A DNA stretch of 64,000 nt, taken from positions 656,033 to 720,032 of the forward strand of contig NZ_CAMPOV010000001.1 of the NCBI RefSeq assembly GCF_946892675.1, read 5' to 3'. The position numbers and the translations under genes were made by a program. Numbering within the stretch: position 1 is the first letter of the stretch; the number at the start of each line of letters is the position of its first letter. The stretch is from Arthrobacter sp. Marseille-P9274 (lineage in GTDB: Bacteria; Actinomycetota; Actinomycetes; Actinomycetales; Micrococcaceae). Of this stretch, positions 1 through 64,000 are shown piece by piece. The notes under the pieces are model-generated. The model saw only the letters and a program-made list of their open reading frames with translations, did not search any database and was not told the DNA's origin.

Positions 1-884
1 TCCCCGTCCCACAGGCTCAGGTTGTGGTGGCAGCCGTTGCCCATCTGGCCGTTGTAGGGCTTGGGCATGAAGCTGGCCGTGACGCCGAACTCGCGGGCCA
101 CCTGCTTGCAGATCTGCCGGTAGGTGACCAGCCGGTCCGCGGTGTTCTCCACGCGGTCGTACATCCAGTTCAGTTCGAGCTGGCCGTCGTCCTCATAGTC
201 GCCCTCGATCATGTCCAGCCCCATCGCCTTCGCGTAGGTGACAATCTGCTTGTAGATCGGGCGCATCCGCTCCAGGTTCTCCACCTGGTAGGCGGGGCTG
301 GTGCCGGGCTTCTTGACGACCTCGAGGCCCGGGCCTTCCCAGGTCATCTCGGGTTCGGTGCCGGAACGGACCTCGAAGCCGGTGCGGGCGGTGAAGTCCT
401 CGTGGCTGCGGATCAGCAGCGAGCGCGTGTCGATCGGCAGCAGGCGGCCGCCGACCTCCGGCAGGTGCGGGGGCTCGTAGGCGGTGCAGAAGATCCGCGC
501 CACCGAGGTGTCCCAGGGCAGCACCACGAAGGTGTCGGGCTCCGGCAGCGCCCAGAACTCGCGGGCCTCGATGCCGCCGCCGATCAGGTTGCCGTAGCGG
601 TCGTTCTGCAGGTCGGACAGGGCGGTGCGGTGGAAGCAGATGCCCTTTTCCAGGTTGCGCTTGAAGTGGTTGGCCGGGACCATCTTGGCCACCATGCGCG
701 AGCCGATGGTCGGCAGCGCGTAATAGACGTACTCGACGCCGGCTTCCTGGATCTTGCGTCCCAGGTCGCGGACGACGTCAGGGCGCAGGTTCCGCTCGCG
801 GTGGCGGGCAAACGCTTCGCGGTCGTTAAGTCCGGCCAGCAGGTCGGTTCCGGCCGAATCGGGCCGTACGGGGGTGAGAGTCAT
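1..884 (-). CDS. Glutamine synthetase-like enzyme (partial, C-terminus beyond left edge)
   Basis: The frame reads open from ATG at 884 to the window edge, giving about 294 residues of the N-terminal and central part of a glutamine synthetase-fold protein. Near the edge it carries FMPKPYNGQMGNGCHHNLSLW, the GS segment around the glutamate/ammonia site, preceded by an acidic stretch with EGDYEDDGQLELNW that carries metal-ligand acids. The sequence is closer to GlnA3/gamma-glutamylamide synthetases than to housekeeping GlnA. It lies 33 bp after the ferredoxin reductase and is probably the last gene of the permease-P450-ferredoxin-reductase operon. Mycobacterial piperidine/pyrrolidine clusters have a GS-like gene in the same place, so ligation of glutamate to an amine or to released ammonia is the likely role. 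The substrate cannot be read from the sequence, and the C-terminal active-site arginines are outside the window. Confidence 0.85.
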   Translation of the reverse strand, partial: MTLTPVRPDSAGTDLLAGLNDREAFARHRERNLRPDVVRDLGRKIQEAGVEYVYYALPTIGSRMVAKMVPANHFKRNLEKGICFHRTALSDLQNDRYGNLIGGGIEAREFWALPEPDTFVVLPWDTSVARIFCTAYEPPHLPEVGGRLLPIDTRSLLIRSHEDFTARTGFEVRSGTEPEMTWEGPGLEVVKKPGTSPAYQVENLERMRPIYKQIVTYAKAMGLDMIEGDYEDDGQLELNWMYDRVENTADRLVTYRQICKQVAREFGVTASFMPKPYNGQMGNGCHHNLSLWDG

Positions 885-917
885 GGCAGTCTTCTTTCAG
901 TCGTTCGTAGCCGGCGG

Positions 918-2210
918 TTAGGCGGCGGCCAGGCGTGCGGCCACACCGGCATCGGTCACGAGCTTGCGGTAGTGCAGTTGCTTGTCGGCGGGCAGGGCAC
1001 AGGTCACGGCTCCGATGAGCCGGCCGCTGCGGTAGTAGCCCAGCGCGGCGCCGGCGGCGGGGCGGTCCGGGTCACCCTCGAGCACCTCGATCCGCTCGGC
1101 GAGCGCCGGGCTGCCGACGCCCTGGATCCGGATTTTGAAGATGTCCGTCCAGAAGGAGGGCAGCGGCGCCGCGGGTTCCGGAACCTCCGCGCCGTTGAGC
1201 CCGGCGACCAGGGCGGGCGCGGCGATCTTGGCCGTGTCCGCCGGGGTGGCCCAGTGCTCGACGCGGCGGGCTCCGGTGCCCGCCCGCTGGTCCGGGTACC
1301 GGGCGACGTCGCCGACGGCCACCACGGACGGCAGCGCCCCGCCGGCGCCGATGACGCGCATCGACTCGTCGCAGAGCACGCCGTCCGCCAGGTCCAGGCC
1401 GTTGCCGGCCAGCCATTCGGTATTCGGCTTTGATCCCACGGCTTCAATCACGACGTCGGCGGGCACCTCGGTGCCGTCCGACAGCCGGACACCGGCGCAC
1501 CTGAGGTGCGATCCGCCGTCGTACCCGTCACCGGACCAGTTTCCCGTCTCGTCCCCTGTCTCTGACAGGAATTCCACCACCCGGTGGCCCGAGAGGCAGC
1601 GGACGCCGTTGCCCTCCAGGAAGCCGCGGACGCCGACGCTCAGCCGCCGGCCGAGGGGACGCTCCATCGGGCCGCTGCCGCCCTCGACGAGCGTGACCCG
1701 GCAGCCCAGGGACGTCGCAGTAGCCGCGGCCTCGCAGCCGATGAAGCCGGCGCCGACCACCACCACGCGCGTGTCCGGCCGCAGTTCCCGGTGCAGCCCC
1801 AGGGTGTCATCGATCGTGCGGATGACGTGGCGGCCATGGCGCGGGCCCGGCACCTCTACCCTTGCGGGGCGGAGGCCGGTGGCGATGACCAGGCCGTCGT
1901 AGGCCAGCTCCTCGCCGGTGGCCAGCGTCAGCGTGCGGGCGGACAGGTCGGCCCGGGTGACCGGCGCGCCGAGCCGCCAGTCGATGCCGGTGGCGGTCCT
2001 TCGCTGGCGCAGCGTGACCGCGGCCAGCGCCTCGGCGGCCGAGCCCGGCGCCGCCAGCAGTTCCTTGGACAGCGGCGGCCGGTTGTAGGGCGGACGGGCC
2101 TCCTGGCCGAGGACGACGATGTCCTCCTCCCAGCCGGCCGAACGCAGTTGTTCGGCGGCGCGCAGCCCTCCCATCGAGGCTCCGGCGACGGCAATTCTGC
2201 GGGTCATCAT
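918..2210 (-). CDS. FAD-dependent ferredoxin reductase of P450 system
   Basis: 430 residues. It is a pyridine-nucleotide-disulfide-type flavoprotein of the putidaredoxin/rubredoxin reductase class: N-terminal FAD motif AGASMGGLRAAEQLR, the PPYNRPPLSK segment, a central NAD(P)H fold VVVVGAGFIGCEAAATA, and a second FAD contact with VVAVGDVARYPD near residue 300. It would pass electrons from NAD(P)H to the ferredoxin encoded just upstream. The start ATG overlaps the ferredoxin stop (TGATG) and its ribosome site AAGGA lies in the ferredoxin tail, so the two are translationally coupled. A second ATG follows immediately (MMTRR), leaving one codon of ambiguity. Confidence 0.93.
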   Translation of the reverse strand: MMTRRIAVAGASMGGLRAAEQLRSAGWEEDIVVLGQEARPPYNRPPLSKELLAAPGSAAEALAAVTLRQRRTATGIDWRLGAPVTRADLSARTLTLATGEELAYDGLVIATGLRPARVEVPGPRHGRHVIRTIDDTLGLHRELRPDTRVVVVGAGFIGCEAAATATSLGCRVTLVEGGSGPMERPLGRRLSVGVRGFLEGNGVRCLSGHRVVEFLSETGDETGNWSGDGYDGGSHLRCAGVRLSDGTEVPADVVIEAVGSKPNTEWLAGNGLDLADGVLCDESMRVIGAGGALPSVVAVGDVARYPDQRAGTGARRVEHWATPADTAKIAAPALVAGLNGAEVPEPAAPLPSFWTDIFKIRIQGVGSPALAERIEVLEGDPDRPAAGAALGYYRSGRLIGAVTCALPADKQLHYRKLVTDAGVAARLAAA

Positions 2211-2401
2211 CAGTCCTTAAGGAAGATCGCCTGGACGGGGCAGACGTCGATGGCTTCCTCCACCTCGTCCAGCAGGGTGTCGTCGAAGGTCGGTTCGTAC
2301 TCGAGCACGCCGTCGGTGTTCATCCGGAACACCTCCGGGGCGGCGATGGCGCACTGGCCGTGGTTGTCGCAGAGGCTGCGGTCGACGTCGATGGTCCGCA
2401 T
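2210..2401 (-). CDS. [3Fe-4S] ferredoxin, P450 redox partner
   Basis: 63 residues, typical for single-cluster ferredoxins of actinobacterial P450 systems. The cluster motif is CDNHGQC near residues 11-17 followed by CPVQAI near residue 54. The second cysteine position of a four-cysteine motif is replaced by histidine, as in [3Fe-4S] (sometimes 3Fe/4Fe) P450 ferredoxins. The protein is acidic, with many Asp/Glu (for example DDTLLDEVEEAIDV), as expected for docking to a P450. It sits between the P450 and the reductase and shares one base with the reductase start, so the three form one electron chain. Confidence 0.95.
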   Translation of the reverse strand: MRTIDVDRSLCDNHGQCAIAAPEVFRMNTDGVLEYEPTFDDTLLDEVEEAIDVCPVQAIFLKD

Positions 2402-2452
2402 GGGAAAGTCCTTCCGTAGGTGGTGCTGTGGTGCTGGGGAGCAGTTGGCGTG

Positions 2453-3652
2453 CTAGGAGCGTTTGGTGAAGCCGATGGGCAGGCGGATGGGGCCGGTGTT
2501 GCCGGAGTCCGGCAGCCACTCGTCGCCGCCGATCAGGTGCGGCTTGGCCAGGCGGCCCGCCAGCAGCGGCAGCGCCTCGCTCATGTCCGCCCGGGCGACG
2601 AAGTGGCCGAGGCAGTGGTGCACCCCGCCGCCGAAACCGTAGTGCGGCGCGTGCTCGCCGAGCAGGTCCATCTCCGGGTTCGGGAAGGCAAGCGGATCCG
2701 TGCCGGAGGACTGGGTGAACAGGTGCACCGTGGTGCCCTTTTCGATGGTCAGGCCCTGGTATTCGAAGTCCTCGACGGCCTCGCGGGTCACCCAGGTGAC
2801 GGTCGGATTGGTGCGCATGACTTCCTCCACGGCCTTGCCGCCGAGCTCGGGCCGCTCCGCCAGCAGTTCCCACTGCTGCGGGTTGCGGATGAAGGACTGC
2901 ATGGCCAGGCCGAGCTGGTTGCGGGTGGTGTCCATGCCGCCGAAGATCAGCAGCACCAGCGCGTTGCGCAGTTCCTCGTCGCTGAGCCGGTCGCCGTCCC
3001 GGCTGGCCAGCACCAGGCGGGAGACGAAGTCCTCGCCCGGGTTTGCCTGCCGGTCCCGGATCAGTTCCTCGGCATAGTCGTAGAGTTCGGCGACGGCCGC
3101 CTCGACCTTGTCCAGGTCCTGCTTGAAGGTCACGCCCAGGGCCAGGCCTACGGTGGAGGCGAGCCGGGCGATCTTCGGCCACTCGCTCTCCGGAATGCCG
3201 AGCAGGATGGTCAGCACGCGGGTGGCGTAGGGCTCGGCGAAGTCGCGGATGAACTCGCACTCGCCCTTCTCGATGAACGCGTCCACCAGCTCGTTGGCCA
3301 GTTCCTGGAACCGGGGCACCAGCTCCTTGATCAGGCGCGGGGAGAAGGCCGGATTGAGCAGCCGGCGGATACGGTGGTGGTCCTCGCCCTCCAGCACCAG
3401 CAGGTTCTTGGTCCACCAGTCGAAGAACAGCCCGCCGTGGACGCCGTTGTGCGCCGGCCACTTGGCGCTGCCCTGGGAGAGCTTGGGGCTCTTGAGCAGC
3501 TTGCTCACTTCGTCGTAGCGCAGCACGGCCAGCCCGAAGTTGGTCCGGGCGTACCAGCTCTGCTCGCGGGCGGTGCGGAGCTCTTCGGACTGCATCGCGA
3601 ACGACGGGTCCGAGATGTTCAGGTAGGGAACCTCAACGGTGGACGTACTCAT
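2453..3652 (-). CDS. Cytochrome P450 (possible secondary cyclic amine hydroxylase)
   Basis: 399 residues, a normal length for a soluble bacterial class I P450. The I-helix oxygen motif is FGGMDTT (about 237-243), the ExxR motif is EVMR (about 277-280), and the haem loop FGGGVHHCLG gives the cysteine ligand near 347. All are intact. It is followed by its own ferredoxin and reductase and a GS-like gene, and preceded by an amino-acid/amine permease. This order resembles the pip/mor clusters of mycobacteria, in which a CYP151-type enzyme opens piperidine, pyrrolidine or morpholine rings. Assignment to CYP151 is inferred from context, not demonstrated. Other N-alkyl amines are possible substrates. 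Confidence 0.9.
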   Translation of the reverse strand: MSTSTVEVPYLNISDPSFAMQSEELRTAREQSWYARTNFGLAVLRYDEVSKLLKSPKLSQGSAKWPAHNGVHGGLFFDWWTKNLLVLEGEDHHRIRRLLNPAFSPRLIKELVPRFQELANELVDAFIEKGECEFIRDFAEPYATRVLTILLGIPESEWPKIARLASTVGLALGVTFKQDLDKVEAAVAELYDYAEELIRDRQANPGEDFVSRLVLASRDGDRLSDEELRNALVLLIFGGMDTTRNQLGLAMQSFIRNPQQWELLAERPELGGKAVEEVMRTNPTVTWVTREAVEDFEYQGLTIEKGTTVHLFTQSSGTDPLAFPNPEMDLLGEHAPHYGFGGGVHHCLGHFVARADMSEALPLLAGRLAKPHLIGGDEWLPDSGNTGPIRLPIGFTKRS

Positions 3653-3711
3653 GGTGGAACCTGTTCTTTCGTCTGTGTGCTACTGGTGGGTGCCCGAGGG
3701 CCGAGGGGTGC

Positions 3712-5226
3712 TCAGTCGGTGAAGGAGTGCCGCGGTCCGGACGGGATGGCGTCGCCGGCCGGGGCATCGCCCTTGAGATAGGGCTTCTTCCAGGCCATGT
3801 AGACCAGCCCCAGGAGAACGACGCCGACGGCGGAGATCAGCACGATGTAGTTCGAGAACCAGCCCGCCTCCGGGGTCCGGGGCCACGCCATGTTGACCAT
3901 GCCGAGCACACCCCAGGCGAGCGCGGCGACGGTGACCGGAATGCCCCAGGCGCCGAGCTGGAAGGCACCTCGCGGACGCCAGCCCTTGAGCCGGGCCCGC
4001 AGGGAGGCCAGGACCACCATTTGGAAGCCCATGTACATGCCCATCGCGGCGAAGGAGATGATGGTGACCAGCGCATCCTCGGACACTTTGGATCCGATCA
4101 CGATCAGCGCCGGGACCAGGCCGGCCAGCAGCAGGGCATACGGCGGCACGTGGCGGGACTCGCTGAACTTGCTGAGCAGCTTGCTCGCCGGGAGGATGCC
4201 GTCGCGGGCCATCGAATAGGCCAGCCTCGAGGACGCCGCCTGCAGGCTCAGTACGCAGGAAACGAAGGAGATCAGGACGACGGCGAGGACCACCTTCATG
4301 CCGACCGGACCGAAGGCCGAGAGGAGCACGTTGCCGACCGGATCGGCGTCGGTCCCGCTGATCACTGCACCGAAGTCCGGCACCGCCAGAATCAGGGACA
4401 GGCAGACGAACATCGCGGCGAAACCGCCGATGTAAATGGTCATCCGCATGGCCTTCGGGATGGTGCGCCCCGGGCTCGGAACTTCCTCGGCCACATCGCC
4501 GCACGCCTCGAACCCGTAGTACTGGTAGATACCGATCAGGCCGGCCGCCGCGAAGGCGATGAAGTAATTGCTGCCCTCCCCAGCGCCGAAGCTCTGGAAG
4601 AGGACGCTCAGGTCGTGGTGCCGGGCGGTGACGATCAGCCAAAACCCGACCACCAGCGCGCCGCCGAGCTCGGCGAGCAGTCCGAGCATGGCGACCTTGT
4701 TCAGCACCTTGGTGCCGCCGAGGTTCAGGATCGTTGCGAGCAGGATGACTCCCAGCGCCGCCAGGATGACCGAGTTGACGCTGCTTTCCATGCCGAGGAG
4801 CGAGCTGAGGAACGGGCCGGCGCCGTAGGCGACGCTGGCAATGGTGGCCAGCAGCGCGCACAGGTAGACCCAGCCGTTCATCCAGCCCCACTTGCGGCCC
4901 CACAGGCGCCGGGACCAGGGGTACACGCCGCCGGCAACCGGGTAGTTGGAAACCACTTCGCCGAACACGGTTGCCACGAGCAGCTGGCCGCCGCCGACGA
5001 TAATGAGCGACCAGAACATGGGCGGCCCGGCGATCCCCAGGGACGCGGCGAACAGCGAGTAGATGCCCACCACCGGAGAAAGGTAGGTGAAGCCGAGGGA
5101 GACGTTCCCCCAGAAAGTCATTTCGCGCTTGAATTGCTGATCGTACGAGTAGCCTAGGCTGGCCAGATGCTCGGCATCCTCATCGATGCCGGCCTCCCCA
5201 GCGGGCCGCGTCATTTCGGCGGACAT
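3712..5226 (-). CDS. APC-family amino acid/amine permease
   Basis: 504 residues with about twelve hydrophobic segments, starting with GNVSLGFTYLSPVVGIYSLF and including AGLIGIYQYYGFEACGDVAEEVPSPGRTIPKA, which carries the APC-superfamily consensus around transmembrane segments 6-7. It resembles bacterial amino-acid/choline/GABA-type transporters. The start ATG has a good ribosome site (AAGGAG, about 8 bases upstream). It is the first gene of the leftward P450 operon, 59 bp before the P450, so it probably imports the amine substrate or an amino-acid derivative of it. An 11-bp dyad lies about 40 bp upstream of the start. Confidence 0.9.
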   Translation of the reverse strand: MSAEMTRPAGEAGIDEDAEHLASLGYSYDQQFKREMTFWGNVSLGFTYLSPVVGIYSLFAASLGIAGPPMFWSLIIVGGGQLLVATVFGEVVSNYPVAGGVYPWSRRLWGRKWGWMNGWVYLCALLATIASVAYGAGPFLSSLLGMESSVNSVILAALGVILLATILNLGGTKVLNKVAMLGLLAELGGALVVGFWLIVTARHHDLSVLFQSFGAGEGSNYFIAFAAAGLIGIYQYYGFEACGDVAEEVPSPGRTIPKAMRMTIYIGGFAAMFVCLSLILAVPDFGAVISGTDADPVGNVLLSAFGPVGMKVVLAVVLISFVSCVLSLQAASSRLAYSMARDGILPASKLLSKFSESRHVPPYALLLAGLVPALIVIGSKVSEDALVTIISFAAMGMYMGFQMVVLASLRARLKGWRPRGAFQLGAWGIPVTVAALAWGVLGMVNMAWPRTPEAGWFSNYIVLISAVGVVLLGLVYMAWKKPYLKGDAPAGDAIPSGPRHSFTD

Positions 5227-5263
5227 TGCGCTCCTTCAGGACTCATAGTTATATGCGGCCAGG

Positions 5264-5308
5264 CGTGGTCTTCGAGGAGCCCCATTCCCCGTTGTGACGA
5301 AGACCACG
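5264..5308. promoter_or_regulatory. Perfect 11-bp inverted repeat upstream of permease-P450 operon
   Basis: CGTGGTCTTCG (5264-5274) is matched exactly by CGAAGACCACG (5298-5308) with 23 bp between. It lies in the 285-bp gap before the permease start. On the minus strand no T-run follows, so an operator for the amine operon is more likely than a terminator. A TATAACT-like -10 box and AAGGAG lie between the dyad and the start. No other gene was found in 5227-5511. Confidence 0.5.
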
Positions 5309-5511
5309 TGATCGCCATCACGGAAAAACCCTATAAATGAATGTTTTAGAACGCAAGGGCCGTTCGGGAAGTTTTCTTGGCGGCATCGAAGTTCTGAATG
5401 CTGATGCCGCGCTATCGCCACGCTATTTCGTCCGCCAATCCGCGGAGTATGGCGCAGCCCACGAAGGCTGTAAACATCAGGAAAAGCTTTATTTCCGACA
5501 GATTTCTGCAG

Positions 5512-6465
5512 CTACAGCAGGGGCCAGACCCGGCGCCGCAGGTCGTACAGCCCCCAGGCCCGGGGAATCAGATCGCAGGCGGCGTCCGAAGCCCGCCGCA
5601 GCTGCTCCATGCCGCCGGCGGTACCGTGCTCCGCACTGGAACCGGCGCGCTTGCTGCTTGGTCTGCCGGGCTCAGTGCTCGGACGGCGGAGCTCGCCGCC
5701 CTGACTGCTGAAGGGACCGGGATAACTACCGGGCTTCCCGGTGGCCCACTCCAGGCCGTGGGAGTAGCCGCTGCAGAACTGCCAGATGTAGATCAGCTCG
5801 GCCGGCACGCCGCCGTCGGCCCTCAGATCCTTGAGGATCGCCGTCTGCGTCCTGTTCTTGGTCGCGTAGCCCCAGCGGCCCTCGGCCTTCTTGGTGAAGA
5901 TCGGCGGCAGGCCAGCCGCCCGGGCCGCCTCGTTCACCTCATGACGGAGTCCCTCGAAGCTAACCTGCGCGTCCGGATGCAGGTCGGGATGCAACTCCTC
6001 GAGGTAGGCGTCCCAGAAGGAGGCCGCATTGAAGACATCCCGTGCGACCAGCACCAGGCTGCGCCGGATTCGCTCGCGGCCCTCCTCCGGCTGTAGCGCC
6101 CAGAGCACCGTCGTGCCGCATTCGATCACCGTCCGGACCAGCGAATAAGGCGCATGCGAGTTCAGCCGGTAGAACACCCCGCCGGACGGGTCCTCCACGA
6201 ACAGCAGCCGCCGCAGCGCCTGCAGGTTGTCCATCGCCGCCGCCAGCGACTGCTGCAGCAGGCTGCTGACGCTCCGCGACGAAGCGAAATGCCGGTCCAT
6301 CAAAGCCAGCGGCGAGCCCGGCTCTACGTCCTCCCCCGCAGGATCCCGCGCACTGAACGGCTCCAGTTCGTCCAGCCGCGCCAGAATCGCGGCCGCCGCC
6401 TGGCCGTCCCGATCCGCTCCGCCTACCCGGCCCGCGCAGCCCTCGGGCACCCGCCCGTCTCCCAT
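5512..6465 (-). CDS. Hypothetical protein, unknown function
   Basis: About 317 residues if started at ATG 6465 (MGDGRV); the open frame continues upstream but there crosses a 29-bp tandem repeat that is unlikely to be coding. The protein is mostly soluble and alpha-helical in appearance, with a conserved-looking core: LALMDRHFASSRSVSSLLQQSL, TVIECGTTVLWALQPEEG, and a C-terminal WQFCSGYSHGLEWATG followed by a polar low-complexity stretch. The pattern of scattered His, Tyr and acidic residues resembles actinobacterial proteins of unknown function. I do not recognise the family. The next gene upstream is divergent. A shorter start (MDRHF) is possible. Confidence 0.6.
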   Translation of the reverse strand: MGDGRVPEGCAGRVGGADRDGQAAAAILARLDELEPFSARDPAGEDVEPGSPLALMDRHFASSRSVSSLLQQSLAAAMDNLQALRRLLFVEDPSGGVFYRLNSHAPYSLVRTVIECGTTVLWALQPEEGRERIRRSLVLVARDVFNAASFWDAYLEELHPDLHPDAQVSFEGLRHEVNEAARAAGLPPIFTKKAEGRWGYATKNRTQTAILKDLRADGGVPAELIYIWQFCSGYSHGLEWATGKPGSYPGPFSSQGGELRRPSTEPGRPSSKRAGSSAEHGTAGGMEQLRRASDAACDLIPRAWGLYDLRRRVWPLL

Positions 6466-6550
6466 GCGGACATCGTAGTCCCGCCTGCTCCCCTGCAGAC
6501 ATCGCAGTCCCGCCCGATCCCGTGCGGACACCGCACTCCCGTCCGATCCC
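6464..6550. repeat. Three tandem 29-bp imperfect repeats
   Basis: Units lie at 6464-6492, 6493-6521 and 6522-6550, sharing the pattern NTGCRGACAYCGNASTCCCG followed by a C/T-rich 9-mer. They sit in the gap between a leftward hypothetical gene and the rightward CoA-transferase. As 29 is not a multiple of three, coding use across units is unlikely. There are no unique spacers, so this is not CRISPR. Confidence 0.85.
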
Positions 6551-6751
6551 TGCGCTCCGGCCTCCCTCCTATCCAGCCCGAACCTCGCCGGGCCCCGAGC
6601 GAACCGTTCGCCTCGTGGGGCTGCCCGACCCTTGTGCATTCCATCCCCCTCTGGGCCGAGTCGTCCAATGCGGAGCACCGAAGGCCTCCCTAGACTGGTC
6701 GCCAGTTCCGGGCCGACAATCGTCCGGCCCCTCCCCAACGAAAGGGCACCG

Positions 6752-7930
6752 ATGCCTGCACAGCCCGGCCTCCCGCCGTCGTCCGCTGCACGCCCGTTGG
6801 AAGGCGTTCTGGTGGCGGACTTTTCCCGCGTGCTGGCCGGGCCGCTGGCCACCATGACGCTGGCCGACCTGGGCGCGCGGGTGGTCAAGGTGGAACGGCC
6901 GGGGGCCGGCGACGACACCCGCAGCTGGGGCCCGCCGTTCTCCGCGACCGGATCGACCTATTTCGAGAGCGTCAACCGGAACAAGGAGTCCGTCTGCCTG
7001 GACCTGTCCGACCCCGGGGACCTCGCTGTGGCCCGGGAACTGGCGCTGCGGGCGGACGTGCTGGTGGAGAACTTCAAGCCCGGCGGCATGGCCAAGCTGG
7101 GCCTGGGCTACGACGAGCTGTCGGCGGAAAATCCCGGGCTCGTCTACGCCTCGATCTCCGGCTTCGGGTCGGCCCAGGGCGCGTCGCTGCCGGGCTACGA
7201 CTTCATCGTGCAGGCGGTCGGCGGGCTGATGAGCATTACCGGCGAGGCGGACGGCTCCCCTTACAAGGCCGGCGTCGCGCTGGTCGACGTGCTGACGGCG
7301 AAGGACGCGACGATCGGCATCCTCGCGGCCCTCACCGCGCGCAACAATTCCGGGCGCGGGAGCCTGCTGGAGGTCAACCTGCTCTCCAGCCTGCAGGGCG
7401 CGCTGGCCAACCAGGCGCAGGCCTACCTCGGCGCGGGCAAGGTGCCCGGCCGGATGGGCAACGAGCACCCCTCGATCGTGCCCTACCAGCTGCTGGAGTG
7501 CGCCGACGGGCCGCTCGCGGTAGCGTGCGGCAATGACGGGCAGTTCCGGCGGCTGGCCGAAGTGCTGGGGCGGCCCGGGCTGGCGGGGGATGCGCGGTTC
7601 GCCACCAATAGCGCCCGGGTGGAACACCGCACCGAACTGATCCCGCTACTGGAGCAGGCCCTTGGCACCGCGACCGCCGCCGTCTGGCAGGACAAGCTCG
7701 TCGGTGTGGGCGTTCCCGCCGGCCCCGTGGCCACCATCGACGCCGGCATCGAGTACGCCGATTCCCTCGGGCTGCAGCCGACCATCGACGTCCAGGACGC
7801 CGCCGGCGAGACGGTCGGCCGGCAGGTCCGGCATCCGATCAGCTGGACTCCCGCCTTCGCACCGCGCAGCAGCGCCCCGCCGGCCCTCGGCGAGCACACC
7901 GAGTCCGTGCTGGAGTGGCTGCGCCGCTGA
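6752..7930 (+). CDS. CaiB/BaiF family III CoA-transferase (glutarate CoA-transferase-like)
   Basis: 392 residues from ATG 6752, chosen because GAAAGGG lies 8 bases upstream; upstream in-frame codons lack coding character. N-terminal PLEGVLVADFSRVLAGPLATMTLADLGARVVKVE is the family III signature. The VNRNKESVCLDLSDP stretch resembles that of SUGCT, the succinate-hydroxymethylglutarate CoA-transferase that also acts on glutarate. The catalytic Asp is probably in GVALVDVLTAKDATIG. It would move CoA between succinyl-CoA and a dicarboxylate. A glutaryl-CoA dehydrogenase gene 3.2 kb downstream makes glutarate the best guess for the acceptor. Confidence 0.85.
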   Translation: MPAQPGLPPSSAARPLEGVLVADFSRVLAGPLATMTLADLGARVVKVERPGAGDDTRSWGPPFSATGSTYFESVNRNKESVCLDLSDPGDLAVARELALRADVLVENFKPGGMAKLGLGYDELSAENPGLVYASISGFGSAQGASLPGYDFIVQAVGGLMSITGEADGSPYKAGVALVDVLTAKDATIGILAALTARNNSGRGSLLEVNLLSSLQGALANQAQAYLGAGKVPGRMGNEHPSIVPYQLLECADGPLAVACGNDGQFRRLAEVLGRPGLAGDARFATNSARVEHRTELIPLLEQALGTATAAVWQDKLVGVGVPAGPVATIDAGIEYADSLGLQPTIDVQDAAGETVGRQVRHPISWTPAFAPRSSAPPALGEHTESVLEWLRR

Positions 7931-7969
7931 GAGGCTGGACCACTCCGCTAAAGGTGAAGTCCGGCGCAG

Positions 7970-9466
7970 TCAGAGTCCGCGGCGGCGGAGGGCGAGCCAG
8001 AGGTGGGCGGCGGTGTCCGGATCATCAAGGCTGACGCCGAGCAGCCTTTGCGCAACGGCGATCCGATGGCGGAGCGAGTTCCGGTGGATCGCGAGATCGC
8101 GCGCTGTGTCCTCCCAATGCCCGCGGCGGCGTAGGTAGGCGGCGACGGCGCCAAGCAGGTCCGCGCGCTGGTAGCCGGCGAGCGCGTCCGCCCACCGTTC
8201 CGCGCGGGAATCCTCATCCCCCGAGGTCCCGACCAGCCGGCCCGCCGGTGCCTGCAGGGCGGCGCGCCGCAGAACGGCGGCCTGGGAGGCAGCGTCGGCC
8301 AGCGGCACGGGCTCGGTCCAGGCCGCACCGGTGCGCGGCCGCTCGGCGGCATCGGACGGGCTCGACTGCTCCCCGCCCGCTGCGTCGGGCCCGCCCTCCC
8401 AAGGCAGCAGTCCGCCGTCGTACTCTTCCGGCTCGGGTGCGGCAATCGGCACCAAGTCGGTCGTGTCCAGCAGGAAGAAGCCGAGCCCGTCCTCGGCGAA
8501 GCGCAGCCGGCTCACGGCCAGGGCCGCGCCCGGCCCCGGGGCACCGTCTTCCGCCGGCAGCCCGGCAACGGTGGCGGCCAGGGCCCGCAGGTCACCGTTT
8601 TCCGTCCGCGCCGCGAGCATGCGCACCCGCTCCGGCAGCGGGCCCAGCCCGACGTCGGCCGCCAGCAGCCGGGCCGCCTCGACGTGCCCGCGGACAATCA
8701 GCTTGGCCACTGCGGACCCCAGCACCGCCGACGTGCCGGTCAGCTCCTCGTGCTGCTGGGCCTTGAGGGCGAGCAGCACGCAGACCGTCATGATGATCTG
8801 CCGGTCCGCCTTGGCCAGGGTGCGCCCAGAGCCGATGGCGAGAAAGCCCTCGATCCGGCGGCCGACCAGGATGGGGTACTCCACCACCGGGCTGCCGTGC
8901 AGCCAGAACGTCGCCGCCGAGTGCGCGCCCGCCCGGTTCAGCCGGGCCGTCTCCTCGCGCAGGTGCGGCAGCAGCGCCGCGGATCCCGTCGGCCAGATCG
9001 TCTCGGCTCCCCCGTCGGCCGGCAAATAAGCGGCCCAGCCGCCGAGCGCCTGCGCCAGCCCCTGCACCACCGACGGCAGTGCATCGGGCCGCATCGCCGC
9101 GCGGGCCAGCGCGGTCTGCGTACCCAGTCCGGCAATCAGGTCCGCCTGCCCGCTGCGCCCGGCCAGGTCCCAGAACGCGCGCGAAACATCGAGGAACGGC
9201 ACGCCGTCCGGCACCACCATGAGCTCCAGCCGCTCCCCGGCGCAGGCCTCGATGAGCGCCGGCGGAACGCTGTCCAGCCCCTCGCCGAGCCCCAGCCCGA
9301 GCGCGGCGACGCCCCTGGCCGCCAACCGGCGGACGTACTCGGATGCCGTAGCCGCCGTTCCGCCGAGGGGAATGCCGGTGGTCAGCAGGAGCTCGCCGCC
9401 CTCCAGATAGGCGGTGGGGTCCTCCAGCTCGGACACATGCACGCCGCTGAGCTGGACGCCGGGCAC
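7970..9466 (-). CDS. PucR-family transcriptional regulator (start region frameshifted)
   Basis: 498 residues from GTG 9466. An N-terminal PucR (purine-catabolism regulator-like) domain begins abruptly at PGVQLSGVHVSELEDPTAYLEG and lacks its first ~22 residues. A GGDEF-like middle and a C-terminal HTH_30 domain (GHWEDTARDLAIHRNSLRHRIA) complete the family layout. The missing start is present one frame over, from ATG 9530 (MVSLAQLSANSAF), and joins in register if one T is removed from the TTT at about 9493-9495. The gene is therefore either frameshifted or misread there. PucR proteins control aminotransferase and amine catabolic genes in actinobacteria. It lies divergent to the aminotransferase operon and convergent with the CoA-transferase, so it is the likely local regulator. 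Confidence 0.88.
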   Translation of the reverse strand: MPGVQLSGVHVSELEDPTAYLEGGELLLTTGIPLGGTAATASEYVRRLAARGVAALGLGLGEGLDSVPPALIEACAGERLELMVVPDGVPFLDVSRAFWDLAGRSGQADLIAGLGTQTALARAAMRPDALPSVVQGLAQALGGWAAYLPADGGAETIWPTGSAALLPHLREETARLNRAGAHSAATFWLHGSPVVEYPILVGRRIEGFLAIGSGRTLAKADRQIIMTVCVLLALKAQQHEELTGTSAVLGSAVAKLIVRGHVEAARLLAADVGLGPLPERVRMLAARTENGDLRALAATVAGLPAEDGAPGPGAALAVSRLRFAEDGLGFFLLDTTDLVPIAAPEPEEYDGGLLPWEGGPDAAGGEQSSPSDAAERPRTGAAWTEPVPLADAASQAAVLRRAALQAPAGRLVGTSGDEDSRAERWADALAGYQRADLLGAVAAYLRRRGHWEDTARDLAIHRNSLRHRIAVAQRLLGVSLDDPDTAAHLWLALRRRGL

Positions 9467-9611
9467 CGTGCCGGGAACGGCGCGGTGCGGGAAAGGCCGA
9501 GTTCGCGCTGAGCTGGGCGAGCGAAACCATGGTCCGATTATCCAACGCGGCGGGTATCCGTGGACAGAGCGTCCAATGACCGGACGGTTGCGCCGCCGCT
9601 AGCGTGGTCCC

Positions 9612-11057
9612 ATGACCGCACAGACCTCAGGCCCCGCCCGCTCCCCAGTCCCGCCATCTGGCCACCGCCATCCCCGGCCCCGCTCCAAGGCGCATCACGC
9701 CGAGCGGCAGGCGCACGTGACCGACGGCTTCGGCGTCGCCCTGCCGGTCTTCGTCGAGCGCGCAGACGGCGGCATCCTGGCGGACGTGGACGGCAACCGG
9801 CTGATCGATTTCGCCTCCGGCATCGCGGTCACCAGCATCGGCGCCAGCCACCGGCGGGTCCGCGAGCGCGTGGCCGCACAGCTGGAGCGCTTCACGCACA
9901 CCTGCTTCATGGTCACGGAGTACGAGTCCTTCACCCAGGTCGCCCAGTGGCTCAACGAGCACACGCCCGGCGACTTCGAGAAGCGCACGGCGCTGTTCTC
10001 CACCGGCGCCGAGGCCGTCGAGAACGCGGTCAAGATCGCCCGCTCCGCCACCGGCCGGCCCAAGGTCCTGGTCTTCGACGAGGCCTACCATGGCCGCTCG
10101 CTGCTGACCATGGCCATGACGGCCAAGGAGAATCCGTACCGGCTGAACTTCGGCCCCTTCCCCGCCGAGATCGTGCGCGCGGCGTCGGCCAACCCGCTGC
10201 GTCCCGGCGCCAGCGCCGTTGCCTCCGCGGCAGGAACCAACGACGACGGCGGCCCCGCGTCGGGTGCCGACGTCACCACCGCGGCCCTCGCCTCGGTCGA
10301 GGCAACGCTCGCCGAGCACGGGGCCGACACCTTCGCCGCAATGGTCATCGAGCCGATCCAGGGTGAAGGCGGCTTCGTGGTGCCGGCGCCCGGCTTCCTC
10401 AAGGGACTGCGCGAAATCGCGGACCGGCACGGCATCGTCCTGGTGATCGACGAGATCCAGGCCGGCATGGGCCGCACCGGCGCCCTGTTCGCCAGCGAGC
10501 ACGAGGGCATCGCCGGCGACATGACGCTCAGCGCCAAGGCACTGGCTGGCGGCCTGCCTCTCAGCGCCGTCACCGGGCGGGCCGACCTGATGAATGCCGT
10601 CCATGCCGGCGGCCTCGGCGGCACCTACGCCGGCAACCCGCTCGCCTGCGAGGCGGCGCTGGCCGTGTTCGAGGCGTTCGAGGACGGCAGCCTGCTGGCC
10701 AATGCCCGCGCCATCGAAGCCGCCGCCCGCGAAGTGTTGGAACCGCTCGTGGCTGGCACGGACATCGTCGCCGACTTCCGCGGCCGCGGCGCCATGCTCG
10801 CCCTCGAGTTCGCGGACCAGGACACGCTCGCCCCGCGCGCGGACCTGGCCAAGGAAATCTCCGCGCGCTGCCACGCCCAGGGTGTCCTCACCCTGACCTG
10901 CGGCACCCACGGCAACGTCATCCGGCTGCTGCCGCCGCTGGTCATCGGGGACGGACTGCTCCGCGACGGGCTGGCGGTGCTGCGCCAGGCGATCCTGGAC
11001 GTGGCCGCGGAGGCCGGCGCACGCACCGACGAAGCCGCCGCTCCCGCCCTCGCCTGA
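9612..11057 (+). CDS. gabT: Class III omega-aminotransferase (GABA/5-aminovalerate type)
   Basis: 481 residues. It is a PLP-dependent class III aminotransferase: FSTGAEAVENAVKIARSATGR binds the cofactor phosphate, VIDEIQAGMGRTG holds the Asp that contacts the pyridine nitrogen, and LSAKALAGGLPLSAVTGR supplies the Schiff-base lysine. GGTYAGNPLACEAALAV closes the site as in GabT. A 40-residue proline/histidine-rich head precedes the conserved part, so translation may really begin later. It heads the glutaryl-CoA dehydrogenase/ALDH/HAD operon. With those neighbours it probably converts 5-aminovalerate plus 2-oxoglutarate to glutarate semialdehyde; GABA is the alternative substrate. Confidence 0.9.
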   Translation: MTAQTSGPARSPVPPSGHRHPRPRSKAHHAERQAHVTDGFGVALPVFVERADGGILADVDGNRLIDFASGIAVTSIGASHRRVRERVAAQLERFTHTCFMVTEYESFTQVAQWLNEHTPGDFEKRTALFSTGAEAVENAVKIARSATGRPKVLVFDEAYHGRSLLTMAMTAKENPYRLNFGPFPAEIVRAASANPLRPGASAVASAAGTNDDGGPASGADVTTAALASVEATLAEHGADTFAAMVIEPIQGEGGFVVPAPGFLKGLREIADRHGIVLVIDEIQAGMGRTGALFASEHEGIAGDMTLSAKALAGGLPLSAVTGRADLMNAVHAGGLGGTYAGNPLACEAALAVFEAFEDGSLLANARAIEAAAREVLEPLVAGTDIVADFRGRGAMLALEFADQDTLAPRADLAKEISARCHAQGVLTLTCGTHGNVIRLLPPLVIGDGLLRDGLAVLRQAILDVAAEAGARTDEAAAPALA

Positions 11058-11141
11058 CCGCCGCCGTCGTCAGCCACCCGGCCAGCCGCCGTCGCTAGCC
11101 CTTCCACCCAGCCGCCGCACCTCCCTACAGAAAGCATCACG

Positions 11142-12302
11142 ATGTCCCTCGACTACGACCTGATCAGCTTCGAATCCCTCCTGACCGAGGAGGAGCGGCT
11201 GCTGCAGAAGAACGTGCGCTCCTTCGTCGACTCCGCCATCAAGCCGAACATCGCCGGCTGGTACGAGGACGCCGTCTTCCCGCTGGAGATCGTGCCGGAG
11301 ATGGCCAAGCTGGGCCTGCTCGGCATGCACCTGAAGGGCTACGGCTGCGCCGGCCGCTCCGCCGTCGAGTACGGCCTGGCCGGCGCCGAGCTCGAGGCCG
11401 GCGACTCCGGCCTGCGCACCTTCGTCTCCGTGCAGGGCTCGCTGGCGATGAGCGCCATCTACAAGCACGGCTCCGAGGAGCAGAAGAAGGAGTGGCTGCC
11501 ACAGATGGCCGCCGGCGAGGCGATCGGCTGCTTCGGCCTGACAGAGCCCACCGCCGGCTCCGACCCGGCCGGCATGAAGACCTTCGCCCGCCGCGATGGG
11601 GACGACTGGGTGATCAACGGCGCCAAGCGCTGGATCGGCCTCGCCTCGGTGGCAAAGGTCGCCGTGATCTGGGCACAGACCGACGACGGCGTCCGCGGCT
11701 TCGTGGTGCCAACCGACACCGCCGGGTTCACGGCCACCCCGATCGAGCCCAAGCTGTCCATGCGCGCCTCGATCCAGTGCGACATCGAACTGACCGACGT
11801 GCGGCTGCCCGCCGACGCCCTGCTGCCCAACGCCAAGGGGCTGCGCGGCCCGTTCGAGTGCCTGAACGAGGCCCGCTACGGCATCATCTGGGGCTCGATG
11901 GGCGCGGCCCGCGACGCCTGGCAGGTCGCCGTCGACTACTCCAAGGAGCGCCTGCAGTTCGACAAGCCGCTGGCCGGCTACCAGCTCACGCAGGAAAAGC
12001 TGGTCAACATGGCGCTGGAAATCAACAAGGGCTTCCTGCTCGCGCTGCACCTCGGCCGGCTCAAGGACGCCGGCCAGCTGCAGCCGCACCAGATCTCCGT
12101 GGGCAAGCTGAACAACTGCCGCGAGGCCATCGAGATCGCCCGCGAATGCCGCAGCATCCTCGGCGGAAACGGCATCACGCTCGACTACTCGCCGCTGCGC
12201 CACGCCAACAACCTCGAATCCGTCCGCACCTACGAAGGCACCGACGAAGTCCACACCCTGGTCCTCGGCAACAAAATCACGGGCATCCCCGCCTTCCGGT
12301 AG
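11142..12302 (+). CDS. gcdH: Glutaryl-CoA dehydrogenase
   Basis: 386 residues, the usual size. It matches the glutaryl-CoA dehydrogenase branch of the acyl-CoA dehydrogenases rather than a generic member: KGYGCAGRSAVEYGLAGAELE, IGCFGLTEPTAGSDPAGM, GPFECLNEARYGIIWG, and the C-terminal SILGGNGITLDYSPLRHANNLE followed by TYEGTDEVHTLVLG. The catalytic base is Glu near 365 in TYEGT. The enzyme oxidises and decarboxylates glutaryl-CoA to crotonyl-CoA with FAD. It is preceded by an 84-bp spacer containing CCGCCGTCG repeats and followed by a 16-bp tandem duplication that spans its stop codon. Confidence 0.93.
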   Translation: MSLDYDLISFESLLTEEERLLQKNVRSFVDSAIKPNIAGWYEDAVFPLEIVPEMAKLGLLGMHLKGYGCAGRSAVEYGLAGAELEAGDSGLRTFVSVQGSLAMSAIYKHGSEEQKKEWLPQMAAGEAIGCFGLTEPTAGSDPAGMKTFARRDGDDWVINGAKRWIGLASVAKVAVIWAQTDDGVRGFVVPTDTAGFTATPIEPKLSMRASIQCDIELTDVRLPADALLPNAKGLRGPFECLNEARYGIIWGSMGAARDAWQVAVDYSKERLQFDKPLAGYQLTQEKLVNMALEINKGFLLALHLGRLKDAGQLQPHQISVGKLNNCREAIEIARECRSILGGNGITLDYSPLRHANNLESVRTYEGTDEVHTLVLGNKITGIPAFR

Positions 12303-12322
12303 CCGGGCCTTCCGGTAGCCGG
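12291..12322. repeat. Perfect 16-bp tandem duplication across gcdH stop codon
   Basis: GCCTTCCGGTAGCCGG occurs at 12291-12306 and again at 12307-12322. The first copy contains the last two codons and TAG stop of glutaryl-CoA dehydrogenase, and the second repeats them in the spacer. Confidence 0.95.
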
Positions 12323-12329
12323 GCCGCGT

Positions 12330-12361
12330 CCGGCCGCGGGATGAGTCAGCTCCGCGGCCGG
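12330..12361. terminator. GC-rich hairpin between gcdH and ALDH (possible attenuator)
   Basis: CCGGCCGCGG (12330-12339) pairs with CCGCGGCCGG (12352-12361) over a 12-nt loop. No U-run follows, so it may be a transcript-stability element or partial attenuator rather than a full terminator. The remainder of the 156-bp gap before the ALDH shows nothing else. Confidence 0.45.
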
Positions 12362-12458
12362 GCCCGGGCTTCGGCCCATCCTGGTCTCTTGCCTGTCCGC
12401 CCTTGCCCGTCCTGCCCCTCCACCTTTCCTCCCCTCTTGTTACGTCCAAGGAGCGCGC

Positions 12459-13934
12459 ATGAACTCCCCCACGCCCGTACAGCTGCAGCACTACATCGAC
12501 GGCGCCTGGCTCGAGGGCGACGGTTCCCCGATCGCCAGCACCAACCCGGCCCGCCCGGAGGAGACCGTAGCGCGGGGGCGGCAGGCCGGCGCCGCCGAGG
12601 TGGACCGGGCCGCAGCCGCAGCCGCCGCCGCCAAGCGGGAGTGGGCGCGCACCCCGGCGCACGAGCGCGGCGCGGTGCTGCTGCGCGCGGCCGCCGAGCT
12701 GGAGCGGAACGCCGACGCCTGGGGGCTGGAGCTGGCCCGAGAGGAAGGCAAGACCGTCGCCGAGGGCCGCGGCGAGGTGCTGCGCGCGGCCCAGATCTTC
12801 CGGTACTACGGCAACGACGGCGACCGCACGGCCGGCGAAATCTTCGCGTCCCCGCGGCGCGGCGAGAAGATCCTCGTCACCCGCAAGCCGCTCGGCGTGA
12901 TCGGCGTGGTCACCCCGTTCAACTTCCCGATTGCCATTCCGGCGTGGAAGATCGCCCCGGCGCTGGCCTACGGCAACACGGTGGTCTGGAAACCGGCCAG
13001 CACCGTGCCGCTGCTGGCCGTGCGCTTGGCCCAGGCGCTCGACGCCGCCGGGCTGCCGGCCGGTGTGCTGAACCTGCTGATCGGCCCCGGTTCCATGGGC
13101 AACGCCGTCGTCGAACACCCCGCGCTGGACGGGCTGACCTTCACCGGCTCCACCGGCGTAGGGCGTCGGCTCGCCGCCGCGGCCGCCGGCCGGGGCATCC
13201 CGGTGCAGGCCGAAATGGGCGGCAAGAACGCGGCCGTCGTGCTCGCCGACGCCGACCTGGAACTGGCCGCCGAACAGGTCATGCTCGGCGCCTTCCGCTC
13301 CACCGGGCAGAAGTGCACCGCCACCTCGCGGCTGATCGTGGCCGAAGCCATCGCGGACGAATTCCTTGCGACGCTGTCCGAACGCGTCTCTTCCCTATCG
13401 GTCGGGGACCCGACCGATCCATCGGTGGCCATGGGGCCCGTGGTCAATGACGCCGCACGCAAGTCCATCCTGGACGGGATCGGCACCGCGCTTGCCCAGG
13501 GCGCGGAGCTGATTGCCGGAGGCAAAGCGTACGACGACGGTGTGCTCGCCTCAGGCTATTTCGTCCCTCCGACAATTTTGGAGCTGCCGGCCGACCGCGA
13601 GCTGGACGTCTGGCGCGAAGAGCTCTTCGGCCCGGTCCTCGCCGTCCGGCGCGCAGCCAGCACCGAGCAGGCCTTCGAGCTCGCCAACGACAGCGAGTTC
13701 GGCCTCTCCGCCGCCCTGTTCACCCAGGACGTCACCCGCGCCCTGGATGCCATCGACGACCTGGACGTCGGCATCCTCCATGTGAACTCCGAATCCGCCG
13801 GAGCCGACCCGCACGTCCCGTTCGGCGGCGCGAAGAAGTCCGGCTACGGCCCCAAGGAACAGGGCGCCGCGGCCAAGGACTTCTTCACCCACACCACCAC
13901 CGTCTACCTCCGAGGCGGAGCGGCCGGCGTATAG
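12459..13934 (+). CDS. Aldehyde dehydrogenase (probable glutarate/succinate semialdehyde oxidation)
   Basis: 491 residues, an NAD(P)-dependent ALDH with all key parts: VTPFNFPIAIPAWKIAPALAYGNTVVWKPA (cofactor and oxyanion Asn), TFTGSTGVGRRLA (Rossmann), QAEMGGKNAAVVL (general base Glu252) and STGQKCTATSR (nucleophile Cys286). It resembles 2,5-dioxovalerate and succinate/glutarate semialdehyde dehydrogenases. AAGGAGCG precedes the ATG. Its position between glutaryl-CoA dehydrogenase and 3-hydroxyacyl-CoA dehydrogenase, in the aminotransferase operon, points to oxidation of the semialdehyde made by the aminotransferase. Chain length (C4 or C5) is inferred from the neighbours. Confidence 0.9.
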   Translation: MNSPTPVQLQHYIDGAWLEGDGSPIASTNPARPEETVARGRQAGAAEVDRAAAAAAAAKREWARTPAHERGAVLLRAAAELERNADAWGLELAREEGKTVAEGRGEVLRAAQIFRYYGNDGDRTAGEIFASPRRGEKILVTRKPLGVIGVVTPFNFPIAIPAWKIAPALAYGNTVVWKPASTVPLLAVRLAQALDAAGLPAGVLNLLIGPGSMGNAVVEHPALDGLTFTGSTGVGRRLAAAAAGRGIPVQAEMGGKNAAVVLADADLELAAEQVMLGAFRSTGQKCTATSRLIVAEAIADEFLATLSERVSSLSVGDPTDPSVAMGPVVNDAARKSILDGIGTALAQGAELIAGGKAYDDGVLASGYFVPPTILELPADRELDVWREELFGPVLAVRRAASTEQAFELANDSEFGLSAALFTQDVTRALDAIDDLDVGILHVNSESAGADPHVPFGGAKKSGYGPKEQGAAAKDFFTHTTTVYLRGGAAGV

Positions 13935-13967
13935 CCCGGACTCCGAGGGGCCCGGCGCATGACCCGA

Positions 13968-14019
13968 CCACCCGCCGTCGTCCGCCACCCGCTCCCCAGG
14001 CCACCCGCCGTCGTCCGCC
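13968..14019. repeat. 19-bp direct repeat with 33-bp period in spacer
   Basis: CCACCCGCCGTCGTCCGCC is found at 13968-13986 and 14001-14019, in the 109-bp gap between the ALDH and 3-hydroxyacyl-CoA dehydrogenase genes. Related CCGCCGTCG(T/C) blocks occur in the earlier spacer of the same operon (about 11060 and 11085). Confidence 0.9.
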
Positions 14020-14043
14020 TCCCGCGCCTACCCGAAGGAAACC

Positions 14044-14922
14044 ATGAGCTTCCCCAGCATCGAGAACATCAAGCACATCCTCGTCATCGGCTCCGGCGCC
14101 ATGGGCTCGCAGATCGGCATGGTCGCGGCCCTCGCCGGCTACCGCGTGAGCGTCCAGGACATCGCTGAGGACATGCTCGCGCAGGCGAAAGAGCAGCTGA
14201 CCGCGCGGATGCAGGCCAACGTCGCCAAGGGCAGGACGGACGCCGAGGACGCGGAGGTGGCGCTGGGCCGGCTCACGTTCACCACGGATCTGGCGGCTGC
14301 CGCGGCGGACGCCGACTTCGTGATCGAGGCGGCCACCGAGCGGCTGGACGTCAAGCGGCAGATCTTCGAGCGGCTGGGGGAACTCGCGCCGGCCCACGCC
14401 GTCCTCGCCACCAACTCGTCCACCCTCGGCTCCTCCAAGGTCGCCGACGCCAGCGGGCGCCCGGAACAGGTCTGCAACATGCATTTCTTCAACCCGGCCC
14501 TGGTCATGAAGTGTGTAGAGGTAGTCCGGCACGGGCAGACATCGGACGCCACCGTCGAGGCCACCATGGAACTGGCCCGCCGGTTCGGGAAGGAGCCGGT
14601 CCTGATCAACCGCGAGATCCCGGGCTTCGTCGCCAACCGGCTGATGGGCGCCGTGCAGAAGGAAGCACTCGCCCTCCACAGCGCGGGCATCGCGAGCGTC
14701 GGGGACATCGACACGACCGCCAAGGCGGCGCTCGGCCACCCGATGGGGCCGTTCGAACTGATGGACATGGTGGGCCTGGACGTCATCGCGTTCATCGCCG
14801 AGGCGACGCACGCGGAGACCGGGAACGACGACGACCTTCCGCACCCGGCCATCGCCCGCCTGGTCGCGGAGGGCAAGCTCGGGCGCAAGTCCGGTCAGGG
14901 CTGGTACACCTACGGCAAGTAG
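14044..14922 (+). CDS. 3-hydroxyacyl-CoA dehydrogenase (3-hydroxybutyryl-CoA type)
   Basis: 292 residues, the short stand-alone form. The NAD fold is HILVIGSGAMGSQIGMVAAL, followed by DFVIEAATERLDVKRQIF; the catalytic His sits in CNMHFFNPALVMKCVEVV, and GFVANRLMGAVQKEA plus GHPMGPFELMDMVGLDV form the C-terminal dimer domain. CGAAGGAAACC precedes the ATG. It would oxidise (S)-3-hydroxybutyryl-CoA to acetoacetyl-CoA. This is the step after hydration of the crotonyl-CoA produced by the glutaryl-CoA dehydrogenase in this operon. No enoyl-CoA hydratase is encoded nearby, so that activity must come from elsewhere in the genome. Confidence 0.92.
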   Translation: MSFPSIENIKHILVIGSGAMGSQIGMVAALAGYRVSVQDIAEDMLAQAKEQLTARMQANVAKGRTDAEDAEVALGRLTFTTDLAAAAADADFVIEAATERLDVKRQIFERLGELAPAHAVLATNSSTLGSSKVADASGRPEQVCNMHFFNPALVMKCVEVVRHGQTSDATVEATMELARRFGKEPVLINREIPGFVANRLMGAVQKEALALHSAGIASVGDIDTTAKAALGHPMGPFELMDMVGLDVIAFIAEATHAETGNDDDLPHPAIARLVAEGKLGRKSGQGWYTYGK

Positions 14923-14941
14923 CCCGGCGGCCCCGCCCGGC

Positions 14942-15283
14942 TCAGTCGATCGCGTCGGGGCCGCGTTCGCCCGTCCGGACCCGGACCACGTCGGTCAGCG
15001 GAACCGCCCAGATCTTCCCGTCGCCGATTTCCCCGGTGCGCGCCGCGGCCACGATGGCGCCGATGATCCCTTCGAGTTCCTCGTCGTGGGCCAGGATCTC
15101 GATCCGCACTTTGTCCACCGTGTTCGTTTGGATCCGCGCGCCGCGGTAGGTTTCAGTGTGGCCGCGCTGCCGTCCCATTCCCGACACGGAGGAGACGGTC
15201 ATGCCCCGCACGCCGAGATCCTGCAGGGCCTGCGTCACCGCCTCGGTCTTCGCGGGCTGGACAACGGCTGTTACGAGCTGCAT
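14942..15283 (-). CDS. PII nitrogen regulatory protein (GlnB/GlnK family)
   Basis: 113 residues from ATG 15283, chosen for the GGAAGGGGA ribosome site and the canonical MQLVTAVVQP start. The T-loop reads MGRQRGHTETYRGARIQTN with the Tyr that is modified in PII proteins, and the C-terminal part has GEIGDGKIWAVPLTDVVRVRTGE, a PII signature. It would sense 2-oxoglutarate and ATP/ADP and bind a partner enzyme or transporter. Usual partners amtB and glnD are not next to it. It ends 19 bp from the convergent 3-hydroxyacyl-CoA dehydrogenase and may tune the amine/glutamate metabolism encoded here. The final residues diverge from housekeeping GlnK. Confidence 0.9.
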   Translation of the reverse strand: MQLVTAVVQPAKTEAVTQALQDLGVRGMTVSSVSGMGRQRGHTETYRGARIQTNTVDKVRIEILAHDEELEGIIGAIVAAARTGEIGDGKIWAVPLTDVVRVRTGERGPDAID

Positions 15284-15360
15284 GGGATTCCCCTTCCTCG
15301 GCTGCGTCGCCCGCGGGCCGCCCATCGTTGACGACGGCCGTGGCGTACTTCACTCCTATG

Positions 15361-15392
15361 CTAGTCAGGGCGCCCAGGCTAGTCAGGGCGCC
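15361..15392. repeat. 14-bp direct repeat just past stop of LeuB-like gene
   Basis: CTAGTCAGGGCGCC occurs at 15361-15374 and 15379-15392 (18-bp period), immediately downstream of the TAG stop (15395-15397, minus strand) of the dehydrogenase gene. Confidence 0.9.
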
Positions 15393-15394
15393 GG

Positions 15395-16516
15395 CTATTT
15401 CCCGTGTCCCGCCCCGGCCAGGTCCTCCATCACCGACCGCCCGGGGACCGGAGGCAGCCCGGCCCCGACCAGCGACGCAATCTCCTTCCCGACGCCCGCG
15501 GTGTCCAGGCCCATGCCTGACCCGGAAAGCTGCGGCAGGCCGGCCAGCACCTGCACGGCCGCGGCCTCGATCGCCAGAGCCGCCTCCCGCTCGCCCAGCG
15601 AGGCCAGGCACATCGCGGTGGAGAGCACGGCGCCCACCGGGTTCGCCCAGCCCCGCCCGGCAATGTCCGGCGCAGACCCGTGGATCGCCTCGAACATGCT
15701 CGGGGCCGAGCCGTCCAGGTTCAGGTTGGCGCTGGCCGCCACCCCCAGCCCGCCCTGGATCACGGCGCCGAGGTCGGTGATGATGTCGCCGAACAGGTTG
15801 TCGGTCACAACCACGTCGAACCGCTCCGGCGCGACCGGCAGGTGGAAGCACATCGCGTCGACGTGCACGTAGTCCACCTCCACATCCGGATAGCGTAGGC
15901 CGACCTCGTCCACGGTGTCCTGCCAGAGATTGCCGGCCTCGATGAGGATGTTCTTCTTGTGGCACAGCGTCAGCTTCTTCCGCCGCTGCTGCGCCAGCTG
16001 GAAGGAGTAGTCGACCACGCGCTCGATCCCGGGCCGCGTGTTGACGGACTCCTGCACGGCCACCGCATACGGGGTGCCGGCGTGCACCGTGGAACCGCGG
16101 CCGACGTAGGCACCCTCGGTGTTCTCCCGCACGATCACCAGGTCGCAGCGCTCCGGCGTCAGCCCGGCGATCGGCGTCGCCACTCCCGCGTACAGCTTGA
16201 CCGGACGCAGGTTCACCGCCTGCTGGAACGCCTTGCGCATCGCGAGGATGAAGCCTCGTTCCAGGACTCCCGGCTTCACTGCAGGGTCGCCCATCGCGCC
16301 GAACAGCACGGCGTCGTGGCCGCGCAACTGCTCCTCCAGGTCCGGTGTCCACAGCTCGCCCGTGCGCAGGTAGTGCCGCGCGCCCGCCTCGATCCGCGTC
16401 AGCTCCGTGCCGAATCCGAAGGCGGTTTCCGCCGCGGCGAGCACCTGTAGGGAGGCGTCGATGACTTCCGGGCCGATGCCGTCGCCGGGAACGACGGCGA
16501 TCCGATGGTTGCGCAC
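15395..16516 (-). CDS. Isopropylmalate/isocitrate/tartrate dehydrogenase family enzyme
   Basis: 373 residues from GTG 16516 (VRNHRIAVVPGDGIGPEV), preceded by AGGAAGG. The beta-decarboxylating dehydrogenase family is clear: VRENTEGAYVGRGS, KLTLCHKKNIL, VDAMCFHLPVAPERFDVVVTDNLFGDIITDLGA, and SAPDIAGRGWANPVGAVLSTAMCL. Metal-ligand aspartates are in TDNLFGDI. It differs from housekeeping LeuB in several places (for example RENTEGAY instead of REGTEGPY), so it is probably a paralogue acting on a tartrate, malate or homoisocitrate-type hydroxyacid. No leuA, leuC or leuD genes flank it. It is divergent to an ALDH gene and shares a 196-bp control region with it. Confidence 0.85.
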   Translation of the reverse strand: MRNHRIAVVPGDGIGPEVIDASLQVLAAAETAFGFGTELTRIEAGARHYLRTGELWTPDLEEQLRGHDAVLFGAMGDPAVKPGVLERGFILAMRKAFQQAVNLRPVKLYAGVATPIAGLTPERCDLVIVRENTEGAYVGRGSTVHAGTPYAVAVQESVNTRPGIERVVDYSFQLAQQRRKKLTLCHKKNILIEAGNLWQDTVDEVGLRYPDVEVDYVHVDAMCFHLPVAPERFDVVVTDNLFGDIITDLGAVIQGGLGVAASANLNLDGSAPSMFEAIHGSAPDIAGRGWANPVGAVLSTAMCLASLGEREAALAIEAAAVQVLAGLPQLSGSGMGLDTAGVGKEIASLVGAGLPPVPGRSVMEDLAGAGHGK

Positions 16517-16623
16517 AGGGGTTACCTTCCTGATCACGTGACGGGGTCTCGCCAGCCACGGTACGACGGCGGTGTCCTTCGCAGCGCTTCGTGACGGAAT
16601 TGTGGCGTGCACCACGAAAAGTA

Positions 16624-16653
16624 TTGACCGGCGCTAGAACCATTGGCTAGCCT
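16624..16653 (+). promoter_or_regulatory. Sigma70-like promoter of ALDH/SDR operon
   Basis: TTGACC (16624-16629) and TAGCCT (16648-16653) are separated by 18 bp. Initiation would fall near 16660, directly at the GntR-type palindrome and about 50 bp before the ALDH start. Confidence 0.5.
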
Positions 16654-16662
16654 GACGAAGCC

Positions 16663-16677
16663 ACTGGTCTGACCAGT
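16663..16677. promoter_or_regulatory. GntR/FCD operator ACTGGTCTGACCAGT
   Basis: This is a perfect 15-bp palindrome (7-bp arms around one T). Its TGGTCTGACCA core is identical to one in front of the GntR regulator gene at 30556-30566. FadR-subfamily GntR proteins (for example LldR and PdhR) bind TGGTnnnACCA. It overlaps the predicted transcription start, so binding would repress. Confidence 0.8.
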
Positions 16678-16712
16678 CAACGAGCTGCCCGTGGATGAGC
16701 TGAGGAGGAAGC

Positions 16713-18161
16713 GTGTCCAGCTATTCGAAGGCCCACCCGGACGGACTGCCCGTCGGAGGCGGCTGGGTTCCGTGCGCCGACAGCGCTCCGGTTGTTTTCC
16801 CCTTCGACGGCTCCGTCGTCGGCTATGCTCCCGTGGGAACGGTGGACCACGCCCGGCAGGCACTGGACGCGGCCGAGAAGGTCTTCAAGGAAGTGGCCGG
16901 CCTCGGCGCCGGACGCAAGCGGGCCCTGCTCATCGCGGTCCACGACGCCCTGGCCGAACGCGCTGCCGAGCTGGAAGAACTGCTGGTGCTCGAGACCGGG
17001 AAGCCCCTCGTCGACTGCCGCACCGAGGTCGCCCGGACGCTCACCACCTGGGCGGCCGCCGCGGAAGAAGTGGCCCGCACCCACGGCGAGACTGTGCCGC
17101 TGGACCTGCAGCCCCTGGGCGAAGGAATGGTGGGCTACTGGACCAGGCGCCCCGCCGGCGTCGTTATTGGCATTGCCGGCTTCAACTATCCGCTGCTGCT
17201 GGCCAGCCACAAGCTCGCGCCTGCCCTCGCCGCCGGCTGCCCGATCATCCTCAAGCCCGCTCCGAACACGCCCCTTGCCACGTTGTGGGCCGTGCACCTG
17301 ATCCGCAAAGCCCTCGCCGCCCAGGGCATCGACCCCTCGGCCGTGCAGCTGGTCACCGGCGGGGTCGACGTCGGCGAAACGCTCGTCGCGGACCCGCGCG
17401 CCGCCGTCGTCAGTTTCACCGGCTCCGCCGCGGTGGGCCACCGGATCGCCCGCGCCGCCGCCCCGCGCAAGGCCGTGCTGGAACTCGGGTCGAACACCGG
17501 CTTCATCGTCGCGGCGGATGCCGTGGTTGCCGACGCCGTGGATGCCGTGCTCCGCGGCGGCTTCTACGCCAACGGCCAGGCCTGCATCTCGATCCAGCGG
17601 ATCGTGCTCGAGGAGCCGATCGCCGCGGAGTTCGAGCGGGCGCTGCTGGCCCGGCTCGGCGAGGTCACCGTCGGAGACCCGCGCTCGCCGGAAACCCGGG
17701 TCGCCCCGGTCATCAACGAGGCGTCGGCGCGGCGGATCCTCGGCTGGATCGACGCCGCGCGCAAACGCGGCGCGCGGGTGCTCGCCGGCGGCGCGCTGGA
17801 GGGCCGCAGCGTCCAGCCGACGGTCATGGCGGACGTGCCCGCGGATTCCGAGCTGTGGTGCGAGGAGATCTTCGGGCCCGTGGTCTGCCTGCAGACCGTT
17901 CCCGACATCGACGCCGCGATCGCGCTGGTCAACCAGTCCCGCTACGGGCTGCAGGCCGGCATCTTCACGAAGTCCCTGCCGACGGCCTTCCGCGCGGTGG
18001 ACGAACTGGAGGCCGGCGGCGTGGTGGTCAACGAGATCCCCGGTTTCCGCTCGGACATCATGCCGTACGGCGGCGTGAAGGACTCCGGCATCGGCCGCGA
18101 AGGCCCGCGCTTCGCCATCGAAGAATTCACCGTCACGCGCATGGCGATGATCCGCCCATGA
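16713..18161 (+). CDS. Aldehyde dehydrogenase, GntR-controlled
   Basis: 482 residues from GTG 16713, supported by GAGGAGGAA 6 bases upstream. ALDH motifs: IGIAGFNYPLLLASHKLAPALAAG (FNYP in place of FNFP), SFTGSAAVGHRIA, general base Glu257 in LELGSNTG, and nucleophile Cys291 in NGQACISIQR. The IFGPVVCLQ and PYGGVKDSGIGREGP segments close the domain. It belongs to the broad succinate-semialdehyde/lactaldehyde-type group. It is followed 20 bp later by an SDR gene and preceded by a GntR operator shared with a distant peptide-type transporter. It therefore probably oxidises an aldehyde derived from that imported compound. Confidence 0.9.
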   Translation: MSSYSKAHPDGLPVGGGWVPCADSAPVVFPFDGSVVGYAPVGTVDHARQALDAAEKVFKEVAGLGAGRKRALLIAVHDALAERAAELEELLVLETGKPLVDCRTEVARTLTTWAAAAEEVARTHGETVPLDLQPLGEGMVGYWTRRPAGVVIGIAGFNYPLLLASHKLAPALAAGCPIILKPAPNTPLATLWAVHLIRKALAAQGIDPSAVQLVTGGVDVGETLVADPRAAVVSFTGSAAVGHRIARAAAPRKAVLELGSNTGFIVAADAVVADAVDAVLRGGFYANGQACISIQRIVLEEPIAAEFERALLARLGEVTVGDPRSPETRVAPVINEASARRILGWIDAARKRGARVLAGGALEGRSVQPTVMADVPADSELWCEEIFGPVVCLQTVPDIDAAIALVNQSRYGLQAGIFTKSLPTAFRAVDELEAGGVVVNEIPGFRSDIMPYGGVKDSGIGREGPRFAIEEFTVTRMAMIRP

Positions 18162-18181
18162 CCCCGCACGAAGGACGCACT

Positions 18182-18955
18182 ATGGACTACACCCGGCTTT
18201 TCCAGTTGGACGGCGACCGCGTCCTGGTCGTCGGCGCCGGCAGCGGGATCGGCCGCGAAGCCGCCCTCGCCCTCGCCGCCCACGGGGCCAGTGTGATCTG
18301 CGCGGACCGGGACAGTACGACGGCGGCAGAGACCGCCGCGATGATCGGCGGCTCCGCCACGTCCACCGTTGTGGACGTGCTGGACCAGGACGCCGTACGC
18401 GCCGCCGCGGAGGAGTACTCCGACATCGCGGCGCTCGTCTTCACCGCCGCCACGAATGTCCGCAAGCGGATCGCGGACTACACGATGGACGAGTTCGACC
18501 GGGTGGTCAACCTCAACCTCAAAGCCTCCTTCGCGCTGATCCAGGCGTTCGGCCCGAAGATGGCGACCAACGGCGGCGGCTCGATCATCGGCTTCGCCTC
18601 CATCCGAGCGTTCACGGTGGAACCCGGCCAGGGCGCTTACGCCGCGACCAAGGCCGGCCTCGTCCAGCTCGCCCGCACCGCCGCCGCCGAATTCGGCCCG
18701 TCCAACGTCCGGGTCAACGTCATCGCCCCCGGCGTGGTCGAAACCCCGCTCACGGCGCAGATCAAGGACAACCCCGAGTGGTACAACGCCTACGCCGAAA
18801 AGGGCGCGCTGGGCCGCTGGTCCACGCCCGACGAGCTCGCCGGCGCCGTGGTCTACCTCGCCTCCCGCGCCTCCACCTACGTCACCGGCTCGGTGCTCAT
18901 GGTCGACGGCGGGTGGACGGCGGTCGACGGGCGCTTCGACCCGCCGAACTCCTGA
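18182..18955 (+). CDS. Short-chain dehydrogenase/reductase
   Basis: 257 residues from ATG 18182, preceded by GAAGGACG. Classical SDR: VLVVGAGSGIGREAALALAAHG (NAD), catalytic Ser in FASIRAFTVE, and YAATK active-site Tyr/Lys. The usual NNAG is replaced by TAATN (residues near 83), a mild oddity. C-terminal YVTGSVLMVDGGWTAVDGRF is standard. It forms a two-gene unit with the ALDH just upstream, so the pair may oxidise an alcohol to an aldehyde and then to an acid. The longer frame that starts at 16691 is a shadow of the ALDH. Confidence 0.88.
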   Translation: MDYTRLFQLDGDRVLVVGAGSGIGREAALALAAHGASVICADRDSTTAAETAAMIGGSATSTVVDVLDQDAVRAAAEEYSDIAALVFTAATNVRKRIADYTMDEFDRVVNLNLKASFALIQAFGPKMATNGGGSIIGFASIRAFTVEPGQGAYAATKAGLVQLARTAAAEFGPSNVRVNVIAPGVVETPLTAQIKDNPEWYNAYAEKGALGRWSTPDELAGAVVYLASRASTYVTGSVLMVDGGWTAVDGRFDPPNS

Positions 18956-19005
18956 CGCCCGGGCTCCCGCCGCCCCTCGACAACCCACGCGACGCCGGCC
19001 GCCCC

Positions 19006-19041
19006 CGGCACCTCGTCCTCCCTCGGCACCTCGTCTTCCCT
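19006..19041. repeat. 18-bp tandem repeat between convergent genes
   Basis: CGGCACCTCGTCCTCCCT (19006-19023) is followed directly by CGGCACCTCGTCTTCCCT (19024-19041), one mismatch. It lies in the 125-bp spacer between the SDR and multicopper oxidase stops. Confidence 0.85.
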
Positions 19042-19080
19042 TGGCATCCGGCACCCCTGGAACGCTCCCGACCGTCCCTG

Positions 19081-20568
19081 TCAGCGCACCTCGATGACCG
19101 CCATCATGCCGTTGTCCTCGTGATCGAGGATGTGGCAGTGGAAGACGGAGCGGCCCACGTGGTCGTCGAAGGCGATCCTGACGCGGACCTGCCCGTTCGC
19201 GGGAACGTTGACCACGTCGCGCCAGAGGATTTCCTGCTCCGGCCGCCCGCCGGTTTCGACAAGCTGCATCGGCCAGATGTGTAGGTGGATGGGATGGTCC
19301 ATCGGGCTGGTGTTGGTCAGCGTCCACTCCTCCACGCTGCCCGCCTTCGCCCGGACGTCGGTACGCGCCGGATCGAACTCGCGGCCGTCGATGGTGAAGC
19401 GGCCGAAAGCCGGTCCGCCGCCAGGTCCGTCTTGACCTCCGTCTGGACCTCCGCCCATCATTCCGCCGAAGGCTGCCGAGAACACCAGTTCACGCGTGGC
19501 CGCGGGCGACTCGCCCCGGAGGTCGCGGGAGCCCGGCTGGGCGGCCACGGGTGCCGGGGCCGGGGCTTGCTCCCCCGCCACCACCAGCGCGGCGAGTGTG
19601 TGTTCCCCGCCGGAGTCCTGTCCCATCATGTTGCCCATGCCGCCCATGTTGGCGCGGTTGTAGGGCAAGGTGCGCAGCCGCGACGTCCCCGCGGCAGTCG
19701 TGACGAGCAGGTCCGCCCGGTTGCCGGGCGGCAGGAACATCTCGTCGACTGCGCGGGGAACCGCATAGCGTCCGGAATCCATACCGAGCAGCTGCATCTG
19801 CTGCCCGTCCAGCCTCAGCCGCAGATATCTCGAAACGCACGCATTGACTACGCGCCACCGTTCCCGTTCGCCCGGGCGGGCCTCCAGCCGGGGCCGGACC
19901 TGGCCGTTGAGCAGCAGGACGCCGCCCATGCGCCCCATCATCCGCTCCATGGAAGACGGGCGCTCGATCCTTCCCGAAGGACCCAGCGCCACGTCCGAAA
20001 TCATCAGCACGCGCTCCCTGCTGGCGGCGATCGGTTCCGGGTCCTCGACGATGATGGCACCGTAGAGACCACCGGATACCTGCTCCGCCACGCTTCCGTG
20101 CAGGTGCGGGTGGTACCAATACACCCCGGGCAGGTGGTCCGCCGGCAGCTCGTACTCGTAGTCAAAAGTGCTTCCGGCCTCGATATGGACGAACGGATTG
20201 TCCCCGTTGTCCTGCGGCGAGACATGGAGGCCGTGCACGTGCAGATTGGTGGCCTCGGACAGGTCGTTGCGCAGGGCCACCTTCAGCCGGTCTCCAGGGC
20301 GCAGGCGAAGAGTGGGCCCCGGCAGCATTCCGTTGTAGCGCAGCATCGTCGCTTCCCCGCTGCCAAGCCGGACGGGCCCCCGCGCCGCCGCCAACTGCAC
20401 CTCGAGATTCCTTCCGCTGCTCTTAAGCTCCCGCGGCACGGCCACGGCTCCGCCCGCGGCACCGTCGAGTAGCGCCGCTCCGCGCACCAGCCCGGCTGTG
20501 CCGAGGGCCGTCGCCGCGAGCCCGCCCGCGCCCCACAGCAGCAGCTGACGGCGGCTAACCGGTTCCAC
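19081..20568 (-). CDS. Tat-exported multicopper oxidase
   Basis: About 495 residues if started at GTG 20568, which overlaps the stop of the SHOCT gene and yields the Tat leader VEPVSRRQLLLWGAGGLAA. The open frame extends to ATG 20658, but that part overlaps the SHOCT gene. All copper ligands are present: LHVHGLHVSPQDN, GVYWYHPHLHGS, MDHPIHLHIWPM and VFHCHILDHEDNGMM, giving type 1, 2 and 3 sites. An internal Gly/Met-rich stretch (NMGGMGNMMGQDSG and GGMMGGGPDGGQDGPGGG) is like the Met-rich copper-binding loops of CueO-type enzymes. It would act outside the membrane in copper or metal oxidation, or as a laccase. Confidence 0.9.
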   Translation of the reverse strand: MEPVSRRQLLLWGAGGLAATALGTAGLVRGAALLDGAAGGAVAVPRELKSSGRNLEVQLAAARGPVRLGSGEATMLRYNGMLPGPTLRLRPGDRLKVALRNDLSEATNLHVHGLHVSPQDNGDNPFVHIEAGSTFDYEYELPADHLPGVYWYHPHLHGSVAEQVSGGLYGAIIVEDPEPIAASRERVLMISDVALGPSGRIERPSSMERMMGRMGGVLLLNGQVRPRLEARPGERERWRVVNACVSRYLRLRLDGQQMQLLGMDSGRYAVPRAVDEMFLPPGNRADLLVTTAAGTSRLRTLPYNRANMGGMGNMMGQDSGGEHTLAALVVAGEQAPAPAPVAAQPGSRDLRGESPAATRELVFSAAFGGMMGGGPDGGQDGPGGGPAFGRFTIDGREFDPARTDVRAKAGSVEEWTLTNTSPMDHPIHLHIWPMQLVETGGRPEQEILWRDVVNVPANGQVRVRIAFDDHVGRSVFHCHILDHEDNGMMAVIEVR

Positions 20569-20944
20569 CGGGCACACCTGGGCCGCCAGTTCTGTCCGGC
20601 CCGCCGGTTGCATCAGCGCCACCAGTTCCTGCCGGACCGCCGGGCCCGCCCATTCCACCCGGTCCGCCAGGTCCGACCGATCCGCCCCGGAGCACCCGGA
20701 GCAGCTCGCGGTACTCGTCCACCGTCAGTTCCCCGCGGGCCAGCCGCTCCTCAAGGATGTGTTCGGCGTTGCTCCTGGGCAGGGGCGGAAGCCCGGGCCG
20801 GCCGCCGGAAGCGACCCCGCCGCCCAGGACCCGAACCAGCAGGACCACCAAGACAATCACACCGGCCAGCGCCAGCAGGGCACTGATCCCCATCCAGGCC
20901 GCCATCCCCCAACCACCCCAGCCGCCGCCGTCCCACCACATCAT
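20555..20944 (-). CDS. SHOCT-domain membrane protein with Gly-rich tail
   Basis: 129 residues. A Trp/Gly-rich start (WWDGGGWGGWGMAAWMG) leads into one transmembrane helix (ISALLALAGVIVLVVLLVRVL). The SHOCT motif follows: SNAEHILEERLARGELTVDEYRELLRVL. SHOCT proteins normally end there, but this one continues for about 45 residues of Gly/Pro/Thr repeats (GGPGGMGGPGGPAGTGG). That tail overlaps the possible extended N-terminus of the multicopper oxidase in another frame. AAGGGAG precedes the ATG. It lies between the PNPOx-like gene and the oxidase in one leftward operon. Confidence 0.85.
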   Translation of the reverse strand: MMWWDGGGWGGWGMAAWMGISALLALAGVIVLVVLLVRVLGGGVASGGRPGLPPLPRSNAEHILEERLARGELTVDEYRELLRVLRGGSVGPGGPGGMGGPGGPAGTGGADATGGPDRTGGPGVPGGTG

Positions 20945-20967
20945 GGCCGGGTCTCCCTTCTATCCGC

Positions 20968-21447
20968 TCATTCGAGTCCCGCGCGCGTCGCTTCGTCCAG
21001 GGAGATCCACCACGCTTTGGGCTGGACCACGGCGAAACGGCGGCCGCTGACAGATGACGGCACAATCCGGACGAAGTGGTCTTTGCGACCGGGTTGCCAC
21101 GGGAAGAGGACCCTCGCCACCGAATCAAGGAACTCGTCGGTCACGTCGATCTCGCTGGCATAGCCCTTCAGCACCACGCTCCAGGCGATGCCGGCCTTGG
21201 CATCCACGCCATCGGCCTCCAGCGCCAGCGGAATGTCCCCCTCGATAGCACGCAGGGTCCGCAGCTTGATCCCGGCCCCGGTCCTGAAGACCAAGGAGCC
21301 GTGGTCCACGGTGTAGTTGATCGGGAAGATGTCCGGATGGTCCTCCACCCACAGGGCAAGTCGGCCCAACGAGACGCCCCGCAGAAGCCTCCAGCATTCC
21401 TGTTCGTCCAGGATTTCCGTTTCCGGTGACGCTCCGTGGTTCGGCAT
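20968..21447 (-). CDS. Pyridoxamine 5'-phosphate oxidase-family (split beta-barrel) protein
   Basis: 159 residues from ATG 21447 (MPNHGASPETEILD); ATG 21456 would add three. It has the actinobacterial flavin/F420-binding split-barrel pattern: LDEQECWRLLRGVSLGRLALWVEDHPDIFPINYTVDHGSLVFRTGAG, then ALEADGVDAKAGIAWSVVLKGYASEI and a basic GRKDHFVRIVP. Family members bind FMN, F420 or haem, or sense redox state. It is the first gene of the SHOCT/multicopper oxidase operon. The exact cofactor cannot be decided from sequence. Confidence 0.8.
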   Translation of the reverse strand: MPNHGASPETEILDEQECWRLLRGVSLGRLALWVEDHPDIFPINYTVDHGSLVFRTGAGIKLRTLRAIEGDIPLALEADGVDAKAGIAWSVVLKGYASEIDVTDEFLDSVARVLFPWQPGRKDHFVRIVPSSVSGRRFAVVQPKAWWISLDEATRAGLE

Positions 21448-21559
21448 GAGGCACATGCTAGTCCCGGTCCGGCGGATTAAACAGAGCACAAAGTTCCGGA
21501 TCATAAACCCCGCCTGCGGCCGCCCCAATACTGTCAGTAGCGGCGACTACCGTGGATGC

Positions 21560-23401
21560 ATGGAGGAGTTCCAGCAAGAAGGTCCGACGGCGTGGCGGGG
21601 CTTACCGTCCCGGCCCGCCGGCGCTTTCTCCCTGCTCGAATACCACCTCCACAGGGCCATGTTCGAACGGCGCCTCCGCTTGATGTACCCGGAGGCAGGC
21701 GATCCGCCCAACGAGGACTCGATCGTCCAACCGGACTTTGTCCCGGCGCCGTCCGGGTACCGTACCCCTGCTGATCCACCGGAAGGGAAATCCGCCTCCC
21801 GGGAACTGGTGCGCCGCTCAGAACCGTCAACCCGGCAGGTCGAACCATCCCGGATACCTGCTGCCCTGGGCGTCCCGCCCCAGGCCACGCCGTCTCCGAC
21901 CACGCCCACCCAGGGCACCTCGCCCCACAACATCTCGTCCTCCGATGACCCTGACCAGGCTGCGCCCACGGGCAAGGACCTGGAGACAACCGCGGAGAAT
22001 GCGTCCCCCGTGGACTGGCGGGATGTGTGGGAACAGGTCCCGCCCGCGACGCTGGCGGTCCTCCTCGACGCCGTTGACGTCTGTTCACTCTCCGACGCAG
22101 ACACGTTGGACTACCTGGCCGCGACCGGACGAGTAACGGCATGGGCGCAGGCGATGAAAGTCCGCGGCTTGGCCCGCTTCGCGCAGCACCGGACCGAGGA
22201 CGGGACCGGCATCACGGGCCACGGAGGCTACTCCCGGTTTGCCTCCGGGGAAATCGCCCCGCACATCCATCAATCGAAGCGCTCCGTCAGTAAGGAGCTG
22301 GCTGACGCCGTGCAGCTGTGGAACTGGCTGCCCGGCACGGTGGCCGCGATGGATTCGGGCACCATCGACCTTCCACGGGCAGCGGCAATCGCCCACGGCG
22401 CCCGCGGCTTGCCGGACGATCTCCTACCCGTCTACGAAGCGAACGTACTCCCGGGCGCCGAGAATATCCTGAAGGAGTCCCTGCAGGCTCGAATCCGGGG
22501 CGTGCGCAATGATCTGCACCCGGAAGGCCTCACCGTGCGGCACGAGCGCGAAATGGAAGGACGGGGTGTCTCGTTCTTTCCCCAAGAGGACGGCATGGCC
22601 GAACTGTACATCCGCACTAGTGCCGACAAGGCACTGCTGATCTACAACCTGCTTCAGGCACACGCCATGTCCCTCAAAACCGCCGAGGAAACCCGCACCT
22701 TGGGCCAGCTCCGCGCCGATGTCCTGGCGGACCTGCTCCTGAAGGCGCCGGGACATGCCTTCCAGCCGGCCTCAGCCGCCAGCCCCGGCGACGTCAGTCC
22801 CGACGGGGCTTGCGGATCATGCGCCCGCGGACCTGGCCCGGTCATTGCAGGCGGCAACATCACGGCGTCGGTTGCGGTAACTATCCCCCTAGCGACCGCC
22901 GCCAGGATCGGCACCGAGCCTGGCCACCTCGCCGGATACGGACCGATCCCGCCGGAGACCGCCCGCAATATCGCCGCATTGGCGAAGACCTGGCTGCCGG
23001 TGCTGGTCGATGAAGGCGGCGAGGCGGTGGCCGTCGCAAAGGAGATGCGGCATCCGCCGGAATGGCTCAAACGCACGGTCCGGCTCCGTGACGAAAGCTG
23101 CCGCGGACCCGGCTGCCTCGTCGATTCCAGGCATTGCGAACTGGACCACACCATCGCCTGGGAAGCCGGCGGCAAGACCGAGCTGGCTAACCTCGCGCCG
23201 TACTGCAAACCGGACCACATTGCGAAGCACGAGGGTGGTTGGCGCACCACGCAGGAGGACAAGGGAGTGCTCCGCCATCAAGGCAAGAGCGGCCACGCAT
23301 ACATCAGCTACTCGGACGGCACTTGGATCCGCCTCGGCGTCCAACCACCGCCGGAACCGCCGCCCGACCCCTTCGCCGATCCAACGCCACCGCCCTTCTG
23401 A
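21560..23401 (+). CDS. DUF222/HNH endonuclease-domain protein (13E12 family)
   Basis: 613 residues from ATG 21560 (MEEFQQEGP). The N-terminal ~200 residues are variable and Pro/Thr-rich. The DUF222-like middle includes VDWRDVWEQVPPATLAVLLDAVDV and GTIDLPRAAAIAHGARGLP, and the C-terminal HNH reads CRGPGCLVDSRHCELDH, GGKTELANLAPYC and DHIAKHEGGW with metal and nuclease residues intact. These proteins occur in many copies in Micrococcales and mycobacteria; their role is unknown and linked by some to mobile elements. It is transcribed alone and divergently from the PNPOx gene. The last codons lie inside a repeat that recurs downstream. Confidence 0.9.
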   Translation: MEEFQQEGPTAWRGLPSRPAGAFSLLEYHLHRAMFERRLRLMYPEAGDPPNEDSIVQPDFVPAPSGYRTPADPPEGKSASRELVRRSEPSTRQVEPSRIPAALGVPPQATPSPTTPTQGTSPHNISSSDDPDQAAPTGKDLETTAENASPVDWRDVWEQVPPATLAVLLDAVDVCSLSDADTLDYLAATGRVTAWAQAMKVRGLARFAQHRTEDGTGITGHGGYSRFASGEIAPHIHQSKRSVSKELADAVQLWNWLPGTVAAMDSGTIDLPRAAAIAHGARGLPDDLLPVYEANVLPGAENILKESLQARIRGVRNDLHPEGLTVRHEREMEGRGVSFFPQEDGMAELYIRTSADKALLIYNLLQAHAMSLKTAEETRTLGQLRADVLADLLLKAPGHAFQPASAASPGDVSPDGACGSCARGPGPVIAGGNITASVAVTIPLATAARIGTEPGHLAGYGPIPPETARNIAALAKTWLPVLVDEGGEAVAVAKEMRHPPEWLKRTVRLRDESCRGPGCLVDSRHCELDHTIAWEAGGKTELANLAPYCKPDHIAKHEGGWRTTQEDKGVLRHQGKSGHAYISYSDGTWIRLGVQPPPEPPPDPFADPTPPPF

Positions 23402-23479
23402 ATCCCCGCGCCGCGCCTCTGATCCCCCGTCTCCTGCCCTTCTGGATCCCCGCTCCGCCCTTCTGAATCCTCGCGCCGC
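23391..23479. repeat. Degenerate repeats around stop codon of HNH gene
   Basis: CGCCCTTCTGAATCCCCGCG (from 23391, containing the TGA stop) recurs with changes at 23435-23455 and 23456-23479. The rest of the 224-bp gap to 23625 shows nothing recognisable. Confidence 0.75.
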
Positions 23480-23625
23480 CCTCCGAGGAAGAGCGGGTGC
23501 CGGTCGGCAGTGACCGGTCGCGATCAGCCCGTGACAGTCCTGCCGATCCCTGCGCTGCTCAGTCCGGTTCGGTCGTGGAACGGCCGGCAATGGTTCAGCA
23601 GTTCCACCCGTGGAATTGGGGGGCG

Positions 23626-25038
23626 CTAGTCGAGGCCGGCCCAGTCGGGAACGGCCGAGGCGGGACGGGCGGCCTCGTACCAGGCGGCGGCGTGGAGGAT
23701 GAAGTCGTCCGCCCCGACGTGGCCGGCCAGCTGCAGGCCGATCGGACGCCCGTCGCTGGTGAAGCCGCAGTTGACGGTCGCCGCGGGCTGGCCGGACATG
23801 TTGTACGGGACGGTGAAGCCGATGTGGGCCATGGTGCGGTCCGGATCGTCCACCGGCATTGCCTGCTCCGCGGGGAAGGCGGCCATCGGCGCCACAGGTG
23901 AGAGAACGACGTCGTAATTTGCCGTTGCGGCAATGGTCGCCTGCTGCATCCGGTCAATGCTGCCGAAATTGCGGATGGTCTCGGCGCCGTCGAACTCCGC
24001 GCCGCGGGAGCACCAGCGCACGATGTACGGCAGGACTTTGTCCTGCTCGGAAGGGCTCAGCTCCCGGTAGTCGGCCCAGGACCGGGTGCGCCAGAAGTTG
24101 TCGAGGCCGTCGAGCATGTCCTGGTTGATGAAGGGGCCGATCCGCTCCACCGTGGCGCCGGTCGCGGCAAACAGCTCGGCGGCGGCCTCGACGGCGGCGA
24201 GGACTTCCGGATCGGGGCAGGCCCCGGCGCCGGCGTCGGTCTGCAGCGCGATCCTGAGCGTGGACACGTCCAACTCGTCGGCAATGTCCCAGTTCATCGC
24301 GGGATAGGGCCGGGCGGTGTAGTCCCGGATGTCCGGCTGCGCCAGGATGGCCATGAACAGCGCCGCGTCCCCGACCGTCCGCGCCATCGGTCCGGCGGCC
24401 CGGCCGATATATGGAACATCGAGCGGAATCAGTCCGGCGCTGGGCTTGAGAGTCGCCAGTCCCTGCCAGGTCCCGGGCAGCCGGATGGAGCCGCCAATGT
24501 CCGTGCCGACGTGCAGCGGGCCGTAGCCAGCGGCGGCGGCAGAACCGGCGCCTGAGCTCGAGCCGCCGGTGGTCCAGGCCGGATTCCACGCACTGCGGGT
24601 GATGCCGTGCAGGCTGGAGACGCCGGAGGAAAGCATGCCCCAGTCAGGCATCACCGTCGATCCCACGATCACCCCGCCGGCCTCGAGGATCCGGTCCGTG
24701 ATGGGCGCGTTGGCCTGCGGCACCTTCGGGCTGGAGAGCGCGGTCCCGGACGGCATCGGCACGCCGGCCCGGGCGATGTTCTCCTTGACGGTCATCGGCA
24801 CGCCGTCCAGCGGGCCGCGGGCGGCGCCCTCCATCCAGCGCCGCTCGCTCGCCTTGGCGTCCGCACGCACGGCCTCCGGTTCAAACTGGTACAGCGCATT
24901 CAGCACCGGCTCCCGCGCCTCGACCCGCTCGATGACGGCTTCGGCCGCCTCCACCGGCGAAAGCTCCTTCGCTGCGTAGGCCTCGCCGAGTTCCCGGGCG
25001 GTGAGGTTGTGCAGTGCGGAACGGGGCTGCTGGGACAT
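23626..25038 (-). CDS. Amidase (amidase-signature family)
   Basis: 470 residues from ATG 25038 (MSQQPRS), preceded by GGAAGG. The Ser-cisSer-Lys triad is complete: Lys85 in MTVKENIARAG, the GGSSSGAGSAAAAGYGPL glycine/serine loop (about 158-175), and nucleophile Ser184 in TDIGGSIRLPG. It would hydrolyse an amide to acid and ammonia. It follows the dipeptide-type transporter by 94 bp on the same strand and is probably in that operon, so its substrate may be the imported compound. It could also be a GatA-like or carbamate amidase. No gatB or gatC is present. Confidence 0.88.
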   Translation of the reverse strand: MSQQPRSALHNLTARELGEAYAAKELSPVEAAEAVIERVEAREPVLNALYQFEPEAVRADAKASERRWMEGAARGPLDGVPMTVKENIARAGVPMPSGTALSSPKVPQANAPITDRILEAGGVIVGSTVMPDWGMLSSGVSSLHGITRSAWNPAWTTGGSSSGAGSAAAAGYGPLHVGTDIGGSIRLPGTWQGLATLKPSAGLIPLDVPYIGRAAGPMARTVGDAALFMAILAQPDIRDYTARPYPAMNWDIADELDVSTLRIALQTDAGAGACPDPEVLAAVEAAAELFAATGATVERIGPFINQDMLDGLDNFWRTRSWADYRELSPSEQDKVLPYIVRWCSRGAEFDGAETIRNFGSIDRMQQATIAATANYDVVLSPVAPMAAFPAEQAMPVDDPDRTMAHIGFTVPYNMSGQPAATVNCGFTSDGRPIGLQLAGHVGADDFILHAAAWYEAARPASAVPDWAGLD

Positions 25039-25132
25039 AATGCGGGCCTTCCGATGAAGCGGGAATGGATCAAGATTGCTGGACGCCGACGGCAGGTTCA
25101 AGGGGCCGGCACAGCCCGCCTGCGCCCGGCCG

Positions 25133-27151
25133 TCAGCCGGACATGGCTGCCTCCCGGGCGGCCAGCTCGGCGCGCAGCGACATGGACGAATTGACCAGCG
25201 TCCGTGTGTACTCGTGCCCCGGCGCCTCGTAAATCTGCTCGGTGCTGCCGCTCTCCACGATCTGGCCGCGGTTCATCACCACCACGTTGTCGCAGATGTA
25301 CCGCACTACGCCGAGGTCGTGCGAGACGAAGACCAGGGTCAGCTGGTACTCGTCCACCAGGTCCGAGAGCAGGTTCAGGACCTGCGCGCGGACCGAGACA
25401 TCCAGCGCGCTGACCGGCTCGTCCGCCACCAGCACCCGCGGCTGGCAGATCAGCGCGCGGGCGATCGAAATGCGCTGGCGCTGGCCGCCGGAGAACTGGT
25501 GCGGGAAGCGATCGGCGGAATCAGCGGGAAGCCCGACGGCGCCGAGCATCTCCGCGACGAGCCTCCGCTGCCGCGCGCTGTCCACTTTCTGGCCGGGAGC
25601 CAGCAGCGGCTCGGAGACGATGTCCTGCACCTTCATGCGCGGATTGAGCGAGCCCATCGGGTCCTGGAAGACAATCTGCAGCTGCCGGCGCAGCTCGGCC
25701 AGCTCGCTCTCTTTGGCCCCGGCCACCTCGTTGCCGGCCACCCGCACGCTGCCCGAGGTCGGCTGGTCCAGCCCGGCGAGGATCCGCAGCAGCGTGGACT
25801 TGCCCGACCCGGACTCGCCCACCACACCGAAGCGCTGGCCGGTGGCGACGTCGAACGAGATCCCGCGCAGCGCCTGCACCTCGCTCCGCTTGCCGAACAG
25901 CGAGGTCCGCTGCCGCTGGTAGGTCCGGACCAGGTCCCGCACGCGGATCACCGGCGTGCCGGCGTCGCGCATGTGTTCCGAGCCCACGACGACGGCGCCC
26001 GCCGGCTCCGCGGGGGCGGTCGCCTTCTCCGGGGCCGACGCGGCTGCGCGGGAAGCAGACGGCTCCGCGGCGGGGCTCAGGGCGGCCGCGTCGGCAGGAG
26101 GCTCGACGACCGGGCCATCGGCGGCGGGGCTCAGGGCGGCGGCGGTTTCGGCCGCATCCGCCGCTGCGGGACCGAACCCGGCGGTGCCGTCGTCCGGCGT
26201 GGCCGCCTCGCCGGCCAGGTGCAGGGCGGCGGCGGGCACTTCTTCGATGACGTGGTCCGGGGCGGGCGGGGTGTAGCCGCCTGCCGAGGCCACGGTGTAG
26301 AGCCGGCCGGCCTCGTCCGTGGCGTCCAGGTCCGAGGCTGCCAGCAGTCCTCGGGTGTAGGCGTGCTGCGGCCGGGCGAAGACCTCCTCGGTGGACCCCT
26401 CCTCCACAACCTCGCCGTGGTGCATCACGAGCACGCGGTCGCAGATGCTGGCCACGACCGACAGGTCGTGGGTGATGAACAGCAGGCCGGTGCCGCGCCG
26501 CTGCACGGACTCGAGGATCAGGTCCAGCACCTGCCGCTGCACGGTGACGTCCAGCGCGGTGGTTGGCTCGTCGCAGAGCAGCAGCGCGGGGTCGTTGGCG
26601 AGGGCCATCGCCAGCATAACGCGCTGCCGCTGCCCGCCGGAGAGCTGGTGCGGATACGCCTTCGCTGCCTCCGCCGGGTCCGGTAGCTTCACGTCCGCCA
26701 GCAACTCGACGGCTCGTGCCGCCACCGCGGCACCGGAGGGAACGGTCTTGTGCTTGAGCATGATCTCGGCGACCTGCGGGCCGACCTTCATCAGCGGGTT
26801 CAGCGCGGTCAGCGGTTCCTGGAAGACCATGGCCATGTCGTTCCCGCGGATCCGGCGCAGCCGCTTGTCCGGCGCGCCGACCAGGTCCTGGTCGTGACCG
26901 GCGAGCCGGATGGAACCAGTCGCGGAGACGCCCTCGGGCAGCAGCCCCATGAGCGCCGTCGTCGTCATGGACTTGCCGGAGCCGGACTCGCCGATCAGGC
27001 CGATCCGCTCGCCCTTCGCCATGCTGAGGTTGAAGCCGGAGACCAGCGGGCGGTCCGGGGTGGAGACGGTGAGGGACTCAACGCGCAGCAGCGGCTCGGC
27101 GGAGTCGTGCCCGGAGTTGTACCCGCGGACGTCATCGCTTGCGCGTTCCAT
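25133..27151 (-). CDS. Fused dipeptide/oligopeptide ABC transporter ATP-binding protein (two NBDs)
   Basis: 672 residues from ATG 27151. There are two complete nucleotide-binding domains, fused as DppD-DppF. The first has GESGSGKSMTTTALMG and LSGGQRQRVMLAMALANDP; the second has VGESGSGKSTLLRILAG and FSGGQRQRISIARALICQP. Each has its Walker B (ALLLCDEPTTALD, VLVADEPVSALD). They are joined by a linker of about 100 residues rich in Ala, Pro and Glu (for example SPAADGPVVEPPADAAALSP). It starts 2 bp after the permease stop and energises the two permeases and binding protein encoded next. Confidence 0.93.
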   Translation of the reverse strand: MERASDDVRGYNSGHDSAEPLLRVESLTVSTPDRPLVSGFNLSMAKGERIGLIGESGSGKSMTTTALMGLLPEGVSATGSIRLAGHDQDLVGAPDKRLRRIRGNDMAMVFQEPLTALNPLMKVGPQVAEIMLKHKTVPSGAAVAARAVELLADVKLPDPAEAAKAYPHQLSGGQRQRVMLAMALANDPALLLCDEPTTALDVTVQRQVLDLILESVQRRGTGLLFITHDLSVVASICDRVLVMHHGEVVEEGSTEEVFARPQHAYTRGLLAASDLDATDEAGRLYTVASAGGYTPPAPDHVIEEVPAAALHLAGEAATPDDGTAGFGPAAADAAETAAALSPAADGPVVEPPADAAALSPAAEPSASRAAASAPEKATAPAEPAGAVVVGSEHMRDAGTPVIRVRDLVRTYQRQRTSLFGKRSEVQALRGISFDVATGQRFGVVGESGSGKSTLLRILAGLDQPTSGSVRVAGNEVAGAKESELAELRRQLQIVFQDPMGSLNPRMKVQDIVSEPLLAPGQKVDSARQRRLVAEMLGAVGLPADSADRFPHQFSGGQRQRISIARALICQPRVLVADEPVSALDVSVRAQVLNLLSDLVDEYQLTLVFVSHDLGVVRYICDNVVVMNRGQIVESGSTEQIYEAPGHEYTRTLVNSSMSLRAELAAREAAMSG

Positions 27152-27153
27152 GC

Positions 27154-28008
27154 TCAGCGGCCTCCGTTCAGCTTCGGATCGAACTTGTCCCGCAGGCCGT
27201 CGCCCAGCAGGTTGAACCCGAGCACCGCCACGGCGATGGCCAGGCCGGGCCAGACGGCGAGCATCGGGTAGGTGCCGAGGAACTGCTGCGATTCCTGCAG
27301 CATCCGGCCCCAAGACGGCACCGGCGGCGGCGTGCCCAGGCCCAGGAAGGACAGCGCGGCCTCGGCCAGCACCGCGATCGCGAAGGAGACCGAGCACTGC
27401 ACCACGACCATGCCGGCGATGTTCGGCAGCACGTGCCGCCGCGCGATCCGGAACTGGCCTTGGCTGGAGGCCTTCGCCGCGAGCACGTACTCGGTGCTCA
27501 TCACCTGCAGCGTCCCGCTCCGCGCGACCCGTGCGAAACCGGGGATGGAGCCGATCCCGATGGCGAGCATCGCCGTCGTCGTACTGGCCCCAAAGACCGC
27601 GCCGAACATGATGGCGACGAGCAGCGCGGGGAAGGCGAGGAGGATGTCCGCGGCGCGCATCGACACCTCCTCCACAGCCCCGCCGCGCATCCCGGCCAGG
27701 ATCCCCAGCGGCGTGCCGATGAGCAGGGCGATGCCGACGGCGACCAGCCCCACCAGCAGGGTGATCCGGGCGCCGTACAGAATCCCGGAGAAGACGTCGC
27801 GGCCGTAGCGGTCCGTGCCCATCAGGTGCGCGGCGCTCGAGCCCTGCAGCCGGTCCGCCGGGGCGGCCTGCACCGGGTCGTACGGCGTCCAGACGAAGGA
27901 GATGAGCGCGGCGAGCACCACCAGCAGCACCAGCGCGGCCCCGATCAGCAGGGTCGGTGCCGGCCGGCGGCGGGTGGAACGGACGACGGCGGCGGGCTGG
28001 GTAGTCAT
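27154..28008 (-). CDS. ABC transporter permease, DppC-like
   Basis: 284 residues with an N-terminal transmembrane helix (TLLIGAALVLLVVLAALISFVW) and five more. The OppC_N segment PYDPVQAAPADRLQGSSAAHLMGTDRYGRDVFSGI is present, and the coupling-helix EAA loop is in EAALSFLGLGTPPPVPSWG. It would form half of the membrane channel for a dipeptide, oligopeptide or nickel-type substrate. Its ATG overlaps the DppB stop by 4 bp (ATGA), so the two are coupled. Confidence 0.93.
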   Translation of the reverse strand: MTTQPAAVVRSTRRRPAPTLLIGAALVLLVVLAALISFVWTPYDPVQAAPADRLQGSSAAHLMGTDRYGRDVFSGILYGARITLLVGLVAVGIALLIGTPLGILAGMRGGAVEEVSMRAADILLAFPALLVAIMFGAVFGASTTTAMLAIGIGSIPGFARVARSGTLQVMSTEYVLAAKASSQGQFRIARRHVLPNIAGMVVVQCSVSFAIAVLAEAALSFLGLGTPPPVPSWGRMLQESQQFLGTYPMLAVWPGLAIAVAVLGFNLLGDGLRDKFDPKLNGGR

Positions 28009-28952
28009 GACGCCTTCCGGATGCGGGGGTCGAGGACCGTGTAGAGCACGTCGACCACCAGGTTGATGATGAGCGTGATGGCCACCAGCACCATCACCAC
28101 GGACTGCACGGTCAGCAGGTCCCGGTTGCCCACGGCGTCCAGCAACATCGAGCCGAGGCCCGGGATGACGAAGACCCGCTCGATCACCACCGCGCCGATG
28201 ATCAGCGCGGCCAGCTGCACGCTGGTGACGGTGAGCACCGGGATGGACGCGTTGCGCAGCCCGTGCTTGAACAGCGCCTCCATCTTGCCCAGGCCCTTCG
28301 CCCGCGCGGTCCGCAGGTAGTCCTCGCTCATCACCTCCATCACGGCGGAGCGGACATAGCGGGTGAGGATGGCGCCCTGCACCGAGGCGAGCGCCAGCAC
28401 CGGCAGCGCCACGCGGGAGGCGAAGTCGCCGAAGTCCTGCCCCGGCGGGGTCCAGCCGTTCGCCGGGAACCAGCCCAGCCCCACCGCGAAGACCACCACC
28501 AGCAGAATGCCGGCCAGGAAGTTCGGCACGGCCACGCCCAGCTGGCTCAGGCCGCTGACCAGGATGCCGCCCGGGCTGCGGTGCTTGACCGCCGCGAGCG
28601 TGCCAAACGGGATCGCGATCAGCAGCGCCACGATCATCGCCAGCACCACCAGGATCAGGCTGACCTGCACCCGGTCCAGCACCAGCGGACTGATGTCCTG
28701 CCGGGTCACGTAGGACGTGCCGAAGTCGCCGAACGGCAGCCCGAGCGCCCAGTCGAAGTACTGCACGATCAGCGGCCGGTCGGTCCCGAACTCCGCCCGG
28801 GTCCGGGCGAGCAGCTCCGGCGTCGCGTTCACGCCGAGCGCGATCTGCGCCGGATCACCCGGGATGGCCCGCATAAACAGGAACACCAGCACGGTCGCGG
28901 CCACGTAGGTGACCGCGAACCGCGCAAGGTTGATCAGCAGCCGGATCGCCAC
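28005..28952 (-). CDS. ABC transporter permease, DppB-like
   Basis: 315 residues. Hallmarks are the N-terminal helix followed by VFLFMRAIPGDPAQIALG and QYFDWALGLPFGDFGTSY. The C-terminal channel part reads YVRSAVMEVMSEDYLRTARAKGLG (EAA loop), with the closing VDVLYTVLDPRIR. It pairs with DppC as the substrate pathway. It begins 7 bp after the binding-protein stop, so all four transport genes form one operon read leftward from the GntR-controlled region. Confidence 0.93.
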   Translation of the reverse strand: MAIRLLINLARFAVTYVAATVLVFLFMRAIPGDPAQIALGVNATPELLARTRAEFGTDRPLIVQYFDWALGLPFGDFGTSYVTRQDISPLVLDRVQVSLILVVLAMIVALLIAIPFGTLAAVKHRSPGGILVSGLSQLGVAVPNFLAGILLVVVFAVGLGWFPANGWTPPGQDFGDFASRVALPVLALASVQGAILTRYVRSAVMEVMSEDYLRTARAKGLGKMEALFKHGLRNASIPVLTVTSVQLAALIIGAVVIERVFVIPGLGSMLLDAVGNRDLLTVQSVVMVLVAITLIINLVVDVLYTVLDPRIRKAS

Positions 28953-28959
28953 GGAGGGC

Positions 28960-30474
28960 TTACTTCCAGCCGATGTTGGTCAGGTCCAGCGCTTCCGTGA
29001 CGGAGTTGGCCGGAATGCCGGTCACGTTGGCGTCCGCCACCACGATGTTCGGGAAGATGAACAGCACGTCCGCCGCGGCGTCGTCGACGATGGTGCGGAC
29101 CACGTCCTTCATGCCCTCGACGTAGCCCTCCTCGTCGGCTGCGTCGGCCTTCGCCGCGGGGTCCTTGATCTTCGAGTTGTCGTAGCCGAGGTAGTAGTCC
29201 GGGTTGTTGAACATCGTCAGCACATCCCGGCTCTCCACCGCCAGCACCACGGACATCTGGTAGTCGTGCTTGGTGAAGACCTGGTCCAGCCAGACGGCGG
29301 GGAATTCGGCGGACTCGATCTTCGCGTTGATGCCCACCTCTGCCAGCTGCGAGACCACGATCTCGGACACCGCCGTCGCGTACGGCCGGGTCGGCACCGT
29401 GAACGTGATGTCCAGGTTCTCCGCGCCGGCTTCCTTCAGCAGTTCCTTGGCCTTCGCCGGATCGTGCGGGTAGACGTTGTTGAGGTCCTCGAAGTACGGA
29501 TCCGTCGGCGGCACCGGCCCGCCCACGACCGTGCCGTAGCCGTTCCACGCGGTATCGACGACGGCCTGCCGGTCGATCGCGTGCATCACCGCCTGGCGCA
29601 CCCGCACGTCGTCGAACGGGGCCTCCTTGTTGTTCATCGACAGCACGATCTCGCCGTTGGAGGTGCCCTCGAGCACCTGGTACTTGTCGTTGCTTTCGAA
29701 CGAAGAGAGCAGCTCCGGGGCCTGCATGTTGTAGACCACGTCGACGTCGCCCGACTGCAGCGCGTTGGTGGTGGCCACCGCGTCCGCGAAGTAGCGCAGC
29801 GTCGCGGTCTCGACGCCCGGCTTCTCGCCCCAGTAGTCGTCGCGGGCAGCCAGCTCGATGGACTGCCCGCGGTTCCACGCCTCGATCGCGTACGGGCCGG
29901 TGCCGATCGCCGTGTTGGCCAGGTCGTCGACGCCGCTCGGGTCGAACATCGCGCCGACCAGCGTGCCCATGTCGAAGAGCCACGCGTTGCTCGGCTGCTT
30001 CAGCACCACCTCGACCTCGGTATCGCTGAGCACGGTCACGGCGTCCACCACGTCCATCTTCGACTTCAGGCTGGACACCCACTCATCGGACTGCACGCGC
30101 TCGATGCTGAACTTCACGTCCTCGGCCGTGAACGGCTCGCCGTTGGAGAACTTCGCCCCCTCGCGCAGCTTGAAGGTGTAGGTCTTCCGGTCCTCGCTGA
30201 GCTCCCACGATTCGGCGAGAAGCGGCTGGATCTTGCCCTCCTGGTCGATCTCCACCAGGCCCTCGTACACATTGGACATCAGCGCCTGCGGAATCGCCGC
30301 GCCGGCAGTCGTCGTGAAGTCCAGGTTCACCGGCTCCCCCGTCAGCGCCACCGTGACCGAGTCCTGCTGCGCCTCCTGCGACGCGGTGGAACCCGCGCCG
30401 GCATTGCACGCTGTCAGGGACAGGGCGCCGGCCAGCACCGCCGCGGCCAGACCGAACTTCTTATTCGAACGCAT
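28960..30474 (-). CDS. ABC transporter substrate-binding lipoprotein (family 5, DppA/OppA type)
   Basis: 504 residues from ATG 30474, preceded by GGAGGG. It starts with MRSNKKFGLAAAVLAGALSLTAC, a lipoprotein signal with lipobox LTAC (Cys near 23). The SBP_bac_5 fold is shown by YEGLVEIDQEGKIQPLLAESWELSEDRKTYTF, REGAKFSNGEPFTAEDVKFSIER and FDDVRVRQAVMHAIDRQAVV. Family 5 proteins bind peptides, opines, nickel or sugars. The companion amidase suggests an amide or peptide-like ligand. It is the first gene of the operon and lies 126 bp from the divergent GntR gene with an operator between them. Confidence 0.92.
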   Translation of the reverse strand: MRSNKKFGLAAAVLAGALSLTACNAGAGSTASQEAQQDSVTVALTGEPVNLDFTTTAGAAIPQALMSNVYEGLVEIDQEGKIQPLLAESWELSEDRKTYTFKLREGAKFSNGEPFTAEDVKFSIERVQSDEWVSSLKSKMDVVDAVTVLSDTEVEVVLKQPSNAWLFDMGTLVGAMFDPSGVDDLANTAIGTGPYAIEAWNRGQSIELAARDDYWGEKPGVETATLRYFADAVATTNALQSGDVDVVYNMQAPELLSSFESNDKYQVLEGTSNGEIVLSMNNKEAPFDDVRVRQAVMHAIDRQAVVDTAWNGYGTVVGGPVPPTDPYFEDLNNVYPHDPAKAKELLKEAGAENLDITFTVPTRPYATAVSEIVVSQLAEVGINAKIESAEFPAVWLDQVFTKHDYQMSVVLAVESRDVLTMFNNPDYYLGYDNSKIKDPAAKADAADEEGYVEGMKDVVRTIVDDAAADVLFIFPNIVVADANVTGIPANSVTEALDLTNIGWK

Positions 30475-30553
30475 GGGCCCTCCATCGAACCGGCTCAAAT
30501 CCATCAGTGTGATCCATCCAACACTATGGCAGGATGATGTTGCTATCTAGTTA

Positions 30554-30569
30554 CATGGTCTGACCAGTT
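30554..30569. promoter_or_regulatory. GntR/FCD operator with core TGGTCTGACCA
   Basis: The core (30556-30566) lies in the 126-bp divergent region between the transporter operon and the GntR gene, about 35 bp before the GntR GTG. The same 11-bp core occurs at 16665-16675. The position suits autoregulation and control of the transporter. Confidence 0.8.
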
Positions 30570-30600
30570 GAGTTAAAATAACGACGACGGAAGGCAGGTT

Positions 30601-31362
30601 GTGGGCGACATCACCTTTTCTCCGGCCGTACCCACGCTCACCTACCAGCGCGTGGTCGAACAGATCGAGCAGGCCATCCTGTCCGGCAGCATCAAACCCG
30701 GCCAGCATCTGCCCAGCGAACGCGACCTCATGGTCCAGTTCTCCGTCAGCCGTCCCACCATCCGCGAAGCCCTGCGCGTCCTGCAGAGCCAGGGCCTGAT
30801 CGCCTCGAAACCCGGCGGCCGCGGCGGCCCGCAGGTGCAGGCCCTTTCCCCCGACAGTCTCGGCCGCTCCTTCACCAACCTCGCACGGATCGCATCGCTC
30901 TCGCTCTCCGAGCTCGTCCAGTTCCGGATCGTGCTCGAAAGTTCCGCCTGCCAGCTCGCCGCCGCCCTGCGCACGGAAGAACAGCTCGAAAAGATGCGCG
31001 ACGCCGTCGTACGCATGGAAGCCGAAGTGGCGCACGGTTCAGACAGCTTCAACCGAGCGGACCTGGACTTCCACGCCGCCGTCTGGGATGCCAGCCACAA
31101 CGCCCTGCTGCGCATCTGCGGCGAGGCCGTCGCCGGCTCCATCCTCAAACTCATGAACGACCGGATGGACCGGTCCGCCGACAGCACCACCGCCATGCAG
31201 GAATCCGTCGAACGCGACCGCGCCATCCTGCACGCCATCGAAACGGGCAACCCGGCCGCCGCCGGCAGCACGGCCCGCAATGCCATCGCCGCCTACTTCG
31301 CCGACTACCTCGACGCCGACGGCGCCGTCGGCCTGCAGGCGCTCACCGGCGAGGGCAGCTAG
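30601..31362 (+). CDS. GntR family transcriptional regulator, FadR/FCD subfamily
   Basis: 253 residues from GTG 30601 with AAGGCAGG upstream. The N-terminal winged helix is canonical: VVEQIEQAILSGSIKPGQHLPSERDLMVQFSVSRPTIREALRVLQSQGLI. The C-terminal FCD ligand domain is helical; His/Asp metal or ligand residues include the DLDFHAAVWDASHNALL stretch. FCD regulators are usually repressors relieved by an organic acid. Two copies of a matching TGGTCTGACCA operator, here and at 16665, suggest it governs the peptide-type transporter/amidase operon, itself, and the ALDH/SDR operon. Confidence 0.93.
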   Translation: MGDITFSPAVPTLTYQRVVEQIEQAILSGSIKPGQHLPSERDLMVQFSVSRPTIREALRVLQSQGLIASKPGGRGGPQVQALSPDSLGRSFTNLARIASLSLSELVQFRIVLESSACQLAAALRTEEQLEKMRDAVVRMEAEVAHGSDSFNRADLDFHAAVWDASHNALLRICGEAVAGSILKLMNDRMDRSADSTTAMQESVERDRAILHAIETGNPAAAGSTARNAIAAYFADYLDADGAVGLQALTGEGS

Positions 31363-31505
31363 TACCCGGGCGGTTCGGTCCCCGATACGAAATTGTCATC
31401 TGCCGCTCATGACGCGGCTATTTGTTGGTAGTACGCTCCACCCATGAGAATCGACGCCGCCCGGAGAGCGCCCGGTAAGCCGCCGGGGCCCGCGGGGAGC
31501 AGCCG

Positions 31506-33734
31506 GTGATAGAGCGGGTGGATCCGTTCATCGGAACGGAGATCACCGACCTGCCCGAGCCCACCGGCCTTCCGGCCACCTGGTGGTGGCCGAAACCCGC
31601 CGTGGGGAATACGCATCCGGGTGCCGCCTATCCGCTGGGCATGGTGTCGGCCTGCTCGTACTCGGGCGCCTACCCCACCGGCTACGGCCGTTACGATCTG
31701 TCCACCGAGGGCCTGCCGCCGACCATCCACGACCGCCAGGTCGCCTCGGGCTTCACGCATTTCCAGCAATCCGGCACGGGCGCCATCCGCAAGTACTACA
31801 ACTACTTCCGTGTCACCCCGATGCTCGAGCCGCTGGATTCGCTCGGCCGGCACTGGGATCTGGACGAGGAACGCGCCGAGCCGGGCTGGTATGCCGCGAC
31901 GCTGGACTCCGGGGTGCGCGCCGAAATCACCGTCGGGCCGAAGAGCGCCGTGCACCGCTACACCTTCCCGCGCCACCGCGACGCCCGGCTGGTGGTGGAC
32001 TTCTCCCTCGGCGGCCTCTCCATTCCCTACGGCATCACCGTGCCGCTGCGGGCGCACCTGGAATCCGTCGGTCCCGGCGTGGCACAGGGCGAGATCGTGA
32101 TGGAGGGCGCCCCGCTGGCCGTCCACATCGAGTGCGACGCGCTGCAGTGGCGGCAGATGCTCTGGTACGACCGGCGGCTGATGCCCGGCGGCACCCGCCT
32201 GGACTTCGACCACATCCGGCCGACGACGCTGCGCCCCTTCGGGCTCATGTGGGCCGGCCCCAGCGAGCCCGGCCAGTCGGTGGAACTGCGGTTCGGCTTC
32301 TCGCTCCGCGGCGTGGCACAGGCCGAACAGAACCTGCACCGGGACTGCGGCACCGGCCCGGGCCGCTTCAGCGCCCGCCGGACCCAGACCAACGAGGCGT
32401 GGAAGGACCACCTGCGCCTGGTCAAGGTGGACACTCCGTCGCGGGACCGGCAGACCATCTTCTCCACCGCGCTGTACCACTCGCTCATCAAGCCCTGCCT
32501 GGCCGAGAACGAGAGCCCGTTCTGGCCCACCCGCGGCCCCTTCGCCTTCGACATCTGCACCATGTGGGACATCTACCGGACCCAGCTGCCGCTGCTGACC
32601 ACGCTGCTGCCGGCGCGCGCCGTCGAACTTGGCCACGCCCTCCTGACGATCTGCGAAGAGGAAGGCAACTTCCCGATCGGCTACCGCATGGCCCGCGGCG
32701 AAGACCGGTTCTCCCGGCAGGGCAGCGCCCTGGCCCACACCTTCCTGGGCGACCTGTGCCAGCTGGAGCTGCCCGGCATCGACTGGGACTGGGCGCTCGT
32801 CCACATGCACAACGACCTGCGCCGGACCTACGGCGAGGACTACCTGGTCGCAGGCCTGGCCCATCCGATCAGCCACACGCTGGACCTGGCGCTCGGTTAC
32901 TGGTGCACTTCGAAGGTCGCCCGGTATGTGCGGGACAACGCCCTGGCGACCGAGTTCCAGCCGCTGATCCGGCGCTGGACCAACGCCTTCGACCCAACCA
33001 CCGGCCTGCTGATCGACTCCACGTACTACGAAGGCAGCAAGTGGAACTACTCGTTCCGGCTGCTGCACGACATGGCCGCGCGGATCCAGCTGGCCGGCGG
33101 GGACGGGCCGTTCATGGCACTGCTGGACCAGTTTTTCGGCGTCGGCGCGGACCCGGTCAAGCAGCCCGGACTGCACCCCTCGGTCGAGGAACTGCTGGCC
33201 GGCTACTCGCTGGGGCGCTTCGAAGGCCTGAACAACGAGCCGGACATGGACGCCCCGTGGGCCTACCAGTATGCCGGCCGCCCGGACCGGACCGCCGGCA
33301 TCGTGCACGACATCGTGCACCAGCAGTTCGGCACCGGCCGCGGCGGCCTGCCCGGCAATGACGACTCCGGCGGGCTGAGCTCCTGGTACGTCTGGGCATC
33401 CCTCGGCCTGTTCCCGGTCGCGGGGCAGAACCTGGTGCTGGTCAACGCGCCGTCCTTCGGTGAAGCCACGGTCAGCATCGCCGACAAGTCGCTGGAGATC
33501 CTCACCCGCGGCTTCAGGGAACCGGAGCACGGCGGCCCGCCGCAGTACGTCCAGTCCGCCGAGTTCAACGGCAAGCCCCTGGAACGCAGCTGGCTCCGGG
33601 GCAACGAGCTGCACCGCGGCGGCCAGCTCGTCCTGCATCTCGGCCCCGACCCATCCGGGTGGGGCACGGCCAACCGGCCGCCCTCGGATTCCACCTCAAA
33701 CCCGTCGACACCCTCGGAGGTACTCGCATCATGA
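31506..33734 (+). CDS. Glycoside hydrolase family 92-like protein (alpha-mannosidase fold)
   Basis: 742 residues from GTG 31506, preceded by GGGGAG. GH92 features are MIERVDPFIGTE at the start, GNTHPGAAYPLGMVSACSYSG, FTHFQQSGTGAIRKYYNYFRVTPML, an alpha/alpha barrel with FDICTMWDIYRTQLPLLTTLLPA, and the hallmark GLPGNDDSGGLSSWYVWASLGLFPV, which holds the catalytic acidic pair. No signal peptide is seen, so it is probably cytoplasmic, unlike many exo-mannosidases of this family. Its stop overlaps the next gene (ATGA). A glycosyltransferase is coupled to it, so the pair may turn over or build a glycoconjugate. The substrate is uncertain. Confidence 0.85.
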   Translation: MIERVDPFIGTEITDLPEPTGLPATWWWPKPAVGNTHPGAAYPLGMVSACSYSGAYPTGYGRYDLSTEGLPPTIHDRQVASGFTHFQQSGTGAIRKYYNYFRVTPMLEPLDSLGRHWDLDEERAEPGWYAATLDSGVRAEITVGPKSAVHRYTFPRHRDARLVVDFSLGGLSIPYGITVPLRAHLESVGPGVAQGEIVMEGAPLAVHIECDALQWRQMLWYDRRLMPGGTRLDFDHIRPTTLRPFGLMWAGPSEPGQSVELRFGFSLRGVAQAEQNLHRDCGTGPGRFSARRTQTNEAWKDHLRLVKVDTPSRDRQTIFSTALYHSLIKPCLAENESPFWPTRGPFAFDICTMWDIYRTQLPLLTTLLPARAVELGHALLTICEEEGNFPIGYRMARGEDRFSRQGSALAHTFLGDLCQLELPGIDWDWALVHMHNDLRRTYGEDYLVAGLAHPISHTLDLALGYWCTSKVARYVRDNALATEFQPLIRRWTNAFDPTTGLLIDSTYYEGSKWNYSFRLLHDMAARIQLAGGDGPFMALLDQFFGVGADPVKQPGLHPSVEELLAGYSLGRFEGLNNEPDMDAPWAYQYAGRPDRTAGIVHDIVHQQFGTGRGGLPGNDDSGGLSSWYVWASLGLFPVAGQNLVLVNAPSFGEATVSIADKSLEILTRGFREPEHGGPPQYVQSAEFNGKPLERSWLRGNELHRGGQLVLHLGPDPSGWGTANRPPSDSTSNPSTPSEVLAS

Positions 33735-35035
33735 CCCGACAGCCCGTGAACCGCCTGGTCATCGTTGTCCGCGCCGATCCCGTGATCTGCGGCCATTCAG
33801 GCGAGGCCCGCAACCTGGCCGAGGCCGCCCGGCAGCGCGGCTTCGACGAAGTCCGCATCATCACCTGGCCCATCGAACGGCTCGAAGCCGCCGGCCTCCC
33901 GCTCAAACCCCTGGACGGCGTCCTGCCCTACAGCAACGGCATCGTCGTGGAGCGGCCTGAGCCCGTGGGCGACTACAAGGTCCCGGACGGCCGCTACCTC
34001 GCCGGTCTGACCGGCCGCCTCATCGAATTGTTTACCGACGGCGTTCCCACCGTCTGCCTCTCCCTTTACCTCAGCCCGCACACGGTCGCGGTGACCGACG
34101 CCGTCCGCGCGGCCTGGAGCACCGGCCTGCCCGTCAACGTCACCACCATCGCCGAGGCCGTCGGCTCGGACGTCACCAACGTCGTCCGCGCCTGCGTGAC
34201 CGAAGGCCGCTTCGGCGCCGCCGCGCACATCCTCTCCAGCTACCTCAGCCAGGACCACTGCGTCGCCGTCTCCGAGTACACCCGGGACCTCATCATCGAG
34301 TCCGCGGCACAGATCGATGCCCGCCACGGCACCTCGTTCGCCCCGCAGTGCCGCGAACGCATCGGCATCTCCTACCCCGCCATCAACACCGCCGCCTACC
34401 TTGACCTGGACCCGGCCGAGCAGGAGCGGGTCCTCTCCGCGCGCGGCCTCGCGAAGGACGGCTACGTGCTCTTCCTCTCCCGCCTGGCAGCGGCCAAGGG
34501 CGTCGACGACCTGATCCACGGCTTCGCCGCCAGCCGCTCCGGCGCGGACCTGAAGCTGGTCATCGCCGGCCGCGGCCCCGAGTCCGACCAGCTGCGCGAC
34601 CTCGCGGCGGCCTCTCCCGCCGCCGACCGGATCACCTTCCTGGACGACGTCGACGACGCCGAGAAGCCGCACCTGATGGCCGGCTGCGCCGCCTTCGTGC
34701 TGCCCAGCAAGCCGCGTCCCGAATTCGTCGAAACCTTCGGCATCGCCCTGGCCGAGAAGATGCTCGCCGGCGGCGGCCCCGTCATCACCGCCGACACCGG
34801 CGGCATCCGCGAGGCCGTCGGCGACTGCGCCGCCTTCGTCCCGGTGGACAACCCGGCCGCCATCGCCGCCGCGCTCGACCACGCCATCCTGGAGACCAGC
34901 CCGGCCGAGCGTGCCGAGCAGGAGCGCCGGGCCCGCAGGTTCGCCCTGCAGTTCGACCGCGGCAATGTCTTCGACCGTATGTTCGCCCACCTGCCGAACG
35001 GCATCCCGGGCCTCGAACCCGCCGTCCAGCCCTGA
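33731..35035 (+). CDS. Glycosyltransferase, GT4-like (GT-B fold)
   Basis: 434 residues from ATG 33731, overlapping the GH92 stop by 4 bp. The C-terminal nucleotide-sugar domain is clear: GYVLFLSRLAAAKGVDDLIHGFA, LKLVIAGRGPESDQLRDLA, and the E-x7-E-type motif in PRPEFVETFGIALAEKMLAGGGPVITADTGG. The N-terminal half (HSGEARNLAEAARQRGFDEVRIITWP) is the acceptor domain. It belongs to the GT4 superfamily, but the donor and acceptor are unknown. A strong hairpin terminator lies 45 bp after its stop. Confidence 0.85.
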   Translation: MTRQPVNRLVIVVRADPVICGHSGEARNLAEAARQRGFDEVRIITWPIERLEAAGLPLKPLDGVLPYSNGIVVERPEPVGDYKVPDGRYLAGLTGRLIELFTDGVPTVCLSLYLSPHTVAVTDAVRAAWSTGLPVNVTTIAEAVGSDVTNVVRACVTEGRFGAAAHILSSYLSQDHCVAVSEYTRDLIIESAAQIDARHGTSFAPQCRERIGISYPAINTAAYLDLDPAEQERVLSARGLAKDGYVLFLSRLAAAKGVDDLIHGFAASRSGADLKLVIAGRGPESDQLRDLAAASPAADRITFLDDVDDAEKPHLMAGCAAFVLPSKPRPEFVETFGIALAEKMLAGGGPVITADTGGIREAVGDCAAFVPVDNPAAIAAALDHAILETSPAERAEQERRARRFALQFDRGNVFDRMFAHLPNGIPGLEPAVQP

Positions 35036-35080
35036 ACCGGCCACCCGCCAGAGCGGCCGCCTGACCCTTACTTGTGAAAG

Positions 35081-35121
35081 CACGACGTCGGCGCCCAAGT
35101 CGGGTGCCGACGTCGTGTTTT
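35081..35121 (+). terminator. Rho-independent terminator after GH92-GT operon
   Basis: CACGACGTCGGC (35081-35092) pairs with GCCGACGTCGTG (35106-35117), and the stem extends inward with one mismatch (GCCC/GGGT). TTTT follows. On the minus strand an A-rich flank is weak, so it mainly serves the rightward operon. Confidence 0.88.
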
Positions 35122-35158
35122 AATACGTCGTGCTTAAGCGGTGGCTGGCCCCCGCCGC

Positions 35159-35959
35159 CTACTTCACTGCCCAGTAAACCCGAGAGTCGTTGTCGAAGGA
35201 CACGGTCGGCTCGACGAAAATCTGGGCATCTTGCACTGCTTCGGCCGGCACGTCCATGCAGACCTGGTAGTCGCCCTTGCCGCCGTTCTCAAGCGTTGGC
35301 ACGTCCGATCCATTCTTCTCCAGGACGGCAGTGCACGTGCTTGAGTCGTACTGCCGGGCGTCGCTGCCAACGAAGTTCACGCCCAGGTCGATCCATGGAT
35401 CGCCCTCTTCGCTGCCGGTGTATTCGACGGACAGATCAATGAGTACGAACTGGCCCTGAGGCCCCTCGTTGAACTCGTTGACGGCGAGGATGTCCTCGGT
35501 GGCGTCTAAGTTCACCGCGTTCACCATTACGTTGTACTCATCGCCGACGGCAGAGGATTCGCCGAGCCCGAGCGCCGGCCTCTCAGCGGCCTCGGACTGC
35601 TGCTCCTGCGTCAGAGGAACGACGCCGTCGGATCCCTCTTCAATCGCATCACTGACGCTGTTGAGCGCCGCGACGAAAATCAGTTGCGACACGATGGCGC
35701 CGATTATCGCGACCACGGACATGATCAACGCGGCGATGGCCATCCCCTTTTTCTGCTGGCGCTTCGATGCGATGACCAGTGCGGCAATAGCGAAGCCGAG
35801 TCCGACCAGACCCAGCACGATGGCAAAGTTGTTGATGACAGGAATCAGGCACAGCACGAGTGCGACGATCGACAGGACCAGCGCGGTAATGGCCAGGCCC
35901 TTCTTTTGCTGCGGCGGTGGTTGCCCGGGCACCGGATAATCCGGGGCTAGATGAAACAT
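35159..35959 (-). CDS. DUF4190/DUF4352-type membrane protein
   Basis: 266 residues. A short Pro-rich head (YPVPGQPPPQQKKG) precedes three hydrophobic segments (ITALVLSIVALVLCLIPVI, NFAIVLGLVGLGFAIAALVIAS, AALIMSVVAIIGAIVSQLIF) of the DUF4190 kind. An extracytoplasmic acidic domain then resembles DUF4352 (FVLIDLSVEYTGSEEGDPWID), with two cysteines (STCTAV, QVCMDV) that may form a disulfide. Function is unknown; such proteins occur widely at the surface of Gram-positive bacteria. There is no clear ribosome site before ATG 35959, so the true start may differ. Confidence 0.8.
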   Translation of the reverse strand: MFHLAPDYPVPGQPPPQQKKGLAITALVLSIVALVLCLIPVINNFAIVLGLVGLGFAIAALVIASKRQQKKGMAIAALIMSVVAIIGAIVSQLIFVAALNSVSDAIEEGSDGVVPLTQEQQSEAAERPALGLGESSAVGDEYNVMVNAVNLDATEDILAVNEFNEGPQGQFVLIDLSVEYTGSEEGDPWIDLGVNFVGSDARQYDSSTCTAVLEKNGSDVPTLENGGKGDYQVCMDVPAEAVQDAQIFVEPTVSFDNDSRVYWAVK

Positions 35960-36241
35960 TTAGCCACAGGTAGCCGCATAGTGCGGGAGCGCTGACAGCG
36001 GCTTTCCGCCATTCCCGTGGCTGGGTGTAGCGCAGGTCCTGGGGAGAGTGGGCTGGCGCCCACCCTACTGAGCGCCGCCCGTGATTTGAACGTTCATTCT
36101 CCCGCCTGTGGATAACGGGGCTGCTAGTGAGCAACGCCATATTGAGTTGCGTCAAAGGAGCCGCTGAACTGGCCCGATAATTTGAAGGAGCACCTCCGTG
36201 CCAGGGCTTTCGCCCGTCCCTTCCAGTCTCCAGGACAGACC

Positions 36242-36466
36242 ATGTTTTCCCTTGCCGCGATCCGCCGCGCCGTCGCGTCCGACGCAGCAACCCCGGTCAT
36301 TCTCGCTGTCTTCTACGCCGTCGTCCTGTCGGCCGGCGCGGCGATCCTCGCGACCGGCGGCACCAGCACCACCGGTGTCCTGATCGGTGCGCCGCTGGCC
36401 ACCGCCGCGTGCATTCGCCTGGTCCAGCTGGGCTCCGCGGCCGTGCGGCAGATCCGGAGCAGGTAG
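36242..36466 (+). CDS. Small predicted membrane protein
   Basis: 74 residues if started at ATG 36242. Two hydrophobic stretches (ATPVILAVFYAVVLSAGAAILATG and GVLIGAPLATAACIRLVQLGSA) are flanked by basic residues, as in small two-helix membrane proteins of actinobacteria. A longer start at 36182 is possible, but its extra residues lack character. GGACAG is only a weak ribosome site. I do not recognise a family. Confidence 0.45.
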   Translation: MFSLAAIRRAVASDAATPVILAVFYAVVLSAGAAILATGGTSTTGVLIGAPLATAACIRLVQLGSAAVRQIRSR

Positions 36467-36855
36467 CTCCCGGCAACGAAGAGGAGTACGACGGCGGGGC
36501 ACCCCGCCTTCGCGGCGGGGCACCCCTCAGCTCGCGGTTACCAATCCCAAGCCTTCATGGGTCTCACCCTTTCCATGGGTACTCCGGCCGGGCCCGTCAC
36601 GCGACGGCGTTCGGCAGATGATGTTCCTAGGGTCCGCACTGGGGCGGTAACCGACGGGAAGCCTGCAAGGGCGGCGTTCAGTGAAGCGCTGGCCCCCGCG
36701 ATGGTTGCGGTCGGCCCGCGGGGCATCGGCGTGTGGCCGCGGCTACCGGGGCAAAGCCGGTCCGTTCGCGGCCCGGGCGCTCAGGATGCCGGGGCTGGGT
36801 GCGGAAGTGTCATTCGGGAGACGCGTGCCAAAAACCATGGGCAGGCTCGGGTGGA
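36467..36855. other. Non-coding gap with GC hairpin
   Basis: This 389-bp gap holds CCCCGCC (36502-36508) and GGCGGGG (36514-36520) around TTCGC, a strong 7-bp hairpin without a T-run, just after the small membrane gene. It is followed by sequence whose open frames are all shadows. No convincing gene or promoter was seen. Confidence 0.5.
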
Positions 36856-38100
36856 TCAGTCGGGCGTGGAGCCAGGATCGAATGCCGGGGAAGCGGGCAG
36901 GACTGTGCTGTCCGCCGTCCGGGTCAACAGGCTGGCAAGCTCAAGGTTCGGCCCGTCCGCCAGGAAGGCGTCGGCCGACACGTGTCCGGCAGCTCCTGTG
37001 CCGGCGCTCCCCGTGCCGCCGTTGGCCACGGGGACAGACCCGGAAAGAGTGCCGCCGAAGTTCGGGGGAAGCACCGCAGGGCGGTCAATCGCGCCGATCG
37101 TCGGCGCAGCTGTGCCCGAGCCCGCGATGCCGGGAAGGTCCAGGTAGCCCAGGGTCCGGGACTGCCGCTGGCTCGTGGCTGTGCCGGCATCCGGCCGGGC
37201 ATTCGCGACCCCAGCCTCAACCGCTGGATCGGGGTCGGTAGAGCTGACCGACGGCAGCGGAACCGGAACCGCCGCTGCGTCCGGTTCGATAGCTGCCGTC
37301 CCGGGCGCAGGATCGTCCGCCTGGTCGGCGGGTCCCGCGGGCGGGGCTGCAGTCGGAGGGTCGGATGGTTCCTCGGGCGCACCAGGCAGGACCGGATCCT
37401 CTGGCGACAAAGGCAGCCCGGGTAGCCCCGGAGTTACCTGGTCGGTCACGGGACGGAGCGGATCCGTCACTGGCTTGAGCACTTCGCCGACAGCGGTGGT
37501 GACAGGCTTGAGCTGATCCGTCACCGACGCGAGCACCTCGCCGGCCGGTTTGGTTACGGCGCCGACAGGTTGGGCGACGACCTCGGCGACGGGTTTGGCG
37601 AGCTCCCCTACCGGGGTCTCGATCAAGGCACCGAGTTCGGCAACAGGTGCCAGGTCGGCGGGCGCGGCCCAGTTGGCGGCCTGTGCGATGGTCCCCGCGG
37701 CAGAGCCGGTAACCGGATGCGTGACCGGGCCAACGATCGGCTCCACGACAGGTACCTCAGGCGTCGCAGCCGGCGCGACGACTTGGGCCACCGCGGCTCC
37801 GGCCGGAGCCGCAGCGGCTTCCAATTCCGCTGCGGTCCCGCCCGGTAGACCTGCTGTTCCACCAATTGCCCCGTTGGCCACCCCGCCGACTCCATCGAGG
37901 GCGCCCGCCGCCCGGCCCGCCACATGGCGAGCCGGCTCCTCCGCCATGTGCACGACCGAGTCCGCCGACGGCAAACCGCCGGCGTCCGAATCGGCGGCAT
38001 CCGCCGTCGTCGTTGTCAGAAGAGTCCACCCGAGGGCACCGAGGCCGGCCGCGATGCAGACGCGCGCGGTGGCGGCCGGAACGGCGATGCGAAATGCCAC
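36856..38100 (-). CDS. Secreted Ala/Pro/Val-rich repetitive protein, unknown function
   Basis: 414 residues from GTG 38100, chosen because GGGGGAGGGG lies just upstream. The signal peptide is VPAATARVCIAAGLGALGWTLL followed by TTTTADAAD. The mature part is low in aromatic residues and made of degenerate VxKPVxxVLxPVTDPLRPVTD-type repeats (about residues 140-240), then a Pro-rich acidic linker and a Gly-rich tail with DLPGIAGSGTAAPTIGAID. It looks like an unstructured cell-surface or wall-spanning protein. It has no LPXTG and no domain I recognise. Low-complexity secreted proteins of this kind are common in Micrococcaceae. Confidence 0.7.
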   Translation of the reverse strand: MAFRIAVPAATARVCIAAGLGALGWTLLTTTTADAADSDAGGLPSADSVVHMAEEPARHVAGRAAGALDGVGGVANGAIGGTAGLPGGTAAELEAAAAPAGAAVAQVVAPAATPEVPVVEPIVGPVTHPVTGSAAGTIAQAANWAAPADLAPVAELGALIETPVGELAKPVAEVVAQPVGAVTKPAGEVLASVTDQLKPVTTAVGEVLKPVTDPLRPVTDQVTPGLPGLPLSPEDPVLPGAPEEPSDPPTAAPPAGPADQADDPAPGTAAIEPDAAAVPVPLPSVSSTDPDPAVEAGVANARPDAGTATSQRQSRTLGYLDLPGIAGSGTAAPTIGAIDRPAVLPPNFGGTLSGSVPVANGGTGSAGTGAAGHVSADAFLADGPNLELASLLTRTADSTVLPASPAFDPGSTPD

Positions 38101-38367
38101 GGCCCCTCCCCCGGCAAAACTGACCCCAAAATCCACCTATTTTGATCCACCCGCGGGGTGGAACGTGAAACCAATGGAAGCACTCTTCCGCGGGGATGTA
38201 AATAGGGCAATCGGCGCCGCCGGCGAAGCCCCAAGTCAGCCTGAAAAGGCATCCTGCCCTTGTCCTGCTTTCCCGTCCCGGACTAGCCTTCCAGTAGCCG
38301 GTCTTCCCCTACACGGCTCACCAATCAGCGGGCCGCTCCGGCGCGGGCCGGCAAAGAGGAGCAGCAC

Positions 38368-39126
38368 ATGGCACGGATCCTGATGGTCGTCTCGGCCGCC
38401 GATTCCCTGACAATGAAGGACGGGACGGAGCATCCCACCGGTTTCTGGGCCGAGGAGCTGGTCACCGCGCACCGGCTGCTCGCCGAGGCCGGTCACACCG
38501 TGAACATCGCGACGCCCGGGGGCAAGAAGCCAACCGTGGACGCCATCAGCCTCAACCCGGAGAACGCGGGCGGCCAGGCCAAAGCGGACGATTTCGCCGC
38601 CTACCTCGAGGAGATCGAGCCGGAGCTGGCCTCGCCGCTGGTGCTCTCCGAAGTCAGCGCCGCCCACTACAACGCGATCGTGCTGCCCGGCGGCCACGGG
38701 CCCATGGCGGACCTCGCCTCGGACGCGAACCTCGGCCGGCTGCTGGTGGAGGCGGACCGCGAAGGCATCATCATCGCCCCGTTCTGCCACGGCCCCGCCG
38801 CCCTGCTCAGTGCCACCGACGACGCCGGGGATTTCGCTTTCGCAGGCAGGAAGCTGACCGTCTTCACGGACGAAGAGGAGCTGGGCGGCGGCACCGGCGA
38901 GAACACCCCGTGGCTGGTCGAATCCACGCTGCGGGACAGCGGCGCCATCGTGCAGGCCGGTCCCGCGTGGCAGCCCAACCTGGTCCGCGACGGCAACCTC
39001 ATCACCGGGCAGAATCCGGCCTCCAGCGACGTCGTCGCCCGCGAAGTCCTCGCCGCGCTGGGCCCGGCGCCGGAGGCTGCCCAGGACGACGAGGCCGACG
39101 ACGAATTGGACGAAGACGTCCAATAG
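38368..39126 (+). CDS. DJ-1/PfpI-type class I glutamine amidotransferase-like protein
   Basis: 252 residues, with AGAGGAG before the ATG. The fold is indicated by ARILMVVSAADSL, FWAEELVTAHRLLAEAGHTVNIATPGG, YNAIVLPGGHGPMADLA and the nucleophile elbow IIAPFCHGPAALL, with Cys near 151 followed by His. It resembles Hsp31/HchA-like and YajL-like stress proteins, proposed to act as glyoxalase III, deglycase or chaperone. The tail is highly acidic (DDEADDELDEDVQ). It begins a three-gene rightward cluster with a RibD-like reductase 12 bp downstream. Confidence 0.88.
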   Translation: MARILMVVSAADSLTMKDGTEHPTGFWAEELVTAHRLLAEAGHTVNIATPGGKKPTVDAISLNPENAGGQAKADDFAAYLEEIEPELASPLVLSEVSAAHYNAIVLPGGHGPMADLASDANLGRLLVEADREGIIIAPFCHGPAALLSATDDAGDFAFAGRKLTVFTDEEELGGGTGENTPWLVESTLRDSGAIVQAGPAWQPNLVRDGNLITGQNPASSDVVAREVLAALGPAPEAAQDDEADDELDEDVQ

Positions 39127-39138
39127 AAGGAGTTCGAC

Positions 39139-39684
39139 ATGCGGAAACTCACGGCAGGGCTCTTCAGCTCCGTGGACGGCGTGGTGCAGGACCCCTTCAA
39201 ATTCCAGTTCGACAGCTTCGACGAGGAGCTCGGCAACGGCTTGGACGACATGATGCGCCGGACGGACACGGTGGTGCTCGGCCGTGTCAGCTACCAGGAA
39301 TGGGCGGGCTATTGGCCGACGGCCACCGACGAATTCGGGAACTTCATCAACCCGGTGCAGAAGTTCGTCGCCTCCCGGACCCTCACCGGTGAGCTCGAAT
39401 GGCAGAACTCGCAGCTCATCGACGGCGACCTGGAGGACTTCGTCCGGAAGCTCAAGGGCGGCACCGGCGGCGACATCGCCGTCTGCGGCAGCATCTCCGT
39501 GGTCCGCCAGCTGCTCTTCGCCGGCCTGCTCGACTCCCTCACCGTCATGTTCCACCCGGTCATCGCCGGCCCCGGCCGCCGCCTCTTCGGCCCCGAGGAT
39601 CCCACGACCCGGCTGGAGCTGCAGCAGTCGCAGATCACCAGCAAGGGCAACGCCGTCCTCCAGTACGGACTGCTCCGCGAATAG
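39139..39684 (+). CDS. Dihydrofolate reductase/RibD C-terminal-like reductase
   Basis: 181 residues, with AGAAGGAG before the ATG. It starts MRKLTAGLFSSVDGVVQDP and has MMRRTDTVVLGRVSYQEWAGYW and the NADPH loop GGDIAVCGSISVVRQLL, then PVIAGPGRRLF. These are features of the RibD_C/DHFR-like family, which are NADPH reductases often of unknown substrate (YyaP/YwjB type). It sits 12 bp after the DJ-1-like gene and is probably co-transcribed, suggesting a stress or detoxification role. Confidence 0.88.
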   Translation: MRKLTAGLFSSVDGVVQDPFKFQFDSFDEELGNGLDDMMRRTDTVVLGRVSYQEWAGYWPTATDEFGNFINPVQKFVASRTLTGELEWQNSQLIDGDLEDFVRKLKGGTGGDIAVCGSISVVRQLLFAGLLDSLTVMFHPVIAGPGRRLFGPEDPTTRLELQQSQITSKGNAVLQYGLLRE

Positions 39685-39733
39685 CTGCCATCCCGGCAGG
39701 CAACCATAACGACGTCGGAAGGCACCTACGCAG

Positions 39734-40360
39734 ATGGGCATCAGGAGCGCAGTGTTCGCCTCGCGCTACGACGCGGCCACCCGCCGCATCGAGGAGACCG
39801 AGCTCGGCCGCCGCCGTGCCGCGCTCCTCGCCGGGCTGGCGGGCAGCGTGTTCGACGTTGGGGCCGGCACCGGCGCCAACCTGCCCCACTTCCCGCCGTC
39901 GTGCACGGTCACCGCCGTGGAACCGGACCCGCACATGCGGCGGCGCCTCGAAGAAAAGGTGGCCTCCGGTGCCCCCAACGCCGCCGTCACCGTGTCAGCC
40001 GGCTCCGCCGAGGCCCTGCCCGCCGCGGACGGAACCGTCGACGCCGTCGTCTTCACCCTCGTGCTCTGCACCGTCCCCGACCAGCCCGCAGCCCTCGCCG
40101 AAGCCCGCCGCGCCCTCAAACCCGGCGGCCGGCTGCTCTTCCTCGAACACATCCGCGGCACGGGCCGGCACGCCAAGGCCCAGGACCTCCTCCGGCCCCT
40201 CTGGTCCTTCGGGGCCCAAGGCTGCCAGATCAACCGCGACACCCCGGCAGCCATCGCCGCCGCCGGCTTCGCCGCGGACGTGCAGGAGCAGTTCGTCCTC
40301 GAGCCCGCCTGGCTCCCCGTGAACCCGTTCGTCCTCGGCACCGCCGTGAAGCCCTGCTAA
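39734..40360 (+). CDS. Class I SAM-dependent methyltransferase
   Basis: 208 residues. The SAM-binding motif I is VFDVGAGTGANLPHFP; the acidic loop follows in VTAVEPDPHMRRRLE, and motif IV/post regions read DAVVFTLVLCTVPDQPAALAEARRALKPGGRLLFLEHIRG. It belongs to the UbiE/Methyltransf_11 group. The HIRGTGRHAKAQDLL segment resembles thiol/arsenite-type or phospholipid N-methyltransferase relatives; the substrate is unknown. GAAGGCAC lies upstream. An IS element has inserted 30 bp after its stop. Confidence 0.85.
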   Translation: MGIRSAVFASRYDAATRRIEETELGRRRAALLAGLAGSVFDVGAGTGANLPHFPPSCTVTAVEPDPHMRRRLEEKVASGAPNAAVTVSAGSAEALPAADGTVDAVVFTLVLCTVPDQPAALAEARRALKPGGRLLFLEHIRGTGRHAKAQDLLRPLWSFGAQGCQINRDTPAAIAAAGFAADVQEQFVLEPAWLPVNPFVLGTAVKPC

Positions 40361-40390
40361 CCGCATTTCCGAAGGACCCGGTACCGCTAT

Positions 40391-40414
40391 TGAACTGCTC
40401 CCCAGAAGTTGGAC
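40391..40414. repeat. Left inverted repeat of IS
   Basis: TGAACTGCTCCCCAGAAGTT begins the element. The copy at the right end differs at two positions. Confidence 0.93.
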
Positions 40415-40450
40415 TGAGAAATTCAGTTCCACTTCCGGGGAGCAGTTTTT
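40393..40450 (+). promoter_or_regulatory. Hairpin burying transposase ribosome site
   Basis: The left-end segment 40393-40417 can pair with 40423-40447 (about 22 of 25 positions). The right arm contains GGGGAG, the ribosome site of orfA, whose ATG is at 40451 just after a TTT run. Read-through transcripts from outside would therefore fold and hide the site. Confidence 0.75.
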
Positions 40451-40939
40451 ATGGATGCACGTAGTTCGTTGTCGGAGAACCAGCGGGAGGCCGCTGTAGC
40501 GTGGTTTGAGAAGGGTGTCGCCGACAGTGCGGCGGCGAGACTACTGGGTGTGTCTCGTTGGCCAGTCAAGCTTCTCTATCGGCGATGGAAAATCCACGGT
40601 CGAGGAGCGCTCATGGCCAAACCGACACGGCAGTCGTACCCGTTCGAGTTCAAGATCGCATTGGTCAAACGATTCCTTGCTGGTGAGACCGCTCAGGACC
40701 TCGCCGCGGAGACGGGCTTGTCCTCGGCTCGCCTGCTCGATCACTGGGTACGGAAGTATCGCCGGGAGGGTGCCGACGCTTTGCGCCCGAAGCCTAAGGG
40801 CAGACCACGGAGACCCGACGCTCCACCGCCTGCGGAGCCATCTGAGCTGGAACGATTGCGCCGGGAGAACGAACGGCTGCGGGCAGAAGTAGCCTACCTG
40901 GGAAAATTACGGGCCTTGAGGGCACCAAAACAACGGTGA
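40451..40939 (+). CDS. IS3-family transposase OrfA
   Basis: 162 residues. Two helix-turn-helix segments (VADSAAARLLGVSRWPVKLLYRRW and GETAQDLAAETGLSSARLLDHWVRKYR) bind the element ends. A basic Pro-rich linker and a leucine-zipper-like tail (ELERLRRENERLRAEVAYLGKL) mediate multimerisation. The stop overlaps the orfB start as GTGA, and orfB is in the -1 frame, as usual in this family. An A4 run (CCAAAAC) lies shortly before the stop, but a strong A-rich slip site is not obvious. Confidence 0.93.
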   Translation: MDARSSLSENQREAAVAWFEKGVADSAAARLLGVSRWPVKLLYRRWKIHGRGALMAKPTRQSYPFEFKIALVKRFLAGETAQDLAAETGLSSARLLDHWVRKYRREGADALRPKPKGRPRRPDAPPPAEPSELERLRRENERLRAEVAYLGKLRALRAPKQR

Positions 40940-41790
40940 AGGTTCAGGCCATCATCGCCCTCAAGGCCGACTTTTCACTCCCGGTTCTGCTGCAGGTCGC
41001 CGGCCTTGCAAGATCGACGTTCTTCTATCACCAGGCCCGCATCCGGGCTCCCGATCCGAAGGAAGCCATCAAGACCGCCGCCACGAAGATCTTCACCAAC
41101 AACCACGGCAGATACGGGCACCGCCGCATCCACACTGAACTGACCAAGCAAGGCTGGACGGTCGCGAAGAAAACCGTACTGAAGCTCATGCGCTCCCTGC
41201 AGCTCGTTTGCAAGGTTCGGCAAAAGAAACGCTACAACTCCTACCAAGGCGAACAGGGCAAAATTGCCCCCAACCTGCTGAACCGGGAATTCGACGCTGA
41301 TGCCCCGAACCAGAAGTGGGTAACGGATGTGACCGAGTTCAGAGTCGACGGCCGAAAGCTCTACCTTTCACCCGTCATGGACCTCTTCGACCGGCAGATC
41401 GTCTCCTACGCCGTGGGCCTGTCCCCGAACCTGGAGCTCACCAACACCTCACTGCGTATTGCGCTGAGAACGCTCGAGCATGAGCAGAAACCGCTCGTGC
41501 ATTCGGACCAGGGGTTCCAGTACCAGCACGCCTCGTGGCGGAGACTCTTACAGCACGCCAACGCCATCCAATCGATGTCCCGCAAGGGCAACTGCTACGA
41601 CAACGCCGTGATGGAAAACTTCTTCGGTCACCTCAAGGAAGAACTCTTCCACCACGTCCGATTCCTCAGCACCAGCGCACTGGAATCAGCACTCCACGAC
41701 TACATCCGCTGGTACAACACCGAAAGGATCTCCACAAAGCTTGAGGGCCTGAGTCCGGTGCAATACCGTGCTCAGGCCCTCGCGGCTTAG
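40936..41790 (+). CDS. IS3-family transposase OrfB (DDE integrase core)
   Basis: 284 residues from GTG 40936. The N-terminal HTH_21 region (HGRYGHRRIHTELTKQGWTVAKKTVLKLMRSL) is followed by the rve catalytic core: first Asp in WVTDVTEFRV, second Asp in VHSDQGFQYQ, and Glu in GNCYDNAVMENFFGHLKEELF. YIRWYNTERISTKLEGLSPVQYR closes it. There are no stops or frameshifts, so it is probably functional. It may be made as an OrfAB fusion by -1 frameshifting or by coupled re-initiation. Confidence 0.95.
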   Translation: MKVQAIIALKADFSLPVLLQVAGLARSTFFYHQARIRAPDPKEAIKTAATKIFTNNHGRYGHRRIHTELTKQGWTVAKKTVLKLMRSLQLVCKVRQKKRYNSYQGEQGKIAPNLLNREFDADAPNQKWVTDVTEFRVDGRKLYLSPVMDLFDRQIVSYAVGLSPNLELTNTSLRIALRTLEHEQKPLVHSDQGFQYQHASWRRLLQHANAIQSMSRKGNCYDNAVMENFFGHLKEELFHHVRFLSTSALESALHDYIRWYNTERISTKLEGLSPVQYRAQALAA

Positions 41791-41805
41791 GCTCTTATTT
41801 ATCCG

Positions 41806-41829
41806 GTCCAGCTTCTGGGGACCAGTTCA
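41806..41829. repeat. Right inverted repeat of IS
   Basis: Reads inward as TGAACTGGTCCCCAGAAGCT on the minus strand. The 219 bp from here to the next start (41830-42048) shows no other element. Confidence 0.93.
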
Positions 41830-42048
41830 TATCGACCCCCATCTGGTCCGTTGTCCGCTCCAACGGGCGACCCTATACTGGGGCCACCACCACAAGCTGC
41901 TCCAGCGCATTTCCGGCTGGACCGTGACCGGGCGGGACTTCAGGACCGGGCGTCCGCCGAAGGGTCCGTCCGGCGGCACGGATCACGGCGCGAGCCATCC
42001 ACTATTGGACCGGGGGCATCAGCCCCTTGGCACGGAACGAGCAGACCG

Positions 42049-43470
42049 ATGAACACTGGGCATGACGGAAACCAGGACGGCGCAATAGAGCGCGTCCTGC
42101 AGGAGCTGCGCGGACAGCTGGCGGGGTCGGTGATCGAACCGCAGGATCCGGATTACGACGACGCCCGGGCGGTGTGGAACGGCATGATCGACCTCCATCC
42201 GCGCGCCGTCGTCCGGGCGGCCGCCGTAACGGACATCGATCCCGTCCTGGACGCAGCCAAACGCACCGGCCTGCCGCTGGCGGTCCGCGGCGGCGGGCAC
42301 AACATCGCCGGTCACGGCACGGCCGACGGCGGCCTGGTGCTGGACCTGGGCCCACTGCGGAGCGTGGACGTCGACCCGGAGCAGCGGCTGGTGACCGTCG
42401 GGCCGGGGGCAACGCTGAAGGACGTCGACGAGGCCACCGCGCCGCACGGCCTCGCCGTGCCGCTCGGGGTGATTAGCGCGACCGGCGTCGCCGGGCTGAC
42501 GCTCGGCGGAGGGGTGGGTTGGCTGACCCGCTCCAACGGCCTGAGTTTGGACAACCTCGTCTCCGCCGACGTTGTCACCGCCACCGGGGAGCATCTGCAG
42601 GCGAGCGAGCAGGAGAACCCCGAGCTGTTCTGGGGGCTGCGGGGCGGGGGCGGAAACTTCGGCGTAGTCTCTTCCTTCGTCTTCCGCGCCCGGCCGCTGC
42701 CCGCCGCCGTACTCGGCGGGAACTTCTTCTACCGGCCGGAGCACTGGAAGAGCACATTGACCGCGTTCGACCGCTGGACGCAGGACCTGCCCGAGGACAT
42801 GAACCCGATCGTCTCCTTCCTGGTGCTCCCGCCCGACCTGGGGATGGGCGAAGACCCGTGGATGATCGTCGGTTTCAACTGGGCCTCGGAGGACCACCAG
42901 CCCGGGCTTGGGCTGATCGAGCGCCTGCGGGTCGCCGCGCCTCCCGACGCGGAAGAGGTTGGCCCCACCGCCTGGCTGGAGTGGCAGTCCGCCATGGACG
43001 ACCTCTTTCCCAAGGGCTCCCGGGGGTACTGGAAGAACGTGTCCTTCTCCCGGCTGGACCAGGAGGCCGTAGACGTCCTGGTTGGTTTCGCCTCCGAGGT
43101 GACCTGGGCCGGAACCGGGATCGACATCCACCACATGCAGGGGGCCTTCGGGCGCGTGCCGGAAGACGCGACGGCGTTCCCCAACCGCTCGGCGAAGTAC
43201 TGGCTGAACATCTATGGTTTCTGGCACGACCCCGCCGAAGACAAGCGGCTGAGCGACTTCGCCCGCAAGGCCTACGCGCTCATGCAGCCGTTTGCCGAGC
43301 ACGGCCAGTACGTCAACTTCCTAGGCGCAGAACTCGGACACGATGCAACGGAGGCCGCGCGCCAAGCCTACGGTCCGGAGACCTACGAGCGGCTGCTCGC
43401 ATTAAAGAACCGCTACGACCCCGGCAACCTCTTCCGGCTGAACCACAACATCGTGCCTGTCCCCGCCTGA
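42049..43470 (+). CDS. FAD-linked oxidase (berberine-bridge-enzyme family)
   Basis: 473 residues from ATG 42049 (MNTGHDGN). The PP-loop FAD_binding_4 domain includes LPLAVRGGGHNIAGHGTADGGLVLDLG, in which the His of GGGHNIAG is the usual 8-alpha covalent FAD anchor. GVGWLTRSNGLSLDNLVSADVV and LFWGLRGGGGNFGVVSSFVFR follow. The C-terminal BBE motif is YDPGNLFRLNHNI. Such enzymes oxidise sugars, alkaloids or polyketides. I see no signal peptide, although many relatives are exported. It stands alone next to the IS element, and the genes around it do not reveal a substrate. Confidence 0.9.
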   Translation: MNTGHDGNQDGAIERVLQELRGQLAGSVIEPQDPDYDDARAVWNGMIDLHPRAVVRAAAVTDIDPVLDAAKRTGLPLAVRGGGHNIAGHGTADGGLVLDLGPLRSVDVDPEQRLVTVGPGATLKDVDEATAPHGLAVPLGVISATGVAGLTLGGGVGWLTRSNGLSLDNLVSADVVTATGEHLQASEQENPELFWGLRGGGGNFGVVSSFVFRARPLPAAVLGGNFFYRPEHWKSTLTAFDRWTQDLPEDMNPIVSFLVLPPDLGMGEDPWMIVGFNWASEDHQPGLGLIERLRVAAPPDAEEVGPTAWLEWQSAMDDLFPKGSRGYWKNVSFSRLDQEAVDVLVGFASEVTWAGTGIDIHHMQGAFGRVPEDATAFPNRSAKYWLNIYGFWHDPAEDKRLSDFARKAYALMQPFAEHGQYVNFLGAELGHDATEAARQAYGPETYERLLALKNRYDPGNLFRLNHNIVPVPA

Positions 43471-43506
43471 GCTGCCGCCGCCCCTAGCTTCGGCTTCTGC
43501 TTCGCA

Positions 43507-43740
43507 TCATGCCCGGAGCAGCGCGTCCTTCTGCTGCCTGGACATGTCCGTGCGGCCGCCGCAGTTCGCGCAGATCGAGTAGTACTTGCGGCTGGTCGTG
43601 AAGAGCGGGATGAAGAAAACCGAGAATTTCCCGGCCTCCTCGATGATGCGGTGCGGCCCGTGCACCCCGCAGTAGGAGCAGGAACCGGGGCGCATGGTCA
43701 GTACGCGCGGCCGACTGGTGAATCCGAAGAGGATGAACAT
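43507..43740 (-). CDS. Small zinc-ribbon protein
   Basis: 77 residues from ATG 43740 (MFILFGFTSRPRVL), with AAGGAGC upstream. Two CxxC pairs (CSYCGVHGPH and CANCGGRTD) form a zinc ribbon around the FSVFFIPLFTTSRKYYSIC segment. This matches the zinc-ribbon-15-type small proteins of actinobacteria. Function is unknown. It follows the small gene at 43837-44055, separated from it by a terminator. Confidence 0.8.
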   Translation of the reverse strand: MFILFGFTSRPRVLTMRPGSCSYCGVHGPHRIIEEAGKFSVFFIPLFTTSRKYYSICANCGGRTDMSRQQKDALLRA

Positions 43741-43765
43741 GCAGTGCTCCTTGCTGGGCGGCAGG

Positions 43766-43815
43766 AAAAAGACCGGCCCGGCACCCCCCAAACAATGTGG
43801 TTCGTGCCGGGCCGG
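43766..43815 (-). terminator. Rho-independent terminator for leftward gene at 43837
   Basis: CCGGCCCGGCAC (43773-43784) pairs with GTGCCGGGCCGG (43804-43815). On the minus strand the stem is followed by TCTTTTT. Confidence 0.9.
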
Positions 43816-43836
43816 AGTCAGGAAAGGCCTACAACA

Positions 43837-44055
43837 TCAGAGGCCGAATTTGTCGCCCAGTCCGCCGAGCTTGTCGCCCAGTCCGCCGGGGAGCTTGCTG
43901 AGCAGGTCGTTGACGTCGATGCCCAGGTTCGACAGCAGGCCGGAGTCGCGCTCCGTGTCCACCTGATCCGGCAACTGCTGGTCTGCCTGGTCCGCCTTGT
44001 TGGTGTCGCCGGTCGACCGGAGAAGGTCTAGGATCTGCTGCTTGTCGATCTGCAT
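43837..44055 (-). CDS. Small conserved-looking hypothetical protein
   Basis: 72 residues. It begins MQIDKQQILDLLRSTGDTNKADQADQQLP, an acidic, Gln/Asp-rich helical part, and ends with near-repeats LGDKLGGLGDKFGL. AGGAGCGCG lies upstream, and a perfect terminator follows 21 bp after the stop, so it is very likely a real, separately transcribed gene. I do not know its function. The upstream 114-bp gap shows nothing else. Confidence 0.75.
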   Translation of the reverse strand: MQIDKQQILDLLRSTGDTNKADQADQQLPDQVDTERDSGLLSNLGIDVNDLLSKLPGGLGDKLGGLGDKFGL

Positions 44056-44169
44056 AACGCGCTCCTCTGCATCAGATAATCAGGTCGCTTACCACTCTGG
44101 CGAGGGCGGCGGCAGATAACAACCCCTTTGGCCAACTCCGGCCGGAGGGAACTGCAAAAGCGGGTTCGC

Positions 44170-45186
44170 TCAGGCCTTGGCCACCACGTGCTCGCGCAGC
44201 GCCGGCATGATGGTTTCGCCGTAGACCCGCAGCGTCTCTTCCTTATTGTCATGCTGCAGGTAGCCGGCAAACTGGGTCACCCCGAGCGCCTTGAGCTTTT
44301 CCAGCTTCTCGATGTGCTGCTCCGCCGTGCCGAGCACGCAGAACCGGTCGACGATCTCGTCCGGGACAAACAACGTGTGCACGTTTCCGGCCCGGCCGTG
44401 CTCGTTGTAGTCGTAGTCCTGCCGGCCGGCGATGTAGTCGGTCAGGGCCTGCGGCACGGCGGAGTCGGAGCCGTACTTGGCCACGATGTCCGCCACGTGG
44501 TTGCCGACCATGCCGCCGAACCACCGGCACTGGTCCCGCATGTGGTCCACGTCCGAGCCAACGTACATGGGCGCGGCGACGCAGAACTTGACGGCCATCG
44601 GATCCCGGCCGGCGTTGGCCGCGGCCGTGCGTACGGTCTGGATCATCCATTCGGCAATATCGACGTCGGCCAGCTGCAGGATGAAGCCGTCCCCCGCCTC
44701 GCCCGCGAGCTTGAGCGCCATCGGGCCGTAGGCGGCGACCCACACCTCCAGCTGCGACCCCTTGCTCCACGGGAACTGGAGGGTGGCCCCTTTGTACTCG
44801 ACCGGGCGGGAGTTGCCCAGCTCGCGGATCACGTGGATGGCCTCGCGCAGGGTCTTCAGGGTGGTCGGCGCGCCGTTGATCACGCGCACCGCCGAGTCGC
44901 CGCGGCCCACTCCGCAGACCGTCCGGTTGCCGTACATCTCGTTCAGGGTGGCAAAGGTCGACGCCGTGACGGTCCAGTCCCGGGTGGCCGGGTTGGTGAC
45001 CATCGGCCCCACCTTGATGGTGCGCGTCTCGGCCAGGATCCGGCTGTGGATCACGTAGGGCTCCTGCCAGAGCAGGTGCGAATCGAAGGTCCAGACGTAG
45101 TCGAACCCGTGCTCCTCGGCCTTCTTCGCCAGCGCCACCGTACGGGCGGCCGGCGGGTCGCATTGCAGGACAACTCCGAATTCCAT
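44170..45186 (-). CDS. LLM-class flavin/F420-dependent oxidoreductase in hydantoinase operon
   Basis: 338 residues with a luciferase-like TIM barrel: MEFGVVLQCDPPAARTVALAKKAEEHGFDYVWTFD, GPMVTNPATRDWTVTASTFATL, CGVGRGDSAVRVI, and LEVWVAAYGPMALKLAGEAGDGFIL. This agrees with the LLM subgroup found beside dihydropyrimidinase genes and annotated as F420-dependent. It begins 9 bp after the hydantoinase stop and is probably the last gene of the operon. It may reduce or oxidise a pyrimidine/hydantoin intermediate. FMN rather than F420 cannot be excluded, but an F420 salvage cassette lies 3 kb away. Confidence 0.85.
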   Translation of the reverse strand: MEFGVVLQCDPPAARTVALAKKAEEHGFDYVWTFDSHLLWQEPYVIHSRILAETRTIKVGPMVTNPATRDWTVTASTFATLNEMYGNRTVCGVGRGDSAVRVINGAPTTLKTLREAIHVIRELGNSRPVEYKGATLQFPWSKGSQLEVWVAAYGPMALKLAGEAGDGFILQLADVDIAEWMIQTVRTAAANAGRDPMAVKFCVAAPMYVGSDVDHMRDQCRWFGGMVGNHVADIVAKYGSDSAVPQALTDYIAGRQDYDYNEHGRAGNVHTLFVPDEIVDRFCVLGTAEQHIEKLEKLKALGVTQFAGYLQHDNKEETLRVYGETIMPALREHVVAKA

Positions 45187-45195
45187 GGCTCGCTC

Positions 45196-46617
45196 CTAGA
45201 TCAGGTACTGGCTGGGATCACGCCGCAGGAACCGGCCATGCGTCTTGCTGCCCAGGTACTGGTTGTCGTCGATGATGACGCGGCCCCGGGACAGGACCGT
45301 GTCCACGTGGCCGTCGATCTCGAACCCTTCCCAGGCGGAATAGTCCATGTTCATGTGGTGGGTTTTCTCCAGGCCAATCGAGGTGTGCCCGGCGGGGTCG
45401 TAGATAACGACGTCGGCATCGGCTCCCGGGGTAATGGCACCTTTCCTGCCATACATCCCGAACATGCGTGCCGGCGTCGTACTTGTAATCTCCACCCACC
45501 GCTCCAGCGAAATCCTGCCCTCCACCACCCCCTGGTACAGCAGGTTCATCCGGTGTTCCACCCCGCCGATGCCGTTCGGGATCTTGGAGAAATCCCCCAC
45601 GCCCATGTCCTTCTGGCCCTTCATGCAGAACGGGCAGTGGTCCGTGGACACCATCTGGAGTTCGTTGGTCCGCAGCGCCTGCCACATGTGGTCCTGGTGA
45701 TGCTCGTGCCTGGACCGCAGCGGCGTGGAGCAGACCCACTTGGCACCCTCGAAACCCGGCGCGCCCAGCTGGTCCTCCAGCGACAGGTACAGGTACTGGG
45801 GGCAGGTTTCACCGAAGACGTTCTGGCCGCTGCTCCGGGCGGCGGCCAGCTGGGCGACGGCCTGCTTGGCGGAGACGTGGACAACGTAGAGCGGGGCGCC
45901 GGTGAGGTTGGCCAGCATGATGGCCCGGTGGGTGGCCTCCTCCTCCATCTGCCAGGCGCGGGCCACCCCGTGGTAGTACGGATCGGTCTTGCCCTGGGCG
46001 AGCAGTTCGGCGACCATGGCGTCGATGGCGGGGCCGTTCTCGGCGTGCATCATGGTCATCAGGCCGGTCTCCGCGCCGACGCGCATGGCCTTGTAGATCT
46101 GCGCGTCGTCGCTGTAGAAGACGCCGGGGTACGCCATGAACATCTTGTAGCTGGAGATCCCCTCGCCGATCAGGCCCTCCATCGCCTTGAGCGAATCGTC
46201 GTTCACGTCGCCAATGATCTGGTGGAAGCCGTAGTCGATGGCGCACTCGCCGTCCGCCTTCCCATGCCAGGACTGCAGCGCGTCCATCACGCGCTCACCG
46301 TACTTCTGGATCGCGAAGTCCACGATCGTCGTCGTACCTCCCCAGGCCGCCGCCCGCGTGCCGGTCTCGAAGGTGTCGCTGGCCTCGGTGCCGCCGAAGG
46401 GCATCTGCATGTGGGTGTGCGCGTCGATGCCGCCGGGGATGACGTACTTGCCGGCGGCGTCCAGCACGGTGTCCACGGAGGACTTCAGGTCGTGGCCCAG
46501 CAGGGCGGACCCGGGGGCCAGCACGGCGGCAATTGTTTCGCCGTCGATCAGGACGTCGGCTTCCGCGCGGCCGGTGGAGCTGACCACGGTGCCGCCGGTA
46601 ATCAAAGTTGTTGGCAT
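45196..46617 (-). CDS. Dihydropyrimidinase/hydantoinase
   Basis: 473 residues with AGGAGGAG before the ATG. Amidohydrolase metal ligands are HTH at about 67-69, the carboxylated Lys158 in SSYKMFMAYPG, and later His in VHVSAKQA. DAHTHMQMPFGGTEASDTFETGTRAAAWGGTTTIVDF and STDHCPFCMKGQKDMG are typical of dihydropyrimidinases. It opens the ring of dihydropyrimidines or 5-substituted hydantoins to N-carbamoyl amino acids. The nitrilase-family gene next to it would remove the carbamoyl group, completing reductive-pyrimidine or hydantoin breakdown. Confidence 0.92.
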   Translation of the reverse strand: MPTTLITGGTVVSSTGRAEADVLIDGETIAAVLAPGSALLGHDLKSSVDTVLDAAGKYVIPGGIDAHTHMQMPFGGTEASDTFETGTRAAAWGGTTTIVDFAIQKYGERVMDALQSWHGKADGECAIDYGFHQIIGDVNDDSLKAMEGLIGEGISSYKMFMAYPGVFYSDDAQIYKAMRVGAETGLMTMMHAENGPAIDAMVAELLAQGKTDPYYHGVARAWQMEEEATHRAIMLANLTGAPLYVVHVSAKQAVAQLAAARSSGQNVFGETCPQYLYLSLEDQLGAPGFEGAKWVCSTPLRSRHEHHQDHMWQALRTNELQMVSTDHCPFCMKGQKDMGVGDFSKIPNGIGGVEHRMNLLYQGVVEGRISLERWVEITSTTPARMFGMYGRKGAITPGADADVVIYDPAGHTSIGLEKTHHMNMDYSAWEGFEIDGHVDTVLSRGRVIIDDNQYLGSKTHGRFLRRDPSQYLI

Positions 46618-46650
46618 GGCTGCTCCTCCTGCCGCTCGGTCCTCTGCTGG

Positions 46651-47499
46651 TTACGGTGCGACGATCGGCCCGTACGCGTCCGGGCGGCGATCGCGGTAGA
46701 ACTGCCAGTTGTTGCGCGCGGTCCGGACCAGGTCCATGTCCAGGTCGCGGATCAGCAGTTCCTCCTCGGTGCCGCTGCCCAGCTCGCCGACGTAGTTGCC
46801 CTGCGGGTCTGCGACGTAGGAGGTGCCGTAGAAGTTCACCGCCTCATCCCCGAACTCGTTGGCCTCGGAGCCGACGCGGTTGGGCACCACCACGAAGTAG
46901 CCGTTGGCCGCCGCGGCGGTGGGCTGCTCGAGCTCCCACAGGCGGTTGGACAGCCCGGGCTTGGACGCATTCGGGTTGAACACCAACTGCGCGCCGTTGA
47001 CGCCGAGGACGCGCCAGCTCTCGGGGAAGTGCCGGTCATAGCAGATGTTCAGGCCGACCTTGCCGACGGCCGTGTCGAAAACCGGCCAGCCGAGGTTGCC
47101 GGGCCGGAAGTAGAACTTCTCCCAGAACTTGTCCACATGCGGCAGGTGGTTCTTGCGGTACTTGCCCAAGTAGCTGCCGTCCGCGTCGATGACCGCGGCG
47201 GTGTTGTAGTAGATCCCGGGCTGCTCCTCCTCGTAGACCGGGAGGATGATGACGATGTGGTGCTCGGCCGCGAGGGTCGAGAAGCGCTCGGTCAGCGGCC
47301 CCGGCACCTGCTGCGCGAATCCGTAGTACTTGCTGTCCTGGACAATGCCGAAGTAGGGACCGTGGAAGAGTTCCTGGAAGCAGATCACCTGGGCGCCCTC
47401 CGCCGCCGCCTTGCGGACGAAGTCCTCGTGCTTGCGGACCATGGACTCCTCGTCCCCGGTCCAGGTGGTCTGCGTGAGTGCTGCCCTAACAATGGTCAT
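46651..47499 (-). CDS. Nitrilase-superfamily N-carbamoyl amidohydrolase (beta-ureidopropionase-like)
   Basis: 282 residues from ATG 47499 (MTIVRAALTQTTW). The Glu-Lys-Cys triad is E43 (CFQELFHGPYFG), K116 (GKYRKNHLPHV) and C153 (GLNICYDRHFPESWR). The KFWEKFYFRPGNLG insert matches N-carbamoyl-beta-alanine/putrescine amidases. It releases CO2 and ammonia from N-carbamoyl amino acids. As first gene of the leftward operon it lies 33 bp before the hydantoinase. The gene is divergent from the F420-0 transporter with a 275-bp region between. Confidence 0.9.
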   Translation of the reverse strand: MTIVRAALTQTTWTGDEESMVRKHEDFVRKAAAEGAQVICFQELFHGPYFGIVQDSKYYGFAQQVPGPLTERFSTLAAEHHIVIILPVYEEEQPGIYYNTAAVIDADGSYLGKYRKNHLPHVDKFWEKFYFRPGNLGWPVFDTAVGKVGLNICYDRHFPESWRVLGVNGAQLVFNPNASKPGLSNRLWELEQPTAAAANGYFVVVPNRVGSEANEFGDEAVNFYGTSYVADPQGNYVGELGSGTEEELLIRDLDMDLVRTARNNWQFYRDRRPDAYGPIVAP

Positions 47500-47634
47500 C
47501 GACTGCCTCCGATATCCGGTCCTACGCGCATCAGACAAACGTGTATCGATTCGTGCCTGAAACATTAGCCCCACGATGCTGGGAAAACCATGGCAGGGAG
47601 GCATGGATCCTCGCCCGGCTCCGGTTCGCGCGCC

Positions 47635-47640
47635 TATACT
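47635..47640 (+). promoter_or_regulatory. TATACT -10 box with 130-nt leader before F420-0 transporter
   Basis: TATACT matches the sigma70 -10 element closely; no good -35 is visible. The leader 47645-47774 is very GC-rich with many self-complementary blocks (for example CGGCCG and CCGG), but I see no known riboswitch core. Confidence 0.45.
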
Positions 47641-47774
47641 CTGTGCCAGACCCGCCGGTTGCGTATGGCCGGCTCCCGCGGCCTGGACTTAGGCCGCCGG
47701 TCTCCGGCCGTTGCCGGTCCCTTTGCAGCGCCGGTTGTTTCGACACCCCTCGCCGGCTGACGAACCGAGGTCCC

Positions 47775-48806
47775 ATGCGCACTCCCGCCGTTTTACTCCG
47801 GACGCTACCCGTCCTGGCCGCCGCTTCCCTGCTGCTCAGCGGGTGCGGCGGGCCCGCGCCGGCCGGGACCGCGCCCGGCGCCGCGGCAACCGGTTCCGCA
47901 ACCGGACCCGACGACGGCGCGGGAGCTCCGGCGTCGGCCTTTCCCTTCACCGTGGACAACTGCGGCACCGAGGTAACAGTCAGCGCCCCGCCCCGGCGCG
48001 TGGTCACGATCAAGTCGACCAGCACGGAACTGCTGCTCGCCCTTGGCCTGGGCGATCGGATCGTCGGCACGGCCTTCGCCGACGGCCCCGTCCCCGAGCG
48101 GTGGCGGCAGGACCTGCCGGTGATCTCCGAACAGCTCCCGGCGCAGGAGCCGGTGCTGGTCCTGGATCCGGACTTCGTCTACGCCGGCTGGGAATCGAAT
48201 TTCTCCGCCGACGGCGCCGGCGAGCGCGCGGCGCTGGGCAAGCTGGGGATCAACACCTACGTCTCCCCCGCGGCTTGCCGGGAGCCCGGCTACCAGCCGG
48301 ATCCGCTGACCTTCGACCAGATCTTCGCGGACATCCGGGAGGTCGGGGCAATTTTCGACGCCGGCGCCCGGGCGGACCGACTCGTCGCCGAACAGCGCAG
48401 GCAGCTGGAGGCCGTCGAGCCGGACGGCAAGGGGCTGTCCGCGCTCTGGTACAGCTCCGGGTCCGATACCCCGTATGTGGGCGGCGGCACCGGGGCTCCG
48501 CAGCTGGTGATGGAGGCGGCCGGGCTGCGGAACATTGCCGCCGACGTGGACCAGGCCTGGTCGCCACTGTCCTGGGAAGCGGTTGCGGACCGGAACCCGG
48601 ACGTGATCGTGCTGGTGGATTCCAGCTGGAGCAGCGTCAAGAAGAAGATCGGCGTGCTGGAGCAGCATCCGGTGATCTCGCAGCTGGACGCGGTCAAGGA
48701 GGGCCGGTACCTCGTGGTGCCGTTCGCCGCCTCCGAAGCCGGCGTCCGCAGCGTCGAAACCGTCCAGTCGCTGACGGACCAGCTGGCGAAGCTGGACGCA
48801 CCATGA
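47775..48806 (+). CDS. Putative F420-0 ABC transporter, substrate-binding lipoprotein
   Basis: 343 residues from ATG 47775. Lipoprotein leader RTLPVLAAASLLLSGCG with Cys near 21, then an Ala/Gly/Pro linker. The helical-backbone (BtuF/FecB-like) binding fold is shown by TVSAPPRRVVTIKSTSTELLLALGLGDRIVGTAF and DPDFVYAGWESNF. The order of a binding protein, a FecCD permease and an ATPase beside cofE and LLM enzymes matches the actinobacterial cassette proposed to import F420-0, the cofactor lacking its glutamate tail. That role is a published proposal for the family; a corrinoid or siderophore ligand is the alternative. Confidence 0.82.
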   Translation: MRTPAVLLRTLPVLAAASLLLSGCGGPAPAGTAPGAAATGSATGPDDGAGAPASAFPFTVDNCGTEVTVSAPPRRVVTIKSTSTELLLALGLGDRIVGTAFADGPVPERWRQDLPVISEQLPAQEPVLVLDPDFVYAGWESNFSADGAGERAALGKLGINTYVSPAACREPGYQPDPLTFDQIFADIREVGAIFDAGARADRLVAEQRRQLEAVEPDGKGLSALWYSSGSDTPYVGGGTGAPQLVMEAAGLRNIAADVDQAWSPLSWEAVADRNPDVIVLVDSSWSSVKKKIGVLEQHPVISQLDAVKEGRYLVVPFAASEAGVRSVETVQSLTDQLAKLDAP

Positions 48807-49888
48807 GCCTTCGCGAGCACAGCGGGCAAAAAATGACGACGGCGGCGCCCGCCTCCGCGGACCTGACGCCGGGGTCGGGCGTGCTGTGGGGCCTGGTCCT
48901 GCTGGCCGCGCTGGCGGCCTCGGTGCTGGCCGCCGTCTCGTTCGGGCCGGCCAACCTGTCTCCGCAGCAGGTCCTCGGTTCGATCCTCCAGCATCTGGGA
49001 CTCCGCCCGGAGTCGCCGGGTGCCGCGGACCTGACGCCGATCCAGGACGCCATCATCTGGGAGCTGCGGCTGCCCCGGTTGCTCACCGCGGCACTGGTCG
49101 GTGCCGGCCTGGCCGTCAGCGGCGCGGTCATGCAGGCGCTCACGCGGAATCCGCTGGCCGACCCCTACCTGCTGGGGCTGAGCTCCGGAGCCTCACTCGG
49201 CGCCGTCGCGGTCCTCCTGCTGGGTGCCGCCATGCTGCTGCCGGTGGCCGCGTTCGCCGGCGCGATGGCGGCGATGGTGCTCACCCTCGGCCTGGCCTCG
49301 GCGCTCGGCGTCATCACCCCGACCCGCACCGTGCTCGCCGGGCTGGCCGTCTCCGCGTTGGCCTCCGCCCTGACCGCCTTCATCATTTTCTTCTCCGCGC
49401 AGGGCGATTCCTACCGCGAGGTGCTCAGCTGGATGATGGGCTCGCTGTCCGCCGCCTCGTGGAGCTCGGTGGCCATTGCCGGGACCGCCTTCGTGGCGGC
49501 GGGGGTGCCGGTGCTGCTGGCCGGCCGGATCCTCGACGGCTTCGCCTTCGGAGACACCGCGGCGGCGGCCCTCGGCCTCAACGTCAGCGCCATCCGCTGG
49601 CTCCTGCTGGGCGGAACCGCGGTGCTCACCGGGGCCATGGTCTCGGTCAGCGGCTCCATCGGCTTCGTCGGCCTGGTCCTGCCGCACGCCGTCCGGCTGC
49701 TGACCGGTGCCCGGCACCGCGCCCTGCTTCCGCTCGCGGCCCTGGCCGGGGCCGTCTTCATGGTCTGGGCGGACACGCTCGCGAGGACGCTGTTCGACCC
49801 GCGGGAAATCCCCGTCGGCATCATCACCGCGCTGCTCGGCGCCCCCGTCTTCATCGCCATGCTCTGGCACAGGAGGGACGCGGCATGA
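48803..49888 (+). CDS. Putative F420-0 ABC transporter, FecCD/BtuC-type permease
   Basis: 361 residues from ATG 48803, overlapping the binding-protein stop by 4 bp (ATGA). The FecCD fold has about ten helices, with IIWELRLPRLLTAALVGAGLAVSGAVMQALTRNPLADPYLLGLSSGASLG as the family signature. GFVGLVLPHAVRLLTGARHRALLP is the coupling region. It would form the dimeric channel for the cofactor precursor. Coupled overlaps on both sides show the three genes are made as a unit. Confidence 0.87.
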   Translation: MSLREHSGQKMTTAAPASADLTPGSGVLWGLVLLAALAASVLAAVSFGPANLSPQQVLGSILQHLGLRPESPGAADLTPIQDAIIWELRLPRLLTAALVGAGLAVSGAVMQALTRNPLADPYLLGLSSGASLGAVAVLLLGAAMLLPVAAFAGAMAAMVLTLGLASALGVITPTRTVLAGLAVSALASALTAFIIFFSAQGDSYREVLSWMMGSLSAASWSSVAIAGTAFVAAGVPVLLAGRILDGFAFGDTAAAALGLNVSAIRWLLLGGTAVLTGAMVSVSGSIGFVGLVLPHAVRLLTGARHRALLPLAALAGAVFMVWADTLARTLFDPREIPVGIITALLGAPVFIAMLWHRRDAA

Positions 49889-50784
49889 ACCTCCGCGGAG
49901 TCGACCTCGAATACCGGGCAGGCGGCACACTGATTCTCGACGGCGTGGACTGCCCGGTCCCGGCCGGCAGCGTCACCGGGCTGCTGGGCCCCAACGGCGC
50001 GGGCAAAACGAGCCTGCTGCAGCTGCTGGCCGCCGTCGCCGCGCCGCATGCCGGCACCGTCCTGCTGGACGGCGCCAGCCTCCACGCGCTGCCGCGGAAG
50101 GAACGCGCCCGCCGCCTGGCCTTCGTCGAGCAGAGTGCCGCCACCGACCTGCCGCTGACCGTGCTGGACGTGGTGCTGCTGGGCCGGATGCCCTACCGCT
50201 CCGTGCTGGCCGGCACCGGCGGCGAGGACCTGCACACCGCCCGACGGAGCCTCGAGGCGGTGGGGCTGAAAGACTTTGCCTGCCGCCGGTACTCCACGTT
50301 GTCCGGCGGCGAGCGCCAGCGGGTCCAGCTGGCCAAGGCCCTCGCCCAGGAACCGGAAGTGCTGCTGCTCGACGAACCCACCAACCATCTGGACGTCAAC
50401 GCCCAGCTGTCCACCATGGAGCTGGTCCGGGACCTGGCGGCCGGCGGCGTGGGCGTGCTGGCCGCCCTGCACGACATCAACCTCGCGGCGGCCTACTGCG
50501 ACCGGGTCATCGTGCTGCACCAGGGCCGGGTCGCCGCGGCAGGTCCCACCGCCGAGGTCCTGGTGCCCGCCCTGATCCGCCGGGTCTACGGGGTCGAAGC
50601 CGTCGTGCTGGACCACCCGCTCACGGGCAGGCCGCTGGTGGCCTTCGGCCCGTTGCCGGAGGCCCCGCCCTCCGCGCCTTCGTTGTCCGATCCTGCGCAC
50701 GGTGCTTCATCGTCGGATCCCGCGCCTCGGAATGCTTCGGCGGATCCCACGCCGCGCGAGCCTTCCGCGAGTCCGGCCGTGTAG
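49885..50784 (+). CDS. Putative F420-0 ABC transporter, ATP-binding protein
   Basis: 299 residues from ATG 49885, overlapping the permease stop by 4 bp. Walker [19 protein letters not shown], signature [16 protein letters not shown], Walker [12 protein letters not shown], switch His in [12 protein letters not shown]. The ATPase domain ends near residue 255 ([15 protein letters not shown]). The last ~40 residues are a Ser/Pro/Ala low-complexity tail ([17 protein letters not shown]) whose DNA also encodes, on the other strand, the tail of CofE. Confidence 0.88.
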
Positions 50785-51617
50785 CCCTGCCGGAAGCCTT
50801 CCCGCCGGCCGGCATCGAATCCCTCGCGGCGGCCGGCCTCCAGCCCTTCCTGCCGCCCTGCCTCCATCGCCTCGGCCGTGCCCAGGCGGAACATGTCCTG
50901 CTCGGCGGACCGGATGAGCGCAGCCGCACCCGCCTCCCCGAGGCTCGCTTCGCCGTCGTTGTTTGGAGGCTTAACCAGCGCGCCCAGCCCGCGCACCACG
51001 GCCACCGGGCAGCCGCTGGTCTTGCCCTTGACCAGGTCCGCGGCGGACGCGATCTCGTCGGCGACGGCGGTGACCGTGGCACTCAGCCGGCGGCCCGCGC
51101 TGTCCACGGAACCGCGCAGGTCGGCCAGCGGCGCCAGCCCGGCGACGCCGATCGCGGCGTCCGTCTGCCCGTTCCGCCAGGGCCTGCCGAGGGTATCCGT
51201 AATAACGACGGCGACGTTCACTCCGCAGCGCCGGTGCAGTTCCGCGCGCAGCCGGCGGGCGGACGCGTCGGGATCAACCGGCAGCAGGAGCACGGTCCCC
51301 TCGGGCGTGTTGCTGGCATCCACGCCCGCGGCTGCGGAGACGACGCCCAGCCGGTTCTCCACGATCCGGGTCACGCCGTTGTCATGCGCACGCGTCGCGA
51401 CCACCCGGACCGTTTCCGCGGTGATCGCGTCCTCCCGGTCCGCCGCCGACAGCAGGCGGCCCTCGGCCTTGGAGAGGATCTTGGACGTCACCGCCAGGAT
51501 GTCGCCCTCCTGGAGGTCACCGCCCGCGGCCGCCTCGATGACGGCGGCCAGGTCGTCGCCGGCGGTGATCTCGCCGATCCCCTCGACGGCGAAAACAGAC
51601 AGCGCGCGCGGGCTCAT
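50586..51617 (-). CDS. cofE: Coenzyme F420-0:L-glutamate ligase (CofE) with C-terminal extension
   Basis: 343 residues from ATG 51617. CofE motifs: [64 protein letters not shown] and [27 protein letters not shown]. They cover the GTP and metal sites. The enzyme adds glutamate residues to F420-0. The family normally ends near residue 255. Here about 90 more residues follow: [20 protein letters not shown]-type repeats, then a Gly/Ser-rich stretch, overlapping the convergent ATPase gene by 199 bp. The C-terminal nitroreductase-like domain of mycobacterial FbiB is absent. It overlaps the LLM gene stop by 4 bp (ATGA). Confidence 0.9.
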
Positions 51618-52618
51618 CGCGTCAGCGCCGGGACCACGGTGCCGCCGAAGACCTCGATCCACTCGCGCTGGTTGCGGCCCACGTTGTGCAGGTAGATGCG
51701 GTCGAAGCCCAGGTCGGCGAACTTCTGGATGGCGGCACGGTGCACGTCCGGATCTTCGGAGATGACCATCCGGCCCTCGAAGTCTTCCGGGCGCACCAGC
51801 TTGGCCATCTGCTCCAGCTCGAAGGGAGAGCGGATGTCCGCCTTGGGGAATTTCATGCCGCCGTTGGGCCACTCCGTCATCGCGTTGGACAGCGCTTCTT
51901 CATAGGTCGGGGCCCAGCTCAGGTGCAGCTGCAGCACCTTCGGCATGCCGGAAGGATCCTTACCCGCTTCCCTGGCTCCGGCGTCGAACCGGTCGAAGAG
52001 CATCGCGACCTTGTCCAGCGGCGCGCCGACGGTGATCAGCCCGCCGGCGTTCTTGCCCGCGCGCTTGGCGGTCACCGGGCCCGCCGTTGCGACCAGGAGT
52101 TCCGGCGGCACCTCCGGCATCGTCCACAGCCTCGTGGACTCCAGCTTGTAGTAGGTGCCGCTGTGCCGGACGTCCTTGCCCGCCAGCGAACCGGCGAAGA
52201 GCTTGTTGATGATCTCGATCGCCTCGAACATCCGGTTGATCCGCTCCGGAGGCTCCGGCCAGTACTGCCCCACGATGTGTTCGTTCAGCGCCTCGCCGGA
52301 CCCCAGCCCCAGCCAGTGCCGGCCCGGATACATGGCCGCGAGCGTGGCCGACGCCTGCGCCACCATCGCCGGGTGCCAGCGGAAACTCGGGCAGGTGACG
52401 CCCGGCCCGATGTCGCCCTTGGTTCGCTCCCCCAGGGCCGTGAGCACGTTCCAGACGAAGGCCGATTCGCCCTGCGCGGGCACCCACGGCTGGAAGTGGT
52501 CGGCCGCCATGACGCCGGAGAAGCCGTGCTGCTCCGCATGCTCGGACAGCGCCACCGCCTCGCTGGGGTGGAACTGCTCGAGCATGGCCGCGTAGCCGAC
52601 GGTCAGTGACTTTGCCAT
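51614..52618 (-). CDS. F420-dependent LLM oxidoreductase, glucose-6-phosphate dehydrogenase-like
   Basis: 334 residues from ATG 52618 ([16 protein letters not shown]). The layout resembles mycobacterial [63 protein letters not shown] and [21 protein letters not shown]. The DHFQPW and GSGEALNE motifs are shared with F420-binding members. It may reduce F420 using a sugar phosphate or another substrate. It is translationally coupled to cofE, which makes F420, rather than FMN, the likely cofactor. Confidence 0.87.
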
Positions 52619-52693
52619 GACGGCATACTTCCACCCGGGGGTTGGGGAAACAATAGGCGGGCTTCGGCTCCTGGAACGGCGGCACCAGGAGCG

Positions 52694-52716
52694 AGGCATA
52701 GTTTTTCGCTATGCCT
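52694..52716. promoter_or_regulatory. 8-bp inverted repeat, candidate operator of aromatic operon
   Basis: AGGCATAG (52694-52701) and CTATGCCT (52709-52716) are exact inverted copies with 7 bp between. They lie in the 212-bp divergent region between the FGD-like gene and the MHS transporter. No regulator gene is encoded nearby. Confidence 0.5.
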
Positions 52717-52830
52717 ACCCGGTCTGACTTACTTGTAGCGTATGTGTCCGCGCTCCTAGTATCGCAGTGACCTGCCGCACAGTCGTGGCTGGACACCAAC
52801 GTCAGACAACTGTCTTCAAGGAGGAAGCCC

Positions 52831-54177
52831 GTGTCGCTCCCGCTCCAGACAAGCGAGGCTCCGCGCAGCGCGCTACGCCGTGTGGCAGGCGCCAGCCTTG
52901 CCGGCAACGCCATCGAGTACTACGACTTTTCCATCTATGGACTGGCTGCCGCGCTCGTCTTTCCCCAGCTGTTCTTCCCGGACAATGATCCGTTCATCGC
53001 GACCCTCGCCACTTTCGGCACGCTCGCCGTCGGATACATTTCCCGCCCGTTGGGCGCCGTCGTGTTCGGACACTTCGGCGACAGGATCGGCCGCAAACCC
53101 ATGCTGGTCATCACCTTGCTCCTGATGGGTGTCGCGACGCTGGCGATCGGCATGCTGCCCACCTTCGAGCAGGTGGGGATCTGGGCAGCGGTCATGCTGA
53201 CCGCCCTGCGGTTCCTGCAGGGCATTGCCTTCGGCGGCGAGTGGGGCGGCGCCATCCTGATGGCCTTCGAGTACGCCCCGGAGAACAGGCGCGGCCTCTT
53301 CGCCGCGATCCCGCAGGTCGGCCCGGCTACCGGTGCACTGCTGGGCAATGCGGTGTTCCTGCTGGTTACTCTGCTGCCGCAGGACCAGCTGATGGCCTGG
53401 GGCTGGCGCCTGCCCTTCCTGTTCAGCTTCGTCCTCGTCATCGTGGGCATGTTCATCCGGCTCAAGATCGCCGAATCCCCCGAGTTCCAGGCGACCAAGG
53501 ACCAGGGCCGCGATGTCAAGGTTCCGATCGCCTCGGTCCTGCGCAACAACATGCGGGCGGTGCTCCTGGTGGCCGGCGGCTTCCTCGGCTTCGGCGCCTT
53601 CTCCGTGGTGGTCATGACGTATCTGGTGGGCTACAGCCAGAAGGACATGGGCATTCCGGCGTCGACCATGCTGACCTTCACAATGCTCTCCTTCGCCATC
53701 CAGATCCCCATGATCCTCTTCTCCGGCCACCTCTCCGACAAGTACGGCCGCCGGGGCCTCATCATCATCGGCTCCGTGGCCGCCATCGTCGCGATCTTCT
53801 TCATGTTCTGGGCCGTCTCCACCGCCCAGCCGCTGCTCGTCGGCGTCGCGTACGCGGTCGGCTTCGGCTGGCTGTACACCATCTGCTACGGGCTGCAGCC
53901 CGCCCTCTTCGCCGACGCGTTCCCGGCCGAAGTCCGCTTCACCGGCATGTCGCTGGGGTACCAGCTGGCGAACGTCGTCGGCTCCGGTTTCACGCCCATG
54001 ATCGCCACCTGGCTGCTCCATTCGACGGGGAACCTCTACGCCGTGCCGGTCTTCGTCGCCGCGACCCTGGCCATCTCGATGATCTGCCTGGTCCGCCTGG
54101 CCGTGCTCGCCCAGGCGCGCAAATCGCAGGAGGGCTTGTTCGATCCCCGGGAATCCGTTCCTGTCGCTGCCAACTAG
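52831..54177 (+). CDS. MFS transporter, metabolite:H+ symporter (MHS) subfamily
   Basis: 448 residues from GTG 52831, with AAGGAGGAA upstream. MHS features are AGNAIEYYDFSIYGLAAALVFPQLFFP in the first helix, GHFGDRIGRKPMLVITLLLMG, FLQGIAFGGEWGGAILMAFEYAPENRRG and, in the second half, SDKYGRRGLIIIGS. Twelve helices are expected. Members import aromatic or organic acids (shikimate, citrate, protocatechuate-like). It is the first gene of the hydroxyquinol operon and probably imports its substrate. Confidence 0.92.
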   Translation: MSLPLQTSEAPRSALRRVAGASLAGNAIEYYDFSIYGLAAALVFPQLFFPDNDPFIATLATFGTLAVGYISRPLGAVVFGHFGDRIGRKPMLVITLLLMGVATLAIGMLPTFEQVGIWAAVMLTALRFLQGIAFGGEWGGAILMAFEYAPENRRGLFAAIPQVGPATGALLGNAVFLLVTLLPQDQLMAWGWRLPFLFSFVLVIVGMFIRLKIAESPEFQATKDQGRDVKVPIASVLRNNMRAVLLVAGGFLGFGAFSVVVMTYLVGYSQKDMGIPASTMLTFTMLSFAIQIPMILFSGHLSDKYGRRGLIIIGSVAAIVAIFFMFWAVSTAQPLLVGVAYAVGFGWLYTICYGLQPALFADAFPAEVRFTGMSLGYQLANVVGSGFTPMIATWLLHSTGNLYAVPVFVAATLAISMICLVRLAVLAQARKSQEGLFDPRESVPVAAN

Positions 54178-54207
54178 CCAGTCCACTGCCTCTTCCGGAA
54201 GGAAACC

Positions 54208-55329
54208 ATGAACTTCGAACACATCACCCTCGGCCAGCGAGTGCTCTTCGGCACGGGCAAGGCCGCCGAACACGTCGCCAAGGAGGTGGCCAGGCACGAA
54301 GCCCGCCGGGTCATGTGCATCTCCTCGGAATTCGAGCGAAGCCTTGCAGACAAGGCCCTTGCTTCCATCGACGTAGTCCTGTGGCATTCCGACGTGGTCC
54401 AGCACGTTCCCGTCGAGACGGCGGAGAAGGCCCGCAAGGCTGCCGCCGACGGCGACATCGACCTCATCGTTTGTGTCGGCGGCGGTTCCACCACCGGCCT
54501 GGCCAAGGCCGTTGCCCTGACCAGCGGCATCCCGATCGTTGCGGTTCCCACTACCTACGCAGGGTCCGAGGCGACCAACGTCTGGGGCCTGACGGAGGGG
54601 GCAACCAAGACCACCGGCGTCGATGACAAGGTCCTTCCCGCGGCGGTGATTTACGACGCCGAACTCACCGTCGGCCTGCCGGTCGCCCTATCAGTCGCAT
54701 CGGGTCTGAACGCCCTCGCGCATTGCGTCGATTCGCTGTGGGCGCCGAAGGCCGACCCGATCAACCAGGCTCTCGCGGCCGAAGGCGTCCGCGCCCTGGC
54801 CGACGGCCTCCCCCGCATCGCAGGGAATCCCGAAGGCCTGGAGGGGCGCGAGACGGCGCTCTACGGCGCCTACCTCGCCGCCGTGGCCTTCGCCTCGGCA
54901 GGTTCGGGTTTGCACCACAAGATCTGCCACGTCCTGGGCGGGACGTTCAACATGCCCCACGCGGAAACCCACGCGACCGTGCTGCCGTACGTGCTCGCAT
55001 TCAACGGCCCGGCCGCGCCCGACGCCGCTGCCCGGCTCGCCGGTGCCCTACGGTCCGGCATGGGAGCGGCCTCAGCCTCCGGTAGCCGCACCGACGCCGC
55101 AGAGGAAGCCGTGGAGCTGCTCAACGAACTGCGGAGCAGGTTGAACGCCCCGGTCTCGCTGCGGGACCACGGCTTCACCGAAGCCGACATCCCCGAGGCT
55201 GTGCGCCGCATCGTCAAGGCCGCACCGGCGTCGAACCCTGCTGCCGTGGCCGAGGAAAGCGTCACGGCGCTTCTGCACGCCGCCCTCGAAGGGCAGGTCC
55301 CGGCCGTCCGGGCCCTGGCCACGACCTGA
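54208..55329 (+). CDS. Maleylacetate reductase
   Basis: 373 residues with GGAAGGAAA before the ATG. It belongs to the iron-containing alcohol dehydrogenase family, maleylacetate reductase branch: [77 protein letters not shown] and [24 protein letters not shown]. The last two supply metal-binding Asp and His residues. It reduces maleylacetate to 3-oxoadipate with NAD(P)H. The hydroxyquinol dioxygenase encoded 17 bp downstream makes maleylacetate, so the two steps are adjacent. Confidence 0.93.
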
Positions 55330-55346
55330 ACGAAGGAGAGCCGACC

Positions 55347-56291
55347 GTGAGCAGCACTGCCGAAACAAACCAGCCCATGCCAAGGAAGGTCACCGCCGAC
55401 CAGTCGGCCGTGGAGGAGCGCCTGGTCGCCAACGTCCTCGCCTCCTTCGACAACGCCCCGGACGCCCGGCTCAAGCAGGTGATGCAGTCGCTGGTGACCC
55501 ACCTGCATGGCTTCATCCGCGACGTCCGGTTGACCGAGGCGGAGTGGAACCATGCGATCGGGTTCCTCACCGCCGTCGGGCACATCACCGACGACAAGCG
55601 CCAGGAATTCATCCTGCTATCCGATGTCCTCGGCGCCTCGATGCAGACCATCGCCGTGAACAACCCGACTTGCACCGGCAGCGCCGTCGCCACCGAGGCG
55701 ACCGTGTTCGGCCCGTTCTTCGTCGATGACGCGCCCGAGATCCCGAACGGCGGCGACATCGCCGGCGGCGCGCCAGGCCAGCCCTGCTGGATCGAAGGCA
55801 CGGTCACCGACACGGACGGCAACCCCGTACCGAACGCGAGGATCGAGGTCTGGGAGGCCGACGAGGACGGCTTCTACGACGTGCAGTACTCCGATAACCG
55901 GGTCGCCGGCCGGGCCCACCTCTTCGCCGACGAGGAGGGCAAGTACTCGTTCTGGGGCCTGACGCCGACCCCGTACCCGATTCCGCACGACGGCCCGGTC
56001 GGGCAGATGCTCGAGGCCACCGGACGGTCGCCGATGCGAGCCTCGCACCTGCACTTCATGGTCACCGCCGAGGGGCTGCGCACCCTGGTCACGCACATCT
56101 TCGTCCGCGGCGACGAGCTGCTGAAGTCGGACACGGTCTTCGGCGTCAAGGAGTCGCTGGTCAAGGACTTCGTCCAGCAGCCGGCCGGCACGCCGACTCC
56201 GGACGGCCGCGCCTTGGCTTCCGGCTGGACCCGGGCGCGCTTCGACATCGTGCTCGCCCCTGCCGGCACCGAACCGACGCCCGCCGGCTAG
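55347..56291 (+). CDS. Hydroxyquinol 1,2-dioxygenase (intradiol)
   Basis: 314 residues from GTG 55347, preceded by AAGGAG. An N-terminal helical dimerisation domain is followed by the catalytic beta-sandwich. Fe(III) ligands are Tyr177 ([10 protein letters not shown]), Tyr210 ([12 protein letters not shown]), His234 and His236 (RASHLHFMV). The [20 protein letters not shown] stretch and TYR spacing fit hydroxyquinol more than catechol dioxygenases. It cleaves 1,2,4-trihydroxybenzene to 3-hydroxymuconate (maleylacetate). It feeds maleylacetate reductase in the same operon. Confidence 0.92.
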
Positions 56292-56330
56292 CCCGGCAGC
56301 CACCCACGTACCGCCCCCGGAAAGGAAATC

Positions 56331-56729
56331 ATGGAAAAGCACCATACCCACGAAGAGACATTTGCCGAAGGACTGGAAATCCGCAAGGAGGTGCTCGGCG
56401 CCGCGCACGTGGAGAAGTCGATGGCCAGCGTCAGCGAATTCGCCCGCCCCATCCAGGAACTCGTGACGGAGTACTGCTGGGGCGCTACCTGGTCCCGCCC
56501 TGGACTGGAGCGCCGGGACCGCAGCCTGGTCAACCTTGCGATGCTGACCGCCCTGAACCGCGGCCACGAACTCTCCGTGCATGTCAAGGGAGCCATCAAC
56601 AACGGCGTCACGCCCGAGGAGATCCGGGAGGTGCTCCTGCAGACGGCGATCTATGTCGGTGTTCCGGCCGCTTTGGAGTCCTTCCGGATCGCCGAAGCCA
56701 CGATCAAGGAAATGAGCGTCAATGTCTGA
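56331..56729 (+). CDS. Carboxymuconolactone decarboxylase-family protein
   Basis: 132 residues with GGAAAGGAAA before the ATG. The CMD core is LVTEYCWGATWSRPGLERRDRSLVNLAMLTALNRGHELSVHVKGAINNGVTPEEIREVLLQTAIYVGVPAALESF, the PcaC-like type. The AhpD CxxC pair is absent, so it is not a peroxidase. No protocatechuate dioxygenase or cycloisomerase is present, so it probably does not decarboxylate the classical lactone here. A lactone or isomer step specific to this pathway is possible. It overlaps the next gene by 8 bp. Confidence 0.88.
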   Translation: MEKHHTHEETFAEGLEIRKEVLGAAHVEKSMASVSEFARPIQELVTEYCWGATWSRPGLERRDRSLVNLAMLTALNRGHELSVHVKGAINNGVTPEEIREVLLQTAIYVGVPAALESFRIAEATIKEMSVNV

Positions 56730-57606
56730 GGTGGCCAAGCCCCGGATCGGCTTCATCGGCCTGGGCAACATGGGAACCCCGATGTCCGGCCGGCTGGTCG
56801 AGGCCGGATTCTCCGTCACCGGCACCGATCTCGCCGAGGAAAACCGTGACCGTCTGGCCCGGGCCGGGGGAACCGCCGTCGAAACCGCGGCCCAGGTCGC
56901 CGCGGCATCCGACGTCCTGATCCTGATGCTGCCCAACTCGGCCATCGTCGAGTCTGTCCTGCTGGACGACGGTGTCGCCGCGGCTTTGCCTGCATCCGCC
57001 GTGATCGTGGACATGAGTTCTTCGGAGCCGCTGCGCACTCGGGCCCTTGCCGAACGGCTGGCGGCCCAGGGCCTTGCGCAACTGGTGGACGCGCCCGTCT
57101 CCGGAGGCGTCGGCGGGGCGGAAAAGGGAACGCTGACCATCATGGCCGGCGGCGAAACGGAGACGATTGAGTCGCTCTCCCCCGTGCTCTCGGTGCTCGG
57201 CCGCGTGCGCCATACCGGCGCAGTGGGATCAGGCCACGCGCTGAAGGCCCTGAACAACCTGCTCTCCGCCACCCACCTCCTGGCGACGTCCGAGGCCATG
57301 GTCGCCGGGCAGGAATTCGGACTGGACTCGCAAACCATGCTGGAGGTCTTCAATTCCTCCAGCGGACGCAGCGGCTCCACCGAGAACAAGTGGCCGAACT
57401 TCGTCCTCACGGGCGGCTACAACTCCGGCTTCGGGCTGGGGCTGATGCTCAAGGACATGAGGATCGCAACCCAGTTGGCAGCGGACATCAAACAGCCGAG
57501 CGTGCTCGGCAGCTACGCCGTCGAGCTGTGGTCGAAGGCGGCAGCCGAGCTCGAGCCGACGGCCGACCACACGGAGATCGCCCGCTGGGCGGGGCATAAC
57601 GGCTAA
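56722..57606 (+). CDS. 3-hydroxyisobutyrate dehydrogenase-family reductase
   Basis: 294 residues from ATG 56722, overlapping the CMD stop by 8 bp. The NAD(P) fold is RIGFIGLGNMGTPMSGRLVEAGFSVTGTDLAEE, the substrate motif DAPVSGGVGGAEKGTLTIMAGG, and the catalytic lysine is in GSGHALKALNNLLSATH (GxxxKxxNN). The family includes tartronate semialdehyde and beta-hydroxyacid dehydrogenases. It is the last gene of the operon and ends 28 bp before a terminator hairpin. The substrate is not evident; reduction or oxidation of a side-chain hydroxyacid is possible. Confidence 0.9.
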   Translation: MSEVAKPRIGFIGLGNMGTPMSGRLVEAGFSVTGTDLAEENRDRLARAGGTAVETAAQVAAASDVLILMLPNSAIVESVLLDDGVAAALPASAVIVDMSSSEPLRTRALAERLAAQGLAQLVDAPVSGGVGGAEKGTLTIMAGGETETIESLSPVLSVLGRVRHTGAVGSGHALKALNNLLSATHLLATSEAMVAGQEFGLDSQTMLEVFNSSSGRSGSTENKWPNFVLTGGYNSGFGLGLMLKDMRIATQLAADIKQPSVLGSYAVELWSKAAAELEPTADHTEIARWAGHNG

Positions 57607-57634
57607 CGACGCGTACCGGGGACAAGCCAACCAC

Positions 57635-57679
57635 AAAGAACTGTCCGGCCAGCTGCGGGAGCTGGCCGGACAGTTCTTT
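57635..57679. terminator. Bidirectional Rho-independent terminator, perfect 20-bp stem
   Basis: AAAGAACTGTCCGGCCAGCT (57635-57654), a GCGGG loop, and its exact complement (57660-57679) ending TTCTTT. The A and T flanks serve both converging operons. Confidence 0.95.
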
Positions 57680-57788
57680 GTTATCCGATGATCGGTCACG
57701 CGGGCCTGCTCGACGCACGATCCTGGCCGCCGAGCTGGCGCAGCCGCGCCGGACCCGTCTGCGCGGTCCGGCGCGGCTGTGCTGCCGC

Positions 57789-58163
57789 CTAGTGGCTTTG
57801 GCTGATGACTTGGTGGAGCTTGGGTGGCCCCTTGGCCTCGAACTCACGGGTCTGCCGCTTGGTTTCCGCCTCGTACGTCTCCACGTCCCCGCGGTGGCGT
57901 GAGATCAGGCGGCGGCGGGCGGCCGGAGCCACGTGGCACAGCCCGGGAACGTCGGCGTTGTCCCGACATTCGACGCCGCCGGAGGCCGGCGCAACCGCCC
58001 GTAGGCTCTCCCCGCGCAGGGCGAGTCCCCTGCTGGTGTACCGCCGTCGGGCTTCACCCGCGCAAGCGGGGCATTCCATGCTGGGCGGGGCCGGTGTGGG
58101 CACGAACAGTTCGATGTCAGCCCGGCACTCTGTGCAGCGGTAGTCGAAGAGCAGGCGCGCCAT
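57789..58163 (-). CDS. FmdB-type zinc-ribbon protein
   Basis: 124 residues from ATG 58163 (MARLLFDYRC). The N-terminal ribbon is YRCTECRADIEL then MECPACAGEARRRYTSRG, two CxxC pairs as in the FmdB/CxxC_CxxC_SSSS family. A charged tail follows, with two further cysteines, ending in ETYEAETKRQTREFEAKGPPKLHQVISQ. FmdB-like proteins accompany amidase and dehydrogenase operons and may bind nucleic acid or serve enzymes. The start overlaps the MBL gene stop (TGATG), so it is part of the leftward catabolic operon as last gene. Confidence 0.85.
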   Translation of the reverse strand: MARLLFDYRCTECRADIELFVPTPAPPSMECPACAGEARRRYTSRGLALRGESLRAVAPASGGVECRDNADVPGLCHVAPAARRRLISRHRGDVETYEAETKRQTREFEAKGPPKLHQVISQSH

Positions 58164-58990
58164 CAGACGATTTCCTGCAGCGCACCGCCGAAGTCTTCCC
58201 AGTCCCTCGGGTCGTGGGCAATCCACAGGCTGGCATCTTCCGTGTCGCGCAGGTGCTTCAGCTTCGCGATGGAGGCTCGTCCCTCGTCGAAGTCCCAGTC
58301 CGAGGGATCGACTTCGTCCCATTCCACCGCTTCGCGCAGGTGCACCGTGTCGCCGGTCAGGAGGATGTTCTGGGACGGCAGCCGGACCAGTGCGCTCAGT
58401 TCCCCCGGTGTGTGGCCGGGCGTGTGGTGGATGGTGATGGCGCCGTCGCCGAACAGATCCTGGCTCGGTGCCTGGACGGTATGCCAGTCGAACGCCTGGA
58501 CCTCCTCGGTGAAGTCGGTGGGGTTGAAGAGATGCGAGGTGGAGGGACCGTGGCCTGCCTGCCACTGCAGTTCACCGGGGCCGGCGTAGAACTTGGCCTG
58601 CGGGAAGAGGTACAGGCCGCCCGCGTGGTCTGCATGGGTATGCGAGAGAACCACATGTGTGACGTCCTCCGGCCGGTACCCGAGCTTGGCCAGCTGCCGG
58701 TCGATCCGCTGCTCCGGTTCGCCCACGATCATGTCCCGCTCCGGCCGGCCTTCGCCGTACACGAGTCCCGGATCGTCGCAGACCAGGGGGTTCATGCCGG
58801 TGTCGAACAGGACCAGTCCCTGCTCGTGCTCGATCAGGTACGCGGGGAGGGGAATCCGGACGGTTCCCTCGGCACCGACCACCAGATGGGCGGCATCGAT
58901 GTCCATCTTGGGTGAATCGAGTCCCCACATGCGCAGGTTGGTCGACGGGACCTCCTGCCGGCGGGCGGACAGAGGCGTAGCTTGCGTCAT
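58163..58990 (-). CDS. Metallo-beta-lactamase-fold hydrolase (AHL lactonase-like)
   Basis: 275 residues. The metal motif VVLSHTHADHAGGLYLFPQAKF (HxHxDH), the later HHTPGHTPGELSALV, and TGDTVHLREAVEW with its Asp complete the two-metal site. YLIEHEQGLVLFDTGMNP is typical of the AHL lactonase (AiiA/AttM) subfamily. In a catabolic operon a lactone or ester hydrolase is more probable than a quorum-quenching role. It overlaps FmdB by one base and follows the alpha/beta hydrolase by 9 bp. Confidence 0.88.
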   Translation of the reverse strand: MTQATPLSARRQEVPSTNLRMWGLDSPKMDIDAAHLVVGAEGTVRIPLPAYLIEHEQGLVLFDTGMNPLVCDDPGLVYGEGRPERDMIVGEPEQRIDRQLAKLGYRPEDVTHVVLSHTHADHAGGLYLFPQAKFYAGPGELQWQAGHGPSTSHLFNPTDFTEEVQAFDWHTVQAPSQDLFGDGAITIHHTPGHTPGELSALVRLPSQNILLTGDTVHLREAVEWDEVDPSDWDFDEGRASIAKLKHLRDTEDASLWIAHDPRDWEDFGGALQEIV

Positions 58991-58999
58991 TGCGTGCTC

Positions 59000-60010
59000 C
59001 TAGCTGATGTCGAGACCGGCGAGCCATTGCAGGACCGGCGCAAAAATGTCTTTGGTGTTGCTTTCGAAAATCAATCCGTGCCCGTTGCCTGAGATCCCCA
59101 GCTCCTCCAGCCGCAGCTGTGAAGCGACTGCCCCCGCGCTGTTCAAGAAGGCCACCGTCTTGGCGTCGTTGTCCGCCCGGCCGGAGGCTTCCGCGGAGAC
59201 TACGAGCACCGGCACTCCACCCAGGGGCGGCTCGTGGCTACCGAATGGCGCCTCCAGCGGGACGGCAGTCACGCCGTGCTCCAGCCGCCCGCGAGGCCCG
59301 AGGGACTGGTACGGAGGCCCGATGGGTTCGACGGCGACGATGGCGCGGACGTTATGGCGGGCCCGGGCGGCGGCCAGCCAGCCGCCGGCGGCACCGGCGG
59401 AATGGGTCACGAGCACCGCCGGGCCGGTGCGCTCCAGCAGGTCGGCGATGCGCCGGGCGTCCAGCTCCTGCCCGAGGGGCGTGTCCGTCAGCATGCCGGA
59501 CGAGGAGGCGACCAGGGCATCCAGCTCTGCCGAACCGGGTCGACGGCCCCATGCCCAGGCGGGATTGACCGCCGTCATGCTTCCCACCGTCGTACTTTCC
59601 GCCGTCGCACTTCCCTCTTCCGGCACGAAAACCGCCGCCGCCCCCGCATAGCCGGGGAACCCCGTGCGCGCCCCCAACCGCTCCGGGTCATACGGCGAGC
59701 GCCCGTGCCCGGGCCGGTCCAGCAGGTACGCGGGGAAACCCTGTTCCACGGCTTGCGGCGCCCAGCCGGGGACGTCGTCCGCCACGCCGAGCCAGTCGGT
59801 GGACTGCCCGCCGCCGCCGTGGACGAAGACGAACGGGCATTTGTCCGTCCCGGAGGCCGGAGCCTCCCACTGGACCCAGGCAGGGCCCAGTTGCCACGCC
59901 CGCCTTCCGGAGTCCTGCAGATCGCCGGGCAGGAAGAACCCGCCGGTCCGCACCGTACGCGCCAAGGCGCTGTGGTGCGGACCGGCAGCGTTTTCAGCCA
60001 TCGCTGGCAT
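59000..60010 (-). CDS. Alpha/beta hydrolase
   Basis: 336 residues; ATG 60010 (MPAMAENAAG) or ATG 60001. The oxyanion region is CPFVFVHGGGGQSTDWLG, the nucleophile elbow is VTHSAGAAGGW (Ser), and the catalytic His is probably in SGNGHGLIFESN near the C-terminus. RPGHGRSPYDPERLGARTG is a common alpha/beta hydrolase feature. It may hydrolyse an ester or a ring-fission product. It sits 5 bp after the P450 stop. Confidence 0.86.
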   Translation of the reverse strand: MPAMAENAAGPHHSALARTVRTGGFFLPGDLQDSGRRAWQLGPAWVQWEAPASGTDKCPFVFVHGGGGQSTDWLGVADDVPGWAPQAVEQGFPAYLLDRPGHGRSPYDPERLGARTGFPGYAGAAAVFVPEEGSATAESTTVGSMTAVNPAWAWGRRPGSAELDALVASSSGMLTDTPLGQELDARRIADLLERTGPAVLVTHSAGAAGGWLAAARARHNVRAIVAVEPIGPPYQSLGPRGRLEHGVTAVPLEAPFGSHEPPLGGVPVLVVSAEASGRADNDAKTVAFLNSAGAVASQLRLEELGISGNGHGLIFESNTKDIFAPVLQWLAGLDIS

Positions 60011-60015
60011 ACCCG

Positions 60016-61212
60016 TCAGACCGCGGGAGTCAGCCGGACGGGCACGTAGTCATGTCCGAAGGCCTGGTAGTTCACAGTCTGGCGCGGCTCGCCGACCAGC
60101 TCGATTTTCTCGATGCGTTCGACCATAGCGCGCAACAGGGTGCGGGCCTCCAGCCGGGCCACCTGGTTGCCGGCGCAGGTGTGGATGCCGAAGCCGAAGG
60201 ACAGGTGCCCGCCCTTCAGGTCCCGGTCGACGCGGAACTCGTTCGGTGCGTCATACTGGCGCGGGTCCCGGCCGGCGCCGAGCCACATGGTGAGGATCTT
60301 GGCGCCTTGGGGAATCCGGACGCCGCCCAGGACGGTCTCCTTGGCCGCGTACCGGCCGCCGTACCGGGAAGCCGGGTAAAAACGGATCGCTTCCTCCCAG
60401 GCGTTGTCGACGAGGTCCGGGTTGGCGCGCAGTTTCTCCCACTCCCCCGGGTTATCGGCGAAGGCGCGGATCATCGAGGCGATCGATGCGGTGGTGGTAT
60501 CGAAACCGGCTGCGAAGATGGACTTCAGGATCTGCTGGGCCGTGTGCTCGGAGATCTTGCCCTCGTCCGCCATCGAGTAGAGCTGCCAGCCGATGCCGCC
60601 CTCGCGCTGCACTTCGCGGGCCGTGTTGGATTCGACCCATTCCATGGCTTCGGCGCCGCTGGCCAGCTTCCGGGCCTGGAGGTCGCTGGGCGGCCCGAAG
60701 ACGTTGAAGACGGCGTCCCCGAACTTCAGCAGCAGCTCGCGGCCTTCCTCGGGCAGGCCCAGCACGTCAGGGAAGACCTTGAGCACGTACTTGACCGAGA
60801 GGTCGTTGTAGGCGTTGATCTCGGCCGGGCCGTCCGCCAGCATATTGTCGAGCAGCTTCTCGGCCTCGGCCCTGAAGTACTCCGACATCTTGGCCAGGTT
60901 GTCCGCGTCGAAGACCTTGAACACGGCGGATTTCGACGCCGTGTGCTCGGGCGGGTCCTCCAGGATCAGGGTGCGCGGGCGGAACGGCGAGGGCGCGTAG
61001 AACGGGCGGTCCGTCGAGGAGAACGTCCGCCAGTCACGCAGCGCCTTCTGGATTTCGGCGAAGCGGGTGATGGCGTAGTAGTCGTACTTCTCCATGTAGA
61101 CGACGGGTGCGATCTCGCGCTGTTCGCCGTCGTACCGGTGGACGTCGTGGAGCGACTCGAGGGTAAAGGCGTCGTAGTCGGAAACCGGCGCCTCGATGAT
61201 GGTTTCAGTCAT
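60016..61212 (-). CDS. Cytochrome P450, CYP199-like (aryl acid oxidation)
   Basis: 398 residues with an intact I-helix FAAGFDTTTASIASM, ExxR (EEAIR) and haem loop FGFGIHTCAGNQVAR (Cys about 346). Several blocks resemble CYP199A enzymes of Rhodopseudomonas, which demethylate 4-methoxybenzoate: APVVYMEKYDYYAITRFAEI, RPRTLILEDPPEHT, and VFPDVLGLPEEGRELLLKFGDAVFNVFGPPSDL. An O-dealkylation or hydroxylation of a benzoate-type compound is thus inferred. No ferredoxin gene of its own is nearby; the phthalate-dioxygenase-reductase-type gene in the same operon (63328-64000) is the likely electron donor. Confidence 0.9.
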   Translation of the reverse strand: MTETIIEAPVSDYDAFTLESLHDVHRYDGEQREIAPVVYMEKYDYYAITRFAEIQKALRDWRTFSSTDRPFYAPSPFRPRTLILEDPPEHTASKSAVFKVFDADNLAKMSEYFRAEAEKLLDNMLADGPAEINAYNDLSVKYVLKVFPDVLGLPEEGRELLLKFGDAVFNVFGPPSDLQARKLASGAEAMEWVESNTAREVQREGGIGWQLYSMADEGKISEHTAQQILKSIFAAGFDTTTASIASMIRAFADNPGEWEKLRANPDLVDNAWEEAIRFYPASRYGGRYAAKETVLGGVRIPQGAKILTMWLGAGRDPRQYDAPNEFRVDRDLKGGHLSFGFGIHTCAGNQVARLEARTLLRAMVERIEKIELVGEPRQTVNYQAFGHDYVPVRLTPAV

Positions 61213-61243
61213 GATTGCGTTCCTTCGTGGACAGTTCTAATGA

Positions 61244-62095
61244 TCAGGAGCCGGCTTGACGTGCCGCGGGCGGGATGCCCGTAGTCATCCAGTCGAGCCG
61301 CCGCCGGACACCCGCTTGCGCCATCTGGGGATGGGTGAGGACGAAGAAGCTGTTGTCGCGGATCGCGTCGAGGACCTTGTCGGCCACCTCGGCGGGCTCC
61401 AGCCCGATCTCCGCGGTCGTCGCGGCCAGGCGCTCCATGACGGCGACGCGGCCGGGCTCGGTCGCGGCGGGCACGTCGGCCGGCCGGTTCCGCTCGGCCT
61501 CGACCATGCGGGTCTTGACCGGCCCCGGTGCCAGGAGCGAGACACCGACGTTGCTGCCTCCGGTGCGCAGCTCGATCTCCAGGGACTCGCTCATCCCCAG
61601 CACCGCGAACTTCGAGGCGCAGTACGGCGTCATGGTCGCAGTGCCCGAGTTGAAGGCGGCCACGGAAGCGGTGTTGACGATGTGGCCGCCGCCGTTCGCT
61701 TCGAGGAGGGGCAGGAACACCCGGCAGCCGTTGAGCACGCCGAAGAAGTTCACGTCCATCACCCAGCGCCAGGCCTCCTCCGGAATGCTCAGGAAGCTGC
61801 CGCCGGTTTCCACCCCGGCGTTGTTGCAGACGACGTCGACGCGGCCGAATTTGGCCAGCACCGCGTCGGCCAGCGCCTGCAGGTCCTCGACCCTGCGGAC
61901 GTCGGTGCGGACCCCAACGACCTCCCCGTGGGCGGAGAGTTCGCCGGTCGCCTTGTCCAGGGCGGACTGCTCGACGTCGGCAATCGCCACGCGCATGCCT
62001 TCCTGCAGGAAACGCTGTGCCATGGCGAAGCCGATGCCGCTGGCGCCGCCGGTGACAACGGCCGTCCGTCCGGCGAAGTCGCTGATGCCGGCCAT
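61244..62095 (-). CDS. Short-chain dehydrogenase/reductase
   Basis: 283 residues from ATG 62095 (MAGISDFAG); an upstream GTG at 62104 is possible. NAD(P) site TAVVTGGASGIGFAMAQRFL, VVCNNAGVETGG, catalytic Ser in VNTASVAAFNSG and YCASK. The LLAPGPVKTRM loop and long C-terminal helix (RRRLDWMTTGIPP) resemble SDRs of aromatic catabolism. It starts 2 bp after the FAD monooxygenase stop and precedes the P450 by 31 bp, so the three are one unit. It may oxidise an alcohol or dihydrodiol intermediate. Confidence 0.9.
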   Translation of the reverse strand: MAGISDFAGRTAVVTGGASGIGFAMAQRFLQEGMRVAIADVEQSALDKATGELSAHGEVVGVRTDVRRVEDLQALADAVLAKFGRVDVVCNNAGVETGGSFLSIPEEAWRWVMDVNFFGVLNGCRVFLPLLEANGGGHIVNTASVAAFNSGTATMTPYCASKFAVLGMSESLEIELRTGGSNVGVSLLAPGPVKTRMVEAERNRPADVPAATEPGRVAVMERLAATTAEIGLEPAEVADKVLDAIRDNSFFVLTHPQMAQAGVRRRLDWMTTGIPPAARQAGS

Positions 62096-62097
62096 AA

Positions 62098-63306
62098 TTA
62101 CCACGCTCCGATCAGGGAAGGCGTTTCCAGGGACTTCGGGAAGAGCAGGCGCTTGACCACGGCTTCCTCGTCCGTGCGGAGCCGGCGGAGTGCCGCCAGG
62201 TCTTCCTCCAGCCGCTCGGGATCCGACGAATGGTAGACCATCCGCTTGTTGTTGCTGGCGGTCGGGTTGACGATCTCGGTGAAGACCCGGCGGCGTTCAC
62301 GGGCGTACTCATCCAGCACGGCGTCGTCGGCCTCGCCCCGGATAACCGCGGCCAGCGCCTCGGCAAGCACGTAGGTATCGAAGAGGCCGCTGGTCAGCCC
62401 GAGCCCGCCAGTCGGGTTGGTCGCGTGGGCCGCGTCTCCGGCCAGCAGCACCCGTCCGGAGCGGAACGAGGTAGCAGCCCGCTGGTGCATGCTGTAGGGC
62501 GAGAAGGCCTCGACGACCACGTTCTCCGGGTCCTTGACGATGGAGGCGAAGAAGCCGGGCATGCGCTCCGCGACCTGTTCTTCCGGCAGGGACGCGTCTT
62601 CGCAGTAGGTGTAGCGCCACAGCCCCGTCTCGCCGCTGTTATCGATCTTGGTGATGATCGCGCCGTACTGGTCGTCGATGAGCATGGTGGTCTGACTGTA
62701 GCCCGCAGCTTCGAAGGGATAGCGGATGTTGGTAGCCACGAAGCGCTCGGGCCAGGTGATGCCGTCGAAGTCGATGCCCTGGCTTTGGCGGACCCGGCTC
62801 CGCGCTCCGTCGGCACCGATCAGCCAGGAACCTGACGCCGTGACCGTGCCCTTCGCCGTTTCGAAGCTGGCAGTCACCGAGTCCGCGTCCTGCTCCAGCC
62901 CGACGAACTTGTGGTTCCAGAAGACCTCGGCGTTCGGGTAGCGGGACAGATGTTCAAGGGCGATCTCGACGAGGACGTTCTGGCCGAGGTGCAGGTTGTA
63001 CGGATGCTTGACGTGTCCTTCGAGGGACTTGAGCCCGTAGTGGATCTCCTCGCCGGTCTTGTGCACCTTGTAGGTGTAGTCCTGCTTGAGGAAGCCCCTC
63101 GCGGTAGCATCCTCGAACAGGCCCAGGCGCTCCAGCCCGTCCAGGACGGACCAGTGGTACACCATGGCCCGCGGCGACTGCACAACCTCGGCCGCCCGCT
63201 CGAAAACCGCCACCGGAACGCCGGCCCGGGCCAAGCCCAAAGCGTTGAGGATGCCAACGGGTCCGGCTCCGATGATGAGGACGGGCTGCTGCTGCTCGTT
63301 GTTCAT
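62098..63306 (-). CDS. FAD-dependent aromatic monooxygenase (PHBH/MhpA-like)
   Basis: 402 residues. The ADP-binding motif VLIIGAGPVGILNALGLARAGVPVAVFER starts the protein, the DG motif is IGADGARSRVR near residue 165, and the GD motif is GRVLLAGDAAHATNPTGGLGLTSG near 285. These are the signs of class A flavoprotein hydroxylases. Hydroxylation, perhaps oxidative decarboxylation, of a phenolic acid would lead towards hydroxyquinol, the substrate of the dioxygenase in the neighbouring operon. It has only about 400 residues, so it lacks the C-terminal thioredoxin-like domain of phenol hydroxylases. Confidence 0.9.
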   Translation of the reverse strand: MNNEQQQPVLIIGAGPVGILNALGLARAGVPVAVFERAAEVVQSPRAMVYHWSVLDGLERLGLFEDATARGFLKQDYTYKVHKTGEEIHYGLKSLEGHVKHPYNLHLGQNVLVEIALEHLSRYPNAEVFWNHKFVGLEQDADSVTASFETAKGTVTASGSWLIGADGARSRVRQSQGIDFDGITWPERFVATNIRYPFEAAGYSQTTMLIDDQYGAIITKIDNSGETGLWRYTYCEDASLPEEQVAERMPGFFASIVKDPENVVVEAFSPYSMHQRAATSFRSGRVLLAGDAAHATNPTGGLGLTSGLFDTYVLAEALAAVIRGEADDAVLDEYARERRRVFTEIVNPTASNNKRMVYHSSDPERLEEDLAALRRLRTDEEAVVKRLLFPKSLETPSLIGAW

Positions 63307-63327
63307 GCTGTGATGTCCCTGCCTGAT

Positions 63328-64000
63328 CTAGAGTTCGAGTTCGATGACGTCGGACTTGGCCCGGGAGACACAGATCATCATCATCTCGTTGGAAGCCTTT
63401 TCCTCGTCGCTGAGGATGGAATCGCGGTGGTCGGCCTCGCCGCACAGGATGCGGGTCTCACAGGTTCCGCAGGTTCCTTCCATGCAGGAGAAAATCACGG
63501 GCGCCCCCGCTTCCTCGGCGACCTCGACGATATTACGGTCCGCGGGCACCTCGATTTCCAGTCCGCTCAGGGCGAGCCTGACCGTGAACGACGACGTTGC
63601 GGCCGTCAGCGCCTCAGCGTCCTTGGGCGCGAAGCGCTCCAGGTGCAATGTCCCGGCGGGCCAATCCGCCGTCGTGCTTTCCAACGCCCGCAGCAGCCCC
63701 TCGGGACCGCAGGCATAGATCTTGTAGTCCTCGCGGGGAGTCCCCAAAAGGGCGGCCAGGTCCGGGAAGCCGAACTCATCATCCGGGCGGATCTCGACTT
63801 TGCCGGGGTACGCGTCCGCGAGTTCCTTCCAGAAGCCCATCGAAGAGCGTGAGCGTCCCATGAAGGTCATCTTCCAGTCCGCGCCCTGCCGCTCTGCCGC
63901 CTCGATCATGGGCATCATCGGGGTGACGCCCACGCCTGCCGCGATGAAGTGGTAGGCAGGGGATTCCACCAGCGGGAAATTGTTCCGGGGGCCGGACACC
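63328..64000 (-). CDS. Phthalate-dioxygenase-reductase-type ferredoxin oxidoreductase (partial, N-terminus beyond right edge)
   Basis: At least 223 residues of the C-terminal part. The NAD-binding domain shows FIAAGVGVTPMMPMIEAAERQG and IYACGPEGLLRALE. A C-terminal plant-type [2Fe-2S] domain has SCMEGTCGTCETRILCG and a final Cys in MMMICVSRAKSD. This is the order FMN, NAD, 2Fe-2S seen in PDR, VanB and related reductases. The gene is upstream of the FAD monooxygenase (21 bp) and is probably the electron donor of the CYP199-like P450, an unusual pairing. The flavin domain lies outside the window. Confidence 0.9.
   Translation of the reverse strand, partial: VSGPRNNFPLVESPAYHFIAAGVGVTPMMPMIEAAERQGADWKMTFMGRSRSSMGFWKELADAYPGKVEIRPDDEFGFPDLAALLGTPREDYKIYACGPEGLLRALESTTADWPAGTLHLERFAPKDAEALTAATSSFTVRLALSGLEIEVPADRNIVEVAEEAGAPVIFSCMEGTCGTCETRILCGEADHRDSILSDEEKASNEMMMICVSRAKSDVIELEL

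What the first reader, a model, noticed from the sequence alone, without database searches (positions are those of the whole stretch)
1..14922. Candidate complete route from a cyclic amine (piperidine type) to crotonyl-CoA
The left operon (permease, P450, 3Fe-4S ferredoxin, reductase, GS-like) resembles mycobacterial piperidine/pyrrolidine/morpholine clusters. Beside it sit an omega-aminotransferase, an ALDH, a family III CoA-transferase, glutaryl-CoA dehydrogenase and 3-hydroxyacyl-CoA dehydrogenase. These are the enzymes needed for 5-aminovalerate to glutarate semialdehyde, glutarate, glutaryl-CoA and crotonyl-CoA. Oxidative opening of piperidine would give 5-aminovalerate, so ring-opening and downstream steps are neighbours. 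Only an enoyl-CoA hydratase and the first aldehyde step lack a dedicated gene here.
Basis: partly seen in the sequence, partly recalled or inferred. Interest (0 to 1): 0.8.

Follow-up and report, generated by a model that had tools for sequence, protein, structure and literature searches.

The report
Piperidine-to-crotonyl-CoA catabolic gene cluster
A soil bacterium carries side by side the genes that probably open a ring-shaped amine such as piperidine, cap the opened chain with glutamate, and feed the five-carbon product into central metabolism, and distant relatives keep these genes together in other orders.

Summary
The genome is an Arthrobacter (P450 98% identical to A. mangrovi). The P450 groups with AurH, published as CYP151A; PipA/MorA sequences could not be fetched. 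Its operon is permease–P450–3Fe-4S ferredoxin–reductase–GS-like gene. Past the window edge come two PuuD-like gamma-glutamyl hydrolases, an aldehyde dehydrogenase (the "missing" first aldehyde step), a GntR/FCD regulator, a cache protein and a signal-less binding-protein-like gene. The GS-like protein is nearest to glutamate–methylamine ligase. So the opened amine is probably carried as gamma-glutamyl intermediates, Puu-like, before 5-aminovalerate enters the glutarate block. The link to that block is not chance: a glutaryl-CoA dehydrogenase lies within 30 kb of the P450 in 18 of 24 Micrococcaceae genomes and within 12 kb in 28 of 44 probable Mycobacterium genomes, in at least four arrangements. 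The block also occurs without the P450, and module 1 without the block. Substrate and step order are inferred. The downstream chemistry is in print; the gamma-glutamyl middle and the linkage I did not find in ten searches of an open-licence library.

The parts
1..884 (-). GS-like amine–glutamate ligase (gamma-glutamylamide synthetase type), N-terminal 294 of 477 aa; the rest lies left of the window to G000:C1:655483
   Evidence: Gln-synt_C; nearest solved chains glutamate–methylamine ligase 9qur 192 bits and 7cql 190 bits (deposited as type III glutamate–ammonia ligase), chains named glutamine synthetase 154 bits or less; no DGSS in the N-terminal part (meaning of motif recalled)
918..2210 (-). 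FAD ferredoxin reductase
   Evidence: Pyr_redox_2 1.8e-54
2210..2401 (-). 3Fe-4S type ferredoxin, 63 aa (CxxHxxC…CP; cluster type inferred from the pattern)
   Evidence: Fer4_15 8.7e-14
2453..3652 (-). Cytochrome P450, CYP151-type
   Evidence: p450; best PDB match, recalled as AurH, 252 bits against 175 for the next protein; AurH printed as CYP151A (PMC7369989); tree
3712..5226 (-). APC amine/amino-acid permease, first gene of the P450 operon
   Evidence: AA_permease_2 1.7e-42; conserved beside the P450 in most module-bearing stretches
6632..7930 (+). Family III CoA-transferase, probably succinyl-CoA:glutarate CoA-transferase (true start probably near 6752)
   Evidence: CoA_transf_3 1.5e-113; best NCBIfam model succinate–glutarate CoA-transferase, 350 of 750 bits; human SUGCT 9br6 295 bits, behind chains named formyl-CoA transferase 309 and CaiB/BaiF 302
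7970..9466 (-). PucR-type regulator, presumably of the glutarate block
   Evidence: PucR 1.2e-20, HTH_30 5.8e-16
9612..11057 (+). Omega-aminotransferase of the GabT family, probably 5-aminovalerate transaminase
   Evidence: PRK06058 581 bits, cut-off 639; genome has a second, intact GabT 55% identical
11142..12302 (+). Glutaryl-CoA dehydrogenase
   Evidence: 9 of the 10 best solved chains are named (putative) GCDH, 3swo 556 bits, human 1sir 366; the other, 4w9u, is named acyl-CoA dehydrogenase, 374; next protein 260. NCBIfam GCDH model only 182 bits, behind FadE 256 and AcrC 217, all below cut-offs
12459..13934 (+). Aldehyde dehydrogenase, probably glutarate semialdehyde dehydrogenase
   Evidence: best NCBIfam model alpha-ketoglutaric semialdehyde DH, 513 of 770 bits; best chains 4o6r, 4go3 about 310 bits
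14044..14922 (+). 3-hydroxybutyryl/3-hydroxyacyl-CoA dehydrogenase
   Evidence: PRK05808 273 bits, cut-off 408; found in the block of many relatives

Best explanation
The locus is a two-module route for a saturated cyclic amine of the piperidine type. Module 1 (this window's left end and 6 kb beyond it): the permease brings the amine in; reductase, ferredoxin and P450 hydroxylate the carbon next to nitrogen, giving a hemiaminal that opens to 5-aminopentanal (in equilibrium with 1-piperideine); the GS-like ligase caps the free amino group with glutamate, which stops re-cyclisation; the ALDH left of the window oxidises the aldehyde; a PuuD-like hydrolase releases 5-aminovalerate and glutamate. 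Module 2: the GabT-like transaminase gives glutarate semialdehyde, the second ALDH glutarate, the CoA-transferase glutaryl-CoA, GCDH crotonyl-CoA, a hydratase from elsewhere in the genome 3-hydroxybutyryl-CoA, and the 3-hydroxyacyl-CoA dehydrogenase acetoacetyl-CoA. Shown by sequence: gene content, enzyme families, conserved linkage. Inferred: substrate, order of steps, identity of the glutamylated intermediate, and regulation by the GntR/FCD protein (module 1) and PucR protein (module 2).
For: P450 group and complete redox chain. Published PipA (induced on piperidine) and MorA (oxidises morpholine with its adjacent reductase and ferredoxin) are the characterised P450s of this cluster type (PMC9477822 passages). 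PuuD-like gene (E <= 1e-50) in 24 of 24 P450-positive family genomes and 3 of the 173 others; within 12 kb of the P450 in 22 of 24, on another contig in the other two. GS-like gene in 22 of 22 and PuuD-like in 21 of 22 module-bearing stretches, both in 14 of 14 g49 loci. GS-like protein nearest to glutamate–methylamine ligase; PuuD-like protein matches PuuD 6vtv and keeps AICRG and QWHPE. GCDH near the P450 in 18 of 24 and 28 of 44 genomes, in at least four arrangements: block divergent on the permease side (Arthrobacter, G143; also 3 g49 loci); P450 operon downstream and co-linear (five g22 genomes, G079); upstream and co-linear (G104); block convergent on the PuuD side (8 of 14 g49 loci). 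GCDH points to a C5 chain rather than C4 (pyrrolidine) or morpholine (general biochemistry). Controls: 17 block loci that I picked from P450-negative family genomes, 0 with GS or PuuD genes; 4 more distant P450s (52–56%), 0 with module or block.
Against: No assay or expression data. PipA/MorA sequences not obtained. NCBIfam scores of the enzymes of both modules fall below curated cut-offs. The module-1 ALDH lies beside the module in only 11 of 22 stretches and 7 of 14 g49 loci; it was not seen in L016–L018 or five g22 genomes. Redox partners vary: in the g49 loci a ferredoxin match in 9 of 14, reductase in 3 of 14. This GCDH is the only match at E <= 1e-130 in the genome (9 of 22 candidates scored), and the block occurs in P450-negative genomes, so it is not exclusive to cyclic amines. 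6 of 24 P450-positive family genomes show no linkage (3 have GCDH on another contig, 1 has none, 2 had positions not printed), and 16 of 44 g49 genomes (12 with GCDH only on other contigs, 4 with none at E <= 1e-130). Two of those four, G614 and G668, were read and keep module 1, so module 1 can work without module 2. Genomes within a group are related, and one ancestral joining followed by rearrangement is not excluded.
Confidence: 0.6

Rival explanations
1. Glutamylation comes first: the GS-like ligase makes a gamma-glutamyl amide of the amine and the P450 hydroxylates that, as recalled for the isopropylamine (Ipu) pathway; the hydrolase then releases the opened product.
For: GS-like and hydrolase genes sit in the P450 operon in nearly all module-bearing stretches, and a Paracoccus plasmid P450 (57%) has two GS-like genes, two ALDHs and an annotated gamma-glutamyl-GABA hydrolase.
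Against: MorA with its own partners oxidises morpholine (PMC9477822 passage); a secondary ring amine is a poor ligase substrate (general chemistry).
Confidence: 0.15
2. The right-hand block is an independent 5-aminovalerate/glutarate (lysine-derived) pathway that merely lies next to the P450 operon.
For: Block genes without the P450: in 17 control loci CoA-transferase beside GCDH in 17, ALDH in 10, GabT in 6. GCDH in 143 of 197 family genomes, P450 in 24. Only GCDH match here.
Against: The neighbourhood recurs in distant genera with different gene orders. No Orn/Lys/Arg decarboxylase of PF01276 in this genome; other lysine routes were not tested.
Confidence: 0.18
3. The natural substrate is another amine: pyrrolidine, morpholine, azepane, an N-alkyl piperidine or a plant piperidine alkaloid.
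For: Related P450s are broad: PipA piperidine and pyrrolidine, MorA morpholine, Gulosibacter homologues proposed for azepane. Four g49 genomes with the P450 have no GCDH match.
Against: Recurrent GCDH linkage fits a C5 chain; pyrrolidine would need a succinate semialdehyde route, azepane an adipate route.
Confidence: 0.3

Closest known systems
Mycobacterial pip/mor clusters (PipA, MorABC; CYP151)
   Same: P450, 3Fe-4S ferredoxin, reductase and GS-like gene in that order, GntR-type regulator (order recalled; PipA/MorA function from PMC9477822 passages)
   Different: Here a permease, two PuuD-like hydrolases, a signal-less SBP-like gene, a cache protein, an ALDH and a linked glutarate block also belong to the neighbourhood; the original PipA paper could not be read, so how far it went is not known to me
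E. coli Puu putrescine pathway
   Same: Amine–glutamate ligase, ALDH, gamma-glutamyl hydrolase, GabT-type transaminase logic (recalled)
   Different: A P450 system replaces the oxidase PuuB; C5 glutarate exit instead of succinate; ligase and hydrolase far below the Puu model cut-offs
5-aminovalerate–glutarate–glutaryl-CoA route of lysine catabolism
   Same: Transaminase, semialdehyde DH, CoA activation, GCDH, hydroxyacyl-CoA DH; drawn for piperidine in PMC8271443, figure 5 legend
   Different: That legend uses 1-piperideine dehydrogenase and a CoA synthetase; no P450 step in the passages I saw
Gordonia pGKT2 RDX region
   Same: FCD regulator, cache protein, related P450 (61%) and GS-like domain (57%) in the same order
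   Different: No hydrolase or glutarate block matched in the 25 kb read; a second P450, XplA by recall, follows

Membership tests
CYP151 P450 family | Clusters with named CYP151 members | tested here: met
   AurH (CYP151A, PMC7369989) joins the group with 100/99 support to the exclusion of 7 other P450s of this genome and XplA, but on a long branch; it is the only named CYP151 sequence tested
CYP151 P450 family | About 40% identity or more to a member (recalled naming rule) | tested here: inconclusive
   37% to AurH; PipA and MorA sequences not available
CYP151 P450 family | Intact P450 signature (FGGGxHxCLG, I-helix GGxDTT) | tested here: met
   FGGGVHHCLG; GGMDTT
pip/mor cyclic-amine cluster | P450, 3Fe-4S ferredoxin, reductase, GS-like gene, GntR regulator together | tested here: met
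pip/mor cyclic-amine cluster | P450 orthologous to PipA/MorA | not tested
pip/mor cyclic-amine cluster | Growth on, or oxidation of, secondary cyclic amines | not testable with these tools
   needs assay
Puu-type gamma-glutamyl pathway | Amine–glutamate ligase, ALDH and gamma-glutamyl hydrolase together | tested here: met
   in this genome; ALDH adjacent in about half of relatives
Puu-type gamma-glutamyl pathway | Scores above the curated PuuA and PuuD models | tested here: not met
   GGputSyn 200 of 650 bits, PuuD 79 of 266; so it may work like Puu, but is not filed as Puu
Glutaryl-CoA dehydrogenase | Closest to solved GCDHs, with the Arg/Ser and catalytic Glu positions of the human enzyme (roles recalled) | tested here: met
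   556 bits to 3swo; DSGLRTFVSVQ against DSGYRSAMSVQ, TYEGT kept
Glutaryl-CoA dehydrogenase | Above the cut-off of NCBIfam's GCDH model NF045552 | tested here: not met
   182 of 470 bits

The most novel reading that the evidence does not exclude
The module-bearing CYP151-type clusters, from Arthrobacter and probable Mycobacterium to related proteobacterial plasmids, are gamma-glutamyl pathways: the P450 opens the ring and the unstable amino aldehyde is trapped and carried as a glutamate conjugate, possibly with help of a conserved cytoplasmic binding-protein-like subunit that recognises the glutamyl amino-acid end; the five-carbon version has been repeatedly joined to a glutarate block.
Probability: 0.47. 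Interest if true: 0.68.

Novelty: new variant of a known kind. Interest (0 to 1): 0.56.

Why it matters
Saturated N-heterocycles are common rings in drugs and pesticides and reach soil and water. The P450 step is known, but what follows ring opening is drawn as a plain dehydrogenase step in the one scheme I saw (PMC8271443 legend), and one recent study reads the GS genes beside its P450s as ammonium assimilation (PMC9477822). If the gamma-glutamyl route is right, it explains why GS-like and hydrolase genes so regularly accompany this P450, gives a nearly complete gene set for piperidine degradation, and supplies markers for recognising such degraders in genomes.

Tried and rejected
Considered and rejected: an adipate/caprolactam reading of the block (the ACAD is a GCDH by nearest structures and motif); a secondary-metabolism role like AurH (37% identity, long branch, catabolic neighbours). 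The apparent stop in the genome's second GabT was only the edge of the match: the gene is intact. From 10 kb flanks I first thought Paeniglutamicibacter lacked the block; in five g22 genomes (taken to be that genus) wider stretches show it 14–29 kb away. I hoped to spot M. smegmatis by a 100% match to the GCDH of PDB 3swo; the best was 98%, so PipA was not reached. Ten paper searches listed no description of the gamma-glutamyl route or of GCDH linked to CYP151; the library lacks most subscription papers, including Poupin 1999. Papers seen: outline, abstract and passages of PMC9477822; passages of PMC7369989, PMC8271443, PMC10301208, PMC5018878; all others only as listings. Poupin, Sielaff, Ipu and Puu details, and that the chains 3p3l/3p3o are AurH, are recalled. 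Structure prediction was not used.
Full report
What is there. The window is G000:C1:656033–720032 of a 4.78 Mb genome. The P450 is 98% identical to that of Arthrobacter mangrovi NBRC 112813 and 82–95% to the other named Arthrobacter loci, so I take the organism as an Arthrobacter. All genes in the finding exist with the stated families. On the minus strand run permease, P450, 3Fe-4S type ferredoxin, reductase and GS-like gene; to the right, a CoA-transferase, a PucR-type regulator, and a plus-strand run of transaminase, glutaryl-CoA dehydrogenase (GCDH), ALDH and 3-hydroxyacyl-CoA dehydrogenase.

The cluster goes on past the left edge. In L009 (C1:636033–656032) the GS-like gene is followed by an SBP_bac_3-like gene, two PuuD-like peptidase C26 genes (the first seen by its 36% match to the second), a cache-domain gene and a GntR/FCD regulator on the opposite strand, and an ALDH at C1:650073–651461. 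Its nearest chain is 3vz0, a putative ALDH, then succinate semialdehyde dehydrogenases.

What the left enzymes are. The P450's best solved matches are 3p3l and 3p3o, 252 and 250 bits, next best 175. That these are AurH is recalled; the table says only cytochrome P450. AurH is printed as CYP151A in PMC7369989 (passage). In a 47-row tree AurH joins the group with 100/99 support, while seven other P450s of this genome and XplA fall outside; AurH sits on a long branch, so its exact place is unsure. Identity to AurH is 37%. The GS-like protein's nearest chains are glutamate–methylamine ligase 9qur (192 bits) and 7cql (190, deposited as type III glutamate–ammonia ligase), ahead of glutamine synthetases at 154 or less; its best NCBIfam model is type III glutamate–ammonia ligase, 283 of 470 bits. 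The PuuD-like protein tested (P0004) matches Lin1909 3fij (84 bits) and E. coli PuuD 6vtv (76 bits) and keeps AICRG and QWHPE.

What the right enzymes are. The acyl-CoA dehydrogenase is a GCDH by nearest structures: 9 of its 10 best chains are named (putative) GCDH, 3swo 556, 3sf6 531, human 1sir 366 bits; the exception, 4w9u (374), is named acyl-CoA dehydrogenase; the next protein, acyl-CoA oxidase 4, has 260. DSGLRTFVSVQ matches human DSGYRSAMSVQ and TYEGT is kept; their roles are recalled. Against: the NCBIfam GCDH model gives 182 bits, behind FadE (256) and acryloyl-CoA reductase (217), all under cut-off. The CoA-transferase has succinate–glutarate CoA-transferase as best NCBIfam model (350 of 750 bits) and human SUGCT at 295 bits, behind chains named formyl-CoA transferase (309) and CaiB/BaiF (302). 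The transaminase is GabT-like below the cut-off; the genome has a second intact GabT, 55% identical, which fits, without proving, a different substrate here. This is the only GCDH match at E <= 1e-130 in the genome, with 9 of 22 candidates scored. Hydratase: 11 ECH_1 matches, none in the window or beside it.

Is the neighbourhood meaningful? Among 197 genomes drawn from the family, 24 have the P450 at E <= 1e-80 and 27 the PuuD-like gene at E <= 1e-50, including all 24. The two lie within 12 kb in 22 of 24; in the other two they are on different contigs. GCDH (E <= 1e-130) is in 143 of 197 and in 23 of the 24, and within 30 kb of the P450 in 18 of 24. Of the other six, three have it on another contig, one has no match, and for two (G049, G155) one search printed no position. 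In genus g49, 44 of 396 genomes have the P450 at E <= 1e-100; in 28 of 44 a GCDH lies within 12 kb; uniform placement would give about 0.7% per genome. Of 14 g49 loci read at 19–20 kb, 14 carry FCD, GS, SBP-like and PuuD-like genes, 11 carry block genes, 9 a ferredoxin match, 7 the module-1 ALDH and 3 the reductase. Of the 22 module-bearing stretches, 22 have the GS-like gene, 21 a PuuD-like gene and 11 the module-1 ALDH. So ligase and hydrolase are the constant companions; the ALDH and redox partners are not.

Genomes within a group are related, so counts are not independent events; arrangement is better evidence. Block divergent on the permease side: Arthrobacter (own, L015–L018, G136), G143, and g49 loci G689, G708, G602. 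P450 operon downstream and co-linear: five g22 genomes and G079. Upstream and co-linear: G104. Block convergent on the PuuD side: 8 of 14 g49 loci. Shared function is the simplest cause of a neighbourhood that survives such reshuffling, whether it was joined several times or joined once and rearranged.

Controls. Seventeen block loci that I picked from the roughly 120 GCDH-positive, P450-negative family genomes show no GS or PuuD gene within their 17–20 kb (0 of 17), while 17 have the CoA-transferase, 10 the ALDH and 6 the GabT gene near GCDH; so the block stands on its own elsewhere. Four P450s of 52–56% identity (G351, G434, G566, G414) have neither module nor block within about 10 kb (0 of 4), and the R. 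opacus one (53%) has no GS-like gene: the association belongs to the closer clade. Against linkage: 16 of 44 g49 genomes are unlinked, 12 with GCDH only on other contigs, and 4 (G614, G668, G691, G760) with no match at E <= 1e-130 (for G760, 44 of 79 candidates were scored). G614 and G668 still carry module 1, so it also serves without module 2, perhaps for pyrrolidine or morpholine.

Mechanism. Shown: gene set, families, co-conservation. Reported elsewhere: PipA induced on piperidine, MorA oxidising morpholine with its partners (PMC9477822 passages); the piperidine–5-aminovalerate–glutarate–crotonyl-CoA scheme (PMC8271443 figure legend). Inferred: the P450 hydroxylates next to nitrogen, the ring opens, the GS-like ligase caps the amine, ALDH oxidises, the PuuD-like hydrolase releases 5-aminovalerate, the block finishes. 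The ligase-first order remains possible. The Gulosibacter authors relate the up-regulated GS genes beside their P450s to ammonium assimilation, so the glutamyl reading differs from theirs.

Verdict. It is a new variant of a known kind: known P450 type, known downstream route, a gamma-glutamyl middle and a recurrent linkage that ten searches of an open-licence library did not show as described.

Noticed in passing
L009:18729-19517 (−) and 31 relatives: An SBP_bac_3-like gene between the GS and PuuD genes begins shortly before its conserved LRLACIDSEAPPLF-like stretch, with no signal peptide seen, in all 32 module-bearing sequences read (judged by eye). It may be a cytoplasmic binding protein or an enzyme derived from one; the amino-acid-binding Arg and Asp positions look kept (by eye, recalled).
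   Followed up: partly
L011:10476-17487: On Gordonia pGKT2 the RDX genes follow what looks like a remnant of this module: FCD regulator, cache protein, P450 (61%), GS domain (57%), then a second P450 recalled as XplA. The RDX system may have been built on a cyclic-amine operon.
   Followed up: partly
L012:3061-14454: A Paracoccus plasmid has a 57% identical P450 with two GS-like genes, an annotated gamma-glutamyl-GABA hydrolase and two ALDHs; instead of the ferredoxin pair a gene annotated as a flavoprotein reductase follows.
   Followed up: no
window 5512-6918: Open frame of 468 aa on the minus strand without Pfam match, overlapping the CoA-transferase start; 53–67% similar frames occur in L016, L017, L019, L029.
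   Followed up: no
window 14942-18161: Right of the block lie a P-II nitrogen regulator, an isocitrate/isopropylmalate dehydrogenase-like gene and a further ALDH.
   Followed up: no
window 59000-64000 and C1:720419-724576: A second P450-rich stretch begins at the right edge of the window: P450 matches at C1:716147, 720419 and 723713, the first beside FAD-binding monooxygenase-like, short-chain dehydrogenase and alpha/beta hydrolase genes.
   Followed up: no
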